Shown: in pieces, positions 1 to 64,000 of the stretch
Layout of the letters: every line of letters starts with the position of its first letter
Numbering within the stretch: the stretch's first letter is position 1
Origin: Ensifer adhaerens
GTDB taxonomy: Bacteria; Pseudomonadota; Alphaproteobacteria; Rhizobiales; Rhizobiaceae
Direction: 5' to 3'
Assembly: GCF_028993555.1 (NCBI RefSeq)
Contig: NZ_CP118610.1
Span: 3,777,001 to 3,841,000, forward strand
Length of the DNA: 64,000 nt
Position numbers and translations under genes: made by a program
The notes under the pieces: model-generated
Told to the model about the DNA's origin: nothing
Database searches by the model: none
What the model saw: only the letters and a program-made list of their open reading frames with translations

Positions 1-2
1 GC

Positions 3-941
3 CGCCCCTTGAACGAAGGCGAGGCGGAGGACGCTTTGGCGATCATCCTTGCCGGCGAAGCGGACCCGGTGCAGATCGGCGCGCCGATGACAGTGCTGCA
101 CTATCGCGGGCCGACTGCGGTCGAGGTCGCCGGTTTCGTGCGCGCCATGCGCCGCCATGTCGGCGCTATCGAACCGGCAAGCGGCATCGCCGACCTCGAC
201 TGGCCCTGCTACCTTTCGCCGAAGTTGAAGACTGCCCCCTGGTTCCTGCATGCCGCGCGCCTCGTCGCAGAAGCCGGGCATCGCGTCGTGCTGCATGGGA
301 ACTTCGGTCAGGACAGCGAAGAGCGGCACAAGCTGGAGACCGCCGCTTCCGCAGCCGGCATCCCGATCTGCACGTCGATCACAGCGGCAAAGGCAACACT
401 TGGAACCGCAGGGATCGCCTACCTGCCGCTGTCGGCGTTTGCGCCGCAGATCTATCGCTTGCTCGGACTCTATCGACTGATGGAGATGCGCATGCCGCTG
501 AACGCCGCCATTCACCTCATCAATCCGATGGGCGGGCGGGCAAGCCTGCTCGGCGTTGCGAACCCTTCAAGCCGGACGCTCAGCCGAGACATCGCCATGC
601 TGCTGGGGACCAAAGAGCTGACCATCCTCGGCAACACGCGCGACCACGCCGAGTTCACGCCCTATCGCCAAACGCCGGTGTTCCGCCTTGTCGGCGGTGA
701 AGCCTGCGACCTCATCGTTCCCGCGACGATGGCACCACCGGCCGAACCGCGCACAGGCCTCAGCAGCCGCGAATACTGGCAGGCGGTCTGGACTGGGGCT
801 GCCCGCGACGAGCGCGCCGAAACGATCATCATCACGACGACGGCATCCGCTCTCATCAGTCTGCGCAATCACGATGATTTCGATGCCGCCTGCGAAACGG
901 CGAGGGCACTCTGGGGTAACCGGTCACGCCGGATGGCGTGA
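3..941 (+). CDS. TrpD-like glycosyl transferase family protein (5' partial)
   Basis: This resembles the anthranilate phosphoribosyltransferase (TrpD) fold family, YbiB/TrpD2-like branch. The frame is open to the left window edge (codons from base 3 read R-P-L-N-E-G-E-A-E-D), so the start lies outside the window; the TTG at base 9 is not a convincing start. Visible features are the helical N-terminal segment (GEAEDALAIILAG) and the NPMGGRASLLGV stretch at about residues 170-182, which corresponds to the NPA...LGV region of TrpD. The strong glycine-rich PRPP-binding signature of true TrpD is not evident. Family members of this branch are suspected to bind nucleic acid rather than make phosphoribosyl anthranilate, and the true substrate is unknown. 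It converges with the peptidase gene on the other strand, 17 bases away. Confidence 0.75.
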   Translation, partial: RPLNEGEAEDALAIILAGEADPVQIGAPMTVLHYRGPTAVEVAGFVRAMRRHVGAIEPASGIADLDWPCYLSPKLKTAPWFLHAARLVAEAGHRVVLHGNFGQDSEERHKLETAASAAGIPICTSITAAKATLGTAGIAYLPLSAFAPQIYRLLGLYRLMEMRMPLNAAIHLINPMGGRASLLGVANPSSRTLSRDIAMLLGTKELTILGNTRDHAEFTPYRQTPVFRLVGGEACDLIVPATMAPPAEPRTGLSSREYWQAVWTGAARDERAETIIITTTASALISLRNHDDFDAACETARALWGNRSRRMA

Positions 942-958
942 CCGGAGGTTGGAGAAAC

Positions 959-3022
959 TCAGGCTGCCAGGCCCTTCTTCGCCAGCATCGCATCCGGGCT
1001 CGGGAGCTTGCCACGGAAGGCCTTGTAGGCATCTTCCGGGTCGATCGAGCCGCCGACCGAATAGATGTTGTCCTTGAGACGGGCGGCCATGGCCGGATCG
1101 AAGGCATTACCGGTTTCCTCGAAGGCGGCGAAGGCGTCGGCATCGAGCACTTCCGACCACATGTAGGAATAGTAGCCGGCCGAGTAGCCGTCGCCCGAGA
1201 AAACGTGGAGGAAATGCGGGCTGCGGTGGCGCATGACGATGGATTTCGGCATGCCGATTTCATCGAGCTTCTTCGCCTCGAGCGCCATCGGCTCCGCCGT
1301 CACCTCGGCCGTGTGGTAGGCCATGTCGACCAGGGCGGAAGACGTGAACTCCACCGTGGCGAAGCCGGAGTTGAAGGTCCGGGCGGCGAGCACCTTGTCG
1401 AGCAGCGCCTGCGGCATCGGTTCTCCGGTCTGGTAGTGCACCGCGTAACGCTTGAGGATCTCTGGCACGGTCAGCCAATGCTCGTAGAGCTGCGACGGCA
1501 ATTCGACGAAGTCGCGCGAGACGCCCGTGCCGGAAACCGAAGGATAGGTGACGTTGGATAGCATGCCATGCAACGCGTGGCCGAACTCGTGGAAGAGCGT
1601 GCGGGCATCGTCGAGCGAGAGCAGTGCCGGTTTACCCTCGGCGGGCTTGGCGAAATTGCAGACGTTGTAGATGATCGGCAGTTCGCCCTCGGCCCCGTTC
1701 TTCAGTTTCAGCTTGTGCTGCGACTGGAACGAGCTCATCCACGCGCCGGAGCGCTTCGACGGCCGAGCGAAATAGTCGCCGAGGAAGAGCGCCACCAGCT
1801 TGCCGGATGCGTCCTTGATCTCGAAGACACGCACATCGGGATGGTAGGCGGCAATACCCTTCTTCTCCGTGGCTGTAATGCCGAACAGGCGCGTGGCAAC
1901 GTCGAAACAGGCCTCGATGATCTTTTCCAGCTGCAGATAGGGCTTGAGTTCGCCTTCGGAGAAATTGAACTTCTCGGCCCGGAGCTTCTCGGCGTAGTGG
2001 CGCCAGTCCCAGGGCATGACGTCGTGATTACGCCCCTCGTCGGCAACGAGCCTCGCAAGCTCCGCCTCCTCCTCGCGGGCACGAGTGACGGCCTTTTCCC
2101 AGACCTGCATCAGGAGACCGTTCACGGCATCAGGCGTCTTCGCCATGGTGTCGTCGAGCTTCAGAGACGCGAAATTCTCATAGCCGAGCAGCTTCGCCTT
2201 TTCCGCGCGCAGCGCCAGCATCTCGGCGATGAGCCCGCGATTGTCGGTGTCACCACCGTTTTCGCCGCGCGCGATCCAGGCCCGGAAGGCCTGTTCCCGA
2301 AGCTCGCGACTGTCAGAGAAGGTCAGGAACGGTTCGATGATCGAGCGCGAAAGGGTGACCGCGTATTTTCCCTTCTGGCCGCGATCCTCGGCCACCGCTG
2401 CCATGGCGTCGCGCAAGAAATCGGGCAGACCGGCGAGTTGTTCCTCACTCTCCAGAAACAGAACCCAGCTCTTCTCGTCTGCAAGCACGTTCTGCCCGAA
2501 TTTCGCGCCGATACCGGCAAGCTTCTCGTTGATCGCTGCCAGCCGCTCCTGCTCGGGCTTATCGAGCTTGGCGCCGGACTTGACGAAACCCTTCCAGTGA
2601 CGCTCGAGCACACGCGTTGCTTCAAGATCGAGCCCCAGGGACTGGCGGCCTTCCCATAGCGTGTCGATGCGCTTGAACAGCGCAGCATTCATGCCGATCT
2701 TCGAATAGTGCCGCGACATCTTCGGCGCGATGTCCCGTTCCAGCGCCTGGATCGCCTCGTTGGTGTCGGCCCCGGCCTTGTTCCAGAAGATCGAGGACAC
2801 CCGCGACAGTGCATCGCCGGCAATTTCGAGAGCGACGATGGTGTTCTCGAAGGTCGCAGCAGCGGAATTCTCGGCAATCGCGTCGATCTCCGCCTCATGC
2901 TCGCGAAAGGCCGCGTCGAAAGCCGGCGCGAAATCCTCGTCCTTCACCAGATCGAAACGCGGCAGGCCCTCGTGGCCTGTCCATGAGGTGAGCGCGGGAT
3001 TGAGCGGGGTGCTGGTGGTCAT
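959..3022 (-). CDS. dcp: M3 family oligopeptidase / peptidyl-dipeptidase
   Basis: This is a 687-residue cytosolic zinc metallopeptidase of family M3 (thimet oligopeptidase, Dcp and PrlC type), which trims short peptides. The zinc motif HEFGH lies at about residues 478-482 inside LFHEFGHALHGML. The downstream block with Y-H and G-Y-S-A-G-Y-Y-S-Y-M-W is typical of the M3 C-terminal substrate cleft. Length matches Dcp and oligopeptidase A (about 680). Sequence alone does not settle Dcp versus OpdA/PrlC, so the symbol is provisional. It stands alone on the minus strand, upstream of nothing co-directional within 100 bases. Confidence 0.9.
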   Translation of the reverse strand: MTTSTPLNPALTSWTGHEGLPRFDLVKDEDFAPAFDAAFREHEAEIDAIAENSAAATFENTIVALEIAGDALSRVSSIFWNKAGADTNEAIQALERDIAPKMSRHYSKIGMNAALFKRIDTLWEGRQSLGLDLEATRVLERHWKGFVKSGAKLDKPEQERLAAINEKLAGIGAKFGQNVLADEKSWVLFLESEEQLAGLPDFLRDAMAAVAEDRGQKGKYAVTLSRSIIEPFLTFSDSRELREQAFRAWIARGENGGDTDNRGLIAEMLALRAEKAKLLGYENFASLKLDDTMAKTPDAVNGLLMQVWEKAVTRAREEEAELARLVADEGRNHDVMPWDWRHYAEKLRAEKFNFSEGELKPYLQLEKIIEACFDVATRLFGITATEKKGIAAYHPDVRVFEIKDASGKLVALFLGDYFARPSKRSGAWMSSFQSQHKLKLKNGAEGELPIIYNVCNFAKPAEGKPALLSLDDARTLFHEFGHALHGMLSNVTYPSVSGTGVSRDFVELPSQLYEHWLTVPEILKRYAVHYQTGEPMPQALLDKVLAARTFNSGFATVEFTSSALVDMAYHTAEVTAEPMALEAKKLDEIGMPKSIVMRHRSPHFLHVFSGDGYSAGYYSYMWSEVLDADAFAAFEETGNAFDPAMAARLKDNIYSVGGSIDPEDAYKAFRGKLPSPDAMLAKKGLAA

Positions 3023-3127
3023 CAGAAATCCTTTCGCATGCGATCCGGCTCAAGACCGGGGGAGGGGCCGCCGACCTATGACATCAGGACACGGCGAAAA
3101 TGAAGGTGGTTGTCGCCAGGGATGCCG

Positions 3128-3769
3128 TCAAGGCTTGCGCAGACCAAGTAGGCCAGGGGCGGCATGCCAGATGGCCTGGACGGCGAAGCCCATGAACAGG
3201 AGACCGGAGAGTCTGACGATTGCCAGTTCGTGGCGTCGGTAGAAACGCCGGACCACAGAGGTGCCGATGATGACGATCAGGATCAGGTCGGCAACGAGAA
3301 AGCCGATGAGCGAAACGCCAAGCAGCGCCGGCAGCGCGTTGAACTCAAGCGCGTTGGCCGAGCTGGCAAGCAGCGCCGTGAAGGTTGCAAGCGCCACCGG
3401 ATATCCCTTGGGATTGGTGAGCCCAAAGATCAGACCGCGCCTTAAGGGACGTTCGACGGTCAGGAGTGCCCGGTTCTCGCCCGCCGGCCTCGCGCGGAGT
3501 GCCGTCCAGCCGATCCAGCCGAGATAGGCACCGCAGAACAGGCCGAGAATATCGAAGATCGTCGTGCCGACCGAACGCGCGCCGACGATCGCGACCAGCG
3601 CCAAGGTCGACCAGAGAACGTCCCCGGCGAGATGCCCGCCCATGAACAGCGCACCTGCCTTGCGCCCCTGGCCAGCGCCGATACCGAGCAGCGCCAGAAA
3701 CGCCGGTCCGGGAATAAGGACATAGGAAAGGGCGGCGAGAAAGGCTCCGATCAGCAGCGTCTCGGACAT
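3128..3769 (-). CDS. LysE/RhtB family amino-acid exporter
   Basis: A 213-residue inner-membrane protein with about six hydrophobic segments. The first helix carries the PGPAFL motif typical of LysE/RhtB exporters (residues about 20-25), and the cytoplasmic loop has GQGRKAG. The NPKGYP segment near residue 120 is another family hallmark. Such proteins export amino acids or derivatives; the substrate cannot be read from the sequence. The start ATG has only a weak upstream purine stretch. The gene appears monocistronic, separated by 105 bases from the upstream end of the peptidase gene. Confidence 0.88.
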   Translation of the reverse strand: MSETLLIGAFLAALSYVLIPGPAFLALLGIGAGQGRKAGALFMGGHLAGDVLWSTLALVAIVGARSVGTTIFDILGLFCGAYLGWIGWTALRARPAGENRALLTVERPLRRGLIFGLTNPKGYPVALATFTALLASSANALEFNALPALLGVSLIGFLVADLILIVIIGTSVVRRFYRRHELAIVRLSGLLFMGFAVQAIWHAAPGLLGLRKP

Positions 3770-3924
3770 GGCGGGTTCCCGGTTGTGTTGCCCGCATTCG
3801 ATCCGGAGGCGCCGATTCCGTCAAGAGGAAAGCAAGGCACTCGATGCCGACGGTTGCAGCAGGGAAGCGGAGAAGGCGACCTGCCCCGCTCCCCATGCTC
3901 CATGTGTGGCGAATGCTGAGGCCG

Positions 3925-4017
3925 TCACCGTCCGCGACCGCGACCGCGACCGATAAAGGTCAGAGCATCGATGGTCGCCTGCAGCATCGCCGTTACGGCG
4001 CGGATGAATTTCCGCAT
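3925..4017 (-). CDS. Candidate small protein, basic, with C-terminal Arg-Gly repeat (30 aa)
   Basis: On the minus strand an ATG at 4017 is preceded by a good ribosome-binding sequence (GGGAGAGGAACG, about 5-10 bases upstream). It opens a 30-codon frame that begins MRKFIRAVTAMLQATIDAL and ends in alternating G-R (GRGRGRGRGR), then TGA. It has a basic N-terminus, an amphipathic or hydrophobic middle and an Arg-Gly tail. It fills part of the 448-base gap between the lysE-type gene and leuB, where no larger gene is seen. I do not recognise a family; function unknown. The Arg-Gly tail could also be a chance product of the GCGGTC repeat in the DNA. Confidence 0.45.
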   Translation of the reverse strand: MRKFIRAVTAMLQATIDALTFIGRGRGRGR

Positions 4018-4217
4018 GATTGCGTTCCTCTCCCGGTGGGTGAGCCTGCCCTCGGGCACGCTCGCACCGGCAGCATTCCATCTACCTGCGCAACCGCCTG
4101 TTTCTCCGGGAACGCACGGTCACGCCAGGCGCACAATTCTTTCGTCGCAATGATTTCCCTCGACACGAAGTTGCGCTAGAACGCGGCCGAGTTTTCCCCC
4201 CGCGAGAAGGACTATCC

Positions 4218-5330
4218 ATGACTGTGCGCAACCTCTTCCTTCTGCCCGGCGACGGCATCGGCCCGGAAGCCATGGCGGAAGTCCGCAAGATCATCGCCTA
4301 CATGAACGCCGAGCTTGGTGCCGGCTTCGTGACCGACGAGGGCCTGGTCGGCGGTTCGGCCTATGACGCCCACGGCCAGGCGATCTCGGAAGAGGACATG
4401 GCAAAGGCGCTCGCCGCCGATGCGGTGCTGTTTGGCGCCGTCGGCGGTCCGAAGTGGGATGCGGTGCCCTATGAGGTGCGCCCGGAAGCGGGTCTGCTTC
4501 GCCTGCGCAAGGACCTGCAGCTGTTTGCCAACCTGCGTCCGGCGATCTGCTATCCGGCGCTTTCGGCCGCCTCGTCGCTGAAGCCGGAGCTGGTCGAGGG
4601 CCTCGACATCCTGATCGTGCGCGAACTGACCGGCGGCGTCTATTTCGGCGAACCGAAGGAGATCATCGATCTCGGCAACGGCCAGAAGCGCGGCATCGAC
4701 ACCCAGGTCTACGACACCTACGAGATCGAGCGCATCGCCGGCGTCGCCTTCGAGCTGGCCCGCACCCGTAACAACCGCGTCTGCTCGATGGAAAAGCGCA
4801 ACGTCATGAAGTCGGGCGTCTTGTGGAACCAGGTGGTGACCGAGACGCACAAGGCGAAATACGCCGACGTCCAGCTCGAGCACATGCTGGCCGATGCCGG
4901 CGGCATGCAGCTGGTGCGCCAGCCCAAGCAGTTCGACGTCATCGTCACCGACAACCTGTTCGGCGACATGCTGTCGGACGTGGCCGCGATGCTCACCGGT
5001 TCGCTCGGCATGCTGCCGTCGGCCTCGCTCGGTGCGCCGGACGGTGTCAGCGGCAAGCGCAAGGCGCTCTACGAGCCGGTGCATGGCTCGGCACCCGACA
5101 TTGCCGGCAAGGGCATTGCCAACCCGATCGCCATGATCGCGTCGTTTGCCATGTGCCTGCGTTACTCCTTCAACCTCACGAAGGAAGCCGACAATCTGGA
5201 AAAGGCGATCGCCAACGTGCTCGACCAGGGCATCCGCACCGGCGACATCATGGCCGAAGGCGCACGCCAGGTCGGCACCACGGAAATGGGCGACGCCATT
5301 CTCGCCGAGTTCAAGGTGCTGTCGGCGTAA
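4218..5330 (+). CDS. leuB: 3-isopropylmalate dehydrogenase
   Basis: LeuB oxidises and decarboxylates 3-isopropylmalate with NAD to give 2-oxoisocaproate in leucine synthesis. At 370 residues it has the expected length. Visible signatures are [10 protein letters not shown] near residues 8-17, [11 protein letters not shown] near 136-146, and the substrate/Mg site [14 protein letters not shown] near 243-256. The ATG is preceded by GCGAGAAGGA. It is monocistronic, ending in a strong hairpin terminator at 5386-5417. A large antisense frame on the minus strand is a GC-codon shadow. Confidence 0.97.
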
Positions 5331-5385
5331 CCGACGAACAGCCGCCGAAGGCGTCGACATGACGCCAGCAGGTAACCTGGAAAAC

Positions 5386-5417
5386 AAACACCTCCGGAAC
5401 CCATCCGGAGGTGTTTT
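5386..5417 (+). terminator. Rho-independent terminator of leuB
   Basis: A 13-base perfect stem (AAACACCTCCGGA with TCCGGAGGTGTTT) around a 5-base loop, ending in a short T run, 55 bases after the leuB stop. Confidence 0.85.
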
Positions 5418-5567
5418 GCGTTTCATGGCCTTGAATTTGCCAAACGAACCGACACATCGGGAGAAGAAACGGCCGAGGTCATATGGTGCACGACAACGCG
5501 CTACAGACGGCCCAAGAACAAGCGATGCCGCACGACCTGCAAGGCGGTGAGGCAGGATGGGAGTTTC

Positions 5568-6299
5568 ATGAACCGACCACTTGCGGCCACCGGATGGATC
5601 ATGCTGACGACAGTCGTCCTCGTGTTCGCGCTCATCCCGCTGGACCCTTTTCTGTCGCAGCGGGCGCAAGGCCTGCCAGACAGCATCGTCACCTTCAACG
5701 AAAGGATCACCGATTTCGGGACTTTCGGCTGGATGATCTATCTTTCCGGCGCCATCCTTGCGGGAGCCTTCGTGCTGCACCGGGCGGCCAGCCAGGGGCC
5801 ACTTCGGCAGAAGGCGCGCACCGCCCGCGATCTTGCCGCCTACTTCCTGCTGACGATCGGCACTGCCAGCGCACTGGTGCATACGCTGAAGTTCTTTATC
5901 GGCCGGGCCCGGCCGGTACTGTTCGCCGAACTCGGCGCCTACAGCCTGACGCCGTTTGCCACCAGCAATCTCTATGAAAGCTTTCCATCTGGTCATTCGA
6001 CCGCGGCCGGCGCCTTCTTCGGCGTCTTCGCCATGTTGCTACCGAGGTTCAGGCCACTCTTCCTGGTCCTGGCGCTGACGATCGGCGTTTCCCGCGTCAT
6101 CGTCGGCGCGCACTATCCGAGCGACGTCGCCGCCGGGCTGCTGCTCGGCCTATGGACATCGGTGATGGTGGCGTTTCTCTTCGCCAGATACGGCCGGCTG
6201 TTTCATCTCGGCCCAGGCGGATGGCCACTCGTCGGACAAAGCCACCCGACCAATAAAAAGCCGGCGCGGAAGGCCGCGCCGGAGTCAGGAGAGCCATAG
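5568..6299 (+). CDS. PAP2-superfamily membrane phosphatase
   Basis: A 243-residue inner-membrane phosphatase of the PAP2/undecaprenyl-pyrophosphatase-like superfamily. All three catalytic blocks are visible: K-x6-R-P (KFFIGRARP, near 107-115), PSGHST (near 140) and SRVIVGAHYPSD (near 174-185). Five or six hydrophobic segments surround them. Likely substrates are phosphatidic acid, lipid-linked pyrophosphates or phosphatidylglycerophosphate; this cannot be resolved here. I chose ATG 5568 (after GGATGGGAG) over the upstream GTG at 5547. The tail is basic and lysine-rich, with GC-rich dyad symmetry close to the stop. Confidence 0.9.
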   Translation: MNRPLAATGWIMLTTVVLVFALIPLDPFLSQRAQGLPDSIVTFNERITDFGTFGWMIYLSGAILAGAFVLHRAASQGPLRQKARTARDLAAYFLLTIGTASALVHTLKFFIGRARPVLFAELGAYSLTPFATSNLYESFPSGHSTAAGAFFGVFAMLLPRFRPLFLVLALTIGVSRVIVGAHYPSDVAAGLLLGLWTSVMVAFLFARYGRLFHLGPGGWPLVGQSHPTNKKPARKAAPESGEP

Positions 6300-6321
6300 A
6301 GCTCGGGGAAGAGTTGGTGCA

Positions 6322-6346
6322 CTCCCGGGAAATGTGCTCCCGGGAG
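6322..6346. terminator. Hairpin between convergent genes
   Basis: Perfect 8-base stem CTCCCGGG/CCCGGGAG with a 9-base loop between the convergent phosphatase and MHS transporter genes. There is no long T run on either side, so termination strength is uncertain. Confidence 0.5.
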
Positions 6347-6361
6347 CGCATGACTGCAGTC

Positions 6362-8251
6362 CTAGTCCATCGCGTGGATGTCGCGATCCTTCGTTTCCGG
6401 CAGGAACAGGAGGCCGATGACCAGCGTGATGCCTGCAAAGACGATCGGGTACCAGAGACCGTAGTAGATATCGCCCTGGGCCGCGCTCATGGCGAAGGCC
6501 GTTGCCGGGAGCAGGCCGCCGAACCAGCCGTTGCCAATGTGGTAGGGCAGCGACATGCCGGTGTAGCGGATGCGGGTCGGGAACAGTTCCACCAGCAGCG
6601 CTGCGATCGGGCCGTAGACCATCGTCACATAGATGACGAGCACGGTCAGAACCGCAATGATCGTCGTCCAGTTGACGTTGGCCGGATCCGCCACCATCGC
6701 GTAGGTGCCACCGCCGGCGATCGTGTAGACGGCCATTTCGGTCGCAGTGCCGACTTCATCCTTCGTCAGCAGCTTGTCGGCCACGAGCTTGTCGGCCGGA
6801 ACCATGGTCTTCTCGCCGCTGCGGACGGCAGCGGCGTCAAGCGCCAGTTCCGGATTGGCGGCAACAAAGCCGTCAAGCTTGGATTCCGGAACCTTGGCGG
6901 CACCACGAACCAGCGGGTAGCCGGCATCGTGGAGGGCCATGTTGACCTGCTTTTCGAAGGCGCCATTGGCAGCCTTGGCACCATCGCCTGCAGCAACCGC
7001 GTCGTAGCTGTTGATCGTCGTTTCGCCGACCTTGACCGTCGCGGCCGTACCCGCGGCGGCCGTCGTCACGACGTCATAGGGTACCGAGTTCTTGGTGAGG
7101 AACGCGGTTGCGATATCGCACGAGGTGGTGAACTTCGCCGTACCCGTCGGGTTGAACTGGAATTTGCAATCGCCGGGAGCCGCGGTGACCGTTGCGCGAA
7201 CGGTTGCCTGAGCCTGAGCGAGTGCCGGGTTACCGGCCCAGGTCAGCGCCTTGAACAGCGGGAAGTAGGTGAGCATGGCAAGCAGCAGGCCGGCCATGAT
7301 GATCGGCTTGCGGCCGATCTTGTCGGAGAGCCAGCCAAAGAACACGAAGAAGCCCGTGCCGATCAAGAGCGAAATGGCAACCATGATGTTGGCCGACTGC
7401 CCGTCGACCTTGAGCACGCCGGTCAGGAAGAACAGCGCATAGAACTGGCCGGAGTACCAGACGACGGCCTGGCCGACGACGGCGCCGAAGAGCGCCAGTA
7501 GCGCGATCTTGGCGTTCTTCCACTGGCCGAAAGCTTCCGACAGCGGCGCCTTGGAGGTCTTGCCCTCTTCCTTCATCTTCTTGAAGGCCGGCGATTCGTT
7601 CATTTTCAGGCGGATCCAGACGGAAATACCGAGAAGAACGCACGACAGAAGGAACGGAATGCGCCAGCCCCAGGCGGCGAAGGCTTCCTTGCCGAGGGCG
7701 AACTGCACGAGCAGGATCACCACCAGCGACAGGAACAGGCCGAGCGTTGCCGTGGTCTGGATCCATGAGGTGAAGTAACCGCGGCGCCCATTCGGCGCAT
7801 GCTCGGCCACATAAGTTGCGGCACCGCCATATTCACCGCCGAGCGCCAGACCCTGCAGCATGCGCAGCGCGATGAGCAGAATCGGTGCGGCGATGCCGAT
7901 CGAGGCTGCACCTGGCAGGATGCCGACCAGGAAAGTCGACAGGCCCATGATCAGAATCGTCACGAGGAAGGTGTATTTGCGGCCGACGAGGTCACCCAGG
8001 CGACCGAAGACCAGAGCGCCGAACGGGCGAACCAGGAAGCCCGCGGCAAAAGCCAGAAGCGCGAAGATGTTCCGCGTCGTTTCCGGATAGGAGCTGAAGA
8101 AGGTCGCGCCGATGTAAACGGCGAGCGAACCGTAGAGATAGAAGTCGTACCATTCGAACACGGTACCAAGCGACGAGGCGAAGATGACCTTCTTCTCCTC
8201 ACCGGTCATCGGACGCGTTTTTGCGTCGTCCGCTGTCGCGACATTTGCCAT
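6362..8251 (-). CDS. MHS-family MFS metabolite transporter with a large periplasmic insertion
   Basis: A 629-residue proton symporter of the metabolite:H+ symporter (MHS) family, as in ProP, KgtP and ShiA. The N-terminal half has the hallmark FEWYDFYLYG and the loop GRLGDLVGRKYT; the second half has GWLSDKIGRKP. Typical family members are 430-550 residues. Here a soluble segment of roughly 180 residues (about 338-520) lies between predicted helices 9 and 10. It is Ala/Val/Thr-rich with two cysteines (GDCKF and TSCDI), and this loop should face the periplasm. Start ATG 8251 is preceded by GGAGTGGAGG; the in-frame upstream ATG (8272) has no such site. The substrate is unknown, a small carboxylate or betaine being the family default. 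Confidence 0.88.
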   Translation of the reverse strand: MANVATADDAKTRPMTGEEKKVIFASSLGTVFEWYDFYLYGSLAVYIGATFFSSYPETTRNIFALLAFAAGFLVRPFGALVFGRLGDLVGRKYTFLVTILIMGLSTFLVGILPGAASIGIAAPILLIALRMLQGLALGGEYGGAATYVAEHAPNGRRGYFTSWIQTTATLGLFLSLVVILLVQFALGKEAFAAWGWRIPFLLSCVLLGISVWIRLKMNESPAFKKMKEEGKTSKAPLSEAFGQWKNAKIALLALFGAVVGQAVVWYSGQFYALFFLTGVLKVDGQSANIMVAISLLIGTGFFVFFGWLSDKIGRKPIIMAGLLLAMLTYFPLFKALTWAGNPALAQAQATVRATVTAAPGDCKFQFNPTGTAKFTTSCDIATAFLTKNSVPYDVVTTAAAGTAATVKVGETTINSYDAVAAGDGAKAANGAFEKQVNMALHDAGYPLVRGAAKVPESKLDGFVAANPELALDAAAVRSGEKTMVPADKLVADKLLTKDEVGTATEMAVYTIAGGGTYAMVADPANVNWTTIIAVLTVLVIYVTMVYGPIAALLVELFPTRIRYTGMSLPYHIGNGWFGGLLPATAFAMSAAQGDIYYGLWYPIVFAGITLVIGLLFLPETKDRDIHAMD

Positions 8252-8517
8252 TTTGTTTATCCTCCACTCCAAAACAGCTTGTTGGAGCGCCCATTGGCTG
8301 GTCCGGCATTCCTCCCAAGAATGTCCGGACGTGGTGCGCCTGGTGAAGAGGATGTCAGAAAAGCGACCGCGCAGGCAGAGATGCTTTCGGCTTATGACTT
8401 TCGTCTAATGCGGCGATCGACCGCGGAGAGCCGTCCCCGAAGGCCGCGGCGCGGCGCGGCGTCTTGACTCTTCTTCAAAACCGCGTAAGAGCAGCGTCGA
8501 ACGAGGAAATCACCGCC

Positions 8518-8637
8518 ATGCGACCGATCGGTCCAGCCATCGCTGCTTTGATCCTGCCGGCTCTTGCCGCGGGGCAGGATGTCGATTTTTCGTTCGCTTG
8601 CAAAACAACGGCCAAAACGACGACGAAAACCGTCTGA
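8518..8637 (+). CDS. Candidate small secreted-type peptide upstream of asd (39 aa)
   Basis: An ATG at 8518, preceded by AACGAGGAAATC, opens a 39-codon frame. It starts MRPIGPAIAALILPALAAG (signal-peptide-like: one Arg, a hydrophobic core, A-x-A) and ends in a Lys/Thr-rich tail with one Cys. It sits in the 499-base gap between the MHS transporter and asd. I recognise no family. It could be a leader peptide or a chance frame. Confidence 0.3.
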   Translation: MRPIGPAIAALILPALAAGQDVDFSFACKTTAKTTTKTV

Positions 8638-8658
8638 CGTCTCTGGCCCTCCGCTCTC

Positions 8659-8677
8659 TCCCCGGTTTGGCCGGGGA
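8659..8677 (+). other. Hairpin in the leader of asd
   Basis: TCCCCGG/CCGGGGA, a 7-base stem with a 5-base loop, lies about 75 bases before the asd start and 22 bases after the small ORF. It could be a terminator or attenuator, although no clear T run follows. Confidence 0.35.
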
Positions 8678-8750
8678 CAGGAACCCTCGCGGCAGATCGC
8701 GCGGCTTCCCCCTCACCCGACGAGGAGAGACAGAAAAGAGAGCTTAGATC

Positions 8751-9785
8751 ATGGGTTTCAAGATTGCAGTTGCAGGCGCCACCGGCAATGTCGGCCGGGA
8801 GATGCTGAACATCCTTTCCGAACGCGGCTTTCCCGCGGATGAAGTGGTCGCGCTTGCTTCCGCCCGCTCCCAGGGCACGGAAGTCTCCTTCGGCGACAAG
8901 ACCCTCAAGGTCAAGAACCTCGAAAACTACGATTTCTCCGATACCGACATCTGCCTGATGTCTGCCGGCGGCGCCGTATCGCTGAAGTATTCGCCGAAGA
9001 TCGGCCAGCAGGGCTGCGTCGTCATCGACAACTCTTCAGCCTGGCGCTACGACGCCGAGGTACCGCTGATCGTGCCGGAAGTGAACCCGGACGCGATTGC
9101 GCAGTTCACCAAGAAGAACATCATCGCCAACCCGAATTGCTCGACCGCCCAGCTCGTCGTCGCGCTGAAGCCGCTGCACGACCACGCCAAGATCAAGCGC
9201 GTCGTCGTCTCGACCTACCAGTCGGTTTCCGGCGCCGGCAAGGACGGCATGGATGAGCTCTTCAACCAGACCCGCGCCGTCTTCGTCGCCGATCCGATCG
9301 AATCGAAGAAGTTCACCAAGCGCATCGCCTTCAACGTCATCCCGCACATCGACGTGTTCATGGAAGACGGCTACACGAAGGAAGAGTGGAAGGTGCTGGC
9401 CGAAACCAAGAAGATGCTCGACCCGAAGATCAAGGTGACCTGCACGGCCGTGCGCGTTCCCGTCTTCATCGGCCATTCGGAATCGGTCAACATCGAGTTC
9501 GAAAACGAGATCACCGCAGACGAGGCACGCGACATCCTGCGCGAGGCACCGGGTTGCCTGGTCGTCGACAAGCATGAAAACGGCGGCTACGTCACGCCGT
9601 ACGAATGCGCCGGCGAAGACGCGACCTACATCTCGCGCATCCGCGAAGACGCAACGGTCGAAAACGGCCTCAACCTGTGGGTCGTCTCCGACAACCTGCG
9701 CAAGGGTGCCGCACTGAACGCGATCCAGATTGCCGAGCTTCTGGTCAACCGCGGTCTCATCAAGCCGCGCAAGCAGGCCGCCTGA
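8751..9785 (+). CDS. asd: Aspartate-semialdehyde dehydrogenase
   Basis: Asd reduces aspartyl-4-phosphate to the semialdehyde with NADPH, feeding lysine/diaminopimelate, threonine and methionine synthesis. The 344-residue protein has the N-terminal Rossmann motif GATGNVGREM, the active-site cysteine in NPNCSTAQLV (about residue 129) and the STYQSVSGAG block. Length and motifs match the bacterial family. It is followed by a strong terminator at 9809-9840. Confidence 0.97.
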   Translation: MGFKIAVAGATGNVGREMLNILSERGFPADEVVALASARSQGTEVSFGDKTLKVKNLENYDFSDTDICLMSAGGAVSLKYSPKIGQQGCVVIDNSSAWRYDAEVPLIVPEVNPDAIAQFTKKNIIANPNCSTAQLVVALKPLHDHAKIKRVVVSTYQSVSGAGKDGMDELFNQTRAVFVADPIESKKFTKRIAFNVIPHIDVFMEDGYTKEEWKVLAETKKMLDPKIKVTCTAVRVPVFIGHSESVNIEFENEITADEARDILREAPGCLVVDKHENGGYVTPYECAGEDATYISRIREDATVENGLNLWVVSDNLRKGAALNAIQIAELLVNRGLIKPRKQAA

Positions 9786-9808
9786 AAACGGCAATTGAGC
9801 AATTCGCT

Positions 9809-9840
9809 CCCGCCAAGCCCATTCGGGCTTGGCGGGTTTC
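9809..9840 (+). terminator. Terminator of asd
   Basis: 12-base perfect stem CCCGCCAAGCCC/GGGCTTGGCGGG with a 4-base loop followed by TTTC, 24 bases after the asd stop. Confidence 0.85.
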
Positions 9841-9868
9841 CTGTTTCACGATCGCGGCCGTTTCGCCC

Positions 9869-9884
9869 GGCTTCACGTGAAACC
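9869..9884. other. Weak parS-like site
   Basis: GGCTTCACGTGAAACC matches TGTTTCACGTGAAACA at 13 of 16 positions, non-coding, between asd and the transglycosylase. It is 37 kb from the putative origin, so low confidence as a ParB site. Confidence 0.3.
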
Positions 9885-9963
9885 ACGAAAAAGTTACCGC
9901 CGCCTCCGGCAGGTGACACGGCCGGCGAAGGCTGGCATTTTTGAAAGCAATGAGATTCGGGCT

Positions 9964-10800
9964 ATGACGGGGTATTTCATGCACAGGGCAAAGTGCGTAG
10001 CGGTGGGGCTTGCTGCCCTGGTTTCGACTGCAGTTTTTCCGGCGGTGGCATCCGCCGCCCAATGCGGCAATGACGGAAGCGGATTTGCTGCCTGGGTGCA
10101 GAACTTCAAGCAGGAAGCCTCCGGCAACGGCATCAGCCCCCAGGTGCTCGACCGTGCGCTCTCCGGCGTCTCCTACAACAAGGCGACGATCCGTGCCGAC
10201 CGCGGCCAGAAGAGCTTCAAGCTTTCGCTCGACCAGTTCATGCAGAAGCGCGGCGGTCAGACGATCATTTCCCGCGGCAAGAAGATGAAGCAGCAGAATG
10301 CAGCGCTCTTCACCAGCATTGAACGCCGCTTCGGCGTGCCGGCCGGCCCGCTGATCGCGATCTGGGGCATGGAAACCGGCTTTGGCGGCTTCATGGGCAA
10401 GGAGCATACGCTCTCGGCCGTCTCGACGCTCGCCTATGACTGCCGCCGCTCGGACTACTTCACCGACCAGCTCTACGCCGCCCTGCAGCTCGTGCAGCGC
10501 GGTGATCTGAGCCCCGATGCACGCGGCGCGGCGCACGGCGAGATCGGCCAGACCCAGTTCCTTCCGGCCAACGTCCTGAAGTACGGGGTCGATGGCGACG
10601 GCAACGGCCACATCGACATGGTTCGCTCCAAGGCCGACGCGCTGGCCTCGACCGCCAACTTCCTGCGTGGCCATGGCTGGCAGCCGGGTGCCGGGTATCA
10701 GCCAGGCCAGGCGAATTTTGGCGCTATCCAGGGCTGGAACGCGGCGACCGTCTACCAGCAGGCAATCGCCATCATCGGCGCCGAGATCGACGGTCTCTGA
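9964..10800 (+). CDS. Lytic murein transglycosylase, MltB-like (SLT_2 domain)
   Basis: A 278-residue exported peptidoglycan lytic transglycosylase. The N-terminus (MTGYFMHRAKCVAVGLAALV then AVASAA) is a signal peptide, probably cut by signal peptidase I after A-S-A. The catalytic glutamate lies in GMETGFGGF (about residue 137), and GEIGQTQFLP is the second conserved block of the MltB/SLT_2 fold. It cleaves the MurNAc-GlcNAc bond to form anhydro-MurNAc. There is no lipobox cysteine. ATG 9979 is an equally possible start; the TTG at 9829 overlaps the asd terminator and is rejected. Confidence 0.9.
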   Translation: MTGYFMHRAKCVAVGLAALVSTAVFPAVASAAQCGNDGSGFAAWVQNFKQEASGNGISPQVLDRALSGVSYNKATIRADRGQKSFKLSLDQFMQKRGGQTIISRGKKMKQQNAALFTSIERRFGVPAGPLIAIWGMETGFGGFMGKEHTLSAVSTLAYDCRRSDYFTDQLYAALQLVQRGDLSPDARGAAHGEIGQTQFLPANVLKYGVDGDGNGHIDMVRSKADALASTANFLRGHGWQPGAGYQPGQANFGAIQGWNAATVYQQAIAIIGAEIDGL

Positions 10801-10853
10801 TCGAATCCCATTCGCGCATCTCTCCGGATGCACGATGCCTTTCGGAAGATTGC

Positions 10854-10883
10854 AAAGCCCGGATCGACGATCCGGGCTTTTTT
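10854..10883 (+). terminator. Terminator of the transglycosylase gene
   Basis: GCCCGGATCG/CGATCCGGGC inverted repeat followed by seven T. Almost the same hairpin occurs after trcR at 28645-28677. It may also serve the convergent carbonic anhydrase gene. Confidence 0.85.
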
Positions 10884-10888
10884 GCTGG

Positions 10889-11542
10889 TTACATGCCCGG
10901 GCGGGAGAAGTCGCCGGTCGTCGGATCCATGACCCAGAGTTCGCCGGTCGAGATGTCGAACCAGGCGCCGTGCAGATGCAGCTTGCCCTTGGCCTCGAGG
11001 ATCTGAACGCAAGGGAAGGTGCGCAGGTTGGCAAGCGAGTTGCGGATCGAAACCCGTTCGAGCGCACGCTGCCGTTCCGCCTGGGTCATGACGTCGTTGC
11101 TCTGGATCTGCTCGGCGGCAGGCTTCAGGAGGTTCATCCAGCGACCGATGAAATCGCCCGGCGACAAGGGCTCGGCATCCGGATCGAGCGCCGCCTTGAT
11201 ACCGCCGCAGCGGCCATGTCCCATCACGACAATGTCGCTGACGCGCAGCGACTGCACGGCGAACTCGAGCGCGGCCGACGTCGAATGGTAATGTCCATCC
11301 GGCTCGTATGGCGGCATCAGATTGGCAACGTTGCGCACGACGAAGAGTTCGCCCGGCCCGCTATCGAAGACAGTTTCAGGTGCTGCCCGCGAGTCGCAAC
11401 AGGCGACAACCATCGTCCTCGGCTTCTGGCCGGTTTCCGCCAGCGCCTTGTAGCGCTTCTGCTGTTCGCTGAAGCGGCCGTTCATGAAGTTGTGGTAGCC
11501 GTTCAGAAGGTGGTCCGGAAAACGCTGCTGCTGCTTGTCCAT
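10889..11542 (-). CDS. Beta-class carbonic anhydrase
   Basis: A 217-residue zinc enzyme interconverting CO2 and bicarbonate. The zinc/active-site motifs are CDSRAAPE (about residues 48-55) and HGRCGG (about 108-113), both intact. NVANLMPPYEPD between them is typical of the beta class (CynT/Can). Convergent with the transglycosylase gene; upstream lies a GC-rich 130-base gap before pdxY. Confidence 0.95.
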   Translation of the reverse strand: MDKQQQRFPDHLLNGYHNFMNGRFSEQQKRYKALAETGQKPRTMVVACCDSRAAPETVFDSGPGELFVVRNVANLMPPYEPDGHYHSTSAALEFAVQSLRVSDIVVMGHGRCGGIKAALDPDAEPLSPGDFIGRWMNLLKPAAEQIQSNDVMTQAERQRALERVSIRNSLANLRTFPCVQILEAKGKLHLHGAWFDISTGELWVMDPTTGDFSRPGM

Positions 11543-11672
11543 CGATTACTCCGCTGCTGCTTCGAGCGGGATGAGCGGAATTCCGCCCGCATCACGCCCC
11601 GCCATGAAAATCATCATGACCTAAAGTTCAATCCACGATGCCACAAGGGCTGCTGCCCATGAACAGTTTCTT

Positions 11673-12566
11673 CTATTTGCGCCGGATCTGATTCGGATGC
11701 ACCAGGCGGCGCATCTGCACCATCGCCATCGGCGTCGACAGGCTCGAAGCGTCCTGCTCGATCGTCAACTCGTCGGCGCCGCGCTTCACGCTTCGCGCGA
11801 TGATTTCGAACACGCTTGCGGTCGCCATCTGCAAGGCGCGCTCTTCCGACAGCCCTTCCAGAAGCCGCGCCAGAAACACGGCAGTCAGCAGGTCGCCGGT
11901 GCCATTCGGCGGGTTCTCGACCAGCCGATGCTCGGCGAGTAGCGCGTGATTGCCCGATAGGAAGAGATTGCCGGTACCGCCGCTCATCATCGGCACCGCT
12001 GATGTCACCAGCACGCGGGCCGGACCGAGGCCGAGGGCGGCATCGAGGATCGCCGTATTCGTTTCCAGCGTCGCGCCGGCGAGCCATGCGAGCTCGAAGC
12101 GGTTCGGTGTCGCCAGGTTGGCAAGCGGCAGCAGCTGGTCGCGAATGGCCGTTGCGGTTGCCTCCGGAACATAGAGCCCGCCGGCATCGCCGATGACGGG
12201 ATCGCAGGCGTAGATCAGCTTGGGACTGCGCTCCCTGAGAGCTGTCACCAGCCGCGCGACGCCTTCAGCCTGGCCGGGCGAGCCGAGATAGCCCGAAAGC
12301 ACAGCGCGCACCTCGCCAACCCACGGCGCGGCGATGAGATCGTCAATCACGGACTGGAAGTCCGCATCCGAAATGGTGACGCGGGTGGAGCGCCCGTGTC
12401 CGGGATGCCAGGGAAGAATGACCGTCGGCAGTGCCCACACCGGATGCCCCAGCGTCTCCAACGCGAACACCGCAGCCCGGTTGCCGACCTTGCCACGCAC
12501 GACATGGCTCGAGATGACGATGACGGCGCCGGGCAGGGAGGGCATTTCGGGCATCGACGAGTCCAA
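11673..12566 (-). CDS. pdxY: Pyridoxal kinase
   Basis: PdxY phosphorylates pyridoxal in vitamin B6 salvage. The 297-residue ribokinase-fold protein has SSHVVRGKVGNRAA near the N-terminus (the family's S-x-V-x-G-x-V-G-N), a YVCDPV-like YACDPVIGD block near residue 130 and the anion hole NGTGDLLTAVFLARLL near 220. An ATG at 12554 or 12545 would shorten it by 4 or 7 residues. Transcribed divergently from the glutamate dehydrogenase gene. Confidence 0.92.
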   Translation of the reverse strand: MDSSMPEMPSLPGAVIVISSHVVRGKVGNRAAVFALETLGHPVWALPTVILPWHPGHGRSTRVTISDADFQSVIDDLIAAPWVGEVRAVLSGYLGSPGQAEGVARLVTALRERSPKLIYACDPVIGDAGGLYVPEATATAIRDQLLPLANLATPNRFELAWLAGATLETNTAILDAALGLGPARVLVTSAVPMMSGGTGNLFLSGNHALLAEHRLVENPPNGTGDLLTAVFLARLLEGLSEERALQMATASVFEIIARSVKRGADELTIEQDASSLSTPMAMVQMRRLVHPNQIRRK

Positions 12567-12679
12567 TCCTTCGGTCTAGAAACTCTGATCACCCGACTGT
12601 CACCGCCCTGTCAACAGGCGATGGCAGATAGGTCCGGTGGAAGCCGCTGGCGTTTTCGTGCTTTTTCATCGATTTTCGA

Positions 12680-12770
12680 GCAATTTTCGCGAAATTGCCT
12701 TCGATTTAAATGGATTTAAGCTGTTTTCACGTGAAATTCTCCAATTTTTGGCTCGATTTTGCCGAAATCG
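12680..12770. promoter_or_regulatory. Palindrome cluster upstream of the glutamate dehydrogenase gene
   Basis: AT-rich non-coding DNA between pdxY and gdh holds several inverted repeats: GCAATTT/AAATTGC (12680-12698), a CACGTG core in TTTTCACGTGAAA (12724-12736), and CGATTT/AAATCG (12754-12770). A parS reading of the middle one is weak (12/16). Together they look like regulator sites or promoter architecture for gdh and/or pdxY. No specific regulator can be named. Confidence 0.45.
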
Positions 12771-12839
12771 GCGTAAAAAGCGGTCGCCATTAGCCATGGT
12801 TCTGATAGGGTTTGGCCTATCATGAATGGGAGAGACTTC

Positions 12840-15800
12840 ATGGGCGTGAAATACAATCCGAAGCGGGACAGACACATCGACGCAGCAAAGGCGGCCGCCA
12901 TCAAACTGGGCGTCGATGCACTGGCGCCGGAGATCCTCTTCGGTGGGGCCAGCAACGACGACCTCGATCTCTATTCGGCGGACATGCTGGCGCTGACCGC
13001 AGCCCACGCACATCGCGAACTCGCCCGCTGGGATGGTGGCAAGCCGCAGGTTTCGGTCGAGACCGTCGCCGGCATCGCACCTGCAGGTACTGAGGTTTCG
13101 GTCATCGCCGTTACCGAACACAACATGCCGTTCCTTTATGATTCGGTCATGGGTGAGATCACCAGCACCCACCGTGACATCCATCTTGCGATCCACCCGA
13201 TCCTGGTCCAGGAGCCCGGCAAGGCCGCGAAACTCTTCGATCCGGAAGAACCAAGCGATCCCGCACACCGCGTCAGCCACATCCAGATCCACCTGACCAA
13301 GCTTGCGCCTGTCGAGGCCGAGCAGCTCAGCAACCGCATCCGCGACGTTCTGGAACAGGTGCACCAGACCGTGCACGACTGGCCGGCGATGACGGCGCAG
13401 CTCGACCAGGCGATGCAGGAGCTCGAAGCCTACAACGCCTCTCGCAAGAAGAGTGACCGCGACGAAGCGCTCGCCTTTCTTCGCTGGCTGCGCGACAACA
13501 ATTTCACCTTCCTCGGCATGCGCGAATACACCTATTCCGGCAAGGGCGGGAAAGCGACGGTCGAGCGCGGCAAGGGAAGGGGCCTCGGCATTCTCTCCAA
13601 CCCCGACGTGCGCGTTCTGCGCCAGGGCAAGGATGCCGTGCTGACCACGCCGGAGATCCTCGCCTTCCTCGAAAGCCCGGATTTCCTGATCGTCACCAAG
13701 GCCAACGTCAAGTCGGTCGTCCATCGCCGCGCCTATATGGACTATATCGGCGTCAAGCGTTTCGATGCCGACGGCAACGTCGCCGGCGAACTGCGCATCG
13801 TCGGCCTCTTTACCTCCTCGGCCTATACCCGCCAGGCGGCCGAAATTCCGCTTTTGCGCCACAAGATCGAGAAGATCGTCGACCATTTCGGCTATGATCC
13901 GCAGAGCCACTCCGGCAAGATGCTCGACAACACGCTGGAATCCTATCCGCGCGACGACCTCTTCCAGATCGATGTCGGTCTGCTGGCCGCCTTCTGCGAA
14001 CAGATCAACGAACTCGGCGACCGGCCGCGCATCCGAGTGCTGCCGCGCATCGATCATTTCGACCGCTTCGTCTCGGTCATCGTCTTCGTGCCGCGCGAGC
14101 AGTACGATTCGGACGTCCGCGAGAAGATCGGCGACTACCTGAAGACGGTCTATGACGGCCGCGTCTCGGCCTACTACCCGGCCTTCCCGGAAGGCGGCCT
14201 CGCCCGCGTTCACTTCATCATCGGCCGCTCGGCCGGCAAGACGCCACGCATTCCGCAGGCCAAGCTTGAAGAAGCGGTGCGTGGCATCGTCACCCGCTGG
14301 ATCGACCGGTTCGACCTGCTCGCCCGCAAGGACGGCATCGAACTCGATGTCGACAATGCCTACCAGTCGTTCTTCACGCCGGCGGAAGCCTATGCCGATC
14401 TCTCGGATATCGCCGCCTGCAAGGGGCCGGATCCGATCCGGATCGAGTTCTACAACTATCCGCGTGCCACCACCCGCGCCGATACGGCTGAGCTGAAGAT
14501 CTTCCATGCCAGCGAACCGGTATCGCTGTCGCGCCGCGTGCCGCTGTTGGAAAACCTTGGCTTCCGGGTGATCAGCGAACAGACTTACGATATCGGCGTC
14601 AACGCCCACGGCGAAGAAAAGCGCAAGGTCGTGCTGCACGACATGGAGCTGATCCACCGCGACGGACATGCACTGAACCTCGACAAGAGCGGCCCAGCGC
14701 TGGAAGAAGCCTTTCTTGCCGCTTGGAACGGCACGATCGAGGACGACAACTTCAACCGGCTGATCCTGCTTTCAGGTCTCAATGCCCGCGAAGTGACGGT
14801 GCTGCGCGCCTATGCCCGCTACCTGCGTCAGGCCGGCATTACCTATTCGCAAGGCTACATCGCCGACACGCTGAACAAGTATCCGGCAATTGCCGCTGAT
14901 ATCTTCAAGCTGTTCGTGACACGCATGGATCCGAAGCTCGAGGAAAAGCCGCGCGCCAAGAAGTGCAACGCCCTGCTCGCCTCGATCGAGGATGCGCTTT
15001 CGGCGGTTCCGAGCCTTGACGAAGACCGGATTCTCCGCCGCTACGTCAACGCGATCGAAGCGACGCTTCGCACCAACTACTTCCAGCACGATGCAGACGG
15101 CAAGCCGCGCGCGGTTCTCGCCTTCAAGCTTGATCCCAAGCAGCTCGATGGCCTGCCGGAGCCGCGTCCATTCCGCGAAATCTTCGTCTACGGCACCGAA
15201 GTCGAGGGCGTGCACCTGCGCTTCGGCAAGGTCGCCCGTGGCGGCCTGCGCTGGTCGGACCGTGCGCAGGACTACCGCACGGAAGTGCTCGGCCTGGTCA
15301 AGGCACAGCAGGTGAAGAATGCGGTGATCGTACCGGTTGGCGCCAAGGGCGGCTTCTATCCGAAGCAACTGCCGGTCGGCGGCAGCCGCGACGAGATCTT
15401 CAAGGCCGGCACCGAAGCCTACAAGACCTACATCCGCACGCTGCTGTCGGTCACCGACAACATCGTCGGCCAGGATATCGTGCCGCCGGCCGATACGCTG
15501 CGCCATGACGGCGACGATCCCTACTTCGTCGTTGCCGCCGACAAGGGCACCGCAACCTTCTCCGACACGGCCAACGGCCTGGCGCAGGAAGCGGGTTTCT
15601 GGCTCGACGACGCCTTCGCCTCCGGCGGCTCCGCCGGCTACGACCACAAGAAGATGGGCATCACCGCCCGCGGCGCCTGGGAGACCGTCAAGCGGCACTT
15701 CCGCGAGATGGACACCGACATCCAGACGACGCCCTTCACCGTTGCCGGCGTCGGCGACATGTCCGGTGACGTCTTCGGCAACGGCATGCTGCTCTCCGAG

Positions 15801-17633
15801 AAGATCCGCCTGATTGCCGCTTTCGATCACCGCGACATCTTCATCGATCCATCGCCGGATATCGATGGCTCCTTCGCCGAGCGCACGCGCATGTTCGCCC
15901 TGCCGCGTTCGAGCTGGCAGGACTATGACCGCAAGACGCTTTCGGAAGGCGCGATGATCATCTCGCGTGCCGAAAAATCGGTGACACTGACGCCGCAGGC
16001 GATGGCCGCCATCGGCCTCGACAAGCAGAAGGCGACGCCCTTCGAGATCATGAACGCGATCCTGAAGAGCCAGGTCGATCTTCTCTGGTTCGGCGGTATC
16101 GGCACCTATGTGCGAGGCAGCAACGAAACGGACGCGGAAGTCGGCGACCGCGCCAACGACGCGATCCGCGTGACAGCCGAAGAAGTTCGCGCCCGGGTCA
16201 TTGGCGAGGGCGCCAACCTCGGCGTTACCCAGAAGGGCCGCATCGGCTTCGGACTCAACGGCGGTCGCTGCAACTCGGACGCCATCGACAACTCGGCCGG
16301 CGTCAACTCCTCCGACGTCGAGGTCAACATCAAGATCGCGCTTGCTTCGGCCATGCGCGATGGTCGCCTGACCCGTCCGAAGCGCAACACGCTGCTCGCC
16401 TCGATGACCGAGGAAGTGGGCCATCTGGTGCTGCGCAACAACTACGAACAATCGCTGGCGATCTCGCTGACCGCGATGCAAGGGCTCGGCAACCGCACGA
16501 CGCTTGGCCGGCTCATGACCCGCCTCGAGGCCGACGGCCATCTCAACCGCAAGGTCGAGACGCTGCCGACCGACCAGGCGATGACAGAACGCTACCAGGC
16601 CGGCAAGCCGTTGACCCGTGCGGAAATCGGCGTGCTGCTCTCCTACTCCAAGCTCGTTCTCTTCGATGAGTTGATCGCGAGCGAACTGCCCGACGATCCG
16701 TACTTCACGGCGACGCTGGAGCGTTACTTCCCGGCGAAGATGCGCAAGAGCTATGCCGGCGACATTCACGGCCATCGCCTGCGCCGCGAAATCATCGCGA
16801 CGATCCTCGCCAACGAGGTCATCAACCGCGGTGGCCCGGCTTTCGTGTCGACTTTGACGGATGCCACCGGCTTCCTCTCGGCCGACGTCGTCAAGGCCGC
16901 TGTGCTGGCGCTCGACGGCTTTGACCTGCCGCGCATCTACGACGAGATCGACGCGCTCGACAACAAGATCGGCGGCGACCTGCAGAACATCCTCTACCAG
17001 GAAGTCGGCCGCATCTTCACGCTCGTCACCGAGCGGGCGCTGCGTACCCATGCGGCAACCGGCTCCGTCTCCGAAGCCGTATCACGCCTGGGCGACGGCC
17101 TGCAGAAGCTGCGCGCGACGATGCGGACCGCGGTCTCGGGCGAGAGTGCCGAAGAAGCACGGTTGAAGACGGCAGCCTTCGTCGAGGGCGGCGTACCGGC
17201 CAAGCTCGCCGAGGAGATTTCGGAACTGGCGCTGATGACGCTCGTGCCCGAGATCATGCAGATTGCCGCTGAAACCGGCGAGACGCTGAGCCGCACGGCC
17301 CAGGGCTACTTCGCCGTCACCGATACGCTTCGGATCAACCGGCTGCTCGCCGCTTCCGACCGTGTCCCGGCAACGGAGCAGTTCGAGGCAATGGCCCTGT
17401 CGCGGGCCGTATCGGATATCGCCGCCGCACGGCGCGATATCACCGCGGCAGCGCTGCGCGCGCAGAAGAAGGACCGCAATCCGGTTGCCGCCTGGGAAGA
17501 GAGCGAGCGCGTCCGTGTCGCCCAGGCGACGGGCCAGTTGCGGCTCCTGACCGAGAAGGGCGAAACGACGCTCGCCAAGATCACCGTCGCCGCAGGTCTC
17601 CTCAACGACCTGGCACGGGGAAGGGCGAAGTAG
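12840..17633 (+). CDS. NAD-specific glutamate dehydrogenase, large (about 180 kDa) type
   Basis: A 1597-residue enzyme of the large GDH class (Streptomyces/Pseudomonas/Caulobacter type) that oxidises glutamate to 2-oxoglutarate and ammonium. The long N-terminal region holds regulatory ACT-like domains. The catalytic core begins near residue 780 with KVARGGLRWSDR (about 795) and VPVGAKGGF (about 830), followed by GDMSGDVFGNGM and the nucleotide-binding segment. I chose ATG 12840 because GGGAGAG sits just before it; ATG 12822 is in frame but has no ribosome site. The role is glutamate catabolism and N/C balance. The upstream region is rich in palindromes. Confidence 0.95.
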   Translation: MGVKYNPKRDRHIDAAKAAAIKLGVDALAPEILFGGASNDDLDLYSADMLALTAAHAHRELARWDGGKPQVSVETVAGIAPAGTEVSVIAVTEHNMPFLYDSVMGEITSTHRDIHLAIHPILVQEPGKAAKLFDPEEPSDPAHRVSHIQIHLTKLAPVEAEQLSNRIRDVLEQVHQTVHDWPAMTAQLDQAMQELEAYNASRKKSDRDEALAFLRWLRDNNFTFLGMREYTYSGKGGKATVERGKGRGLGILSNPDVRVLRQGKDAVLTTPEILAFLESPDFLIVTKANVKSVVHRRAYMDYIGVKRFDADGNVAGELRIVGLFTSSAYTRQAAEIPLLRHKIEKIVDHFGYDPQSHSGKMLDNTLESYPRDDLFQIDVGLLAAFCEQINELGDRPRIRVLPRIDHFDRFVSVIVFVPREQYDSDVREKIGDYLKTVYDGRVSAYYPAFPEGGLARVHFIIGRSAGKTPRIPQAKLEEAVRGIVTRWIDRFDLLARKDGIELDVDNAYQSFFTPAEAYADLSDIAACKGPDPIRIEFYNYPRATTRADTAELKIFHASEPVSLSRRVPLLENLGFRVISEQTYDIGVNAHGEEKRKVVLHDMELIHRDGHALNLDKSGPALEEAFLAAWNGTIEDDNFNRLILLSGLNAREVTVLRAYARYLRQAGITYSQGYIADTLNKYPAIAADIFKLFVTRMDPKLEEKPRAKKCNALLASIEDALSAVPSLDEDRILRRYVNAIEATLRTNYFQHDADGKPRAVLAFKLDPKQLDGLPEPRPFREIFVYGTEVEGVHLRFGKVARGGLRWSDRAQDYRTEVLGLVKAQQVKNAVIVPVGAKGGFYPKQLPVGGSRDEIFKAGTEAYKTYIRTLLSVTDNIVGQDIVPPADTLRHDGDDPYFVVAADKGTATFSDTANGLAQEAGFWLDDAFASGGSAGYDHKKMGITARGAWETVKRHFREMDTDIQTTPFTVAGVGDMSGDVFGNGMLLSEKIRLIAAFDHRDIFIDPSPDIDGSFAERTRMFALPRSSWQDYDRKTLSEGAMIISRAEKSVTLTPQAMAAIGLDKQKATPFEIMNAILKSQVDLLWFGGIGTYVRGSNETDAEVGDRANDAIRVTAEEVRARVIGEGANLGVTQKGRIGFGLNGGRCNSDAIDNSAGVNSSDVEVNIKIALASAMRDGRLTRPKRNTLLASMTEEVGHLVLRNNYEQSLAISLTAMQGLGNRTTLGRLMTRLEADGHLNRKVETLPTDQAMTERYQAGKPLTRAEIGVLLSYSKLVLFDELIASELPDDPYFTATLERYFPAKMRKSYAGDIHGHRLRREIIATILANEVINRGGPAFVSTLTDATGFLSADVVKAAVLALDGFDLPRIYDEIDALDNKIGGDLQNILYQEVGRIFTLVTERALRTHAATGSVSEAVSRLGDGLQKLRATMRTAVSGESAEEARLKTAAFVEGGVPAKLAEEISELALMTLVPEIMQIAAETGETLSRTAQGYFAVTDTLRINRLLAASDRVPATEQFEAMALSRAVSDIAAARRDITAAALRAQKKDRNPVAAWEESERVRVAQATGQLRLLTEKGETTLAKITVAAGLLNDLARGRAK

Positions 17634-17713
17634 CAGGACGAACGCGGATGCGGGCAGTTTTTTCGCCCGCACCCTGCTCTGGACCTTTTGGAATCGGTCG
17701 AATTGAAGATAGG

Positions 17714-17747
17714 CTGCGCCGCGCGTTCGAGAGGACGCGCGGCGCAG
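17714..17747 (+). other. Long perfect hairpin in the leader of the MFS gene
   Basis: A 13-base perfect stem (CTGCGCCGCGCGT / ACGCGCGGCGCAG) with an 8-base loop, 80 bases after the gdh stop and 19 bases before the MFS start codon. A smaller hairpin, GCGGGC/GCCCGC, with a T-rich loop lies at 17650-17670. No T run follows the long stem, so it may act on mRNA stability or translation rather than as a terminator. Confidence 0.6.
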
Positions 17748-17765
17748 TCGTTTCGGGAGGGGACC

Positions 17766-19193
17766 TTGCAGATTTCGGCCGAGAGGACTGAGGAATTGCC
17801 GCGGGCATCACGCGCGGGCGTAGCCGGCTGGATGCTGTTCGACTGGGCGGCGCAACCCTTCTTCACGGTCATCACCACCTTCATCTTCGGGCCCTACTTC
17901 GTCTCGCGACTGACGGAGGATCATGCGGTCGGCCAGGCAATGTGGGGCTACACGCTCACCGTTTCCGGCATCATTATCGCGGTCCTTTCGCCGGTACTGG
18001 GCGCCATTGCCGACGCGACCGGCCCGCGAAAGCCATGGATCGCTTTCTTCGCCGTCATCAAGATCATATCGCTGGTTATGCTCTGGTTCGCAGCCCCGGG
18101 CTCGCCGATCCTCTATCCGGCGATCTTCATGATCCTCGCCACGGTTGCGGCCGAGTTCTCGATCGTCTTCAACGATTCGATGATGCCCCGCCTGGTGCCG
18201 GAAAAAGACGTCGGCCGCATCTCCAACATCGCCTGGGGACTCGGCTATCTCGGCGGCATGATCGTGTTGATCGCAGTCGTTGCGTTGCTCGCCGGCAGCC
18301 CGGAAACCGGCAAGACGGCGGCCGGCATCGATCCGTTGTTTGGTCTCGATCCTGCCAAGGGAGAGGATGCGCGGATCACCGGACCGATCTCGGCGCTTTG
18401 GTACCTCATCTTCATTCTGCCGATGTTCCTGTTCACGCCCGATGCGACCAAGGCAACCATGTCGCTCGGCAAGGCAACCGTGACAGGCCTCAGGGAGCTC
18501 AAGGGCACGCTCGGCGAACTCAGGGAGAGAGCAGGCATCCTGCGCTTCCTGATCGCGCGCATGATCTTCCAGGATGGCGTGAACGGCCTTCTGGCGCTTG
18601 GCGGTACCTTCGCCGCGGCAATGTTCGGCTGGAGGACCTTGGAGCTCGGCATCTACGGAATCATACTCAACGTCGTCGCGATCGGCGGCTGCCTCTATGC
18701 GAGCAGGCTCGACACGCGGCTCGGTTCGAAAGTGATCGTCACTGCCAGCCTGATCTGCCTGACGCTCGCGACGATCGGCATCGTCTCGACAGGCCCGGGC
18801 TTCACGCTTTTTGGCCTGATACCGTTATCGACCGAGGATTCCGGCAGCTTGTTCGGTACGGCGGCCGAGAAGGCCTATATCCTCTATGGCTTGCTTGTGG
18901 GCATCGCCTTCGGCCCGGTCCAGGCCTCGTCGCGCTCCTATCTCGCCCGCAGTGTCAGCCTGGACGAGGCCGGACGCTACTTCGGCCTCTATGCGCTGTC
19001 CGGCCGCGCCACGTCGTTCCTTGCCCCTGCCTCGGTCGCCACAATCACCCTTGCCACGGGATCGGCGCGTATCGGCATGATGGCGCTCATCGCCTTCCTG
19101 GTCGTCGGCCTGCTGATCCTTCTGCGCACGCCCTATCCCGCGGATGATGGCCGCAAAAAAGCCGCCGTATCCTTTGGACGCGGCGGCTCCTGA
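17766..19193 (+). CDS. MFS permease, UMF1/Atg22-like
   Basis: A 475-residue integral membrane protein with about 12 hydrophobic segments. The N-terminal GWMLFDWAAQPFFTVI block and the YPAIFMIL...FNDSMMPRLV region fit the bacterial UMF1 family (vacuole effluxer Atg22-like MFS). The likely start is TTG 17766, because GGGAGGGG lies at the right distance and the upstream TTG at 17688 would translate through the long hairpin. Substrate unknown. The last codons form a GC-rich dyad that may help terminate transcription. Confidence 0.82.
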   Translation: MQISAERTEELPRASRAGVAGWMLFDWAAQPFFTVITTFIFGPYFVSRLTEDHAVGQAMWGYTLTVSGIIIAVLSPVLGAIADATGPRKPWIAFFAVIKIISLVMLWFAAPGSPILYPAIFMILATVAAEFSIVFNDSMMPRLVPEKDVGRISNIAWGLGYLGGMIVLIAVVALLAGSPETGKTAAGIDPLFGLDPAKGEDARITGPISALWYLIFILPMFLFTPDATKATMSLGKATVTGLRELKGTLGELRERAGILRFLIARMIFQDGVNGLLALGGTFAAAMFGWRTLELGIYGIILNVVAIGGCLYASRLDTRLGSKVIVTASLICLTLATIGIVSTGPGFTLFGLIPLSTEDSGSLFGTAAEKAYILYGLLVGIAFGPVQASSRSYLARSVSLDEAGRYFGLYALSGRATSFLAPASVATITLATGSARIGMMALIAFLVVGLLILLRTPYPADDGRKKAAVSFGRGGS

Positions 19194-19251
19194 CTATCAG
19201 CGGATAACCTTAGAGTTCCGGGACAGGTAAAGGCGCTTGTCCCGGTTGATC

Positions 19252-20862
19252 CTAGTGGCGGAAGTGACGCATGCCGGTGAAGACCATGGCGACGCCATGC
19301 TCGTTCGCAGCCGCAATCACCTCTTCGTCGCGCATCGAGCCGCCCGGCTGGATGACGGCGGTGGCACCTGCGGCGATCGCCGAGAGCAGGCCGTCAGCGA
19401 AAGGCAGGAAGGCTTCGGAGGCAACGGCAGAACCCTTGGTGAGCGGCGTTGCGAGGCCCAGGGCCTTGGCCGCTTCCTCGGCCTTGATCGCCGCGATACG
19501 GGCGGAGTCGACGCGGCTCATCTGGCCGGCACCGATACCGGCGGTCTGCCCGTCCTTGGCATATACGATCGCGTTCGACTTCACGTGCTTGGCGACCTTG
19601 AAGGCGAACTTCATGTCTTCGAGTTCCTGGGCGGTCGGCGCGCGCTTGGTGACGACCTTGAGCTCGAGATCCTCGACCATGCCATTGTCGCGCGTTTGCA
19701 CCAGCAGGCCGCCGGAGACCGTCTTGGCGGCAAGGCCCGGGATGCGCGGATCCGGCAGGCCGCCGGTCGAGAGCAGGCGCAGGTTGGGCTTGCGGGCAAT
19801 CACCGCCTTGGCCGCATCGCTGACCGAAGGCGCGATAATGACCTCGGTGAAGAGCTTGACGATTTCCTCGGCAGTTTCGGCGTCAAGCTCCTGATTGAGC
19901 GCGATGATGCCGCCGAAGGCCGAGGTGGAATCGCAGGCAAGCGCCCGGCGATAGGCTTCGGCAAGCGTCGGCGCCGTCGCAACGCCGCAGGGGTTGGCGT
20001 GCTTGATGATGGCGCAGGCCGGCGCCTTCTCCGGCAGGAACTCGGCGACCAGCTCGAAAGCCGCGTCCGTGTCGTTGATGTTGTTGTAGGAGAGCTGCTT
20101 GCCCTGCAGCAACGCTGCCGTGGCGACGCCCGGACGGTTCTCGCCGGTGAGGTAGAAACCCGCCTTCTGGTGCGGGTTCTCGCCGTAGCGCATCTCTTCC
20201 TTCAAGACGCCGCCGATCACCCGGTGGCGCGGCATCGGCGTATCGAGCGCTTCAGCAAACCAGTTGGAGATGGCAGTATCGTAGGCGGCGGTGCGGGCAT
20301 AGGCCTTGGCCGCCATCTTCTGGCGGAACGCATAGGTCGTCTTGCCGGCACCAAGCTCTTCGAGCAGCACCGGATAGTCGGCCGGATCGGTGACGATCGT
20401 CACATAGGCATGGTTCTTGGCCGAGGCGCGGATCATCGCCGGTCCACCGATGTCGATGTTTTCGACCGTCGTCGGGTAGTCGCCGCCCTGGGCGCGGACT
20501 TCTTCGAAGGGATAGAGGTTGATGATCGCAAGGTCGATCGCGGTGATGCCGTGCGCCGTCATGGCCGCTACGTGGTCGGCATCGTCGCGGATCGCGAGCA
20601 AGCCGCCGTGAACGCCCGGGTGCAACGTCTTTACGCGGCCATCCATGACTTCAGGAAAGCCCGTCAGCTCAGAAACGTCGCTTACCGGCAAGCCGGCCTC
20701 CGAGAGCGCCTTGTGCGTGCCGCCGGTCGATACGAGCCGAATGCCCTTTTCGTGAAGGGCGCGCGCAAGATCGACGACGCCTGATTTGTCGGACACGGAG
20801 AGGAGGGCGGTGCGGACCGTAACCTCGTTCGGGGCGGGGATTTTCTTGGAGGCGACAGCCAT
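19252..20862 (-). CDS. purH: Bifunctional AICAR formyltransferase / IMP cyclohydrolase
   Basis: PurH carries out the last two steps of purine synthesis (AICAR to FAICAR to IMP). It has 536 residues. The N-terminal IMP cyclohydrolase domain shows [10 protein letters not shown] and STGGTHKAL. The C-terminal transformylase domain carries KHANPCG (about residues 284-290) and ends in GMRHFRH. ATG 20862 is chosen because AAGGAG sits 7 bases upstream; longer frames back to 20967 lack support. The heparinase-family gene lies 123 bases upstream on the same strand. Confidence 0.97.
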
Positions 20863-20985
20863 CACCATGCTCCTTTGGCGGCGCCGGAGGCCCGGGAGAA
20901 GGTCCGGCGATTGGGATGGCTGCCCGTTAGCATAGCTTGTCCGCCGAAGGAACCTCGGCAAAGCCATCGTGCTAAAATAAGCGCG

Positions 20986-22701
20986 TCAGATTGCCCGAGA
21001 GAAAGTCCACTGGATCTCCGGTTGGCGGGCAACGGCAAAGGTCACGGTCAATTGCGACGACGCACGGATACCCGAGGGATCGGCAAAGAAGATGTCCTCT
21101 TCGACCGCGAGTTCTCCGTCCTGGCAGGCAAAGAGCCAGATCTCGCCATCCGGCGCGGTCAGAAAAATCTCGCGTGCATTGTTCTGGCGAATGCTGACGG
21201 CCGGATGGATGTGGAAGCGGGCGACCGCCGTGGCGGTATTGCCTTCGTCCGGATTGCTGCCATCTGCCCGCGACAGCCGGTCGCGACCACGGATCATGCG
21301 GCCACCGTTCAGAACGCCGATGTCACGTTCGTGGATCAGGTCGAAGGCAGCGAGATAGCCATCATGACTTGCCGTCACCGACTCCAACCCGCCTGGCTCG
21401 TCTTTCCGCGCCACCGTTACCTTGGAAACGCCTGACGTCATGATCGGCCCCAGAAACCGGGACTGCGAAAAACGCGAAGAGGACGTATCGTTGACGGTGA
21501 CCGTCGAATGCGCTGCGGTCGTGCGCGACATCTGCCGAAAACGATCGCCGGCAAATTTCGGTGCGCCCGAATTGACGACGAAGCGCGTCTTGCCCGAGGA
21601 CATTTCGAAGGACAGGCAGCCGGCGTGGGCGCTGCGCGAAAGATCGACGGAAAGCGGGCGGCCGGTATCCATGATGACGACCGTGTTCTCGATCGCCAGA
21701 CGCTCGTAATGCGCATGCGGCAATGAACGGAACGGTTCGCCTGCCGTCTCGTCATAACGCAGCACCGAAGCCAGTTCATGTGCCAGAACCGAGGTCGCGC
21801 CATTGAACAGCGCAAGTTCGCCGCCCTGATGGCGGAAAAAGCGCAGGGCCGGGTACATCCGGTCGATGCAAGGGATCAAGCGTGACGGCACGTCATGGCC
21901 GAGATTGACGTAGGTCTGCCGAAGCGGCAGCAGGTCGAGCAGCAATTCGAGCCCAGCCCGCGGGCTGCGCGAGCAATGGCTGCCATCCGGCAGGATCTGG
22001 CGGTCCAGTTCGAGGTCGAGATGGCGCGATGCTTTGCGAATGGCGCTCGGCGAAGCCGGCATGGCGACAGACGCCATGGCAAGCGCAAGCCGTACCCGAA
22101 GCCTCGCCTCGCCGTCGCGCACCGTCTCGGCGATATGGCGAAGGTAACGCACCTGAAGGGCGAGGCTCTTCAGGAAACGGCGATAGAAACCGTGTTCCGC
22201 ATTGCGCAGGACGACGGGCGAGTGGGAAAGCCAGGCGATAATGCGCTGGGCGATGATATCCGGATCCCAGGCAATACCGCCGAGATCACGGCCGTGGGTA
22301 ACGATCCAGTCGTCGACGATCTGGCGCAAACGCACGTAGCCAGCATCCTCGCGGATCGCACGCAGGTGTCTCAGCCATCCGAAGGAGTGGAGACGCGCCG
22401 CGAACTCGCGCGACGGCAGATCGATTTCGAACGGTGACTCGCCTTCCGTATCGAGCACGCGACCGGCAAGCGGGAAACGGCCGGCAAGAACTTCCTCGGC
22501 GACAAAGGGATCGACCGCTCTGAGATCCGTCGGTGCGACGATCAGGCGGTTGGGCGTCGAGCCGGTAAAACGCAAGGTGGAGACACGACCTATCGATAGC
22601 CGGCGCGAGACGCGGCGCCAGCCTTCACGCACATACAGGTAAGAAAGCCTCCGCCTGCCGGAAAACAACATCAACGCCGCCGGTTTCCTCATTTCTGGCA
22701 C
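20986..22701 (-). CDS. Heparinase II/III family protein
   Basis: A 571-residue protein with the heparinase II/III layout. There is an alpha-helical toroid (about residues 60-320, with DPDIIAQRIIAWLSHS and CSRSPRAGLELLLDL), then a beta-sandwich with the conserved H-A-G segment (SAHAGCLSFEMS) and a histidine-containing HSTVTVNDTSS block. No signal peptide is visible, as in the common alphaproteobacterial member next to rsmB and purH. The polysaccharide substrate is unknown. It may be co-transcribed with rsmB and purH. Confidence 0.88.
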   Translation of the reverse strand: MPEMRKPAALMLFSGRRRLSYLYVREGWRRVSRRLSIGRVSTLRFTGSTPNRLIVAPTDLRAVDPFVAEEVLAGRFPLAGRVLDTEGESPFEIDLPSREFAARLHSFGWLRHLRAIREDAGYVRLRQIVDDWIVTHGRDLGGIAWDPDIIAQRIIAWLSHSPVVLRNAEHGFYRRFLKSLALQVRYLRHIAETVRDGEARLRVRLALAMASVAMPASPSAIRKASRHLDLELDRQILPDGSHCSRSPRAGLELLLDLLPLRQTYVNLGHDVPSRLIPCIDRMYPALRFFRHQGGELALFNGATSVLAHELASVLRYDETAGEPFRSLPHAHYERLAIENTVVIMDTGRPLSVDLSRSAHAGCLSFEMSSGKTRFVVNSGAPKFAGDRFRQMSRTTAAHSTVTVNDTSSSRFSQSRFLGPIMTSGVSKVTVARKDEPGGLESVTASHDGYLAAFDLIHERDIGVLNGGRMIRGRDRLSRADGSNPDEGNTATAVARFHIHPAVSIRQNNAREIFLTAPDGEIWLFACQDGELAVEEDIFFADPSGIRASSQLTVTFAVARQPEIQWTFSRAI

Positions 22702-22804
22702 GACCGCTCAAACATCTGAACGGGCGATGGTCTCGCGCCAGCCGCCGCATGGTGCCAGAGAGACCGTTAAACTTTTATCAATCTTGTCATCTTTGATAGG
22801 CCTC

Positions 22805-22820
22805 TGACGCGAAAGCGTCA
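22805..22820. other. Small GAAA-loop hairpin between rsmB and the heparinase gene
   Basis: TGACGC-GAAA-GCGTCA is a 6-base stem closed by a GNRA tetraloop in the 181-base intergenic region. An imperfect TATCAA/TTGATA dyad lies just before it. It could be an RNA processing or stability element. Confidence 0.35.
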
Positions 22821-22882
22821 AATGACACGGCAGAACAGGGCCTTGAGCCCCATTTTGATCGACCCGACTACGGTCAGCGACA

Positions 22883-24295
22883 TTATTTGCGGCGAATCAC
22901 CGCCGCGTAGAAGCCATCGAGCCCGCTCGCATAGGGAGCATTAAGCGGCAACATGGCCGGCGTGGTGCGCATTTCGCCGAGCGGCGTGATCGCGTCCTCC
23001 AGCCCCGGCCAATCCGCAGCGGAAATCGCAACGCGTTCATAGGCGGCGCCAGAACCGACCACTCGCTCGACCACCTCTTCGCCCTCGAGCGGATCGAGAG
23101 AGCAATTGGAAAAGACGACGACGCCGCCGGGCTTGACGACGGTGAGCGCATGGCGGAGCAGGCGCTCCTGCAAGGCGGCGAGTTTTGCGATATCCTCCGG
23201 CCCCTTGGTCCAGAGCACATCGGGGTGACGACGCGTCGTTCCGGTGGAAGAGCAGGGTGCGTCGAGCAAGGCCGCATCAAACAGCATGTCCGGCTGGAAG
23301 TCGGCCATGTTGACTTCCTTCGTATCCGCCTCCAGGCCAAGCCGCTTCAGATTGCCCTTCAACCGGCGCAAGCGGCTGCCGGACTGATCGAGCGCCGTCA
23401 CTTCGGCGCCGGCGAGGATGAGCTGAGCGGTCTTGCCGCCCGGTGCGGCACAGAGATCGACGACCCGCTTGCCGCTGAGATCGCCGAATAGCCGTGCCGG
23501 TATCGATGCGGCTGCATCCTGAACCCACCAGGCACCATCGTCGAATCCGGCTAAGGAAGGGATGGAGCCAGAGAATGGGCCGAGACGAACCGAGCCCGTC
23601 GGCAAGACGGTACCGCCCAGACGTTCGGCCCAGCTCACAGGTTCCGATTTGACCGATAGATCGATGGCCGCCGGTGTGAGTTGTGCTTCGGCGATCTGCT
23701 GGGCTTGTCCAGCGCCATAGCGGGCGACCAGGCGCTCGAAGAACCAGTCCGGCATCGCCGGCAAATCGCGCACGCTTTCGAGAATGGCATCCTTCTCGCG
23801 CGACAGGCGCCGAAGGACCGCATTCACGAGATTGGCAAAACGCCGATTGCGCGGATCCGCCTGCGCCTGTTCGACGGCAAGGTCGACGGCGGAATGATCA
23901 GGCACATCGAGATAAAGGATCTGCGCCGCCGCGACGGCAAGCACGTGATCAAGCGCACGCGCGCCCTCCGGCAAAGGCGTCTGCAGCAGAGAATTGATGG
24001 CCGCCTGGATGCGCGGCAGATGGCGAAGCGCTGAGTTCAGGATCGCCCGAGCCAGTGCGCGATCGGCCTCGTTGAGTTCGCGGTAGGCTGGGTTGCCGTG
24101 CTCGCTGTCGAGCATGCCGTCGAGCGACGTCTTGCGGTCGATGACTGCGGCAAGGATTTTAGCGGCGGCCTGGCGCGCTATCAGGCCCGGCTTCTCCAGC
24201 CCACGAGGCGCAGCGGCGGGCTTCTTCGTCTTCGCTGCGGCGCTGTTTCGGTGTGATCGTTTCGGGCGTGAATCGTTTTTGTTTTCTGCGGACAT
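22883..24295 (-). CDS. rsmB: 16S rRNA m5C methyltransferase, RsmB-like
   Basis: A 470-residue protein. The N-terminal NusB-like domain (about 30-170) is followed by the SAM-dependent methyltransferase domain with DLCAAPGGKTAQL (about 277) and the catalytic DAPCSSTGTTRRHPD (about 345). RsmB methylates C967 of 16S rRNA. ATG 24295 overlaps the htpX stop as TGATG, implying translational coupling. The LAGF near residue 250 is written TTA GCC GGA TTC, one copy of the repeated 12-mer. The N-terminal 35 residues are Lys/Pro-rich and probably disordered. Confidence 0.92.
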   Translation of the reverse strand: MSAENKNDSRPKRSHRNSAAAKTKKPAAAPRGLEKPGLIARQAAAKILAAVIDRKTSLDGMLDSEHGNPAYRELNEADRALARAILNSALRHLPRIQAAINSLLQTPLPEGARALDHVLAVAAAQILYLDVPDHSAVDLAVEQAQADPRNRRFANLVNAVLRRLSREKDAILESVRDLPAMPDWFFERLVARYGAGQAQQIAEAQLTPAAIDLSVKSEPVSWAERLGGTVLPTGSVRLGPFSGSIPSLAGFDDGAWWVQDAAASIPARLFGDLSGKRVVDLCAAPGGKTAQLILAGAEVTALDQSGSRLRRLKGNLKRLGLEADTKEVNMADFQPDMLFDAALLDAPCSSTGTTRRHPDVLWTKGPEDIAKLAALQERLLRHALTVVKPGGVVVFSNCSLDPLEGEEVVERVVGSGAAYERVAISAADWPGLEDAITPLGEMRTTPAMLPLNAPYASGLDGFYAAVIRRK

Positions 24296-25254
24296 CAGGA
24301 CCAGGGACCTTTGGGCGGTTCGGAACCACCGCGACCCCAACCGGTAGGAGGCACAGAGCGCGATTTGCGCACGGGATTATCAGCCCGAACCGGCGGCGTC
24401 GAGACCGAAGACATTTCCTGAGCCATCTGCTGCAGGGCCGCAATCCGGTTTTCGGTGTTCGGATGGGTCGAGAACAGATTGTCCATGCGCTCGCCGGAAA
24501 GCGGATTGATGATGAACATATGCGCTGTCGCCGGGTTGCGTTCGGCGTCGTCATTGTGAATCTGATGCGCGGCGCCGGCGATCTTCTGCAGCGCCGAAGC
24601 CAGTGCCATGGGCTTGCCGCAGATTTCGGCGCCGCGCCGGTCGGCCGAGTATTCGCGGGTGCGGCTGATCGCCATCTGCACCAGCATCGCCGCCAGCGGC
24701 GCCACGATCATGGCGACCAGCGTGCCGATGAAACCCAGTGGGTTGTTGTTTTCACGGTTGCCGCCGAAGAAGAAGGCAAAGTTGCCGAGCATCGAGATCG
24801 CCCCGGCAAGCGTCGCCGTCAGCGTCATCGTGAGGGTGTCACGGTTTTGGACGTGCGCGAGCTCGTGCGCCATGACCCCGGCGACTTCATCGTAGTTAAG
24901 CGCATGCAACAGGCCGGTGGAGGCGGCGACCGCGGCGTTTTCCGGGTTGCGGCCGGTGGCAAACGCATTCGGCTGCGGGCTGTCGATCACATAGACACGT
25001 GGCATCGGCAGGCCGGCATTTCGGGCAAGGTCGCGGACGATGCCGTAATACTCCGGCGCACTGCGCTCATCGACTTCCTGGGCGCGATACATGCGCAGGA
25101 CCATCTTGTCGGAGTTCCAGTAGGAGAAGAAGTTCATGCCGGCGGCCATGACGAAAGCGATCATCATGCCGCCACGTCCGCCGATGACGAAGCCCACCGC
25201 CATGCACAAGGCGGTCATGACTGCAAGCAGCATGGCGGTGCGGACAAGGTTCAT
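24295..25254 (-). CDS. htpX: Membrane zinc metalloprotease HtpX
   Basis: A 319-residue M48 family protease of inner-membrane quality control. It has N-terminal membrane helices, the zinc motif HELAH (about residues 126-130, within [14 protein letters not shown]) and a downstream E-x-x-A-D segment ([10 protein letters not shown]). The C-terminus is proline-rich and somewhat longer than in E. coli HtpX (293). The stop overlaps the rsmB start by one base. A parS-like site lies just upstream (25275). Confidence 0.95.
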
Positions 25255-25274
25255 CTAAGTCTCCGGATCGTCGA

Positions 25275-25290
25275 TGTTTCACGTGAATCA
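25275..25290. other. parS-like ParB-binding site
   Basis: TGTTTCACGTGAATCA matches the parS consensus TGTTTCACGTGAAACA at 15 of 16 positions. It is non-coding, 21 bases upstream of htpX. The identical 16-mer recurs at 43316. Confidence 0.75.
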
Positions 25291-25378
25291 GGGTTCCCGA
25301 CAGGGGAACGGCAACCTATATGATGGGTGCAAATGCCCAATTCTTCAATATTGATGCTCGAATCCGGATACCGTTCAT

Positions 25379-25579
25379 ATGCAGAACGACAATGACAACG
25401 CTCCCGATCGCCCGAAACGCCCCTTGCCGCCAGCGGCCATACGCGCGCTGAAGGAAGCCGAAGAGCGGCGTCAGGCGGAAATCAAGAAGGAATTGCCTCC
25501 GGAAATCGGCGGGCGCGGCGGTGAAGATCCTGCCCGTTACGGCGACTGGGAGATCAAGGGCAGGGCGATCGACTTCTGA
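25379..25579 (+). CDS. DUF1674 protein (SdhAF4-like succinate dehydrogenase assembly factor family)
   Basis: A 66-residue soluble protein. The C-terminal block GGEDPARYGDWEIKGRAIDF is the signature of DUF1674, which in eukaryotes is SdhAF4, a factor that helps flavinate SdhA. The N-terminal part is a charged helix. It is complete. The rhizobial protein's role in succinate dehydrogenase assembly is inferred from the family only. Confidence 0.85.
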   Translation: MQNDNDNAPDRPKRPLPPAAIRALKEAEERRQAEIKKELPPEIGGRGGEDPARYGDWEIKGRAIDF

Positions 25580-25707
25580 GTTTGGGGCTGCGAGCGGTCG
25601 GTCTTTTTAGCTGCGATCTGAATCCGGCTCACTAAGTCGTAATGTACGCAAAACGCCGCGCGTCGCGACGCCGAAAGTCTCTTGCGAAACTTGTTTACTC
25701 AGTCGAA

Positions 25708-25742
25708 ACGGCCGCTGCACATACGCAATGTGCAGCGGCCGT
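25708..25742 (-). terminator. Terminator of acsA
   Basis: 15-base perfect stem ACGGCCGCTGCACAT/ATGTGCAGCGGCCGT with a 5-base loop, right after the acsA stop on the minus strand and followed there by TTT. Confidence 0.85.
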
Positions 25743-25747
25743 TAATG

Positions 25748-27697
25748 TTAGGCCTTGTTCTGGCGGTTGGCGATCAGATCGTCGACGACAGCCGGATCGG
25801 CAAGCGTCGAAGTATCGCCGAGCGCGCCGAAATCGTCTTCGGCGATCTTGCGCAGGATACGCCGCATGATCTTGCCTGAGCGGGTCTTCGGCAGGCCCGG
25901 CGCAAACTGGATCTTGTCGGGCGTGGCGATCGGTCCGATTTCCGAACGCACGTGCTTCACCAGGGCAGCGCGGAGATCGTCGTTGCCGATTTCGCCGGCC
26001 ATCAGTGAGACATAGCAGTAGATGCCCTGACCCTTGATCGGATGCGGATAACCGACGACGGCGGCTTCCGAGACGAGGTGATGCGATACCAGCGCGGATT
26101 CGACTTCTGCCGTGCCGAGGCGGTGGCCGGAGACGTTGAGAACGTCGTCGACGCGACCGGTGATCCAGTAGTAGCCATCCTCATCGCGGCGGCAGCCGTC
26201 TCCGGTGAAATACTTGCCCTTGTAGGTGGCAAAGTAGGTCTGGCCGAAGCGCGCGTGATCGCCGTAGATCGTGCGCATCTGGCCCGGCCAACTGTCGGTG
26301 ATGCAGAGGTTGCCGTCAGCAGCGCCCTCGAGCACGTTGCCCTCATTGTCGACGAGCTGCGGCTGCACGCCGAAGAACGGCCGGGTGGCGGAACCGGGCT
26401 TGAGATCGGTCGCGCCCGGCAGCGGCGTAATCAGAATGCCGCCGGTCTCCGTCTGCCACCAGGTATCGACGATCGGCGACTTCTGTTCGCCGACGACGTT
26501 GTAGTACCATTCCCAGGCTTCCGGGTTGATCGGCTCACCGACCGAGCCGAGCAGGCGGAGCGACGAGCGCGAGGCGCGCTTGACGAAATCATCACCGGCA
26601 CCCATCAGCGAGCGAATCGCCGTCGGCGCCGTGTAGAAGACGTTGACCTTGTGCTTGTCGACCACTTCCCAGAAGCGTCCGGCATCCGGGAAATTCGGAA
26701 CACCTTCGAACATCACGGTCGTCGCGGCATTCGCGAGCGGGCCGTAGACGATATAGGAATGGCCCGTGACCCAGCCGACATCGGCCGTGCACCAGTAGAC
26801 CTCGCCGTCACGGTAGTCGAAGACATATTCATGCGTCATCGACGCGTAGACGAGGTAACCGCCGGTCGTGTGCAGCACGCCCTTCGGCTTGCCGGTCGAG
26901 CCCGAAGTATAGAGGATGAACAGCGGATCCTCCGCCTTCATCTTCGCCGGCTCGCAATGCGGCTTCACCGTGGCAATTTCCTGGTGGTACCAGAGGTCAC
27001 GACCTGGCGCCCAGGCGGTCTTGCCGCCGGTGCGGCGCACCACGAGCACCTTGTTGACGATGACATGCTGCTTGGCCGCGATATCGATCGCCGTGTCAGT
27101 GTTTTCCTTGAGCGGTACCGGCTTGCCGCCGCGCACGCCCTCATCGCAGGTGATGACGAAGGTGCTCTCGCAGTCGACGATACGGCCAGCAAGCGCGTCC
27201 GGCGAGAAACCGCCGAAGACGACCGAATGGATCGCGCCGATACGCGAGCAGGCGAGCATCGCATAGGCCGCTTCCGGGATCATGGGCATGTAGATGGTGA
27301 CGCGGTCGCCCTTCTTCACACCGTGCTTCTTCAGCACGTTTGCGAGGCGACAAACCTGCTCGTAAAGCTGGTTGTAGGTGATCTTCTTGTCGATATAGGG
27401 GTTGTCGCCCTCCCAGATGATCGCGGTCTTCTCGCCATGCGTCTTCAGGTGGCGGTCGATACAGTTGTAGGAGACGTTTGTCAGGCCATCTTCATACCAC
27501 TTGATCGAAACCTTGCCCTTGAACGAAGTGTTCTTGACCTTGGTATAAGGCTTGAACCAATCGATCCGTTTGCCGTGCTTGCCCCAGAACTTTGCCGGGT
27601 CCGAAACGCTCTCCTCATACCACTTCAGGTAAGTGGCATTGTCGAGCAGCGTCCGGCTCTTGGCAGACTTCAACACCGGATAGATCTTGGCGGACAT
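25748..27697 (-). CDS. acsA: Acetyl-CoA synthetase
   Basis: AcsA activates acetate with ATP and CoA via acetyl-AMP. The 649-residue protein has the AMP-binding loop [12 protein letters not shown] (about 261), WWQTETGG (about 415), the hinge region [18 protein letters not shown] and the C-terminal catalytic lysine in TRSGKIMRR (about 605), the site normally regulated by acetylation. ATG 27697 is preceded by GGGAGG at the ideal distance. It is divergent from trcR and ends in a strong terminator. Confidence 0.97.
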
Positions 27698-27819
27698 ATT
27701 TTCCTCCCTACGCATTCCTAGTGCGGCTCGCCACTCCCAGGGCCAGCCCGTTTCGCGGACATACATAGCAGGTCAAATGCCCGCCGCAATTAGACAAAAG
27801 GACATTTGGAACTGAAGAA

Positions 27820-27848
27820 TTGCAATTTTGAGACAAGGACGGTATAGA
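27820..27848 (+). promoter_or_regulatory. Predicted sigma70-type promoter of trcR
   Basis: TTGCAA (27820-27825), a 17-base spacer and TATAGA (27843-27848), about 75 bases before the trcR start in the acsA-trcR divergent region. Confidence 0.5.
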
Positions 27849-27924
27849 GGCCCACATTTCCCGGAAATCAGTGGTAGACTCCACGGCCCGCGACACCGGC
27901 GCGGCGGACAAAAGGACTATATCC

Positions 27925-28626
27925 ATGGCTCAGCAACTGCTTATGCCCAAGGCAACAGCCGTCTGGCTCGTTGACAATACCGCGCTGTCCTTCGACCAGA
28001 TCGCGCAGTTTTGCAAGCTGCACCCGCTTGAAGTAAAGGCGATCGCCGACGGTGAATCCGCGCAGGGCATCAAGGGCCTTGACCCGATTGCCACGGGCCA
28101 GCTTTCGCGTGACGAAATCGCTCGCGCAGAAGGAAACCCCAACCACAAGCTGAAGCTTTCCGAGCCGAAGGTCCGCGTCCCTGACTCGAAGCGCAAGGGT
28201 CCGCGCTACACGCCGGTTTCCAAGCGCCAGGATCGCCCGAACGCCATTCTCTGGCTGGTTCGCAACCATCCGGAGTTGAAGGACGCGCAGATTTCGCGTC
28301 TCGTCGGCACCACCAAGTCGACGATCGAGCAGATCCGTGAGCGTACCCACTGGAACTCCGCCAACCTGACGCCGATGGATCCGGTGACCCTCGGCCTGTG
28401 CTCGCAGATCGACCTCGACCTCGAAGTCGAACGCGCCTCCAAGGGCCGTCCGCTGCCGACGGCCGCCGAGCTCGGCGCGACGCTGGAATCGGCTCAGGAG
28501 ACCGAAAAGCTGGGCTTCAGCTACGAGCGCGAGGAAGAGAAGGAAATCGACGCCGATGCCGTCTTCGCCAAGCTCAAGTCGCTGAAGTCGGACCGCAAGG
28601 ACGAGGACGAAGACGATCACTACTGA
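27925..28626 (+). CDS. trcR: DUF1013 protein, cell-cycle transcriptional regulator TrcR family
   Basis: A 233-residue soluble protein of the DUF1013/TrcR family, found mainly in alphaproteobacteria. It starts MAQQLLMPKATAVWLVDNT, has a segment resembling a helix-turn-helix (LSFDQIAQFCKLHPLEVKAIAD, quoted in part) and a second one (RLVGTTKSTIEQIRER). The C-terminus is acidic (DEDEDDHY). ATG 27925 is chosen over the upstream in-frame start because the family begins here. A promoter is predicted at 27820. The regulatory role is taken from the family, not from this sequence. Confidence 0.9.
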   Translation: MAQQLLMPKATAVWLVDNTALSFDQIAQFCKLHPLEVKAIADGESAQGIKGLDPIATGQLSRDEIARAEGNPNHKLKLSEPKVRVPDSKRKGPRYTPVSKRQDRPNAILWLVRNHPELKDAQISRLVGTTKSTIEQIRERTHWNSANLTPMDPVTLGLCSQIDLDLEVERASKGRPLPTAAELGATLESAQETEKLGFSYEREEEKEIDADAVFAKLKSLKSDRKDEDEDDHY

Positions 28627-28644
28627 TCGCCGTCCAGCGCGATG

Positions 28645-28677
28645 AAAAAAGCCCGGATCGTCGATCCGGGCTTTTTT
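28645..28677. terminator. Bidirectional terminator between trcR and the ectC-like gene
   Basis: AAAAAAGCCCGGATCG and CGATCCGGGCTTTTTT arms: a strong stem flanked by A and T runs, so it can stop both convergent genes. It shares its stem sequence with the terminator at 10854. Confidence 0.9.
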
Positions 28678-28700
28678 GTTGGCCGATGTTCAATAGGTGT

Positions 28701-29087
28701 TCAGTAAGCCGAACCGGATGCATCATTGAGGTTGTGGCGCTCGGTCCCCTTGAGCGGCGGGTTGAAGATGCTGACGAGGATCAGGTCCTCGTCCTTGCCG
28801 CCGCGCAGATAGTGTTTGTCGTGCTGGTCGAGCACGTAGATGTCGCCCTTGTTGATCGGGAAGATCTTGCCCTGCATATCTTCGACCTCCCCGTGGCCGG
28901 CGATGCAGTAGCACGCCTCCAGATGATTGCGGTACTCCAGCAGCGACACCGTGCCGGCGCGCACCACTGTGTGGCATACGGTGAAGCCCATGCCATCCTT
29001 CTCGGTAAGCAGCCGATGGCTGGTGCCGCTGCCCCATTCGACGAAATGATCGGTTGCTTCGATCTGCTGCAGGCTGCGCACGAACAT
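28701..29087 (-). CDS. Stand-alone ectoine synthase-like cupin (EctC family)
   Basis: A 128-residue cupin. It matches EctC throughout: N-terminal [14 protein letters not shown], the metal-site glutamate in [13 protein letters not shown], the Tyr/His block [13 protein letters not shown] and the C-terminal [12 protein letters not shown]. EctC cyclises N-gamma-acetyl-diaminobutyrate to ectoine. No ectA, ectB or ectD is present within the window, so it is an orphan copy. It is divergent from a LysR regulator that may control it. It could act on imported intermediates, run hydrolytically, or have another small-molecule substrate. ATG 29087 fits the family start; 29099 is in frame. Confidence 0.85.
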
Positions 29088-29225
29088 GGGCCTCTCCATC
29101 TGTAAGGATTTCTAATGTTTTCTGGCGGGGCTTCCGCCCCATTGCCGTGACAGAACCAGTATCTGTTGACAGCGGCAGCCAATCAAACGACGATTCCTCA
29201 AGGCATTGATGAGGAAAACTTACAG

Positions 29226-30095
29226 ATGATCCTGCCACCACTCGGCATGCTGCGCGCCTTCGAAGCCGCGGCGCGCTTGGCAAGTTTCTCCCGCGCCGGC
29301 GACGAACTGCATGTGACGCATGCAGCCATCAGCCACCAGATCCGTCTGCTGGAGGAGTGGTTCGGCCGGCCGCTCTTCGTGCGGGAGAAGCGTGGCGTGC
29401 GGCTGGCAGCGGAGGCTGAGAGCCTGGCAGCGGCGCTGACCTCGGCATTCGAGCGCATCGCTGCGGAAACGGAGGTCCTACGACTGAATGCCAAGGCGCA
29501 AGTGAGCGTCGCCTGTATTCCCTCGATCGCCACCCGCTGGCTGATCCCGGCGCTCGGTGAATTTCTCGGCCGCCATCCCGAAGTCGACGTCAAGGTCGTC
29601 TACGCCATGGCCGAACAGCAATTGCGCGAAACCGGCTGCGACATCCTCATCACGCTCGGCGCCGATACGAGCGAAGGGACGCGGTCAGATCGACTGTTTT
29701 CGCGAATCAATCGGCCGGTTGCGAGCCCGCGCTACATCGAACGGAAAGGTGAGTTGAGGGCAGCGCAGGCGATCGCTTCCGCCGATCTGCTGCACGACGA
29801 GACAACCTCGCGCTGGCGCGACTGGTTCGCCCGGGCAGGGGTGGCGGCGGGACAAAACCTGCGGGGTCCGATCTTCCAGGACTTCAACCTGCTCGCCACG
29901 GCCGTCATCGCCGGCCATGGCGTCGCCCTTTGCCCGGTTGAGGTCTTTCGGCGTGAAATCGAGAGCGGCGACCTCGTGATACTTTCCGATATCGCCACTC
30001 TCGAAGACGAGAGCTACTTTCTCATCACCAAGACCGCATGCTCAAAGGCCGTGTCGGCCTTCAGCAACTGGTTTGCGACCGTTGTCAGGTCGTGA
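29226..30095 (+). CDS. LysR-family transcriptional regulator, GcvA-like
   Basis: A 289-residue LysR regulator. The N-terminal winged helix-turn-helix (FEAAARLASFSRAGDELHV) is followed by AAISHQIRLLEEWFGRPLF and a periplasmic-binding-fold effector domain. The AISHQIRxLE pattern and overall layout resemble the GcvA/AmpR branch. ATG 29226 follows GAGGAAAA; the TTG at 29166 is rejected. It is divergent from the ectC-like gene across 138 bases, the usual arrangement of a LysR gene and its target. Confidence 0.9.
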   Translation: MILPPLGMLRAFEAAARLASFSRAGDELHVTHAAISHQIRLLEEWFGRPLFVREKRGVRLAAEAESLAAALTSAFERIAAETEVLRLNAKAQVSVACIPSIATRWLIPALGEFLGRHPEVDVKVVYAMAEQQLRETGCDILITLGADTSEGTRSDRLFSRINRPVASPRYIERKGELRAAQAIASADLLHDETTSRWRDWFARAGVAAGQNLRGPIFQDFNLLATAVIAGHGVALCPVEVFRREIESGDLVILSDIATLEDESYFLITKTACSKAVSAFSNWFATVVRS

Positions 30096-30140
30096 TGCGA
30101 GCGCCGTGGCGCTCACATCATAAGCCGGCTCAGCAAGCCT

Positions 30141-32048
30141 CTAGATGCCGATGCCGCGGCCATGCAAAGCCACGGTGATCTCGTCGAGGATAACCGGATC
30201 GTCGATCGTCGCCGGCATTTTCCAGGGTTGGCGATCGGCGATCTTCTGGATCGTGGCCCTGAGGATCTTGCCCGATCGCGTCTTCGGCAGCCGCTTGACG
30301 CAAATCGCCATGCGGAAAGCCGCCACCGGCCCGATGCGCTCGCGCACGAGGCTGATCACTTCGCGTTCGATTTCCGATGTTTCACGGGAAACATTGGAAT
30401 TGATGACGAGGAAACCGGCTGGCACCTGACCCTTCAAGTCATCGGCGATGCCGATGACCGCGCATTCGGCAACGTCAGGATGGCTGGCACAGACCTCCTC
30501 CATCGCTCCAGTGGAGAGGCGGTGACCGGCAACGTTGATGATATCGTCGGTGCGCGCCATGATGAAGATATAGCCGTCCTCGTCGAGATAACCGGCATCG
30601 GCGGTCTTGTAGTAACCGGGGAACTCTTCGAGATAGGCCGCGCGGAAACGATGGTCGGCATTCCAGAGCGTCGGCAGGCAGCCGGGCGGCAGCGGCAGTT
30701 TTACAACGACATTGCCGAGCGTGCCCGGGCCGACCGGATGTCCGGCATCATCGAGAATCTGAACATCGTAGCCCGGCAACGGAACCGCCGGAGAACCGTA
30801 CTTGACCGGCAGCAAGCCGAGACCCATGGGATTGCCGGCCACGGGCCAACCGGTCTCCGTCTGCCACCAGTGGTCGATAACGGGCACCCCAAGCGCTTTC
30901 TCCGCCCAGCGGATCGTATCGGGATCCGCGCGCTCACCGGCAAGGAACAGCGCACGGAAGCGCGACAGGTCATAACGGCCGACATAGGATGCGTCGGGAT
31001 CGTCCTTGCGGATCGCCCGCAATGCCGTCGGCGCCGTGAACATCACCACGACGCCGTGCTCGGCTATGATCCGCCAATAGGTTCCGGGATCGGGCGTGCC
31101 GACCGGCTTGCCTTCGAAGAGGATCGAGGTGCTGCCGTTAAGCAGCGGGCCATAGACGATGTAGGAATGGCCAACGACCCAGCCGATGTCGGAGGCAGCC
31201 CAGAACACTTCGCCCGGCTGGACGCCAAAGAAGTTCTCCATCGACCATTTGAGCGCGACCATGTGGCCGCCATTGTCACGCACAACACCCTTGGGCTGGC
31301 CGGTCGTGCCCGACGTGTAGAGTACATAAAGCGGATCGGTGGAGGCAACGGGCGTGCACCCGACCTGTTCACCCGCCTGCTTTGCAGCCGCCAGCGCCGC
31401 AGCGAAATCGATGTCCCGTCCCTCGGTCATGGCGGCTTGCGCCATTTCCCGCTGGAAGACGAGGCAATGCGCCGGCTTGTGGGTCGCGATCTCGAGCGCT
31501 GCGTCGAGCAGCGGCTTGTAGGCGACAGTACGGCCAGGTTCGATGCCGCAGCTGGCGGAAACCACGAGTTTCGCCTGGCAATCATCAATGCGCACCGCCA
31601 GCTCGTTGGCGGCAAAACCGCCAAAGACCACGGAATGCACGGCGCCGATCCGCGCGGCGGCGAGCATGGCAACCGCTGCCTGCGGTATCATCGGCATATA
31701 GATGATGATGCGGTCGCCCTTGCCAACGCCGAGCTTCTGATAGACGGCTGCAAGCGCCTTCACATCGGCCAGCAGCGCCGCATAGGAGATGCGCTCGACC
31801 CGTCCGGTGACCGGACTGTCATAGATGAAAGCGATCTGCTCACCACGCCCGGCTTCGACGTGGCGGTCGAGACAGTTGTAGCAGGTGTTCGTCGAGCCAC
31901 CGGCATACCAGTGCCCATAGGTGCCGCCCTCGGCATCGAAAGCGCGTTGCGGACGCTCGAACCAGTCAATGGCGTCGGCAGCACCGGACCAGAAGCCTTG
32001 CGGATCCGCCTTCCAGGCGGCGTACACTTCGGAATAGCGACTCGCCAT
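30141..32048 (-). CDS. prpE: Propionyl-CoA synthetase (PrpE-type acyl-CoA synthetase)
   Basis: A 635-residue AMP-forming acyl-CoA synthetase. Motifs are YTSGTTGQPKGV (about 242), WWQTETGWP, the hinge YIFIMARTDDIINVAGHR and the catalytic lysine in KTRSGKILR (about 587). The N-terminal DPQGFWSGAADAIDW and TCYNCLDRHVEAGRG blocks favour PrpE over AcsA. It probably activates propionate for the methylmalonyl-CoA or methylcitrate route. ATG 32048 follows AGGGAGG. A parS-like 16-mer is embedded near its 3' end (30378) as V-S-R-E-T codons. Confidence 0.92.
   Translation of the reverse strand: MASRYSEVYAAWKADPQGFWSGAADAIDWFERPQRAFDAEGGTYGHWYAGGSTNTCYNCLDRHVEAGRGEQIAFIYDSPVTGRVERISYAALLADVKALAAVYQKLGVGKGDRIIIYMPMIPQAAVAMLAAARIGAVHSVVFGGFAANELAVRIDDCQAKLVVSASCGIEPGRTVAYKPLLDAALEIATHKPAHCLVFQREMAQAAMTEGRDIDFAAALAAAKQAGEQVGCTPVASTDPLYVLYTSGTTGQPKGVVRDNGGHMVALKWSMENFFGVQPGEVFWAASDIGWVVGHSYIVYGPLLNGSTSILFEGKPVGTPDPGTYWRIIAEHGVVVMFTAPTALRAIRKDDPDASYVGRYDLSRFRALFLAGERADPDTIRWAEKALGVPVIDHWWQTETGWPVAGNPMGLGLLPVKYGSPAVPLPGYDVQILDDAGHPVGPGTLGNVVVKLPLPPGCLPTLWNADHRFRAAYLEEFPGYYKTADAGYLDEDGYIFIMARTDDIINVAGHRLSTGAMEEVCASHPDVAECAVIGIADDLKGQVPAGFLVINSNVSRETSEIEREVISLVRERIGPVAAFRMAICVKRLPKTRSGKILRATIQKIADRQPWKMPATIDDPVILDEITVALHGRGIGI
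30378..30393. other. parS-like site inside prpE
   Basis: TGTTTCACGGGAAACA matches the parS consensus at 15 of 16 positions, with one change in the CACGTG core. On the coding strand it reads GTT TCC CGT GAA ACA (V-S-R-E-T). Confidence 0.55.
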
Positions 32049-32159
32049 TTCCGTTCCTCCCTATGCATTTGCCGGACATGTCCGGCCTCCTCGTGCACAA
32101 GGATAGGCTAATGAGAGATGAGGGGAACCCCGACGAAAGCGTAATGCGACGAATTGGCG

Positions 32160-32819
32160 TTACCGCGCGCCGAAAATGGCCGAACCGACCCGCACGCTGG
32201 TAGCGCCAAACTGCACGGCCGTCTCGAAATCGCCGGACATCCCCATCGACAGCTTCTGGAGCTTGCAGGCGGCGGCCAGCTTGGCGAGCAGGGCAAAATG
32301 CGGGCCGGGATTTTCCTCGACCGGCGGAATGCACATCAGCCCCTCGATCTGCAGCCCCAGTTCCACGCGGCAAAGATCGACGAAGGCAGCTGTCTCTTCC
32401 GGTGGGATACCGGCCTTCTGCGGCTCGAGCCCGGTATTGACCTGAACGTAGAGCCTGAGGTGCCGTCCCTGTTTCTGCATTTCCGCTGCAAGCGCTCGGG
32501 CAATCTTCTCCCGGTCAACGGTTTCGATGACATCGAAAAGGGCAACCGCTTCGGCGGCCTTGTTCGATTGCAGCGGACCAATCAGGTGGAGTTCGAGACC
32601 GGATGTCTCTGCTTTCAGTTCCGGCCACTTGCCCTGCGCTTCCTGCACGCGGTTCTCACCGAAGACACGCTGGCCCGCCGCGATCACGGGACGGATCGCA
32701 TCAGCATCGAAGGTCTTGGATACCGCGACCAGCGTGACAGCGCCCTTGGCAGGATCGGCAGACCTTTCCGCCGCCTGAATCCGGCTCACGACATCCTGCA
32801 ACCGCTCTTGAACTTCCAT
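32160..32819 (-). CDS. YggS/PROSC family PLP-binding protein
   Basis: A 219-residue single-domain alanine-racemase-fold protein involved in pyridoxal phosphate homeostasis. The PLP lysine is in TLVAVSKTF (about residue 34). Other blocks are FGENRVQEAQGKW, LHLIGPLQSNKA and LSMGMSGDFETAVQFGATSVRVGSAIFG. ATG 32819 is preceded by GGAGAGCAGG. The frame upstream to 32948 has no family similarity. It is divergent from leuS. Confidence 0.92.
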   Translation of the reverse strand: MEVQERLQDVVSRIQAAERSADPAKGAVTLVAVSKTFDADAIRPVIAAGQRVFGENRVQEAQGKWPELKAETSGLELHLIGPLQSNKAAEAVALFDVIETVDREKIARALAAEMQKQGRHLRLYVQVNTGLEPQKAGIPPEETAAFVDLCRVELGLQIEGLMCIPPVEENPGPHFALLAKLAAACKLQKLSMGMSGDFETAVQFGATSVRVGSAIFGAR

Positions 32820-33043
32820 GGACCTGCTCTCCGACACGGGATTTCCCAACCACTGACCGAGCGGCTTAGGCAAAGTTGAGCCGGTTGCCAAGGCCACTGC
32901 CACACCGGCAGGCTCAAATCCGCCAAAGTCTCGCGGCAAACCCTCCAAAAACTTGACCGTCAGGCGGTTTCGTGGTGAAGGTCACCCCAACTATCATGAG
33001 GCGCTCCCTATGCGCCGCAGAACTTCCGGAACATCGAAAAGAT

Positions 33044-35671
33044 ATGTCTAGCGAACGATACAATCCGCGTGATGCCGAGCCCCGTTGGCAGCAGGAATGG
33101 GAAAAGAACGAGGTCTTCCAGACCGAGAACGACGATCCGCGCGAAAAGTACTACGTGCTCGAAATGTTCCCCTATCCGTCGGGCCGCATCCATATGGGCC
33201 ACGTGCGCAACTACACCATGGGCGACGTGGTGGCGCGCTACAAGCGCGCCCGCGGCTTCAACGTGCTGCACCCGATGGGCTGGGATGCCTTCGGCATGCC
33301 GGCCGAAAACGCTGCCATGGAACGCGGCGTGCATCCGGCGAGCTGGACCTACCAGAACATCGCCTCGATGAAGGCGCAGCTCAAGGTCATGGGCCTGTCG
33401 CTCGACTGGAACCGCGAGTTCGCGACCTGCGACCCCGCGTACTACCAGCGCCAGCAGCACCTGTTCCTGGATTTCCTGGAAAAGGGCCTCGTCTACCGCA
33501 AGCAGTCCAAGGTCAACTGGGATCCGGTCGACAACACCGTGCTCGCCAACGAGCAGGTAATCGACGGCCGTGGCTGGCGCTCTGGCGCGCTGGTCGAACA
33601 GCGCGAACTGACGCAGTGGTTCTTCCGCATCACCGACTTCAGCCAGGAACTGCTCGATGCGCTCGACACGCTGGATCAGTGGCCCGAGAAGGTGCGCCTG
33701 ATGCAGAAGAACTGGATCGGCCGCTCGGAAGGCCTGTCGCTGCGTTGGGAACTCGTTGAAGGCACCGCAGGCGACGCGAGCGAAGTCACCGTCTACACGA
33801 CCCGTCCGGACACGCTCTTCGGCGCCTCCTTCCTGGCGATCGCTGCCGACCATCCGCTGGCGAAGCAGGTGGCAGCCACCAACCGGGAAGTCGACGCATT
33901 CTGCGACGAATGCCGCCGCGCCGGCACCTCGCTCGCCGCACTGGAGACGGCAGAAAAGAAGGGCATCGACACCGGTATTCGCGCCAGGCACCCGCTTGAT
34001 CCGAGCTGGGAGTTGCCGGTCTATGTCGCCAATTTCGTGCTGATGGACTACGGCACGGGCGCCATCTTCGGCTGCCCCTCCGGCGACCAGCGTGACCTCG
34101 ATTTCGCCCGCAAATACGACTTGCCGGTCGTTCCGGTCGTCATGCCGAAAGACGGCGATTCCGCGACCTTCACCATCGGCGACGAGGCCTATATCGGCGA
34201 CGGCGTGATGATCAACTCGCGCTTCCTCGACGGCCTGTCCGCTGAAGAAGCCTTCGAGACGGTCGCTTCGAAACTGGAGAAGGAAACGCTCGACGGTACG
34301 CCTCGTGCCGAGCGCAAGGTGAACTTCCGCCTCCGCGACTGGGGCATTTCACGTCAGCGCTATTGGGGCTGCCCGATCCCGGTCATTCATTGCGACGACT
34401 GCGGCGTCGTACCGGTTCCGAAGGCCGACCTGCCTGTGGTGCTGCCGCCGGACGTCACCTTCGACAAGCCGGGCAATCCGCTCGACCGCCATCCGACCTG
34501 GCGCCACGTCGCCTGCCCACATTGCGGCAAGGATGCCCGCCGCGAAACGGACACGATGGATACCTTCGTCGATTCGTCGTGGTACTTCACCCGCTTTACC
34601 GCACCGTGGGAAGACAATCCGACGGATCCCAAGGTCGCCAACCACTGGCTGCCGGTGGACCAATATATCGGCGGCATCGAGCACGCGATCCTGCACCTGC
34701 TCTATTCACGCTTCTTCACCCGCGCGATGAAGGCAACCGGCCATGTCGCGATCGACGAGCCGTTCAAGGGCCTCTTCACCCAGGGCATGGTTGTGCATGA
34801 AACCTATAGCCGCGGCGAGGGTGCCCAGCGCGAATGGGTGACGCCAGCCGAGATCAGCATCGAGGAGACCGATGGTCGTCGTCGCGCGACACTCATCGAA
34901 ACCGGTGAGGAAATCGCCATCGGCTCGATCGAAAAGATGTCGAAGTCGAAGAAGAACGTCGTCGATCCTGATGACATCATCGCTTCCTATGGTGCCGATA
35001 CCGCGCGCTTCTTCGTTCTCTCCGATTCGCCGCCGGATCGCGACGTCATCTGGTCCGAAGCGGGTGTGGAAGGATCGCATCGCTTCGTCCAGCGCGCCTG
35101 GCGCTTGATCAGCGAGGCGGCCGAAAAGCTGCGCGTGATCGAAGCTGCACCGGCGCTGGAAGGCGAGGCCCTTGCCGTTTCTCAGGCGGCCCACAAGACG
35201 CTGCGCGCCGTCGAGGCGGACTATGACAAGCTCGCCTTCAACAAGGCCGTGGCGCGCATCTATGAGCTCGTGAACACGCTTGCCGCGCCGCTGACCCAGG
35301 TTGCCGCCGGCAAGGCGGATACGGCGTTCGCCAGCGCTGTGAAGGACGCCACGACGATCCTGATCAATCTGATCGCACCGATGACGCCGCACCTCGCCGA
35401 AGAATGCTGGCGTGAAATCGGTGGCGAGGGGCTGATTGCGGAGCGCGGCTGGCCGGTGTTCAACCCTGCACTGGTGGTCGAGAACGAGGTCACCTTGCCG
35501 GTGCAGATCAACGGCAAGAAGCGCGCCGATTTGACAATCGCGCGCGATGCGGATCAGAGTGCGATCGAAAGCGCCGTCCTGGCGCTCGATGCCGTCAAGT
35601 CAGCGCTCAACGGCAGCAGCCCCAAGAAAATCATCGTTGTGCCCCAGAGGATCGTCAATGTCGTTGTCTGA
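33044..35671 (+). CDS. leuS: Leucyl-tRNA synthetase
   Basis: An 875-residue class I aminoacyl-tRNA synthetase. HIGH-type motif HMGH (within [13 protein letters not shown], about residue 49), KMSKS (about 631), a zinc-binding-like CDDCG/CPHCG pair (about 450-500) and the editing domain with TRPDTLFGA are visible. The end, NVVV, overlaps the lptE start by 14 bases. ATG 33044 is chosen; the frame from 32972 adds unrelated residues. Confidence 0.97.
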
Positions 35672-36191
35672 TAGAGCTGGCTCCCGCGTCCGGTCGTTTC
35701 CGGTGGTGGCAGGTGTTCTTTTGCTGGCCGCGCTCGCCGGCTGCCAGGTCAGGCCGCTCTATTCCGATCCTGGCGGCACATCGACGGCACTGGCGGCGAT
35801 CGAGATTTCCGATGCCGACGACCGCGTCGAGCAGGAAGTCCGCAACGCTTTGATCTTCCTGGTGGCAGGCGGGCAGGGCGAACCGGTGAACCCGCAGTAT
35901 CACCTGTCGCTTGAGGTCACGACCCGCGCCATGGGCGTGCTCTATGATCAGAACAAGGACCGCGTCGACCGCGCCAGCGCCGGTCGCATTGTCGTCAAGG
36001 CGGACTACAATCTGACGAAGATCGGTACGGGTGAGACAATCAAGTCCGGCAACCGTACAGCGGTCGCGCTTGTCGACTTCCCGGTCCAGGAATTTGCCAA
36101 GGTGCGTGCCGTTCGCGACGGCGAAAACCGCGCTGCAAAGGAACTGGCCGAGCTGATCCGGGCTGATATCGCCGCGGCCCTCAGCCGCTAG
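35658..36191 (+). CDS. lptE: LPS-assembly lipoprotein LptE
   Basis: A 177-residue outer-membrane lipoprotein. It has a signal peptide with the lipobox LAG-C ([14 protein letters not shown], Cys at about residue 27) followed by the family-typical VRPLY. LptE plugs LptD and delivers LPS to the cell surface. The leuS-lptE-holA order is conserved in many proteobacteria, supporting the call despite the low conservation of the family. It overlaps leuS by 14 bases with AGAGGA before the ATG, and holA starts 11 bases after its stop. Confidence 0.88.
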
Positions 36192-36202
36192 TCGGTGTCG
36201 GG

Positions 36203-37237
36203 ATGAGCGAAGTCAAGTCGCACGAATTCGACTCCTTCCTCCAGAAGTCCGCCGGAGTCTACCGGTTGTTCATTCTCTACGGGCCCGATCGCGGGCTCGT
36301 GTCCGAACGTGCATCCGCCATCGCTTCGCGCTGCGGCGTTCCGTTGGATGATCCCTTTTCGGTATTGAAGCTCGATGTCAGCGAACTGGCGCAATCGCCG
36401 GGTCGGCTGCTCGACGAGGTCAATTCCATCGGCCTCTTCGGCGGTGAAAAGCTCGTCTGGGTGCGGGGAGCGGCCAACGAAAAATCACTCGTCGACGCAT
36501 TGCAGCTTCTCGCCGCCGAACCGCCGGTCGGAAGCTACGTGATTGTCGAAGCCGGTGACCTGAAGAAGGGATCAGCACTTCGCAAGATCGGCGAGACGGC
36601 CCGCTCTGTCGCCTGTATCGCCTGCTACAGTGACGACGTTCGCGGCCTGCAGGCGCTGATAGACAAAGAGCTTGGCGACGAGAAGCTTGGAATCACACCG
36701 GCTGCCCGTGCGCGTCTGGTGGAGGCTCTCGGTGGTGATCGCCTGGCATCCCGCAACGAACTGCGCAAGTTAACCCTTTATTGCCGTGGCAAGACGGCCG
36801 TCGACGAAGAGGATGTGCTCGACATTGTCGGCGACGCCAGCGCCATTTCCGTGGATGACGCGGTCGACGCAGTGTTGAAGGGGGATCTCGACGGGCTGCT
36901 GCACGCAATGCAGAAGATCACCACGTCGAAGACGCCGGCGTTTCTCGTGCTCCAGGCTTGCCTCCGACAATTTCAGCAACTCGACGTGATGCGCGCCGAA
37001 ATGGATACCAGTCGTCAGCAGGCGGGGCAGGTGATTGCAACGCTCGGCCGAGGTTTGCATTTTCGGCGCAAGCCGATTGTCGAAGCTGCGCTGAAACAGT
37101 GGACGGCGCCGGCGATACGCCGTGAACTCAACCGCCTTCAGACGACGATCTTCCAGAGCCGCAGTCGCGCAAGCCTCGAAGAAAGCCTGGTCCTGCAGAA
37201 CCTCATGGCAATAGCGGTGCAATCCGCACGGCGTTGA
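36203..37237 (+). CDS. holA: DNA polymerase III delta subunit
   Basis: HolA, 344 residues, opens the beta clamp in the clamp loader. The N-terminal YRLFILYGPDRGLVSERA (a degenerate P-loop region), the LFGGEKLVWVRG block (about 75-86) and the C-terminal helical domain with RASLEESLVLQNL fit the family. It is the last gene of leuS-lptE-holA and converges with parB. Confidence 0.93.
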   Translation: MSEVKSHEFDSFLQKSAGVYRLFILYGPDRGLVSERASAIASRCGVPLDDPFSVLKLDVSELAQSPGRLLDEVNSIGLFGGEKLVWVRGAANEKSLVDALQLLAAEPPVGSYVIVEAGDLKKGSALRKIGETARSVACIACYSDDVRGLQALIDKELGDEKLGITPAARARLVEALGGDRLASRNELRKLTLYCRGKTAVDEEDVLDIVGDASAISVDDAVDAVLKGDLDGLLHAMQKITTSKTPAFLVLQACLRQFQQLDVMRAEMDTSRQQAGQVIATLGRGLHFRRKPIVEAALKQWTAPAIRRELNRLQTTIFQSRSRASLEESLVLQNLMAIAVQSARR

Positions 37238-37364
37238 TGCACCAGCGAAATCCCCTCCGCTGTCATTCATTTTCAGAAACATTTGTAGGCAAATTCCCCG
37301 ACACGGAAGGAGCCCGCTGACCGGGTCTGGTCGCGAAGAAGAGGTAGATAAATCAATAATTTAA

Positions 37365-37390
37365 GGCGCGCCTTGTGTCCAAGACGCGCC
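37365..37390 (-). terminator. Hairpin downstream of parB
   Basis: GGCGCG/CGCGCC with an inner CTT/AAG pair and a 6-base loop. On the minus strand it is followed by an AT-rich stretch, a plausible parB terminator. Confidence 0.5.
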
Positions 37391-37424
37391 CCTCGATGGT
37401 TCTCAAAATGCAGCTTTTAGGCTC

Positions 37425-38315
37425 TCAGCGGCGCTCGAGCAGCCGGCAAATTTCCTCGAGCTGATCGAGCGTCTTGTAGGCGATGCGGAGATGACCGCCG
37501 GACGCCTTGTGGTTGACGGTGACCTCGAGACCAAGGCTGTCCGACAGGGTGCGTTCCAGCGCCAGCGTGTCCGCATCCTTTTCGTCGCGGCGTGCCGTCT
37601 TGCCGAAACTCGGGTCGTTCTGCGCGCGGATATCGTTCTGGGCGATGCGCTCCGCATCGCGCACCGAAAGCCCCTTGGCGACGATCGTACGGGCCAATGT
37701 CGCCGGATCCGATGTTGGAATCAGCGCCCGCGCATGACCGGCGGAAAGCGTGCCTTCCGACAGCATGTCGCGCACCGGTTCTGGCAGCTTCAGCAGACGC
37801 AGGCTGTTGGCGACATGGCTGCGGCTCTTGCCGATGATTTCGCCGAGATCGTTCTGCGTATAGCCGTGCTCGGCGATCAGTTGTTCGTAGCCGAGCGCCT
37901 CGTCGAGCGGGTTGAGATCCGAACGCTGAACGTTTTCGACGATCGCGATTTCGAGAGCGGTGCGATCGTCAACGTCACGGATGATCACCGGAATTTCGGT
38001 GAATCCGGCTAACTGTGCTGCCCGCCAGCGACGTTCGCCAGCGATAATCTCGAATCGATCGGCGCCGATCGTGCGGGCGACAACGGGCTGAACAATGCCG
38101 TGTTGGCGAATTGAATTGGCAAGGTCCTGAAGTTCGGCCTCGTCGAACTGCCGGCGCGGATTGCGCGGGTTGCGCGAAACAAACTCGATCGGCACCCGCC
38201 GGTCCGGATTGACCGGGGCAGGGGCCGATGCACCCGCTTGCAACGGTTGATCCATCTCGCCGATCAATGCGGCCAGTCCGCGACCAAGCCGTCTCTTCGA
38301 GCTATCGTCGTTCAT
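37425..38315 (-). CDS. parB: Chromosome-partitioning protein ParB
   Basis: ParB, 296 residues, is the CTP-dependent clamp that loads at parS and spreads. Visible are the N-terminal GRGLAALIGEM (the ParA-contact region), the CTP/arginine motif GERRWRAA (about 92-99), the helix-turn-helix region with YTQNDLGEIIGKSRSHVANSL (quoted in family terms) at about 150-175, and a C-terminal dimerisation domain. It lies 35 bases downstream of parA, as an operon. LAGF just after the arginine motif is encoded TTA GCC GGA TTC, another copy of the 12-mer. Candidate parS sites surround it. Confidence 0.97.
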   Translation of the reverse strand: MNDDSSKRRLGRGLAALIGEMDQPLQAGASAPAPVNPDRRVPIEFVSRNPRNPRRQFDEAELQDLANSIRQHGIVQPVVARTIGADRFEIIAGERRWRAAQLAGFTEIPVIIRDVDDRTALEIAIVENVQRSDLNPLDEALGYEQLIAEHGYTQNDLGEIIGKSRSHVANSLRLLKLPEPVRDMLSEGTLSAGHARALIPTSDPATLARTIVAKGLSVRDAERIAQNDIRAQNDPSFGKTARRDEKDADTLALERTLSDSLGLEVTVNHKASGGHLRIAYKTLDQLEEICRLLERR

Positions 38316-38350
38316 ATCGTCACCCGACTTAAATTACGCTACCGAAATGA

Positions 38351-39145
38351 TTATGCAGCCTTGCGCTGCCGTTCGCGTTGAATCACTTCCGATGCCAACT
38401 GTAGGTACGCCTGGCTTCCTGCGCATTTCAGATCATAGAGGATCGCCGGTTTGCCATAGGACGGCGCCTCGGAAACACGAACGTTGCGCGGAATAAGCGT
38501 ATGATAGACCTTATCCCCAAGATGGGTCCGGACGTCACTGACGACCTGTTGCGCAAGGTTATTGCGCGAATCGAACATCGTCAGAACGATACCCTGTATA
38601 TCCAGCGACGGGTTCACCGACCGGCGGACTTGGTCTACGGTTTCCAGCAGCTGGCTCAGACCTTCGAGGGCAAAGAACTCACACTGCAACGGTACCAGCA
38701 CGGAATGCGCCGCGGCCATGGCATTCATTGTCAACAGATTGAACGACGGCGGGCAATCGACGAGCACATAGGAATATTCCATCGCAGCAGGGCTGACCAA
38801 AGCCTTGCGCAGTCGGAAAACCCGGTCCGGCTCCTGCGAAATCTCCATTTCGACGCCGAGAAGGTCCATGGTCGAAGGCACGATTGAGAGGTTCGGAACC
38901 GCGGTTTGCTGCGCGATCTCACCGATCCCGTGCGACCCCATCATCAGTTCGTAGGACGAGAGATTTCTGTCGCGCCGTTGAATGCCCAAACCCGTGCTCG
39001 CGTTGCCCTGCGGGTCGAGGTCGACAATGAGGACACGCTCGCCGATTGCCGCGAGCGCCGTCGCCAGATTGATGGCGGTCGTCGTTTTACCAACTCCGCC
39101 CTTCTGATTTGCGATTGTGATGATCCGATTTCTTGCGCCAAACAT
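38351..39145 (-). CDS. parA: Chromosome-partitioning ATPase ParA (Soj)
   Basis: A 264-residue deviant-Walker ATPase that drives origin segregation. The Walker A KGGVGKTT occupies residues 15-22 with the signature lysine, followed by DLDPQGNASTGLG and the Walker B-like VDCPPS. It has no N-terminal DNA-binding extension, so it is the chromosomal rather than plasmid RepA type. It starts 15 bases after rsmG ends, in the order rsmG-parA-parB. Confidence 0.97.
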   Translation of the reverse strand: MFGARNRIITIANQKGGVGKTTTAINLATALAAIGERVLIVDLDPQGNASTGLGIQRRDRNLSSYELMMGSHGIGEIAQQTAVPNLSIVPSTMDLLGVEMEISQEPDRVFRLRKALVSPAAMEYSYVLVDCPPSFNLLTMNAMAAAHSVLVPLQCEFFALEGLSQLLETVDQVRRSVNPSLDIQGIVLTMFDSRNNLAQQVVSDVRTHLGDKVYHTLIPRNVRVSEAPSYGKPAILYDLKCAGSQAYLQLASEVIQRERQRKAA

Positions 39146-39160
39146 ATTTCCGCTCGCCGA

Positions 39161-39802
39161 TCACTGAACCTTGCGTGATAGATTTGCGATCTCGAGCACA
39201 ACAGAGTCCGGCTCGACGACGCTTGGATGTTTTACCAGATCGAACTGGTAGCGGCCAATGGCTTTATCGATCTCGCGCTGGTAATCCCGCCCTTTGTGGA
39301 AATAGGCGACCGTCTTATGCTCGTCAGACAGTAACCAAGGAGCCGAGTAGTCGAGCAACAGCGTCAAATCGGCCAAAGCGCGCGCCGAAACCGCATCCGC
39401 TTGTGGAATTGCTTTGCCGGCTTCTTCGATCCGAATCGGATAGACGGAACCGCGTGCACCTGTTTCTGCCAGCGCGACTCGCAAGAACGCAGCCTTTTTA
39501 TTGTTGCTCTCGACGAGATGCACCCAACCGTCGGCGAATTCCGATAGATAGATCGCTGTGATGATACCTGGGAAGCCGCCACCGCTGCCGAGGTCAACCC
39601 AGGTCTTTGGCTTGGGCGACAATTGCACCAGCTGCAGGCTGTCGACGATATGGCGGCGCCACAGATCCTCGATCGTCGACGGCGCTACGAGATTGATCGA
39701 CTTCGCCCATTTTTGAAAGAGACGAGCGAAATGCTCCAGCCGTTCATTCGTTTCACGTGAAACACGCAGTCCGTTCAACATATCGATTGGACTCGTTTTC
39801 AT
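39161..39802 (-). CDS. rsmG: 16S rRNA m7G527 methyltransferase
   Basis: RsmG (GidB), 213 residues, methylates G527 of 16S rRNA. The SAM motif [11 protein letters not shown] lies at about residues 72-82. The start overlaps the mnmG stop by 4 bases. Near the N-terminus the peptide V-S-R-E-T is encoded by a parS-like 16-mer (39749-39764), so the gene carries a candidate ParB site in its coding sequence. Confidence 0.95.
39749..39764. other. parS-like site inside rsmG
   Basis: CGTTTCACGTGAAACA matches the parS consensus at 15 of 16 positions with an intact CACGTG core. It is 0.6 kb upstream of parA on the coding strand. Confidence 0.88.
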
Positions 39803-41682
39803 TGTGCACTTGCCTTTTCTTCCCGTTCTACGGTTCCGTTCTGACGTTTCAACCAGGCAAGGATCAGTGACGCGGCAGCCGGCGTCATGCTGTCCACCTT
39901 CATCACCTGAGCCAGATTGCGCGGTGCCTGCTGCTTCAGCTTCTGCTTCAACTCATTGGACAATCCGGAGAGCTTGTCAAAGTCAAAGCCGTCAGGGATG
40001 ACCAAATTCTCCTCGCGACGAATGCCGGCAATATCCGCCGCCTGCCGGTCCATATACACGGCGTAGGCGGCATCAATTTCCAGGCCCTCAACCACCCGCG
40101 CGCCTATCGACGATAGCTCCGGCCAAATTGGCATCAGGGCAGAAATCGATTGATCCGGATAGGAAAGGATCTCGAAGGCGGTGCGCCGCTGACCATCCTG
40201 GTTCAGCTTCAGACCATGGCGATTGCCTTCCGCCGGCGTCACCGAAAGACTCTTCAGCAGCTGACGTCCGTCATCGAACTGCGCCCGCCAGTCGACAAAG
40301 CGGGCACGACGCGCATCTGAAATACAGCCGAGTTCCATCGCCAATGGTGTCAGACGCGCATCGGCATTGTCCGCGCGGAGCGACAGCCGATACTCGGCAC
40401 GAGAGGTGAACATGCGATAGGGCTCGGTGATGCCACGCGACGTCAAGTCGTCGATCATGACGCCGATATAGGAGTTGGTGCGGCTGAAGATCACTTCCGG
40501 CCGGTCGGTCGCTGACAATGCCGCATTCAATCCGGCGACCAGGCCCTGCGCGCCCGCTTCCTCATAACCTGTCGTCCCGTTGATCTGCCCCGCCAAGAAC
40601 AGGCCGGGCATTTTCCGCACCGCCAGCGTCGCATTCAATTCGCGCGGATCCACATGATCATACTCGATCGCATAGCCGGGCTGCAGGATCGTCACATTCG
40701 CCAATCCAGGGATCGTGCGAATGAACGCCTCCTGGATGTCGGCGGGCAACGACGTCGAGATTCCGTTTGGATAGATGGTATCATCATCCAAACCTTCCGG
40801 CTCCAAGAAGATCTGGTGACCGTCACGCTCGCCAAAGCGCACGATCTTGTCTTCGATCGACGGGCAATAGCGCGGACCGACGCCTTCGATCTGCCCCGAA
40901 TACATGGCTGATTTGCCGATATTGTCAGCAATGATCTTGTGCGTGGCTTCGGTCGTGCGGGTTACACCGCAATCAATCTGGCGGTTCAGAATGTGGTCGG
41001 TCATGAAGGAGAACGGTACCGGATCCTCATCGGGACCTTGGCGGCCGACTCTGTCCCAGTCGATCGTGCGCCCGTCCAGGCGCGCCGGCGTGCCGGTCTT
41101 CAGACGACCGAGCTTTAGGCCGTAACGTAGCAATGTCCCGGAAAGACCAACGGAAGGCTCTTCCCCGACACGGCCGGCGGGAATCTTCTGGTCGCCAATA
41201 TGGATCAGCCCCTTCAAAAAGGTGCCGGTGGTCAAAACCACGGACTTGGATGCAAAGGTCCTGCCATCCTTCATGACGACACCGCCAACCTTGCCGTCAG
41301 CCTCGATCAAGTCGAAGGCGTCACCCTCGATCACCGTCAAGTTGGCAATGGCGCTAATCTCGCGCTGCATGGCTTCGCGATAGAGGCGTCGGTCGGCCTG
41401 CGTGCGCGGACCGCGGACCGCCGGGCCCTTGCGACGATTGAGCAGGCGAAACTGAATTCCGCCGGCATCCGCCACCCGACCCATCAGGCCATCCATCGCG
41501 TCGATCTCGCGCACGAGATGGCCCTTGCCCAATCCACCGATCGCCGGGTTGCAGGACATCACGCCGATCGTCGACGCCTTGTGGGTGATCAACGCCGTAT
41601 TGGCGCCGAGGCGCGCTGCCGCGGCTGCCGCTTCGCAACCCGCATGGCCGCCGCCAATGACGATAACGTCATACTGGTTCAT
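39799..41682 (-). CDS. mnmG: tRNA uridine-34 carboxymethylaminomethyl synthase, FAD subunit
   Basis: MnmG (GidA), 627 residues, works with MnmE to make cmnm5U34 in tRNAs. The FAD-binding [10 protein letters not shown] lies at residues 11-20, [19 protein letters not shown] near 50-65 and [13 protein letters not shown] near 420. Length matches the family. It overlaps rsmG and is separated from mnmE by a 100-base gap holding a parS-like site. Confidence 0.97.
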
Positions 41683-41725
41683 TGTTCATATCTCCATGCC
41701 AGCACACCCCGGCACCGGCGCGAAT

Positions 41726-41741
41726 CGTTTCACGTGAAACA
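41726..41741. other. parS-like site between mnmE and mnmG
   Basis: CGTTTCACGTGAAACA, 15 of 16, non-coding. The same 16-mer is found at 39749. A DnaA-box-like GTATCCACA (8/9) lies 31 bases further on (41772-41780). Confidence 0.88.
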
Positions 41742-41782
41742 CAACGAAGGACTCGCAAACGTTGTATCGTTGTATCCACAGC

Positions 41783-43111
41783 CTATTTTCCGATACAGAA
41801 TTCGGAAAATATCACATCCAAAAGGTTCTCGACATCCACCCGGCCGGTAATCCGGCCAATTGCGTCTCCGGCGATGCGGAGTTGCTCAGCTTGGATATCC
41901 AGACCAAAACGCTCTCCCGCCAAACTCTCTTCGATTGCCCGAAGAGCCTGCCGCAGGTTGTCGACATGACGGCGACGTGATGGCAAGGCGAGGGACGTTC
42001 GGCCGCTAAGGTCTGGGAGATGGGCGGTGATCAAATCCAAAAGGCGATCCATGCCTTCACCCGTCCTCGTCGAGATCAAGACATCCGCCTTGTCCAGGGA
42101 CCATCGTCGATCATCCCGATCTACCTTGGTCGCCACCCGCAACACAGGCGTCGCGTCAGACGCGATATTCGACAGAGATTCAAATCCGCGCACTGTCTCC
42201 GACAAGAGAAGGATCAGATCCGCTCGTTCGATAACTTCTCGCGCACGACGGATACCCTCCTGTTCAACGCGTTCCTCGGTTTCACGTAAACCCGCAGTAT
42301 CGTAGAGTTTTACAGAGAATCCGGCTAAGGAAAGGTCAACTGAGAGCACGTCACGCGTCGTACCCGCAATTTCCGTGACAATAGCAATATCTCTCTGCGC
42401 CAATGCATTGAGCAAGCTCGACTTTCCCGCGTTCGGCTCTCCGGCGATGACGATCTTCAATCCATCCCGGATGATCTCGGCGATCGGCGCATCGGCGATA
42501 TGTGCAGCAATCTCCTGCGCGAGCTTTGACATGTCCTGCCAGATGCGTTCGCTCACCGAGCCTGGTACGTCATCCTCGTCGGCAAAGTCGAGTTCTGCTT
42601 CGATCATCGCCCGCGCATGGGTGAGACGCTTCGCCCAGGCCGCATAGACCTTCGATTGCCCGCCACCAGAATGCTCGATCGCAAGGCGACGCTGCATTTC
42701 GGTTTCAGCGACAATCAGGTCAGAGAGCCCCTCGACTTCCACCAGGTCCAGTTTTCCATTCTGGAACGCCCGCCGCGAAAACTCACCGGCCTCGGCATGG
42801 CGCAATCCATCGAACTTGGCGAGTTCTTCGAGCAGGGCATTCACCGCAGCCCGGCCACCGTGGATCTGAAACTCTGCACAGTCTTCGCCCGTAAAGGACG
42901 CGGGCCCACGGAAATAGAGAACGAGGCCGCTATCAATCACGAGACCGTTGCGAGACCGAATCGATTTGAGCGTCGCTGTCCGCGGTGGCGGGACATCGCC
43001 ACACAATGTCCGAAGCACCGTCGCCGTGTGCTGACCGCTAACACGCACGACCGCGACACCAGCGGGCAGGGCACCGCTGGAAAGCGCATATACCGTTTGC
43101 GTTGCAGTCAT
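41783..43111 (-). CDS. mnmE: tRNA modification GTPase MnmE
   Basis: MnmE (TrmE), 442 residues, is the GTPase partner of MnmG. The N-terminal formyl-THF-binding domain, the G domain with GEPNAGKSSL (about 219-228), DTAGLRETEE, and the C-terminal Cys in FCIGK are all present. LAGF at about 260 uses TTA GCC GGA TTC (12-mer copy at 42317). The last codons form a TTTTCCGA/TCGGAAAA hairpin (41786-41809). Confidence 0.96.
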   Translation of the reverse strand: MTATQTVYALSSGALPAGVAVVRVSGQHTATVLRTLCGDVPPPRTATLKSIRSRNGLVIDSGLVLYFRGPASFTGEDCAEFQIHGGRAAVNALLEELAKFDGLRHAEAGEFSRRAFQNGKLDLVEVEGLSDLIVAETEMQRRLAIEHSGGGQSKVYAAWAKRLTHARAMIEAELDFADEDDVPGSVSERIWQDMSKLAQEIAAHIADAPIAEIIRDGLKIVIAGEPNAGKSSLLNALAQRDIAIVTEIAGTTRDVLSVDLSLAGFSVKLYDTAGLRETEERVEQEGIRRAREVIERADLILLLSETVRGFESLSNIASDATPVLRVATKVDRDDRRWSLDKADVLISTRTGEGMDRLLDLITAHLPDLSGRTSLALPSRRRHVDNLRQALRAIEESLAGERFGLDIQAEQLRIAGDAIGRITGRVDVENLLDVIFSEFCIGK

Positions 43112-43315
43112 TGGCTCACCTGGAGGACCGCAGAGGCGGCATTGCCTCAGCTGATCGAAACAATGGGGATCGTCGAAGTTCCGGACCTGATCGTTCTACT
43201 GTGCGGAGCATGCTCACGCCGGATGAAAACGGTATCTCAAAGGGTCGGGGAGCTTATGCCGAAACAGCGTTGAAAGATCAAGGTCCCACGACGCGCATGT
43301 TTCATGGCATCGCTG

Positions 43316-43331
43316 TGTTTCACGTGAATCA
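43316..43331. other. parS-like site between rho and mnmE
   Basis: TGTTTCACGTGAATCA, 15 of 16, identical to the site at 25275, non-coding. Confidence 0.85.
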
Positions 43332-43404
43332 GCGAAAGCGATTGGGAGTTCCGGCTGCGTTTTTTAAGGACCGGATCGTTGCGAAACCGAAACGGTGCCT
43401 TAGG

Positions 43405-43416
43405 GAATCCGGCTAA
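43405..43416 (+). repeat. Non-coding copy of the GAATCCGGCTAA 12-mer
   Basis: GAATCCGGCTAA also occurs at 23543 (rsmB), 38001 (parB) and 42317 (mnmE), always on the plus strand. The 10-base core GAATCCGGCT occurs additionally at 25620, 32777 and 60713. Function unknown. Each copy contains a GATTC (GANTC) site on the other strand. Confidence 0.7.
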
Positions 43417-43429
43417 GTTTCTAGAGAAA

Positions 43430-43463
43430 CAAAAACCGGCCAACGATCAAGTCGGCCGGTTTC
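43430..43463 (-). terminator. Terminator of rho
   Basis: AAACCGGCC/GGCCGGTTT stem with a 12-base loop, followed on the minus strand by a T run, just after the rho stop. Confidence 0.8.
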
Positions 43464-43486
43464 TAATGTCGGATATCGAGCGCTTC

Positions 43487-44752
43487 TTACGTGTTCATCG
43501 AGTCGAAGAAGTCGCCGTTGTTCTTCGTCTGCTTGAGTTTGTCGATGAGGAACTCGATCGCATCTGTCGTGCCCATCGGCGCCAGAATACGGCGGAGCAC
43601 GAAGATCTTCTGCAGATCCTGGCGCGGCACCAGCAGGTCTTCCTTACGCGTGCCGGACTTGAGGATGTCCATCGCCGGGAAGATGCGCTTGTCGGCGACC
43701 TTGCGGTCGAGGACGATTTCGGAGTTACCGGTACCCTTGAACTCTTCGAAGATGACTTCGTCCATGCGGCTGCCGGTATCAATCAGCGCCGTCGCGATGA
43801 TCGTCAGCGAACCACCTTCTTCGATGTTGCGGGCCGCACCGAAGAAGCGCTTCGGACGCTGCAGCGCATTGGCGTCGACACCACCGGTCAGGACCTTGCC
43901 CGATGACGGAACGACCGTGTTGTAGGCGCGGCCAAGGCGGGTGATCGAGTCGAGCAGGATGACGACGTCGCGGCCATGTTCGACAAGGCGCTTGGCCTTC
44001 TCGATCACCATTTCGGCGACCTGAACGTGGCGCGTCGCCGGTTCGTCGAAGGTCGAGGAAACGACTTCACCCTTCACCGAGCGCTGCATGTCCGTCACTT
44101 CTTCCGGACGTTCGTCGATCAGAAGAACGATCAGGTAGCATTCCGGATGATTGGCGGTGATCGAATGAGCGATGTTCTGCAGCAGAACGGTCTTGCCGGT
44201 TCGCGGCGGTGCGACGATCAGACCACGCTGGCCTTTGCCGAGCGGCGCCACCAGGTCGATGACGCGGGCCGAGAGATCCTTCGACGTCGGAACGTCAAGT
44301 TCCATCTTGAAGCGCTCGTTCGGATAGAGCGGCGTCAGGTTGTCGAAGTGAACCTTGTGACGGATCTTTTCCGGATCGTCGAAATTGATGGTGTTGACCT
44401 TGAGGAGGGCGAAGTAGCGCTCGCCTTCTTTCGGTCCGCGGATCGGGCCCTCAACCGTGTCGCCGGTCTTCAGAGAGAAGCGGCGGATCTGGGAAGGCGA
44501 GATGTAGATGTCGTCAGGGCCGGGGAGGTAGTTCGCATTCGCCGAGCGGAGAAAGCCGAAACCATCCTGCAGCACTTCAACGACGCCTTCACCGATGATC
44601 TCGATATCCTGGGCCGCGAGCATCTTGAGGATTGCAAACATCAGCTCCTGCTTGCGCATCGTGCTGGCGTTTTCCACCTCGAGCTCCTCGGCAAAGGCGA
44701 GCAGATCGGTCGGCGTCTTGTTCTTGAGTTCTTGTAGCTTCATTTCAGCCAT
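43487..44752 (-). CDS. rho: Transcription termination factor Rho
   Basis: Rho, 421 residues, is a hexameric RNA-dependent ATPase. The N-terminal helix bundle ([19 protein letters not shown]), the OB-fold RNA-binding domain with GFGFLRS (about 65), the Walker [12 protein letters not shown] (about 178), the Walker [15 protein letters not shown] and the R-loop region are visible. Length matches E. coli Rho (419). An ATG three codons later (44743) is possible. Confidence 0.97.
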
Positions 44753-44873
44753 GAAGGATCCATGTTTGGTATGGGTAATGGAGAGATGGCGAGTATTCGT
44801 TGGGGAGCTGCGGCTGGAAGAGGCAGGCTCTTGTCTTTGTCACAAGCCATGAAGAGGAGATGGCAGAAAATAG

Positions 44874-44889
44874 CGATTCACGTGAAACC
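44874..44889. other. Weak parS-like site between rho and hemJ
   Basis: CGATTCACGTGAAACC, 13 of 16 with an intact CACGTG core, non-coding, 1.6 kb from the putative origin. Confidence 0.55.
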
Positions 44890-44946
44890 CTGCAAGGGGC
44901 TGTCGCAAATTAGAAACGACTATTGCAAATCACCAATCGATTAAAT

Positions 44947-45489
44947 TCAGAACGGCTTCACCACGACCATGATCACGATGAGAATCATCAGCAGCGTCGG
45001 GGCCTCGTTCATCAGCCGCCAATAGCGCGCATCGTGCTTGTTTTGGTCACGCTGGAATTCGCGGACGGCACGGCTGAAACGCATGTGGACCACCGTCAAC
45101 AGGACGACGAACAGAAGCTTGGCGTGCAGCCAGCCGCCCTTAAAGCCATAGACACTCCAGGCGAGGTAGAGCCCGAGTATCCAGGAGATCATCATCGCCG
45201 GGTTCATGATCACCTTCAGCAGCCGCATCTCCATCATCTTGAAGGTTTCCGACTGCGCCGAGCCTGGCTCGGCGTCGGTGTGGTAGATGAAGAGGCGCGG
45301 CATGTAGAGTAGGGCCGCCATCCAGGACATCACCGCGATGACGTGCAGTGCCTTGATCCAGAGATAGAAATCATCCGGCTGCCAGACGAAGAGACCGACG
45401 AGAAGCGCCACGAAAGCACCAAGCGCAATCGCTGCCCTGAGCCGCGCCCTGTTGCCGGGCGCCTGATCAGTCTGCTTCTCGGCCATCAT
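44947..45489 (-). CDS. hemJ: Protoporphyrinogen IX oxidase HemJ
   Basis: HemJ, 180 residues, is an inner-membrane protoporphyrinogen oxidase used in place of HemG/HemY. It has four or five hydrophobic helices, the conserved [22 protein letters not shown] with its key histidine, and YHTDAEPGS. The 4-base overlap with hemE (45486-45489) and their shared pathway support an operon for haem synthesis. Confidence 0.92.
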
Positions 45490-46517
45490 TGTGCTCCGCG
45501 GACCCGGGCGACCAGCGCCGACACGTGATCGGGATCGGCCTGCGGCGTGATGCCATGGCCGAGATTGAAGATCAGCGGTCCATCGCCGAGTGCATCGAGA
45601 ATACGGTCGATGCCTTCCTCGAGCGCAATGCCACCCGCAACGACCCGCATCGGATCGAGGTTACCCTGGACGGGTCCTTCCTTCTGCAGATCCTTCGCAA
45701 AGGAAAGCGGCACGGTCCAGTCGAGGCCGATGGCGTCGGCGCCCGTCGCCTGGCGATAGGCTTTCAGCAGCTGCCCGGCACCTTTTGCAAAAGCGATGAT
45801 CTTCGCATGCGGCCGCTGCGCCCTGACCGAGGCAATCATTCGCTGCACCGGCTTGACGGCGTAGCGCGCAAACTCCTCCTCGCCGAGAACGCCGGCCCAG
45901 GAATCGAAGATCTGCACTGCATCGGCACCGGCATCGATCTGCCGCACGAGATAATCGGCCGAGACATCCGCCAGAAATGACAGCAGATGATCGAAGGCTT
46001 CCGGGTTGCGGTAGGCGAAGAGGCGGGCAGGGGCCTGGTCCGGCGTCCCGTGTCCGGCGATCATATAGGTCGCAACCGTCCAGGGAGCGCCACAGAAGCC
46101 GAGCAGCGTCGTTTCGGCAGGAAGTTCAGCGCGCAACCGCGACACCGTCTCAAAGACTGGCTGGAGGTGCTCAGGGATGCCCTCCGGCTTCAGGCGCAGG
46201 ATACCATCGACATCGATCGGATCCATTCGTGGTCCATGGCCTTCCTCGAAGCGCACGTTGCGTTTCAGAGCATCAGGAATGACCAGGATATCGGAGAAGA
46301 GGATGGCAGCATCGAAAGCGTATCGACGGATCGGCTGCAAGGTCACCTCGACCGCGAGATCAGGTGTGTAACAGAGATCGAGGAAACTTCCGGCCACGGC
46401 GCGTGTGGCCCGGTACTCCGGGAGGTAACGGCCCGCCTGGCGCATGAGCCACACCGGTGGAGGAGACACCGTCTTCCCTGCCAAAACCTCCAGAACCTTT
46501 CTGCGCGTTTCGGTCAC
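45486..46517 (-). CDS. hemE: Uroporphyrinogen decarboxylase
   Basis: HemE, 343 residues, converts uroporphyrinogen III to coproporphyrinogen III. The N-terminal signature [17 protein letters not shown] (about 18-34) and [14 protein letters not shown] (about 140) are clear. It is the first gene to the left of the putative chromosomal origin, an arrangement established for Caulobacter and described for Sinorhizobium. Confidence 0.97.
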
Positions 46518-46924
46518 GGATCATCTCTCCCAATTTAAAATCAAAGATATTTAGAAGGTTTCTATTTCTTAGAGTCGGTGGGTATCAAGGATTAAAACAA
46601 CCCACCAACTTGTCCACGGCCGCCGATCGTGACGAGCCGCGATGGGGGAACGTCCAGGCAATCTGGGACAATAGCGCAGAGTGGCGAATAAAGGCATTTG
46701 GATTCAGACCATTAGCCGATCCGCGTTTTCGATTGCACCTGTGGACAAGCCGTTGATACGCGTGACACTTTGTCATCGTCGCGAGTCTTTTCCACATTTG
46801 CCGCGGAGCAGTTTCCGCGACTGCGCCAATTGTGAATAACTCGGCTGTTTTCCACTTGCCCGGATCGGCACCGCGTCGTTAGCTGTCTTTCATCCCGGCT
46901 TATCAACAGCACCAGGAGAATTGC
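46518..46924. other. Chromosomal replication origin (oriC) candidate
   Basis: A 407-base non-coding region between hemE and the divergent ppsR, the position of the Caulobacter origin. DnaA-box-like 9-mers (consensus TTATCCACA): TTGTCCACG 46610-46618 (7/9), TTGTCCACA reversed 46740-46748 (8/9), TTTTCCACA 46788-46796 (8/9), TTATTCACA reversed 46831-46839 (8/9), TTTTCCACT 46848-46856 (7/9), TTATCAACA 46900-46908 (8/9). GANTC (CcrM) sites: 46572, 46701, 46783. An AT-rich unwinding-type stretch lies at 46531-46574. Genes diverge on both sides. Confidence 0.9.
46531..46574. other. AT-rich segment of oriC (candidate unwinding element)
   Basis: About 44 bases dominated by A and T (starting CAATTTAAAATCAAAGATAT) at the hemE side of the origin region, the only strongly AT-rich stretch there. 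Confidence 0.65.
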
Positions 46925-47746
46925 GTGGAGAACAAGAAAAACTACTTCCACCTCCACCTGATTTCGGACTCAACGGGTGAGACTCTGATCGCAGCCGGAC
47001 GCGCCGCAGCCGCTCAATTTCAGAGCTCGCATGCGCTGGAGCATGTCTATCCGCTGATCCGCAACCGCAAACAGCTGCTGCAGGTTCTCGACGCCATCGA
47101 TGGCGCGCCCGGCATCGTGCTCTATACGATCGTCGACCGGGAACTCGCTGATATCATCGATCGGCGTTGCCGCGAGATGGGTGTCCCTTGCGTCTCGGTG
47201 CTCGATCCGATCATCGACCTGTTCCAGTCCTATCTGGGATCACCGTCGCGCCGCCGCTCGGGCGCCCAGCATGTGATGGATGCCGAGTACTTCGCCCGCA
47301 TCGACGCGCTCAATTTTACCATGGACCACGATGATGGTCAGTTGCCCGCCGACTTCGACGAGGCGGATGTTGTTCTCGTCGGCATCAGCCGGACGTCGAA
47401 GACGCCGACCAGCATCTATCTTGCCAACCGCGGCATCAAGACCGCCAATATCCCGATCGTGCCTGGCGTGCCGCTACCCGAAAGATTGATGGAGGCGACG
47501 AAGCCCCTCGTCGTCGGCCTGATTGCGACGGCTGACCGTATCTCGCAGGTGCGCCAGCACCGGGTGCTCGGAACGACGCAGGGTTTTCACGGTGACCAGT
47601 ATACGGACAAGGCTTCGATCACCGAAGAACTGAAATATGCCCGCTCGCTTTGCGCCCGCAACAATTGGCCGGTCATCGACGTCACCCGCCGCTCGATCGA
47701 GGAAACCGCAGCGGCAATCGTTGCCCTGCGTCCGCGGCTGCGTTAG
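46925..47746 (+). CDS. ppsR: Pyruvate, water dikinase regulatory protein (PpsR, DUF299)
   Basis: A 273-residue bifunctional kinase/pyrophosphorylase family protein that controls phosphoenolpyruvate synthetase or pyruvate phosphate dikinase by phosphorylating the enzyme. [11 protein letters not shown] (about 9-19), and the P-loop-like [16 protein letters not shown] (about 152-167) are hallmarks. It uses a GTG start (46925) after CCAGGAGAA. It is the right neighbour of the origin, the homologue of the Caulobacter gene next to Cori. Confidence 0.95.
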
Positions 47747-47855
47747 AGCGGAATGAGGAAAAGCGCTTGCGGTTTTCCGCCCCGTCATCCCGCTCTCACT
47801 TAAAAGAATCGATCACGTTTACGATTTGGGTCGAGCCGACCCCAAATCACGTGAT
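47745..47855. repeat. RIME-like rhizobial palindromic repeat
   Basis: Two adjoining imperfect hairpins between ppsR and maf. The first has AGAGCGGAATGA (47745-47756) pairing with TCATCCCGCTCT (47785-47796) around an inner GGAAAA/TTTTCC. The second has GATTTGGGTCG (47823-47833) with CGACCCCAAATC (47837-47848), extended by ATCACG/CGTGAT. This arrangement resembles the rhizobial intergenic mosaic (RIME) elements; recognition is from memory of the family pattern. Confidence 0.75.
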
Positions 47856-47885
47856 AGACCCGATTCGAACATTACGGGAACCTGC

Positions 47886-48488
47886 ATGATGTTACCTTCA
47901 CTCGTCCTGGCCTCGGCAAGCCCGTTTCGGCGTGCGCTCCTGGAGAATGCCGGCCTCGTGTTCGAGGCGAAGGCAGCCAAGATCGATGAACGCGCGCTGG
48001 AAAAGCCGCTCGAAGACGCCGGTGCTGCACCCGAAACCGTGGCGCTGGCGCTGGCAGAAGCAAAGGCGCGCGATGTCGTCAGGCATTTCGGCGACGTGCT
48101 GGTGATCGGCTCGGATCAGACCATGTCCTTGGACACAAGGGTCTATCATAAGCCAAGGGATATGGCGGAAGCGGCGCAGCACCTGCTGTCGCTGTCCGGC
48201 AAGACCCATCGCTTGAACAGCGCCATCGTCCTCTTGCGTGGTGAAGAGGTCGTCTGGCGACATGTTTCTTCCGCCCACATGAGCGTGCGGCCGCTGACTG
48301 CAGGTTTTGTCGAGCGCCACCTGCAGCGTGTTGGCGAAAAGGCGCTTTCGAGCGTCGGCGCCTATCAGCTGGAGGGCGAAGGCATCCAGCTCTTCGAAAG
48401 GATCGAGGGTGACTACTTCACCATCCTCGGTCTTCCGATGCTGCCGCTGCTCGCCAAACTTCGTGAACTGGGAACGATCGATGCGTGA
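47886..48488 (+). CDS. maf: Maf-like nucleotide pyrophosphatase
   Basis: A 200-residue house-cleaning enzyme that hydrolyses non-canonical or modified nucleoside triphosphates. Maf signature LASASPFRR (about 8-16), IGSDQTMSL (about 75) and [14 protein letters not shown] are visible. Start ATG 47886 (ATG 47889 is next to it). Its stop overlaps the aroE start by 8 bases. Confidence 0.93.
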
Positions 48489-49338
48489 TTCACGTGAAAC
48501 ATTTGTTAACCACGCCTTCGTCACCGGTTACCCGATCAAGCATTCCCGGTCACCGCTCATCCACGGCTATTGGCTGAAACAGCTCGGTCTGCCCGGCAGC
48601 TATCGCGCACATGAGGTCAGGCCGGAAGATTTCTCCGCCTTCATCGAAGGCCTCAAGAATGGAACGTCCGGCTTCTGCGGCGGCAATGTCACCATCCCGC
48701 ACAAGGAGCTCGCCTGTCGTCTGGCGGATCGGCCAGATGAGCTAAGCCAGGAACTCGGCGCCGCCAATACGCTATGGCTCAGAGAAGGAGAGGTGCACGC
48801 TACCAACACCGACGGCCGCGGCTTCGTTGCCAATCTCGATGAGCGGGCGGCCGGCTGGGACAAGACGTCGACCGCGGTCATCCTCGGCGCCGGCGGTGCC
48901 AGCCGCGCCATCATCCAGGCCGTCCGTGATCGTGGCATCAAGACGATCCATGTTGTCAATCGCACGGTCGACAGGGCGAAGGAACTCGCGGATCGTTTCG
49001 GCCCGTCGGTCGAAGCGCATCCGATGGGCGCGCTCAAAGATGTGATGACGGGCGCAGGCCTGTTCATCAACACCACATCGCTTGGCATGGATGGCAGCGA
49101 GGCGCCGGCGATCGATTTCGGCATCATGGCTTCCGGCGCTGTCGTCACGGATATCGTCTATGTTCCCCTGAAGACGCCGATCCTTGCTCAGGCAGAGGCG
49201 CAGGGTTTTGCGATCGTCGACGGCTTGGGCATGCTTCTGCACCAAGCCGTGCCCGGTTTCGAACTCTGGTTCGGCTGTCGGCCGACGGTCGATGCCACGC
49301 TTCGACAGCTCATCATCGATGACATGGAAAGACACTGA
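48481..49338 (+). CDS. aroE: Shikimate dehydrogenase
   Basis: AroE, 285 residues, reduces 3-dehydroshikimate with [20 protein letters not shown] (about 18-32, the substrate S-x-S-x motif), GNVTIPHK (about 65, catalytic Lys) and the Rossmann GAGGASRAI are clear. The start ATG 48481 lies inside maf, and codons 3-7 (D-S-R-E-T) are encoded by a parS-like 16-mer. The stop overlaps coaE by one base (TGATG). Confidence 0.95.
48486..48501. other. parS-like site at the aroE start
   Basis: TGATTCACGTGAAACA, 15 of 16 with an intact CACGTG core, spanning the maf stop and aroE codons 2-7, 1.6 kb right of the putative origin. Confidence 0.85.
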
Positions 49339-49940
49339 TGATTATCCTTGGGCTCACGGGATCGATCGCCATGGGCAAGTCGACGACGGCCCAGATGTTC
49401 CGTGACTTCGGCGTTCCGGTGAACGATGCCGACGAGGTCGTGCATGAGCTTTATCGCGGCGAAGCGGTTGCGCCGGTCGAGGCGGCCTTTCCCGGAACAG
49501 TGAAAGACGGTCAGGTTGACCGGGCCGAACTGTCGCGCCAGCTCATGGTAGCGCCGGGGCGGCTGCCCGAACTCGAAGCGATCGTTCATCCGCTCGTGCG
49601 CAAAAAGGAGCAGGAGTTCCTGGCGAAGAACTTGGCCGCGGGCTCGCCTTTTGTCGTCCTGGATATTCCGCTGCTGTTTGAAACGGGCGCGGAAAAAAGG
49701 GTCGATCGTGTCGCCGTGGTGACGTGCTCGGCCGATCTTCAGCGCGAAAGAGCACTGAAACGCCCCGGAATGACCGAGGAAAAACTCGCGATGATCCTTG
49801 CGCGGCAGGTGCCGGACAGCGAAAAGCGTAAACGCGCCGACTACATCATCGATACCAGCGACAGTTTCGACGTCACCCGCGGCCAGGTAAAGGCCGTCGT
49901 CGATGTACTCGCAGCCAGCAACGGAGACGCGGATGCGTGA
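49338..49940 (+). CDS. coaE: Dephospho-CoA kinase
   Basis: CoaE, 200 residues, makes the last step of CoA synthesis. The P-loop GLTGSIAMGKST (about 5-16), VNDADEVVHELY and DIPLLFETG are conserved. It starts within the TGATG overlap with aroE and overlaps dnaQ by 8 bases, so aroE-coaE-dnaQ is one operon. Confidence 0.96.
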   Translation: MIILGLTGSIAMGKSTTAQMFRDFGVPVNDADEVVHELYRGEAVAPVEAAFPGTVKDGQVDRAELSRQLMVAPGRLPELEAIVHPLVRKKEQEFLAKNLAAGSPFVVLDIPLLFETGAEKRVDRVAVVTCSADLQRERALKRPGMTEEKLAMILARQVPDSEKRKRADYIIDTSDSFDVTRGQVKAVVDVLAASNGDADA

Positions 49941-50637
49941 GATCATCTTCGATACGGAAACAACGGGCCTCGACAATCGCGAGGACCGGGTGATCGAAAT
50001 CGGTGGCGTCGAGCTCGAGAACCAGTTTCCGACCGGCCGTACGCTGCATATCTTCATCAATCCCGGCAATCGCAAGGTTCACCCGGACGCGCTCGCCATC
50101 CACGGGATCACCGACGACTTCCTGAAGGACAAACCGCCCTTCGCCGATGTCGTTGATGAGATCCTCGATTTCTTCGGCGACGCGCGCTGGGTCGCGCACA
50201 ACGCCACCTTTGACATGGGCTTCGTCAACGCCGAGTTCGCACGTCTGGGACTGCCGCCGATCGCCATCGATCGGGTGACGGACACACTGGCGCTCGCTCG
50301 CCGCAAGCATCCGATGGGACCGAACTCGCTCGATGCGCTTTGCCGTCGTTACGGCATCGACAACTCGCACCGCGCAAAGCACGGCGCTCTTCTCGACTCC
50401 GAACTGCTGGCCGAAGTCTATATCGAGATGATCGGTGGTCGGCAGGCGGCGCTTGGCCTTGTCTCGACCAAATCGGCGGGACAGTCGATCGAGCTCGACG
50501 ATGCGCCGATCGTCATCGGCCAGCGCCCGCGTCCGCTGCCGAGCCGGCTGTCGGAGGACGACCTTGCGGCTCACGCTGCGCTGATTGCCAAGATCGGCTC
50601 CAAGGCGATCTGGGCGAAATACGAACCCCAGGAATAA
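49933..50637 (+). CDS. dnaQ: DNA polymerase III epsilon subunit (proofreading exonuclease)
   Basis: DnaQ, 234 residues, supplies 3'-5' proofreading. Exo I DTETTGLD (about 7-14, D and E metal ligands), Exo II VAHNATFDMGFVN (about 95) and Exo III-epsilon H-R-A-K-H-G-A-L-L-D-S are complete. ATG 49933 overlaps coaE. A hairpin terminator follows. Confidence 0.96.
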   Translation: MREIIFDTETTGLDNREDRVIEIGGVELENQFPTGRTLHIFINPGNRKVHPDALAIHGITDDFLKDKPPFADVVDEILDFFGDARWVAHNATFDMGFVNAEFARLGLPPIAIDRVTDTLALARRKHPMGPNSLDALCRRYGIDNSHRAKHGALLDSELLAEVYIEMIGGRQAALGLVSTKSAGQSIELDDAPIVIGQRPRPLPSRLSEDDLAAHAALIAKIGSKAIWAKYEPQE

Positions 50638-50647
50638 CAATCAGGCA

Positions 50648-50676
50648 TCAAAAAAGCCCGGCGCGAGCCGGGCTTC
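50648..50676. terminator. Bidirectional terminator between dnaQ and secB
   Basis: GCCCGGC/GCCGGGC stem (50656-50673) with a GCGA loop. An A run on its left becomes a T run for secB on the minus strand; dnaQ gets a weaker TTC. Confidence 0.8.
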
Positions 50677-50701
50677 ATTGTTTCAGCGTCCTGAATTTCG
50701 A

Positions 50702-51202
50702 TCAGTTCGCGGTTTCGTTCGAATTCGAAACCTGGGCACGGACCTTTTCTTCGGCCATGCGCTGCGCGAACATCTGCGCAAAGTCGATCGGGTCGATCAT
50801 CAGCGGCGGGAAGCCACCGTTGCGGGTCGCGTCGGCAACGATCTGGCGCGCGAACGGGAACAGCAGGCGGGGGCACTCGATGAAGAGCAGCGGCAGCATG
50901 TGCTCCTGCGGGAAGCCAGCAACGCGGAAGACGCCGCCATAGGCGAGCTCGACGTTGAAGAGAACGCGGTCGCCGTCCTTGGCTTCGGCGTTCAGCGACA
51001 GAACGACGTCAAAATCGTTCTCTGCGAGCGGATTGGCGTTGACATTGACGTTGATGTTGATCGACGGCGCCTTGTCACGAGCCTGCAGCGAACGCGGTGC
51101 GCCCGGGTTCTCGAAGGAAAGGTCCTTGATATACTGGGCGAGGATGTTCAGCGACGGGCTCTGCGCGCTGCCGTTGCCATTGGATGCGGTATCAGTCGTC
51201 AT
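50702..51202 (-). CDS. secB: Protein-export chaperone SecB
   Basis: SecB, 166 residues, keeps preproteins unfolded for SecA. The core [20 protein letters not shown] and the C-terminal [17 protein letters not shown]...[14 protein letters not shown] match the family. The N-terminal Ser/Gly/Asn-rich tail is typical of rhizobial SecB. A sigma70-like promoter is predicted 30-60 bases upstream. Confidence 0.95.
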
Positions 51203-51232
51203 AAGGGTTCCTCGACATCAATTCGGTGAGGC

Positions 51233-51261
51233 CATCTAGCATTTCGGCCTAGGGCTTACAA
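51233..51261 (-). promoter_or_regulatory. Predicted sigma70-type promoter of secB
   Basis: On the minus strand TTGTAA, a 17-base spacer and TAGATG, about 31 bases before the secB start codon. Confidence 0.5.
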
Positions 51262-51384
51262 CCCTGCGGACCCGGCGCTTTCGGCCGGATGCGCGTACCT
51301 TTGCTCCAAATCGCCAAGCCAGGATTATGCTCCGGAATGTGGGCGACAGAGTGCCGTCTGCGCATTCCGCCAAACGTTGCTCGT

Positions 51385-51894
51385 CTAGGGGCGGTCGCGA
51401 TCCCCACCTTGCGGCGGATCCTCATCGTCCGCCCGCGAGAATTCGCCTTCGTTAAGGTCGATGACGCGCGTCGAGGGTCGTGGCTGCCGCGGGTCGTCCT
51501 GCGGGTACCAATTTGCCCCGGATGCCGCAGTCACGATCGTCATCCTCTTGCGCAGATAGGCGGCAGCCGCATTTCGGACAAAGGGCAGAAACAGGAGGAG
51601 ACCGATCACGTCGCTTACGAAGCCCGGTACGACGAGCAGGATCGCCGCGACGAACAGCAAGGCGCCGCCGATCACCTCGCGACCCGGGTCACTGCCGGTG
51701 CGGGTGGCATCCTGCATCCTGCGGATGACGGTAAATCCCTGGACTCGGAGCAGGATCACACCCACAAATGCGCTTGCAAGCACCAGAAGCAGCGTCATCA
51801 AAAGTCCGATCTCTCGGCCAACGACGACGAAACCGGCGATCTCGGCGAGCGGAAGCCCGAAGATGACAAGGGGAATAAGAAATGAACGCATCAA
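51385..51894 (-). CDS. FxsA family membrane protein
   Basis: A 169-residue cytoplasmic-membrane protein of the FxsA/UPF0716 family, with three or four hydrophobic segments (LIPLVIFGLPLAEIAGFVVV at the start). The EIIGGAL-type loop (REVIGGALLFVAAILLVVPG) is the family signature. The C-terminal tail is cytoplasmic and acidic. FxsA in E. coli relieves phage-F exclusion; the general function is unknown. ATG 51891 is an alternative start. Confidence 0.88.
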   Translation of the reverse strand: MMRSFLIPLVIFGLPLAEIAGFVVVGREIGLLMTLLLVLASAFVGVILLRVQGFTVIRRMQDATRTGSDPGREVIGGALLFVAAILLVVPGFVSDVIGLLLFLPFVRNAAAAYLRKRMTIVTAASGANWYPQDDPRQPRPSTRVIDLNEGEFSRADDEDPPQGGDRDRP

Positions 51895-52033
51895 TCTGCC
51901 CGAAAATGGAACCTGGTGTTCCCTTAAAACGTCTCCGGATTAAGGGCAAAGACATGCAGCAACTCTAAAGCGCCACAGCGGCCTTTGTGCGTCTTAAAAG
52001 GCGTTCGGCGCTGTAAGGGTGCGACATCGCCAT

Positions 52034-52062
52034 TTGAATGATCTATTCTTGCGGACTATATG
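52034..52062 (+). promoter_or_regulatory. Predicted sigma70-type promoter of the Tim44-like gene
   Basis: TTGAAT (52034-52039), a 17-base spacer and TATATG (52057-52062), about 40 bases before the start codon. Confidence 0.55.
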
Positions 52063-52102
52063 GAATAACCACGAGAAATTCTAACAGCGGTTCCGGGTGG
52101 AA

Positions 52103-52807
52103 ATGGGCTCTTTTGACTTCATCACGTTTTTTTTCCTGATCGCCGCGGTGGTCATTTTCCTGCAACTGCGCAGCGTTTTGGGCCGCCGGACAGGAAGCGA
52201 ACGGCCGCCATTCGATCCATATTCGCCGCGTGACATGAGCCAGGGGCCGGAAAACGGCGACAAGGGCAAGGTGGTGCAATTGCCGCGACGCGAGAACGCG
52301 GACGAAGAAGCGGGGCGCTACGAATCGATCGATGCCTTCGCCAAGGCCGGCACAACGCTGAACACCCAGCTTCGGGCGCTGAGCGACGCTGATCCGAGCT
52401 TCGATCCCAAGGAATTCGTCAACGGCGCCAAGATGGCCTACGAGATGATCGTCATGGCCTTTGCCGATGGTGACCGCAAGACGCTGAAGAACCTGTTGTC
52501 CCGCGAGGTCTATGAAGGCTTCGACGCGGCGATCACCGATCGTGAGCGCAAGGGCGAAGTCGTCAAGTCCACCTTCGTCGGCATCGACAAGGCTGATATC
52601 ATTCACGCCGAAGTGAAGGACAGCGAAGAGAACATTACGGTCCGTATCGTCAGCCAGCTGATTTCGGCGACCTATGACAAGCAGGGTGGCATGATCGACG
52701 GCGATGCCGAGTCGGTTGCCGAGGTCAACGACCTCTGGACCTTTGCGCGCGACATCCGTTCGCGGGATCCGAACTGGAAGCTGATCGCCACCGAATCCGA
52801 AAATTGA
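52103..52807 (+). CDS. Tim44-like domain protein (TimA)
   Basis: A 234-residue protein with one N-terminal membrane helix (FDFITFFFLIAAVVIFLQL), a charged linker and a C-terminal Tim44-like (NTF2-fold) domain containing FADGDRKTLKNLLSREVYEGF. Alphaproteobacterial Tim44 relatives are inner-membrane-anchored and linked to protein handling; the exact role is unknown. ATG 52103 is preferred to the GTG at 52097. It is the first of a likely operon with mltA, smr and the XRE gene. Confidence 0.9.
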   Translation: MGSFDFITFFFLIAAVVIFLQLRSVLGRRTGSERPPFDPYSPRDMSQGPENGDKGKVVQLPRRENADEEAGRYESIDAFAKAGTTLNTQLRALSDADPSFDPKEFVNGAKMAYEMIVMAFADGDRKTLKNLLSREVYEGFDAAITDRERKGEVVKSTFVGIDKADIIHAEVKDSEENITVRIVSQLISATYDKQGGMIDGDAESVAEVNDLWTFARDIRSRDPNWKLIATESEN

Positions 52808-52822
52808 GCGGACGTGGCGACA

Positions 52823-53923
52823 ATGTCCTTTCAACTTGACCCCGTCAGTTTCGACGATCTTCCGGGCTGGCGGGATGACGACCCGACCAAGGTGATAGAG
52901 GCGATGCGCCGCTGTCTGAAGCACGTGGCGATCAAGCCCTATCGTACCGGATCGATGGGGATCTCTGTCGATGATTTGATGCCGGCCTTTTCGGCTTCCT
53001 CAGCGGAAGTCGGCACGGCTGGCGGCGCGCGGGCCTTCTTCGAGAAGCACTTCGTACCGTTCCGGATCAAACCGGAAGCCGGTTCCGGCTTTGTCACCGC
53101 CTTCTATGAACCGGAAATCGAGGTTCGCACCGAAGCGGACGAGATCTATCGCTATCCGCTCTATCGACGCCCTGCGGATCTGGTTGACATCGACGATACC
53201 AACCGGCCCGATGGGATGGATCCCTATTTCGCCTTTGGTCGTTCCGAAGATGGACGGATCAGCGAATATCCGGACAGGCGGGCAATCGAGCAGGGCTACC
53301 TTGCCGGCCGCGGCCTGGAGATCGCCTATGCGAAATCCAAGGTCGAAGTTTTCTTTGTTCATGTCCAGGGCGCGGCGCGGCTCCTGTTCCCGGATGGTTC
53401 GCGCCGTCGCGTGACCTATGCCGCCAAGACCGGCCACTATTTCTCTGCCGTCGGCAAGCTACTGATCGAACGCGGCAAGATCGATGCCGCGACCGTCTCG
53501 ATGATGAGCATTCGAGACTGGCTGGAGGCACATCCGGACGACGTCGATGAGGTTCTCTGGCACAACAGGTCGTTTATCTTCTTCCGCGAGGCTGCGGTCG
53601 AGGACGAACAACTGGGCCCGATCGCCGCTGCAAAGGTCTCGCTCGAGCCCGGCCGTTCCCTGGCGGTGGATCGCCTGATCCACACCTTCGGTGTGCCTTT
53701 CTACATCGCAAGCGAGAGCCTGACACGCCTGGACGAAGGCAAGCCCTTCCAGCGCCTGATGCTGGCGCTCGATACGGGTTCGGCGATCGTCGGGCCTGCG
53801 CGCGGTGACATCTTCACCGGTTCCGGCTTCGAGGCGGGCGAACGGGCCGGGGCGGTTCGCAATCCGGCTGACTTCTATGTTTTCGTTCCCAAGGCGGCCG
53901 CGGCACGATACGGCCATGCCTAA
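52823..53923 (+). CDS. mltA: Membrane-bound lytic murein transglycosylase A family
   Basis: A 366-residue MltA-type lytic transglycosylase. The family core is visible: GFVTAFYEPEIEVR, the double-psi barrel around GRGLEIAYAKSKVEVFFVHVQG, and the C-terminal catalytic LALDTGSAIVGPARGDIF with its aspartate. No lipobox or obvious signal peptide is seen at the N-terminus, as in many rhizobial members. The GTG at 52814 is an alternative start. It overlaps smr by 8 bases. Confidence 0.92.
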   Translation: MSFQLDPVSFDDLPGWRDDDPTKVIEAMRRCLKHVAIKPYRTGSMGISVDDLMPAFSASSAEVGTAGGARAFFEKHFVPFRIKPEAGSGFVTAFYEPEIEVRTEADEIYRYPLYRRPADLVDIDDTNRPDGMDPYFAFGRSEDGRISEYPDRRAIEQGYLAGRGLEIAYAKSKVEVFFVHVQGAARLLFPDGSRRRVTYAAKTGHYFSAVGKLLIERGKIDAATVSMMSIRDWLEAHPDDVDEVLWHNRSFIFFREAAVEDEQLGPIAAAKVSLEPGRSLAVDRLIHTFGVPFYIASESLTRLDEGKPFQRLMLALDTGSAIVGPARGDIFTGSGFEAGERAGAVRNPADFYVFVPKAAAARYGHA

Positions 53924-54482
53924 GGAAAAGAAGCTCTCGTCCGAGGACCGCATTCTCTGGGGCAAGGTTACCCGCTCCACGAGACCGATGCCAGGTCGGC
54001 TCGACGACCTGATGGGCATGTTGGCCGAGGACGAGCAGCCGAAAGCGCAGGAAGAACCGAAGGCCAAGCCGCAGCAGAAATCGACGGACGCCGTCGAACA
54101 GACGGGCATCGCGCTGACGAAGAAGGCGGGCGAGAAACTGCATCATCCGCTCGAGAAGCCGGTCAAGCGCAAGCTCGCCAAGGGGCGCCTGACGCTTGAA
54201 GCGCGCATCGACCTGCATGGCATGATCCAGAGCGAAGCGCATGGCCTGCTGTTGCAGTTTCTCTTGAGGGCGCACGAGCGCGGGCTGCGCCATGTGCTTG
54301 TCATCACCGGCAAGGGCACCTCGTTTGGCAGCGACGGTGCCTTGAAGCGGGCGGTACCGCTCTGGTTTTCCCTGCCCGAGTTCCGGCCGCTGATCTCATC
54401 CTACGAGCAGGCCGCTCGCAACCATGGTGGCGAGGGTGCTCTCTATGTCCGCCTGGCGCGCGTGAGGGGAAGCACGATATGA
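53916..54482 (+). CDS. Smr domain protein
   Basis: A 188-residue protein with a Pro/Lys/Gln-rich N-terminal half (low complexity, about 35-85) and a C-terminal Smr (small MutS-related) domain. The DLHGM motif sits near residue 103 and the TGKG motif near 131. Smr domains are RNA/DNA nicking or binding modules. It overlaps mltA and the XRE gene, so it is translationally coupled. Confidence 0.9.
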   Translation: MPKEKKLSSEDRILWGKVTRSTRPMPGRLDDLMGMLAEDEQPKAQEEPKAKPQQKSTDAVEQTGIALTKKAGEKLHHPLEKPVKRKLAKGRLTLEARIDLHGMIQSEAHGLLLQFLLRAHERGLRHVLVITGKGTSFGSDGALKRAVPLWFSLPEFRPLISSYEQAARNHGGEGALYVRLARVRGSTI

Positions 54483-54856
54483 CGCCCTTCGGCGAGGCGC
54501 TGCGCGAACTGAGGCGCAGGAAGGGCGTGTCGCAGAAACAGATGGCGGCGGCGATCAACGTTTCGGCCGCCTATCTCTCAGCCCTCGAACACGGAAAGCG
54601 CGGTGCCCCTAGTTTCGATTTTCTCCAGCGGGTGGCTGGCTACTTCAACGTCATCTGGGATGAGGCGGAGGAATTGTTCCGTATCGCCAACGTCTCCACG
54701 CCGAGAGTCGTACTGGACACGTCAGGCCTGACGCCGGAGCACACGGCATTTGCCAACCGGCTCAGCGAACAAATCCGCACTTTGTCGCCCGAGACGATCC
54801 GCGCCCTGGAAGATGTTTTGGAAAAAGCCACATTTCCTGATAATGACAGGGGATGA
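54479..54856 (+). CDS. XRE-family transcriptional regulator
   Basis: A 125-residue protein with an N-terminal XRE helix-turn-helix (GEALRELRRRKGVSQKQMAA, then AYLSALEHGKRG). It starts inside the smr stop (4-base overlap, ATGA). A small helix pattern follows the DNA-binding domain. The gyrB promoter lies directly downstream, but no target is evident. Confidence 0.9.
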   Translation: MTPFGEALRELRRRKGVSQKQMAAAINVSAAYLSALEHGKRGAPSFDFLQRVAGYFNVIWDEAEELFRIANVSTPRVVLDTSGLTPEHTAFANRLSEQIRTLSPETIRALEDVLEKATFPDNDRG

Positions 54857-54891
54857 ATGCCTGTTTCCGGCTGCTGCCTCGCGGTCGGGAT

Positions 54892-54924
54892 TTGGAACCG
54901 TGGACAAATTTTCTATAGTCCACG
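54892..54924 (+). promoter_or_regulatory. gyrB promoter with overlapping inverted repeat
   Basis: TTGGAA (54892-54897), a 16-base spacer and TATAGT (54914-54919) form a sigma70-type promoter. A 7-base inverted repeat CGTGGAC/GTCCACG (54899-54905, 54918-54924) overlaps spacer and -10. Its left arm also gives the DnaA-box-like TTGTCCACG read on the minus strand, the same 9-mer as in oriC. Confidence 0.6.
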
Positions 54925-54937
54925 AGGCGTCCGAGAC

Positions 54938-54956
54938 GTGATTCGCAACGAATCAC
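54938..54956 (+). other. Hairpin in the gyrB leader
   Basis: GTGATTCG/CGAATCAC, an 8-base perfect stem with a 3-base loop between the promoter and the gyrB start. It contains two GANTC sites. Confidence 0.55.
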
Positions 54957-54990
54957 CCTGTCCGAAGAACCTGGAAAGACCCGTAGCTGA

Positions 54991-57426
<2,436 letters not shown>

Positions 57427-57453
57427 TCTATTCGGATATCTTGACCACTTGGG

Positions 57454-57484
57454 ATCCCGGTGCCTCGCGGCACCGGGATTTTTG
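57454..57484 (+). terminator. Terminator of gyrB
   Basis: 11-base stem ATCCCGGTGCC/GGCACCGGGAT with a TCGC loop, followed by TTTTTGG. Confidence 0.88.
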
Positions 57485-57485
57485 G

Positions 57486-58088
57486 TTATTCGCCCTTGAA
57501 CTGGCCTTCGAAGGCGAACTCGCTGACCGGCTTGCGCTGGCTCGGGATTTCGCGTGCACGCAGGTCGTCCGGAAGTGTCGAGGGATCGGCAAGCCGGCCG
57601 ATTGCAACTGCGGCCTCGACCCGGTGATGCTCGGGAACGTTCAGAACGCGCATCGCCTTGTCGCGATCGATGCCGGCCATGCCATGGGTATGCCAGCCCG
57701 CAAGCGACGCCTGCAAAGCGAGGCTGTACCAGGCAGAGCCCGTGTCGAAGGCGTGGGTATAGGCGTGCCGCATCTCACCGCTTTGTGCCGCGTTATGGGT
57801 CCTTGAAATGACGATCAGAAGTGCCGCGGCATTCTTCGCCCAGCGCTGGTTGCCTTCATCGAGAATATCGAGCAGCACGGGAAAATGTTCGGTGCCCCGA
57901 CGGGCATAGACGAACCGCCAGGGCTGGCGGTTGCTCGCAGAAGGCGCCCACCGGGCCGCTTCGAAGAAGGATAGCAGCGTGCTTTCCTCGATTTCTTCGC
58001 TGGTGAAGGCACGGGGAGACCACCTCTCGATAAACATCGCATCAATGGGGTGATCGGCTTTTCTGTTGTCGGTCGCCGTCATGGACAT
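57486..58088 (-). CDS. Nitroreductase family protein
   Basis: A 200-residue flavin-dependent oxidoreductase of the NfsB/nitroreductase family. The FMN-phosphate contact region RWSPRAFTSEEI (about 23-34) and RWAPSASNRQPWRFVYARR (about 50-68) are typical. It reduces quinones, nitro compounds or other acceptors with NAD(P)H; the substrate is unknown. It converges with gyrB at the terminator. Confidence 0.9.
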   Translation of the reverse strand: MSMTATDNRKADHPIDAMFIERWSPRAFTSEEIEESTLLSFFEAARWAPSASNRQPWRFVYARRGTEHFPVLLDILDEGNQRWAKNAAALLIVISRTHNAAQSGEMRHAYTHAFDTGSAWYSLALQASLAGWHTHGMAGIDRDKAMRVLNVPEHHRVEAAVAIGRLADPSTLPDDLRAREIPSQRKPVSEFAFEGQFKGE

Positions 58089-58279
58089 GCCTCTTCTATG
58101 TGCTCGCTAAATCCTCGGCCGATCTTCGGCGCCTGATCCGTCGCCTGCGCCTATGGCTCGATTCGTTTCGGACGCTACATGAGGGCGGAAGCGGATGGAA
58201 CCGGGTGGGCACACGGAAACGCGAGCGCGGTCGATACGCGACGCGCGCCAGGAAAGTGCAGAAACGGTCGCGTGGGTCA

Positions 58280-58309
58280 TTGCCGTTTCCAAGAAAAAAG
58301 TTGTATAAG
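58280..58309 (+). promoter_or_regulatory. Predicted promoter of the aldehyde dehydrogenase gene
   Basis: TTGCCG (58280-58285), an 18-base spacer and TATAAG (58304-58309), 28 bases before the start codon. Confidence 0.45.
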
Positions 58310-58337
58310 TTCTGTAGATTTCGAGAGAGGACGGATC

Positions 58338-59792
58338 ATGTCGTTTAAAGACCCATCATTGTTTCGCCAGGCAGCGCTTGTCGGTGGCGAGTGGATCGAG
58401 GCGGACGCGGCCAACGCGATCGAGGTGAACAACCCCGCGACTGGCGAGATCATCGGCCGGGTGCCGAAGCTCGGCGCCAGGGAAACCAAGGCGGCGATCG
58501 AGGCGGCACGTATCGCCCAGAAGGGCTGGGCTGCCCGCACCGCCAAGGACCGCGCCGGCGTGCTGCGCCGCTGGTTCGAGCTGATGATCGAGAACAAGGA
58601 GGACCTTGGCCGCATCCTGACGCTGGAGCAGGGCAAGCCGCTGGCGGAAGCCACCGGCGAAATCGTCTATGGCGCAAGCTTTGTCGAGTGGTTCGCCGAA
58701 GAGGCGCGTCGTCTCTATGGTGACCTGATTCCCGGCCACCAGCCCGACAAGCGCATCCTGGTGATGAAGCAGCCGATCGGCGTCGTCGCGGCGATCACGC
58801 CGTGGAACTTCCCCAATGCGATGATCACCCGCAAGGCCGGCCCGGCTTTTGCCGCCGGTTGCGCCATGGTGCTGAAGCCTGCGGCCCAGACGCCGTTCTC
58901 GGCGATCGCGATCGCCATCCTTGCCGAGCGCGCCGGCCTGCCCAAGGGCCTGTTCAGCGTCATCACCGGCTCGGCCCGCGAGATCGGCGCCGAGATGACC
59001 TCCAACCCCGTCGTGCGCAAGCTGACCTTCACCGGCTCGACCGAAGTCGGCGCCGAGCTCTACCGCCAGAGTGCGGCCACCATCAAGAAGCTCGGTCTCG
59101 AGCTTGGCGGCAATGCGCCGTTCATCGTCTTTGACGATGCCGATCTCGATGCGGCAGTCGAAGGCGCGCTGATCGCCAAGTTCCGCAACAATGGCCAGAC
59201 CTGTGTGTGCGCCAACCGCATCTATGTGCAGGACAAGGTCTATGACGCCTTTGCCGACAAACTCGCCAAGGCGGTCGCCAAGCTGAAGATCGGCAATGGC
59301 GTCGACGAGGGCGTCATCCTCGGCCCGCTGATCGACAAGGCGGCACTGGAGAAGGTGGAAGAGCACATTGCCGACGCGACGTCGAAGGGTGCACGCGTCA
59401 TCCAGGGCGGCAAGCGTCATGCGCTTGGCGGCACCTTCTACGAGGCGACGGTTCTGGCCGATGTCACCCAGGCGATGGCGGTCGCGCGCGAGGAAACCTT
59501 CGGCCCGGTGGCGCCGCTCTTCCGCTTCAAGGATGAATCGGACGTGATCGCGCAGGCAAACGACACCGAATTCGGTCTCGCCTCCTACTTCTACGCCAAG
59601 GAGCTTGCTCGGGTGTTCCGGGTGGCCGAAGCGCTGGAATACGGCATGGTCGGGGTCAACACCGGTCTGATCTCGACGGCGGAGGCACCGTTCGGCGGTG
59701 TCAAGCTCTCGGGCCTCGGCCGCGAGGGCTCGCGCTACGGCATCGAGGAGTTCACCGAGATCAAATACGTCTGCCTCGGCGGCGTTGCGTAA
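58338..59792 (+). CDS. gabD: NAD(P)-dependent succinate-semialdehyde dehydrogenase family
   Basis: A 484-residue aldehyde dehydrogenase. It has the catalytic glutamate in LELGGNAPFIVF (about 256), the catalytic cysteine in GQTCVCANR (about 288) and the NAD fold with TPWNFPNAM and FTGSTEVG. The two neighbouring cysteines (TCVC) and overall pattern fit GabD, the 4-aminobutyrate pathway enzyme, although related semialdehydes cannot be excluded. ATG 58338 follows AGAGAGGA. It is monocistronic. Confidence 0.9.
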   Translation: MSFKDPSLFRQAALVGGEWIEADAANAIEVNNPATGEIIGRVPKLGARETKAAIEAARIAQKGWAARTAKDRAGVLRRWFELMIENKEDLGRILTLEQGKPLAEATGEIVYGASFVEWFAEEARRLYGDLIPGHQPDKRILVMKQPIGVVAAITPWNFPNAMITRKAGPAFAAGCAMVLKPAAQTPFSAIAIAILAERAGLPKGLFSVITGSAREIGAEMTSNPVVRKLTFTGSTEVGAELYRQSAATIKKLGLELGGNAPFIVFDDADLDAAVEGALIAKFRNNGQTCVCANRIYVQDKVYDAFADKLAKAVAKLKIGNGVDEGVILGPLIDKAALEKVEEHIADATSKGARVIQGGKRHALGGTFYEATVLADVTQAMAVAREETFGPVAPLFRFKDESDVIAQANDTEFGLASYFYAKELARVFRVAEALEYGMVGVNTGLISTAEAPFGGVKLSGLGREGSRYGIEEFTEIKYVCLGGVA

Positions 59793-59812
59793 GATACGGT
59801 AACCCAATCGCG

Positions 59813-59846
59813 AAAACCGGCCGGAAAGCTCTGGCCGGTTTTTTTC
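59813..59846 (+). terminator. Terminator of the aldehyde dehydrogenase gene
   Basis: AACCGGCC/GGCCGGTT with a 10-base loop, preceded by an A run and followed by seven T. Confidence 0.88.
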
Positions 59847-59920
59847 TTTGCCGGTAGAACCTCGTGAGTGCGGGATTGAGACATGTCGCCGGTCCCGTCG
59901 CAATGCAGGAGGAGATGGCC

Positions 59921-60727
59921 ATGCCGGCACCAAAGAACCCTTTCAAGGCAGCTCTGCGCGAAAACCGTTTCCAGCTCGGGCTCTGGGTGGCGCTTGCCAG
60001 CCCCTACGCGGCGGAAGTGGTGTCCGGTAGCGGTTACGACTGGCTGCTGATTGATGGCGAGCATGCTCCGAATGATATCCCGCTGCTGTCGGCGCAGTTT
60101 CGTGCCATCGCAGCGTCGGCAAGCCACCCGATGGTTCGTCTGCCGGTCGGCGATACCGTGCTGATCAAGCAGATCCTCGACACCGGCGTTCAGACCCTAC
60201 TGATCCCGATGGTCGAGAGCCTGGAGCAGGCGCGGCAGCTGGTCCGCGCCACCCGCTATCCGCCCCATGGCGTTCGCGGCGTCGGTGCGGCCCTCGGCCG
60301 TGCTTCTCAGTTCGGCCGCATCGGCGACTATCTGCAGACAGCGGGCGACGAAATCTGCCTGATCCTTCAGATCGAAAGCCGCGCCGGCCTTGCCGCGATC
60401 GACGAAATTGCCGCGCTCGACGGCGTCGACGGTCTCTTCATCGGCCCATCAGACCTGGCGGCCGACATGGGTTATCTCGGCAAGCCCGGCCATCCGGACG
60501 TGCGGGCGGCCATCGCCGACGCGTTCGAGCGTATCAAGCGTGCGGGCAAGGCGAGGGGTATCATGACGCTTGATCTGGAGCAGGCGCGTGACTACCGCGA
60601 CATGGGCGCCGACTTCATGGCGATCGGCACCGATGTCACTTCGTTGGTGCGGGCGACGACGGCCCTGCGCCAGGAATTCCTCGGCGAGGCGGCTCCAGTA
60701 CAAAAGAAGCAGGAATCCGGCTACTGA
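59921..60727 (+). CDS. HpcH/HpaI family class II aldolase
   Basis: A 268-residue metal-dependent aldolase of the HpcH/HpaI (4-hydroxy-2-oxoheptanedioate or 2-keto-3-deoxy-acid) family. LLIDGEHAPND (metal and substrate contacts), QIESRAGLAAIDEIAALDGVDGLFIGPSDLAADMG (quoted in family terms, with the metal-binding Glu and Asp) and the C-terminal GTDVTSLVRA are present. It cleaves or forms 2-oxo-acid/aldehyde pairs. ATG 59921 lies just after AGGAGGAG. The stop overlaps that of the convergent uxaB-like gene by 7 bases. Confidence 0.9.
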   Translation: MPAPKNPFKAALRENRFQLGLWVALASPYAAEVVSGSGYDWLLIDGEHAPNDIPLLSAQFRAIAASASHPMVRLPVGDTVLIKQILDTGVQTLLIPMVESLEQARQLVRATRYPPHGVRGVGAALGRASQFGRIGDYLQTAGDEICLILQIESRAGLAAIDEIAALDGVDGLFIGPSDLAADMGYLGKPGHPDVRAAIADAFERIKRAGKARGIMTLDLEQARDYRDMGADFMAIGTDVTSLVRATTALRQEFLGEAAPVQKKQESGY

Positions 60728-61809
60728 TCGGAAATCGCCGAGAGCTGGGGCATCGGTGTGTCCGGGCTCCAGCGCCGGAAGTCCGCGATCCGTCGCTCTA
60801 TCTTATCGCTGTGGTGGTTGGCGATATCGCTTAGGCGGTGGTTGAGGAACGGGTTTCTGAAGCGTTCCAGTGTGGCGGCGACATAGTCTAACGCTTCGCT
60901 CTCCAGGCCCTTTGCAGCGAAAGCGGGGATCACTTCGGTTTGATAGATGTGGTCCAGTCGCGCTGCGACGCCGGCGTCGGCCAGGATCTCCCGCACAGTC
61001 TCATTCGGGTCTCGGCCTTCCTTGAGCCAGAGATCGGCCAGAACGGTGTGGCCGAGATTGAGGATGTGAAGCTTCAGCTTCTCGTAGGGCGTCAGGTCAT
61101 CCACGAGCTTTACACACGGATGGGTGCAGGGTGAGCGAAGACCGGGCTGGTTTTCGATCGCCCAGAGCGCATAGGGTTCGGCAACCGCGCCGGCGGGCTC
61201 CAGGGGCTCGGAGACGATGCGGTCTACGAGCGTATTTGCCCAGACGACACCCGTGTCCAGCCAGTTCGTGAAAGTGGCGTCTTTGACTCGCGCCGCCGCG
61301 AGTTCCAGCATCAGCGCCTTCAACACGTCACCGTTGCGTGACACGAGTTCGCAGGGAAGGATCGTCAGCGCACGCCCACCCGCTTCGAAGCGCGACTTCA
61401 AAAGCAGCAGCAGCTTGCCGGGAAAGGAGCGGGGAACGTCCGTTGTCAGGTCGTCGTCGCCGACCCGGAAACCCGTATCACCGGTATTGGAGATCAGGAT
61501 CTCGGCTTCCTCGGCGACAATCGCCTGGACCTCGCTCCAGTTTTCAGCGGTCGAAAGCGCCCGCGCCACGCTGGTCACCCGTTGCGTTGTGTCGATCCGT
61601 TTCCCGCCCTGGATGCCACGGATGATGACGGGAAAGCCCTCGGGGCGAGCAAGCGCCGCGAGACGTCCGGAACGCTCGCTGGACCCGGTCGTCTGCACCA
61701 CGGTGAGAGGCCCAAGCGCCTGACCTGTTTTCAGCGCCTCGCCGACGAAGAGATCGGCATGGGCCTGAAGGAAACGGCTCGTTCCGAATTGCACGATCGG
61801 CGTCGTCAT
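60721..61809 (-). CDS. uxaB: Hexuronate (tagaturonate/altronate) oxidoreductase of the mannitol dehydrogenase family
   Basis: A 362-residue polyol dehydrogenase-family enzyme. The start MTTPIVQFGTSRFLQAHADL is typical (Q-F-G-x-x-x-F-L-x-A), with ISNTGDTGF, the NWLDTGVVWANTLVDRIVSE region and the catalytic lysine block PYEKLKLHILNLGHT. Placing it next to uxaA-like and a GntR regulator suggests reduction of tagaturonate to altronate. Fructuronate reductase (UxuB) is the alternative. ATG 61809 is chosen; the frame further upstream is a shadow of the regulator gene. Confidence 0.8.
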   Translation of the reverse strand: MTTPIVQFGTSRFLQAHADLFVGEALKTGQALGPLTVVQTTGSSERSGRLAALARPEGFPVIIRGIQGGKRIDTTQRVTSVARALSTAENWSEVQAIVAEEAEILISNTGDTGFRVGDDDLTTDVPRSFPGKLLLLLKSRFEAGGRALTILPCELVSRNGDVLKALMLELAAARVKDATFTNWLDTGVVWANTLVDRIVSEPLEPAGAVAEPYALWAIENQPGLRSPCTHPCVKLVDDLTPYEKLKLHILNLGHTVLADLWLKEGRDPNETVREILADAGVAARLDHIYQTEVIPAFAAKGLESEALDYVAATLERFRNPFLNHRLSDIANHHSDKIERRIADFRRWSPDTPMPQLSAISDQ

Positions 61810-61828
61810 CTCTGGCTCCGATGGCTCG

Positions 61829-62707
61829 CTATGGAATGGATTGAAGCAAGGTCTCGCGCGCGGACTGGAGGTGCCGGCGGCAGGCCTGTTCGGCCTTGGC
61901 GGGGTCGTGCGAGCGCAAGGCTTCGATATAGGCGAGGTGCTCTTCCAGCGCGCGGGCGTTGCGCTGGCGGGCATTCGTCTTGTTCCACTGGTAGTGATAG
62001 TGGAAGACGATCGCGATGATATCGTAGAAATCGACGATGAAGCGGTTGCTGGATGCCTTGTGCACCAGCAGGTGGAATTGCTCGTCCAACTCAGAGAAAT
62101 CCCGGTAGCGGTTATCGATATCGGCAAGAATTTCCCGGTGCAGGGTCTCGATTTCCCTGAGCTCCTTCCAGGCTGGGTGATCGTCCGGAAGGGAAACGAA
62201 ACGTGCGGCCGAGCGCAGCTCGAACATCTCGCGCACTTCCGTCAGTTCCAGCGCGAACTCGCGGGTGAAGCCCTTCAGGACCCAGTGGCTGTTTGGCCGC
62301 TTTTCGATCAGGCCGAAACGACTGAAACGGATCAGGAACTCGCGCACGCTGGTCGTGCCGGTACCGATCTCGCGCGCCAGTTCGAGTTCGTTGATCTGCA
62401 TGCCGGGCTCGGCGCCGCCGGCGAGAATCCGGCGCATGAAGCTGCGCTCGATGATCTCGGCGAGTGAATCGGTCTCTTCCGTTGGAAAGTAGTCGTCTGG
62501 GCGGGGCTGCCGCAGCACGTTCTTCTTGCGTTTGTCCCAGGCGATCAGCTGCACCTCTTCGAAGCGGCTGAGGATCGCGCGCACCGTCGTCCGGCTGACG
62601 CCGAGCACCTGCCCGAGTTCCGGCTCGGAGGGCAGCGAGGATGTTTCCGCCAGAAGCTTCAGGCAGCGGTTATAGGCATCCTTGAAGACGGTGTTCTGTT
62701 TTGCCAT
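61829..62707 (-). CDS. GntR/FadR-type regulator with two winged-helix domains
   Basis: A 292-residue regulator with an unusual layout. Residues about 1-70 form a first GntR-like winged helix (LPSEPELGQVLGVSRTTVRAI). A second follows at about 80-150 (INELELAREIGTGTTSVREFL), then an FCD-type helical effector domain with ELTEVREMFELRSAARF and a H-x3-H type site in HLLVHKASSN. Standard FadR-type regulators have only one winged helix. Gene order and divergent uxaA imply control of the hexuronate genes. It is 19 bases upstream of the uxaB-like gene, same strand. Confidence 0.85.
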   Translation of the reverse strand: MAKQNTVFKDAYNRCLKLLAETSSLPSEPELGQVLGVSRTTVRAILSRFEEVQLIAWDKRKKNVLRQPRPDDYFPTEETDSLAEIIERSFMRRILAGGAEPGMQINELELAREIGTGTTSVREFLIRFSRFGLIEKRPNSHWVLKGFTREFALELTEVREMFELRSAARFVSLPDDHPAWKELREIETLHREILADIDNRYRDFSELDEQFHLLVHKASSNRFIVDFYDIIAIVFHYHYQWNKTNARQRNARALEEHLAYIEALRSHDPAKAEQACRRHLQSARETLLQSIP

Positions 62708-62865
62708 GGCAAGATCCGGCCGGTTCGAAATTGTCTGCGCTTGTCAGGGACGCTCCTCTATCGCGGCGATCCGGTTTTGTCTCCGTCTGTCGTCAACATC
62801 TGTTCCTCCCGTTCACCCCGGTCGTTGGCCCGGCGGCGTCGCTGATGTTTTCGTTATAATACCCA

Positions 62866-62901
62866 TTGACGGAAATCTGTCTATTGTAGATAAAAGACAG
62901 A
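62866..62901 (+). promoter_or_regulatory. uxaA promoter with overlapping operator-like inverted repeat
   Basis: TTGACG (62866-62871), a 17-base spacer and GATAAA (62889-62894) form a near-consensus promoter 37 bases before the uxaA start. TCTGTC (62876-62881) and GACAGA (62896-62901), spaced 14 bases, form an inverted repeat covering the -10, a plausible operator for the divergent GntR-type regulator. Confidence 0.55.
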
Positions 62902-62930
62902 ACAGCGAAATAACAATCACGGAGAAATTG

Positions 62931-64000
62931 GTGTCAGCGCCGTCCACCATCCTGCTCGCACCGGAGGACAACGTCGTCGTGGCGACATTGGCGATTGCCG
63001 CCGGTGAAGCCTTGCCGAACGGCGCTCGCGCTGCAGCGAAGGTCGATGCCGGCCACAAGGTTGCGATCCGCCCCATTCACGCCGGTGAACCGGTCGTCAA
63101 ATACGCCCAGGCGATCGGGCGGGCGACCGCCGATATCGCGCCGGGCGACCATGTGCACTCCCACAACCTCGCCTTCGACCGGGATCGCCTGGCAATCGGA
63201 CCGCAGGGAACGCCGGAAGCGGCAAGCGATGCCGACAAGGCGCGCACCTTCATGGGCTATCGGCGCGGTGACGGGCGCGCTGCGACCCGAAACTACATTG
63301 GTGTTGTCGCCAGCGTGAACTGTTCCACCACCGTCTGCCGCGCCATTGCCGAGGAGGCAAACCGTCGCATCCTGCCGAAGTACGAGGGCATCGATGGTTT
63401 CGTGCCGATCGTGCACGATCAGGGCTGCGGCATGTCGTCGACCGGCGACGGCATGGCCAACCTGCACCGAACGCTCGCCGGCTACGCCCGCCATGCCAAT
63501 TTCGGCGGTGTGCTGATGGTGGGCCTCGGTTGCGAGGTCAATCAACTGACGCTCTATGGCCAGAGCGGCGCCGGCGCCGAAAAACGGCATTTCAACATCC
63601 AGGAAGCCGGCGGCTCCCGCCGTTCGGTGGAAAAAGCCCTCGGCATTCTCGAGGAAATCGCCGCCGAAGTCGGCAAGGAGCGCCGTGTTGCAATCCCGGT
63701 GAGCGAGATCATCGTCGGCTTGCAATGCGGCGGGTCGGATGGGCTTTCGGGTATCACCGCCAATCCGGCGCTCGGCGCCGCCGTCGATATCCTTGCGGCA
63801 GCCGGCGGCACCGCAATCCTCTCGGAGACCTCGGAAATCTATGGCGCCGAGCATCTGCTGCGCAGCCGGGCGATCAATGAGGCCGTCGCGGTGAAACTCG
63901 ACGGCCTGATTGCCTGGTGGGAGAACTATGTGGCGATGCATGGTGCATCGCTCGACAACAATCCTTCGCCGGGCAACAAACGCGGCGGTTTGACGACTAT
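62931..64000 (+). CDS. uxaA: Altronate dehydratase (3' partial)
   Basis: The frame starts at GTG 62931 (after GGAGAAATT) and runs open past the window end, about 356 residues visible. The N-terminal part is a SAF-like domain (APEDNVVVATLAIAAGE, then HKVAIRPIHAGEPVVKYAQ, about 1-85). The dehydratase/hydrolyase part follows with GYRRGDGRAATRNYIGVVAS (about 105-124), VNCSTTV, HDQGCGMSS and GLQCGGSDGLSGITANP. UxaA dehydrates altronate to 2-keto-3-deoxygluconate. The related GarD (galactarate dehydratase) cannot be excluded, but the UxaB-like neighbour favours UxaA. Confidence 0.9.
   Translation, partial: MSAPSTILLAPEDNVVVATLAIAAGEALPNGARAAAKVDAGHKVAIRPIHAGEPVVKYAQAIGRATADIAPGDHVHSHNLAFDRDRLAIGPQGTPEAASDADKARTFMGYRRGDGRAATRNYIGVVASVNCSTTVCRAIAEEANRRILPKYEGIDGFVPIVHDQGCGMSSTGDGMANLHRTLAGYARHANFGGVLMVGLGCEVNQLTLYGQSGAGAEKRHFNIQEAGGSRRSVEKALGILEEIAAEVGKERRVAIPVSEIIVGLQCGGSDGLSGITANPALGAAVDILAAAGGTAILSETSEIYGAEHLLRSRAINEAVAVKLDGLIAWWENYVAMHGASLDNNPSPGNKRGGLTT

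Follow-up and report, generated by a model that had tools for sequence, protein, structure and literature searches.

Why does one short word recur on a single DNA strand around the replication origin of Ensifer adhaerens, and what might read it? In a 64,000-nucleotide stretch of the chromosome (the window, to which plain coordinates refer), a preliminary description had listed the 12-mer GAATCCGGCTAA and its core GAATCCGGCT. Both sets of matches were confirmed: exact copies lie at 23543, 38001, 42317 and 43405 and one-mismatch copies at 25620, 32777 and 60713, all on the plus strand, and GGAA continues both the 23543 and the 42317 copies, as had been described. Against these 7 matches, shuffling of the window gave a mean of 0.25, and 7 was reached in none of 100 shuffles. 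The consensus, GA(A/C)TCCGGCT(A/C)A, is asymmetric. The copies and the landmarks around them are as follows.

23543..23554, plus strand: GAATCCGGCTAA, antisense in rsmB, LAGF frame; kept in four of four other Ensifer-group regions.
25620..25631, plus strand: variant GAATCCGGCTCA, outside any open reading frame of at least 60 aa; kept in four of four other Ensifer-group regions.
32777..32788, plus strand: variant GAATCCGGCTCA, antisense in a gene for an alanine-racemase N-domain, VSRI frame; kept in three of four Ensifer-group regions.
38001..38012, plus strand: 12-mer, antisense in parB, LAGF frame; kept in two of four other Ensifer-group regions.
42317..42328, plus strand: 12-mer, antisense in mnmE, LAGF frame; kept in four of four other Ensifer-group regions.
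43405..43416, plus strand: 12-mer, between mnmE and rho; recurs there in other genera with unrelated flanks.
60713..60724, plus strand: variant GAATCCGGCTAC, in sense orientation at the end of a gene of the HpcH/HpaI family, reading ESGY and a stop; kept in four of four Ensifer-group regions.
39750..39763, no strand: parS-like palindrome GTTTCACGTGAAAC, context, outside the array.
41727..41740, no strand: parS-like palindrome GTTTCACGTGAAAC, context, outside the array.
43487..44752, minus strand: rho, the landmark for orienting relatives.
46540..46924, no strand: inferred oriC, intergenic between hemE and a kinase/pyrophosphorylase gene, with DnaA-box-like sequences seen by eye.

The plainest account is that the recurrence is due to chance, to codon usage or to a peptide common to the genes, Leu-Ala-Gly-Phe (LAGF). 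Three copies do encode this peptide, and the earlier reading of TTA GCC GGA TTC in rsmB, parB and mnmE was correct, but it does not extend to a common feature of the copies: 32777 lies in a VSRI frame, 60713 reads in the sense direction as ESGY and a stop, and the copies as a whole occupy several reading frames and non-coding DNA. In the entire 7.77-Mb genome GAATCCGGCTAA occurs six times, always on the plus strand of the main chromosome (C1:3755215-3864961), the six copies spanning oriC within 110 kb, and its backward-read control occurs 0 times. The core GAATCCGGCT is present in 36 copies genome-wide (27 plus, 9 minus; control 3), of which 10 lie in C1:3755215-3891853, all on the plus strand, and the other 26 are scattered across C1, C2 and C3 (17 plus, 9 minus). 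With two mismatches allowed, the genome-wide strand bias is gone (227 plus versus 210 minus; control 153 and 172). Among 151 Rhizobiaceae genomes, 99 exact copies were found in 54, against 7 for the backward-read control; the other 97 genomes are without the exact word. The preliminary description had named chance-level genome-wide counts as evidence against itself, and the counts are far from chance. Chance, codon use and LAGF are refuted by these counts, and we regard this account as practically ruled out.

The copies do cluster at oriC, and the CcrM site that the preliminary description had noted holds as well. The range that it gave, 23543-43416, was too narrow, the real extent being about window position -21785 to +114853. 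Spacing is irregular in this genome, where the cumulative GC skew reaches its minimum near window position 43059. The copy at 60713 lies on the other side of oriC from the remaining copies in the window; that the strand does not change across oriC, the most unusual property of the array, had gone unmentioned before. Within 60 kb of rho, which lies beside oriC, 71 of 72 copies in the family are on the strand opposite to rho, 42 of these 71 to the left of oriC and 29 to the right. When 17 genera were pooled, using genomes selected for holding the 12-mer so that the counts measure strand bias and not frequency, the 10-mer gave 71 to 1 and the 12-mer 40 to 0, with 43 copies to the left of oriC and 28 to the right. 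Between genera the copies vary in position, yet their strand is constant, which also speaks against chance or a shared peptide.

The DNA word itself is kept in relatives, including in non-coding sequence with unrelated flanks, and the loss of conservation that the preliminary description had held would count against it was not seen. The mnmE copy at 42317 is kept in four of four Ensifer-group regions, and none of the neighbouring 12-mer windows is kept in all four. The copies at 32777, 38001 and 114853 are kept in Ensifer no better than their surroundings. The 12-mer in the mnmE-rho gap stands as an island, with flanks that are unrelated between genera, and its distance to the end of rho varies from 4 to 223 nt; the aligned rows were chosen by the motif pattern, a choice that accounts for part of the motif's invariance but not for the variability of flanks and distances. 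In array-free genera, two drifted versions were considered and rejected, GANTCCGGAT (5 to 0 in G034, uncorrected P 0.03) and GANTCAGGC (7 to 0 in G030, uncorrected P 0.008).

The recurrent copy in the mnmE-rho gap, near the end of rho, could be taken to mark a regulatory or RNA-level element, such as a promoter, a transcription-factor site, part of a terminator or a small-RNA target. Such an element would not be expected in antisense orientation within some genes, in sense orientation within another and also in non-coding DNA, nor at so variable a distance from rho; no common structure was found by single-strand folding of four copies, and one strand across both arms is not predicted. We consider an element of this kind very improbable.

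The array is located around oriC, locked to one strand through it and maintained across genera, and a protein that handles the freshly copied chromosome probably docks on the 12-mer. With somewhat more belief than doubt, we read the array from its sequence as a set of oriented sites, about 6-10 in this genome, that a single sequence-specific DNA-binding protein is predicted to bind in acting on the origin domain. That domain would extend along the main chromosome for about 70 kb to the left and to the right of oriC, and the most likely role would be the handling of newly replicated origins, by anchoring or segregation. The preliminary description had suggested that a chromosome-organising or replication protein may recognise the 12-mer; counts, conservation, clustering at oriC and the CcrM site agree with this and lend it partial support.

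Comparison with known systems bears on which kind of site this may be. Like the 12-mer, parS is sequence-specific, origin-proximal and on the main chromosome, here in the same region; unlike the 12-mer, which is asymmetric, strand-locked and unrelated in sequence, it is a palindrome (GTTTCACGTGAAAC here). RAM sites are palindromic. They resemble the 12-mer as origin-proximal DNA sites but belong to Bacillus, of another phylum, where according to excerpts of PMC9239152 the protein RacA ties the origin to the pole through them. KOPS (GGGNAGGG) is likewise short, asymmetric and oriented; in the account excerpted from PMC13342612 it is abundant along replicons and switches polarity at dif. The 12-mer has a different sequence, is confined to the origin and stays on one strand to either side of oriC, in contrast to the opposite polarity of KOPS on the two arms. 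AIMS are also strand-biased chromosomal words under selection, but these 8-mers, as excerpts of PMC5993296 describe them, occupy leading strands and are stronger near the terminus, whereas the 12-mer lies near the origin, irrespective of which strand is leading.

The oriented motifs Chi and Ter follow replication and switch at the origin. To our knowledge all oriented chromosome motifs (KOPS, AIMS, Chi and Ter) do so, and the origin-proximal sites we know of, parS and RAM, are palindromes. Because it is origin-proximal, asymmetric and non-switching, and so reports the identity of a chromosome strand, constant through oriC, the 12-mer is set apart as a kind of its own, although its job may prove a familiar one such as anchoring. 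None of the papers searched, as judged from excerpts, describes such a motif, and the 12-mer sequence itself occurs in none; its complement occurs in two pneumococcal assay papers.

Orientation would also matter to a machine moving along the DNA, if SMC, a ParB clamp or a translocase used the copies as a polar barrier, loader or pointer, with the fixed direction mirroring an asymmetric origin layout in which strong parS-like sites and parAB lie on one side. Indeed parAB and both GTTTCACGTGAAAC sites are left of oriC, and the direction relative to gene order is constant across genera, beyond a single genome. However, sites lie on both sides of oriC, out to about 70 kb, where a machine leaving the origin would meet opposite facings on each arm, and the conserved direction could be plain inheritance of a strand choice. 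We hold this explanation to be possible but doubtful. Alternatively, the sites might act through gene dosage, titrating or sensing a replication regulator as initiator-binding sites do, with orientation incidental. Origin-proximal placement would double them early in S phase, and excerpts of PMC11711613 describe a parallel on chromosome 2 of Vibrio cholerae, where the RctB iterons are repeats of 12 bp with an adenine-methylation site whose methylation is required for binding. Those iterons form a tight, regular array within the origin, whereas the 12-mers are dispersed over more than 100 kb; oriC of this genome contains no copy, the nearest lying about 3.3 kb from its midpoint, and titration leaves the single strand of 71 of 72 copies unexplained. 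It is an improbable explanation.

Under the preferred reading, a putative protein would read the 12-mer and probably sense the CcrM methylation state of its internal GANTC, and the uniform strand would matter through sister-specific methyl marks. After replication, one sister would carry the old methyl mark on the plus strand at all sites and the other on the minus strand, so that, until CcrM acts, a reader sensing the methylated strand would distinguish the sister origins through most of S phase. Being uniformly oriented, the array could tell sisters apart. That it serves as a sister-identity mark, a strand-sensitive reader binding all sites of just one sister and so helping to determine which origin remains at the old pole and which one leaves it, is a tentative extension that we think unlikely as it stands; it supposes that, close to oriC, the CcrM site remains hemi-methylated during most of S phase. 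Excerpts of PMC8725594 report that in Ensifer origin DNA is the least methylated DNA in growing cells. The 12-mer makes sister discrimination by hemi-methylation in bacteria directly testable.

A candidate reader would be GcrA or another protein that works in the same way. Excerpts of PMC3667746 report that GcrA footprints ctrAP1 when it is methylated on the plus strand only and not on the minus strand only, a strand-specific reading of hemi-methylation at one promoter. GcrA-CcrM sites share the GANTC basis with the 12-mer; they are known for promoter regulation, whereas the 12-mers lie mostly in genes and are strand-locked. The Caulobacter GcrA motif given in excerpts of PMC8725594, YGAKTCK, is by eye unmatched by the 12-mer on either strand: on the plus strand N is A or C where K is G or T, and on the minus strand G, not Y, precedes GATTC. 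In a comparison of substitutions among 21 genomes, N of GANTC accepted a change from A to C (8 to 0) but not G or T, substitutions at the four fixed bases were rare (6 plus and 2 minus), positions 6-10 of the 12-mer gave 35 to 5, and positions 6 and 7 were as strict as GANTC. Since N accepts only A and C, base reading alone could account for this pattern. GcrA and a CcrM-type RAMA domain were found in 14 of 14 genomes tested; 4 array-free genomes likewise carry both, so these proteins do not explain who has the array.

A search for the reader among genes near oriC common to array-bearing relatives gave open reading frames that looked ordinary, and no convincing reader was found among 22 proteins scanned against Pfam. 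The DNA-binding regulators among these 22 were a TrcR-family protein and a Cro/C1-type helix-turn-helix protein, and the open reading frame of the latter is conserved in five of five array-poor regions too. The defined 12-bp word could serve as bait to expose a missing reader. In Agrobacterium, as excerpted from PMC9239152, positioning of the origin depends on PodJ at the old pole and on PopZ at the new one, and that study leaves room for further, unknown anchoring proteins. A second conserved element around the sites was considered and rejected: positions 14-16 show a weak preference for G, A and A/T, and CTGAG is in excess, lying within 100 bp, at no fixed position, of 17 of 60 de-duplicated sites compared with 12 of 264 control stretches.

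The preliminary description listed four exact copies of the oriented 12-mer GAATCCGGCTAA (window 23543, 38001, 42317 and 43405) and three near copies (25620, 32777 and 60713), and these positions were confirmed. The window corresponds to C1:3777001-3841000, and the named mnmE loci nearest in sequence (92-86% identity) come from Ensifer, which puts the genome in or near that genus. Across the 7.77-Mb genome, in four contigs of which C1 comprises 4.25 Mb, the 12-mer has six matches, all on the plus strand and all inside C1:3755215-3864961; the same word read backwards, our control, has none. The 10-base core GAATCCGGCT gave 36 matches genome-wide (27 plus, 9 minus; control 3), and the 10 that fall in a 137-kb stretch around oriC are all on the plus strand. 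The other 26 comprise 12 on contig C1 (8 plus, 4 minus), 12 on C2 (7 plus, 5 minus) and 2 on C3. With two mismatches allowed, the strand bias was gone genome-wide (227 vs 210; control 153 vs 172).

The placement of oriC is inferred; DnaA-box-like sequences were seen there by eye, and the cumulative GC-skew minimum, computed over a 300-kb stretch, lies at window 43059, 3-4 kb away.

About window 46540-46924: proposed oriC, between hemE and a kinase/pyrophosphorylase gene
Window 27871-28626, plus strand: gene about 19 kb from oriC, assigned to the TrcR family of transcriptional cell cycle regulators (PF06242, E 1.6e-67)
Window 54479-54856, plus strand: small Cro/C1-type HTH protein, immediately upstream of gyrB

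Every relative compared keeps the Cro/C1-type HTH reading frame in its origin region, whether array-bearing (9 of 9) or array-poor (5 of 5). Other repeated words in the window are AAAGCCCGGATCG (four copies, two per strand) and CCGGATCGTCGA (five copies), each in several places, and in the 160-kb origin region of this genome TTCCGGGTT is strand-biased 8 to 0, with 0.5 expected.

Each copy was then compared with four other Ensifer-group genomes, taking as background the percentage of 12-mers up to 300 bp away that are also kept.

Conservation of individual copies (window coordinates; -21785, 87950 and 114853 lie outside the window)
-21785: kept in 4/4; background 3.8%
23543: kept in 4/4; background 0.2%
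25620: kept in 4/4; background 5.0%
42317: kept in 4/4; background 0%
43405: kept in 4/4; background 6.8%
60713: kept in 4/4; background 1.6%
87950: kept in 3/4; background 1.7%
32777: kept in 3/4; background 24%; not unusual
38001: kept in 2/4; background 22%; not unusual
114853: kept in 1/4; background 66%; not unusual

Constraint is thus visible on some copies of the array and not on all. In an alignment of the mnmE-rho copies (24 rows representing 23 loci, L169 and G012 being one contig as judged by length and place), the 12 motif columns are 92-100% identical vs 29-62% for flanking columns, and the copy lies 4 to 223 nt from the rho end in the 15 rows for which this distance is known. Two relatives, G100 and G141, carry GACTCCGGCTAA in this gap.

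All 16 same-genus genomes examined hold the 12-mer, in 4 to 6 copies each. A single strand is reported for every copy in 10 of them, and the remaining six have one opposite-strand copy, which lies on another contig, where orientation is arbitrary, in four (G002, G005, G008 and G011) and on the same contig, 0.8 Mb or more away from the cluster, in two (G003 and G014). In six further genomes GAMTCCGGCTMA occurs 37 times vs 8 for its control.

Copies of GAMTCCGGCTMA in six other genomes
G012: all 8 copies in the origin region; one strand
G096: 6 copies, five at most 56 kb from rho and one about 140 kb away; one strand
G100: 6 close to the origin on one strand; 1 elsewhere on the opposite strand
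G007: one strand for the 8 in the origin region; opposite strand for the 3 on its C2
G176: 3 copies, one of them about 130 kb from rho; one strand
G123: 1 adjoining rho; 1 far off

Family-wide, the 12-mer was found in 54 of 151 Rhizobiaceae genomes (99 copies; control 7). The rho-bearing contig holds 84 copies; the 15 off it cannot be oriented, and many genomes are drafts. With distance measured from the rho start and strand scored relative to rho, there were 71 opposite- vs 1 same-strand copies below 60 kb (in 36 genomes, the lone same-strand copy being that of G122), 4 vs 0 at 60-100 kb, 1 vs 3 at 100-200 kb and 3 vs 1 beyond 200 kb. The 71 opposite-strand copies below 60 kb lie on both sides of oriC (42 left, 29 right). 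Among 24 genomes from other families of the order, two have a copy and one a control match. From these family, distance and other-family counts, the array is a feature of part of the Rhizobiaceae, and it tails off at a distance of about 70-100 kb from oriC.

Pooling 17 genomes of 17 genera, picked for holding the 12-mer, gave strand counts of 71 to 1 for the 10-mer (43 of the 71 left of oriC, 28 right) and 40 to 0 for the 12-mer. Related genomes are not independent, so that P values overstate the certainty; the stronger argument is the shared strand in many genera at positions that vary from genus to genus. When enriched strand-biased 10-mers were ranked, words of this motif came top in 5 of 5 Ensifer-group regions. 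GAATCCGGCT itself ranked top in G018 (8 to 0) and tied for first in G029 (5 to 0), and it was absent from the eight words listed for G022, G024, G025, G030, G031 and G034.

The consensus is GA(A/C)TCCGGCT(A/C)A, and G A W is weakly preferred at positions 14-16. We tallied one-base variants carrying the tail, plus vs minus, in 21 genomes (the 17 and four array-free ones). Position 3 gave 8 vs 0 for A to C, 0 vs 1 for A to G and 0 vs 0 for A to T; the fixed GANTC positions 1, 2, 4 and 5 together gave 6 vs 2. Positions 6-10 gave 35 vs 5, of which position 10 supplies 23 vs 5, in part from one conserved coding site recurring in several genomes. This pattern fits a required GANTC; however, positions 6 and 7 are equally strict, and the N accepts A or C only. 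Three genes have a copy that reads LAGF, two have one that reads VSRI and one has ESGY-stop (sense), and other copies lie outside conserved ORFs; what is conserved is the DNA word and not a peptide.

This word is selected, oriented and confined to the origin, and we infer that its sites are read by a putative protein. Signals related to the fork switch at oriC; strand identity does not. With GANTC inside the motif, replication would leave every site methylated on the plus strand in one sister and on the minus strand in its counterpart, a mark of sister identity that could be read through hemi-methylation. According to PMC8725594, chromosomal GANTC methylation in growing E. meliloti cells ranges between 0.71 and 0.99 and increases from ori to ter, taken by its authors to mean that CcrM acts late and is cell-cycle-regulated. 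PMC3667746 describes Caulobacter GcrA as a strand-sensitive reader of hemi-methylated GANTC, which protected ctrAP1 when the plus strand was methylated but not when the minus strand alone was; its authors allow that, once a locus has been replicated, just one of the two copies may be bound, and S. meliloti GcrA was likewise stimulated by methylation, with a different asymmetry. GcrA and a CcrM-type domain were present in all 14 genomes tested, 10 with the array and 4 without it, and the 12-mer does not match the published Caulobacter GcrA motif. Because of this occurrence in array-free genomes and this mismatch, we consider a sister-identity mark unlikely and lean, by a little, towards the broader reading of the array as oriented sites for one putative origin-domain DNA-binding protein.

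Origin regions of relatives hold further strand-biased words. GANTCCGGAT (5 to 0 in G034) and GANTCAGGC (7 to 0 in G030) may each be a drifted form of the motif in a genus without the canonical version, and G147 has three copies of GAATCCGGCAAA, all on the array strand, beside two canonical copies, possibly a lineage-specific variant.
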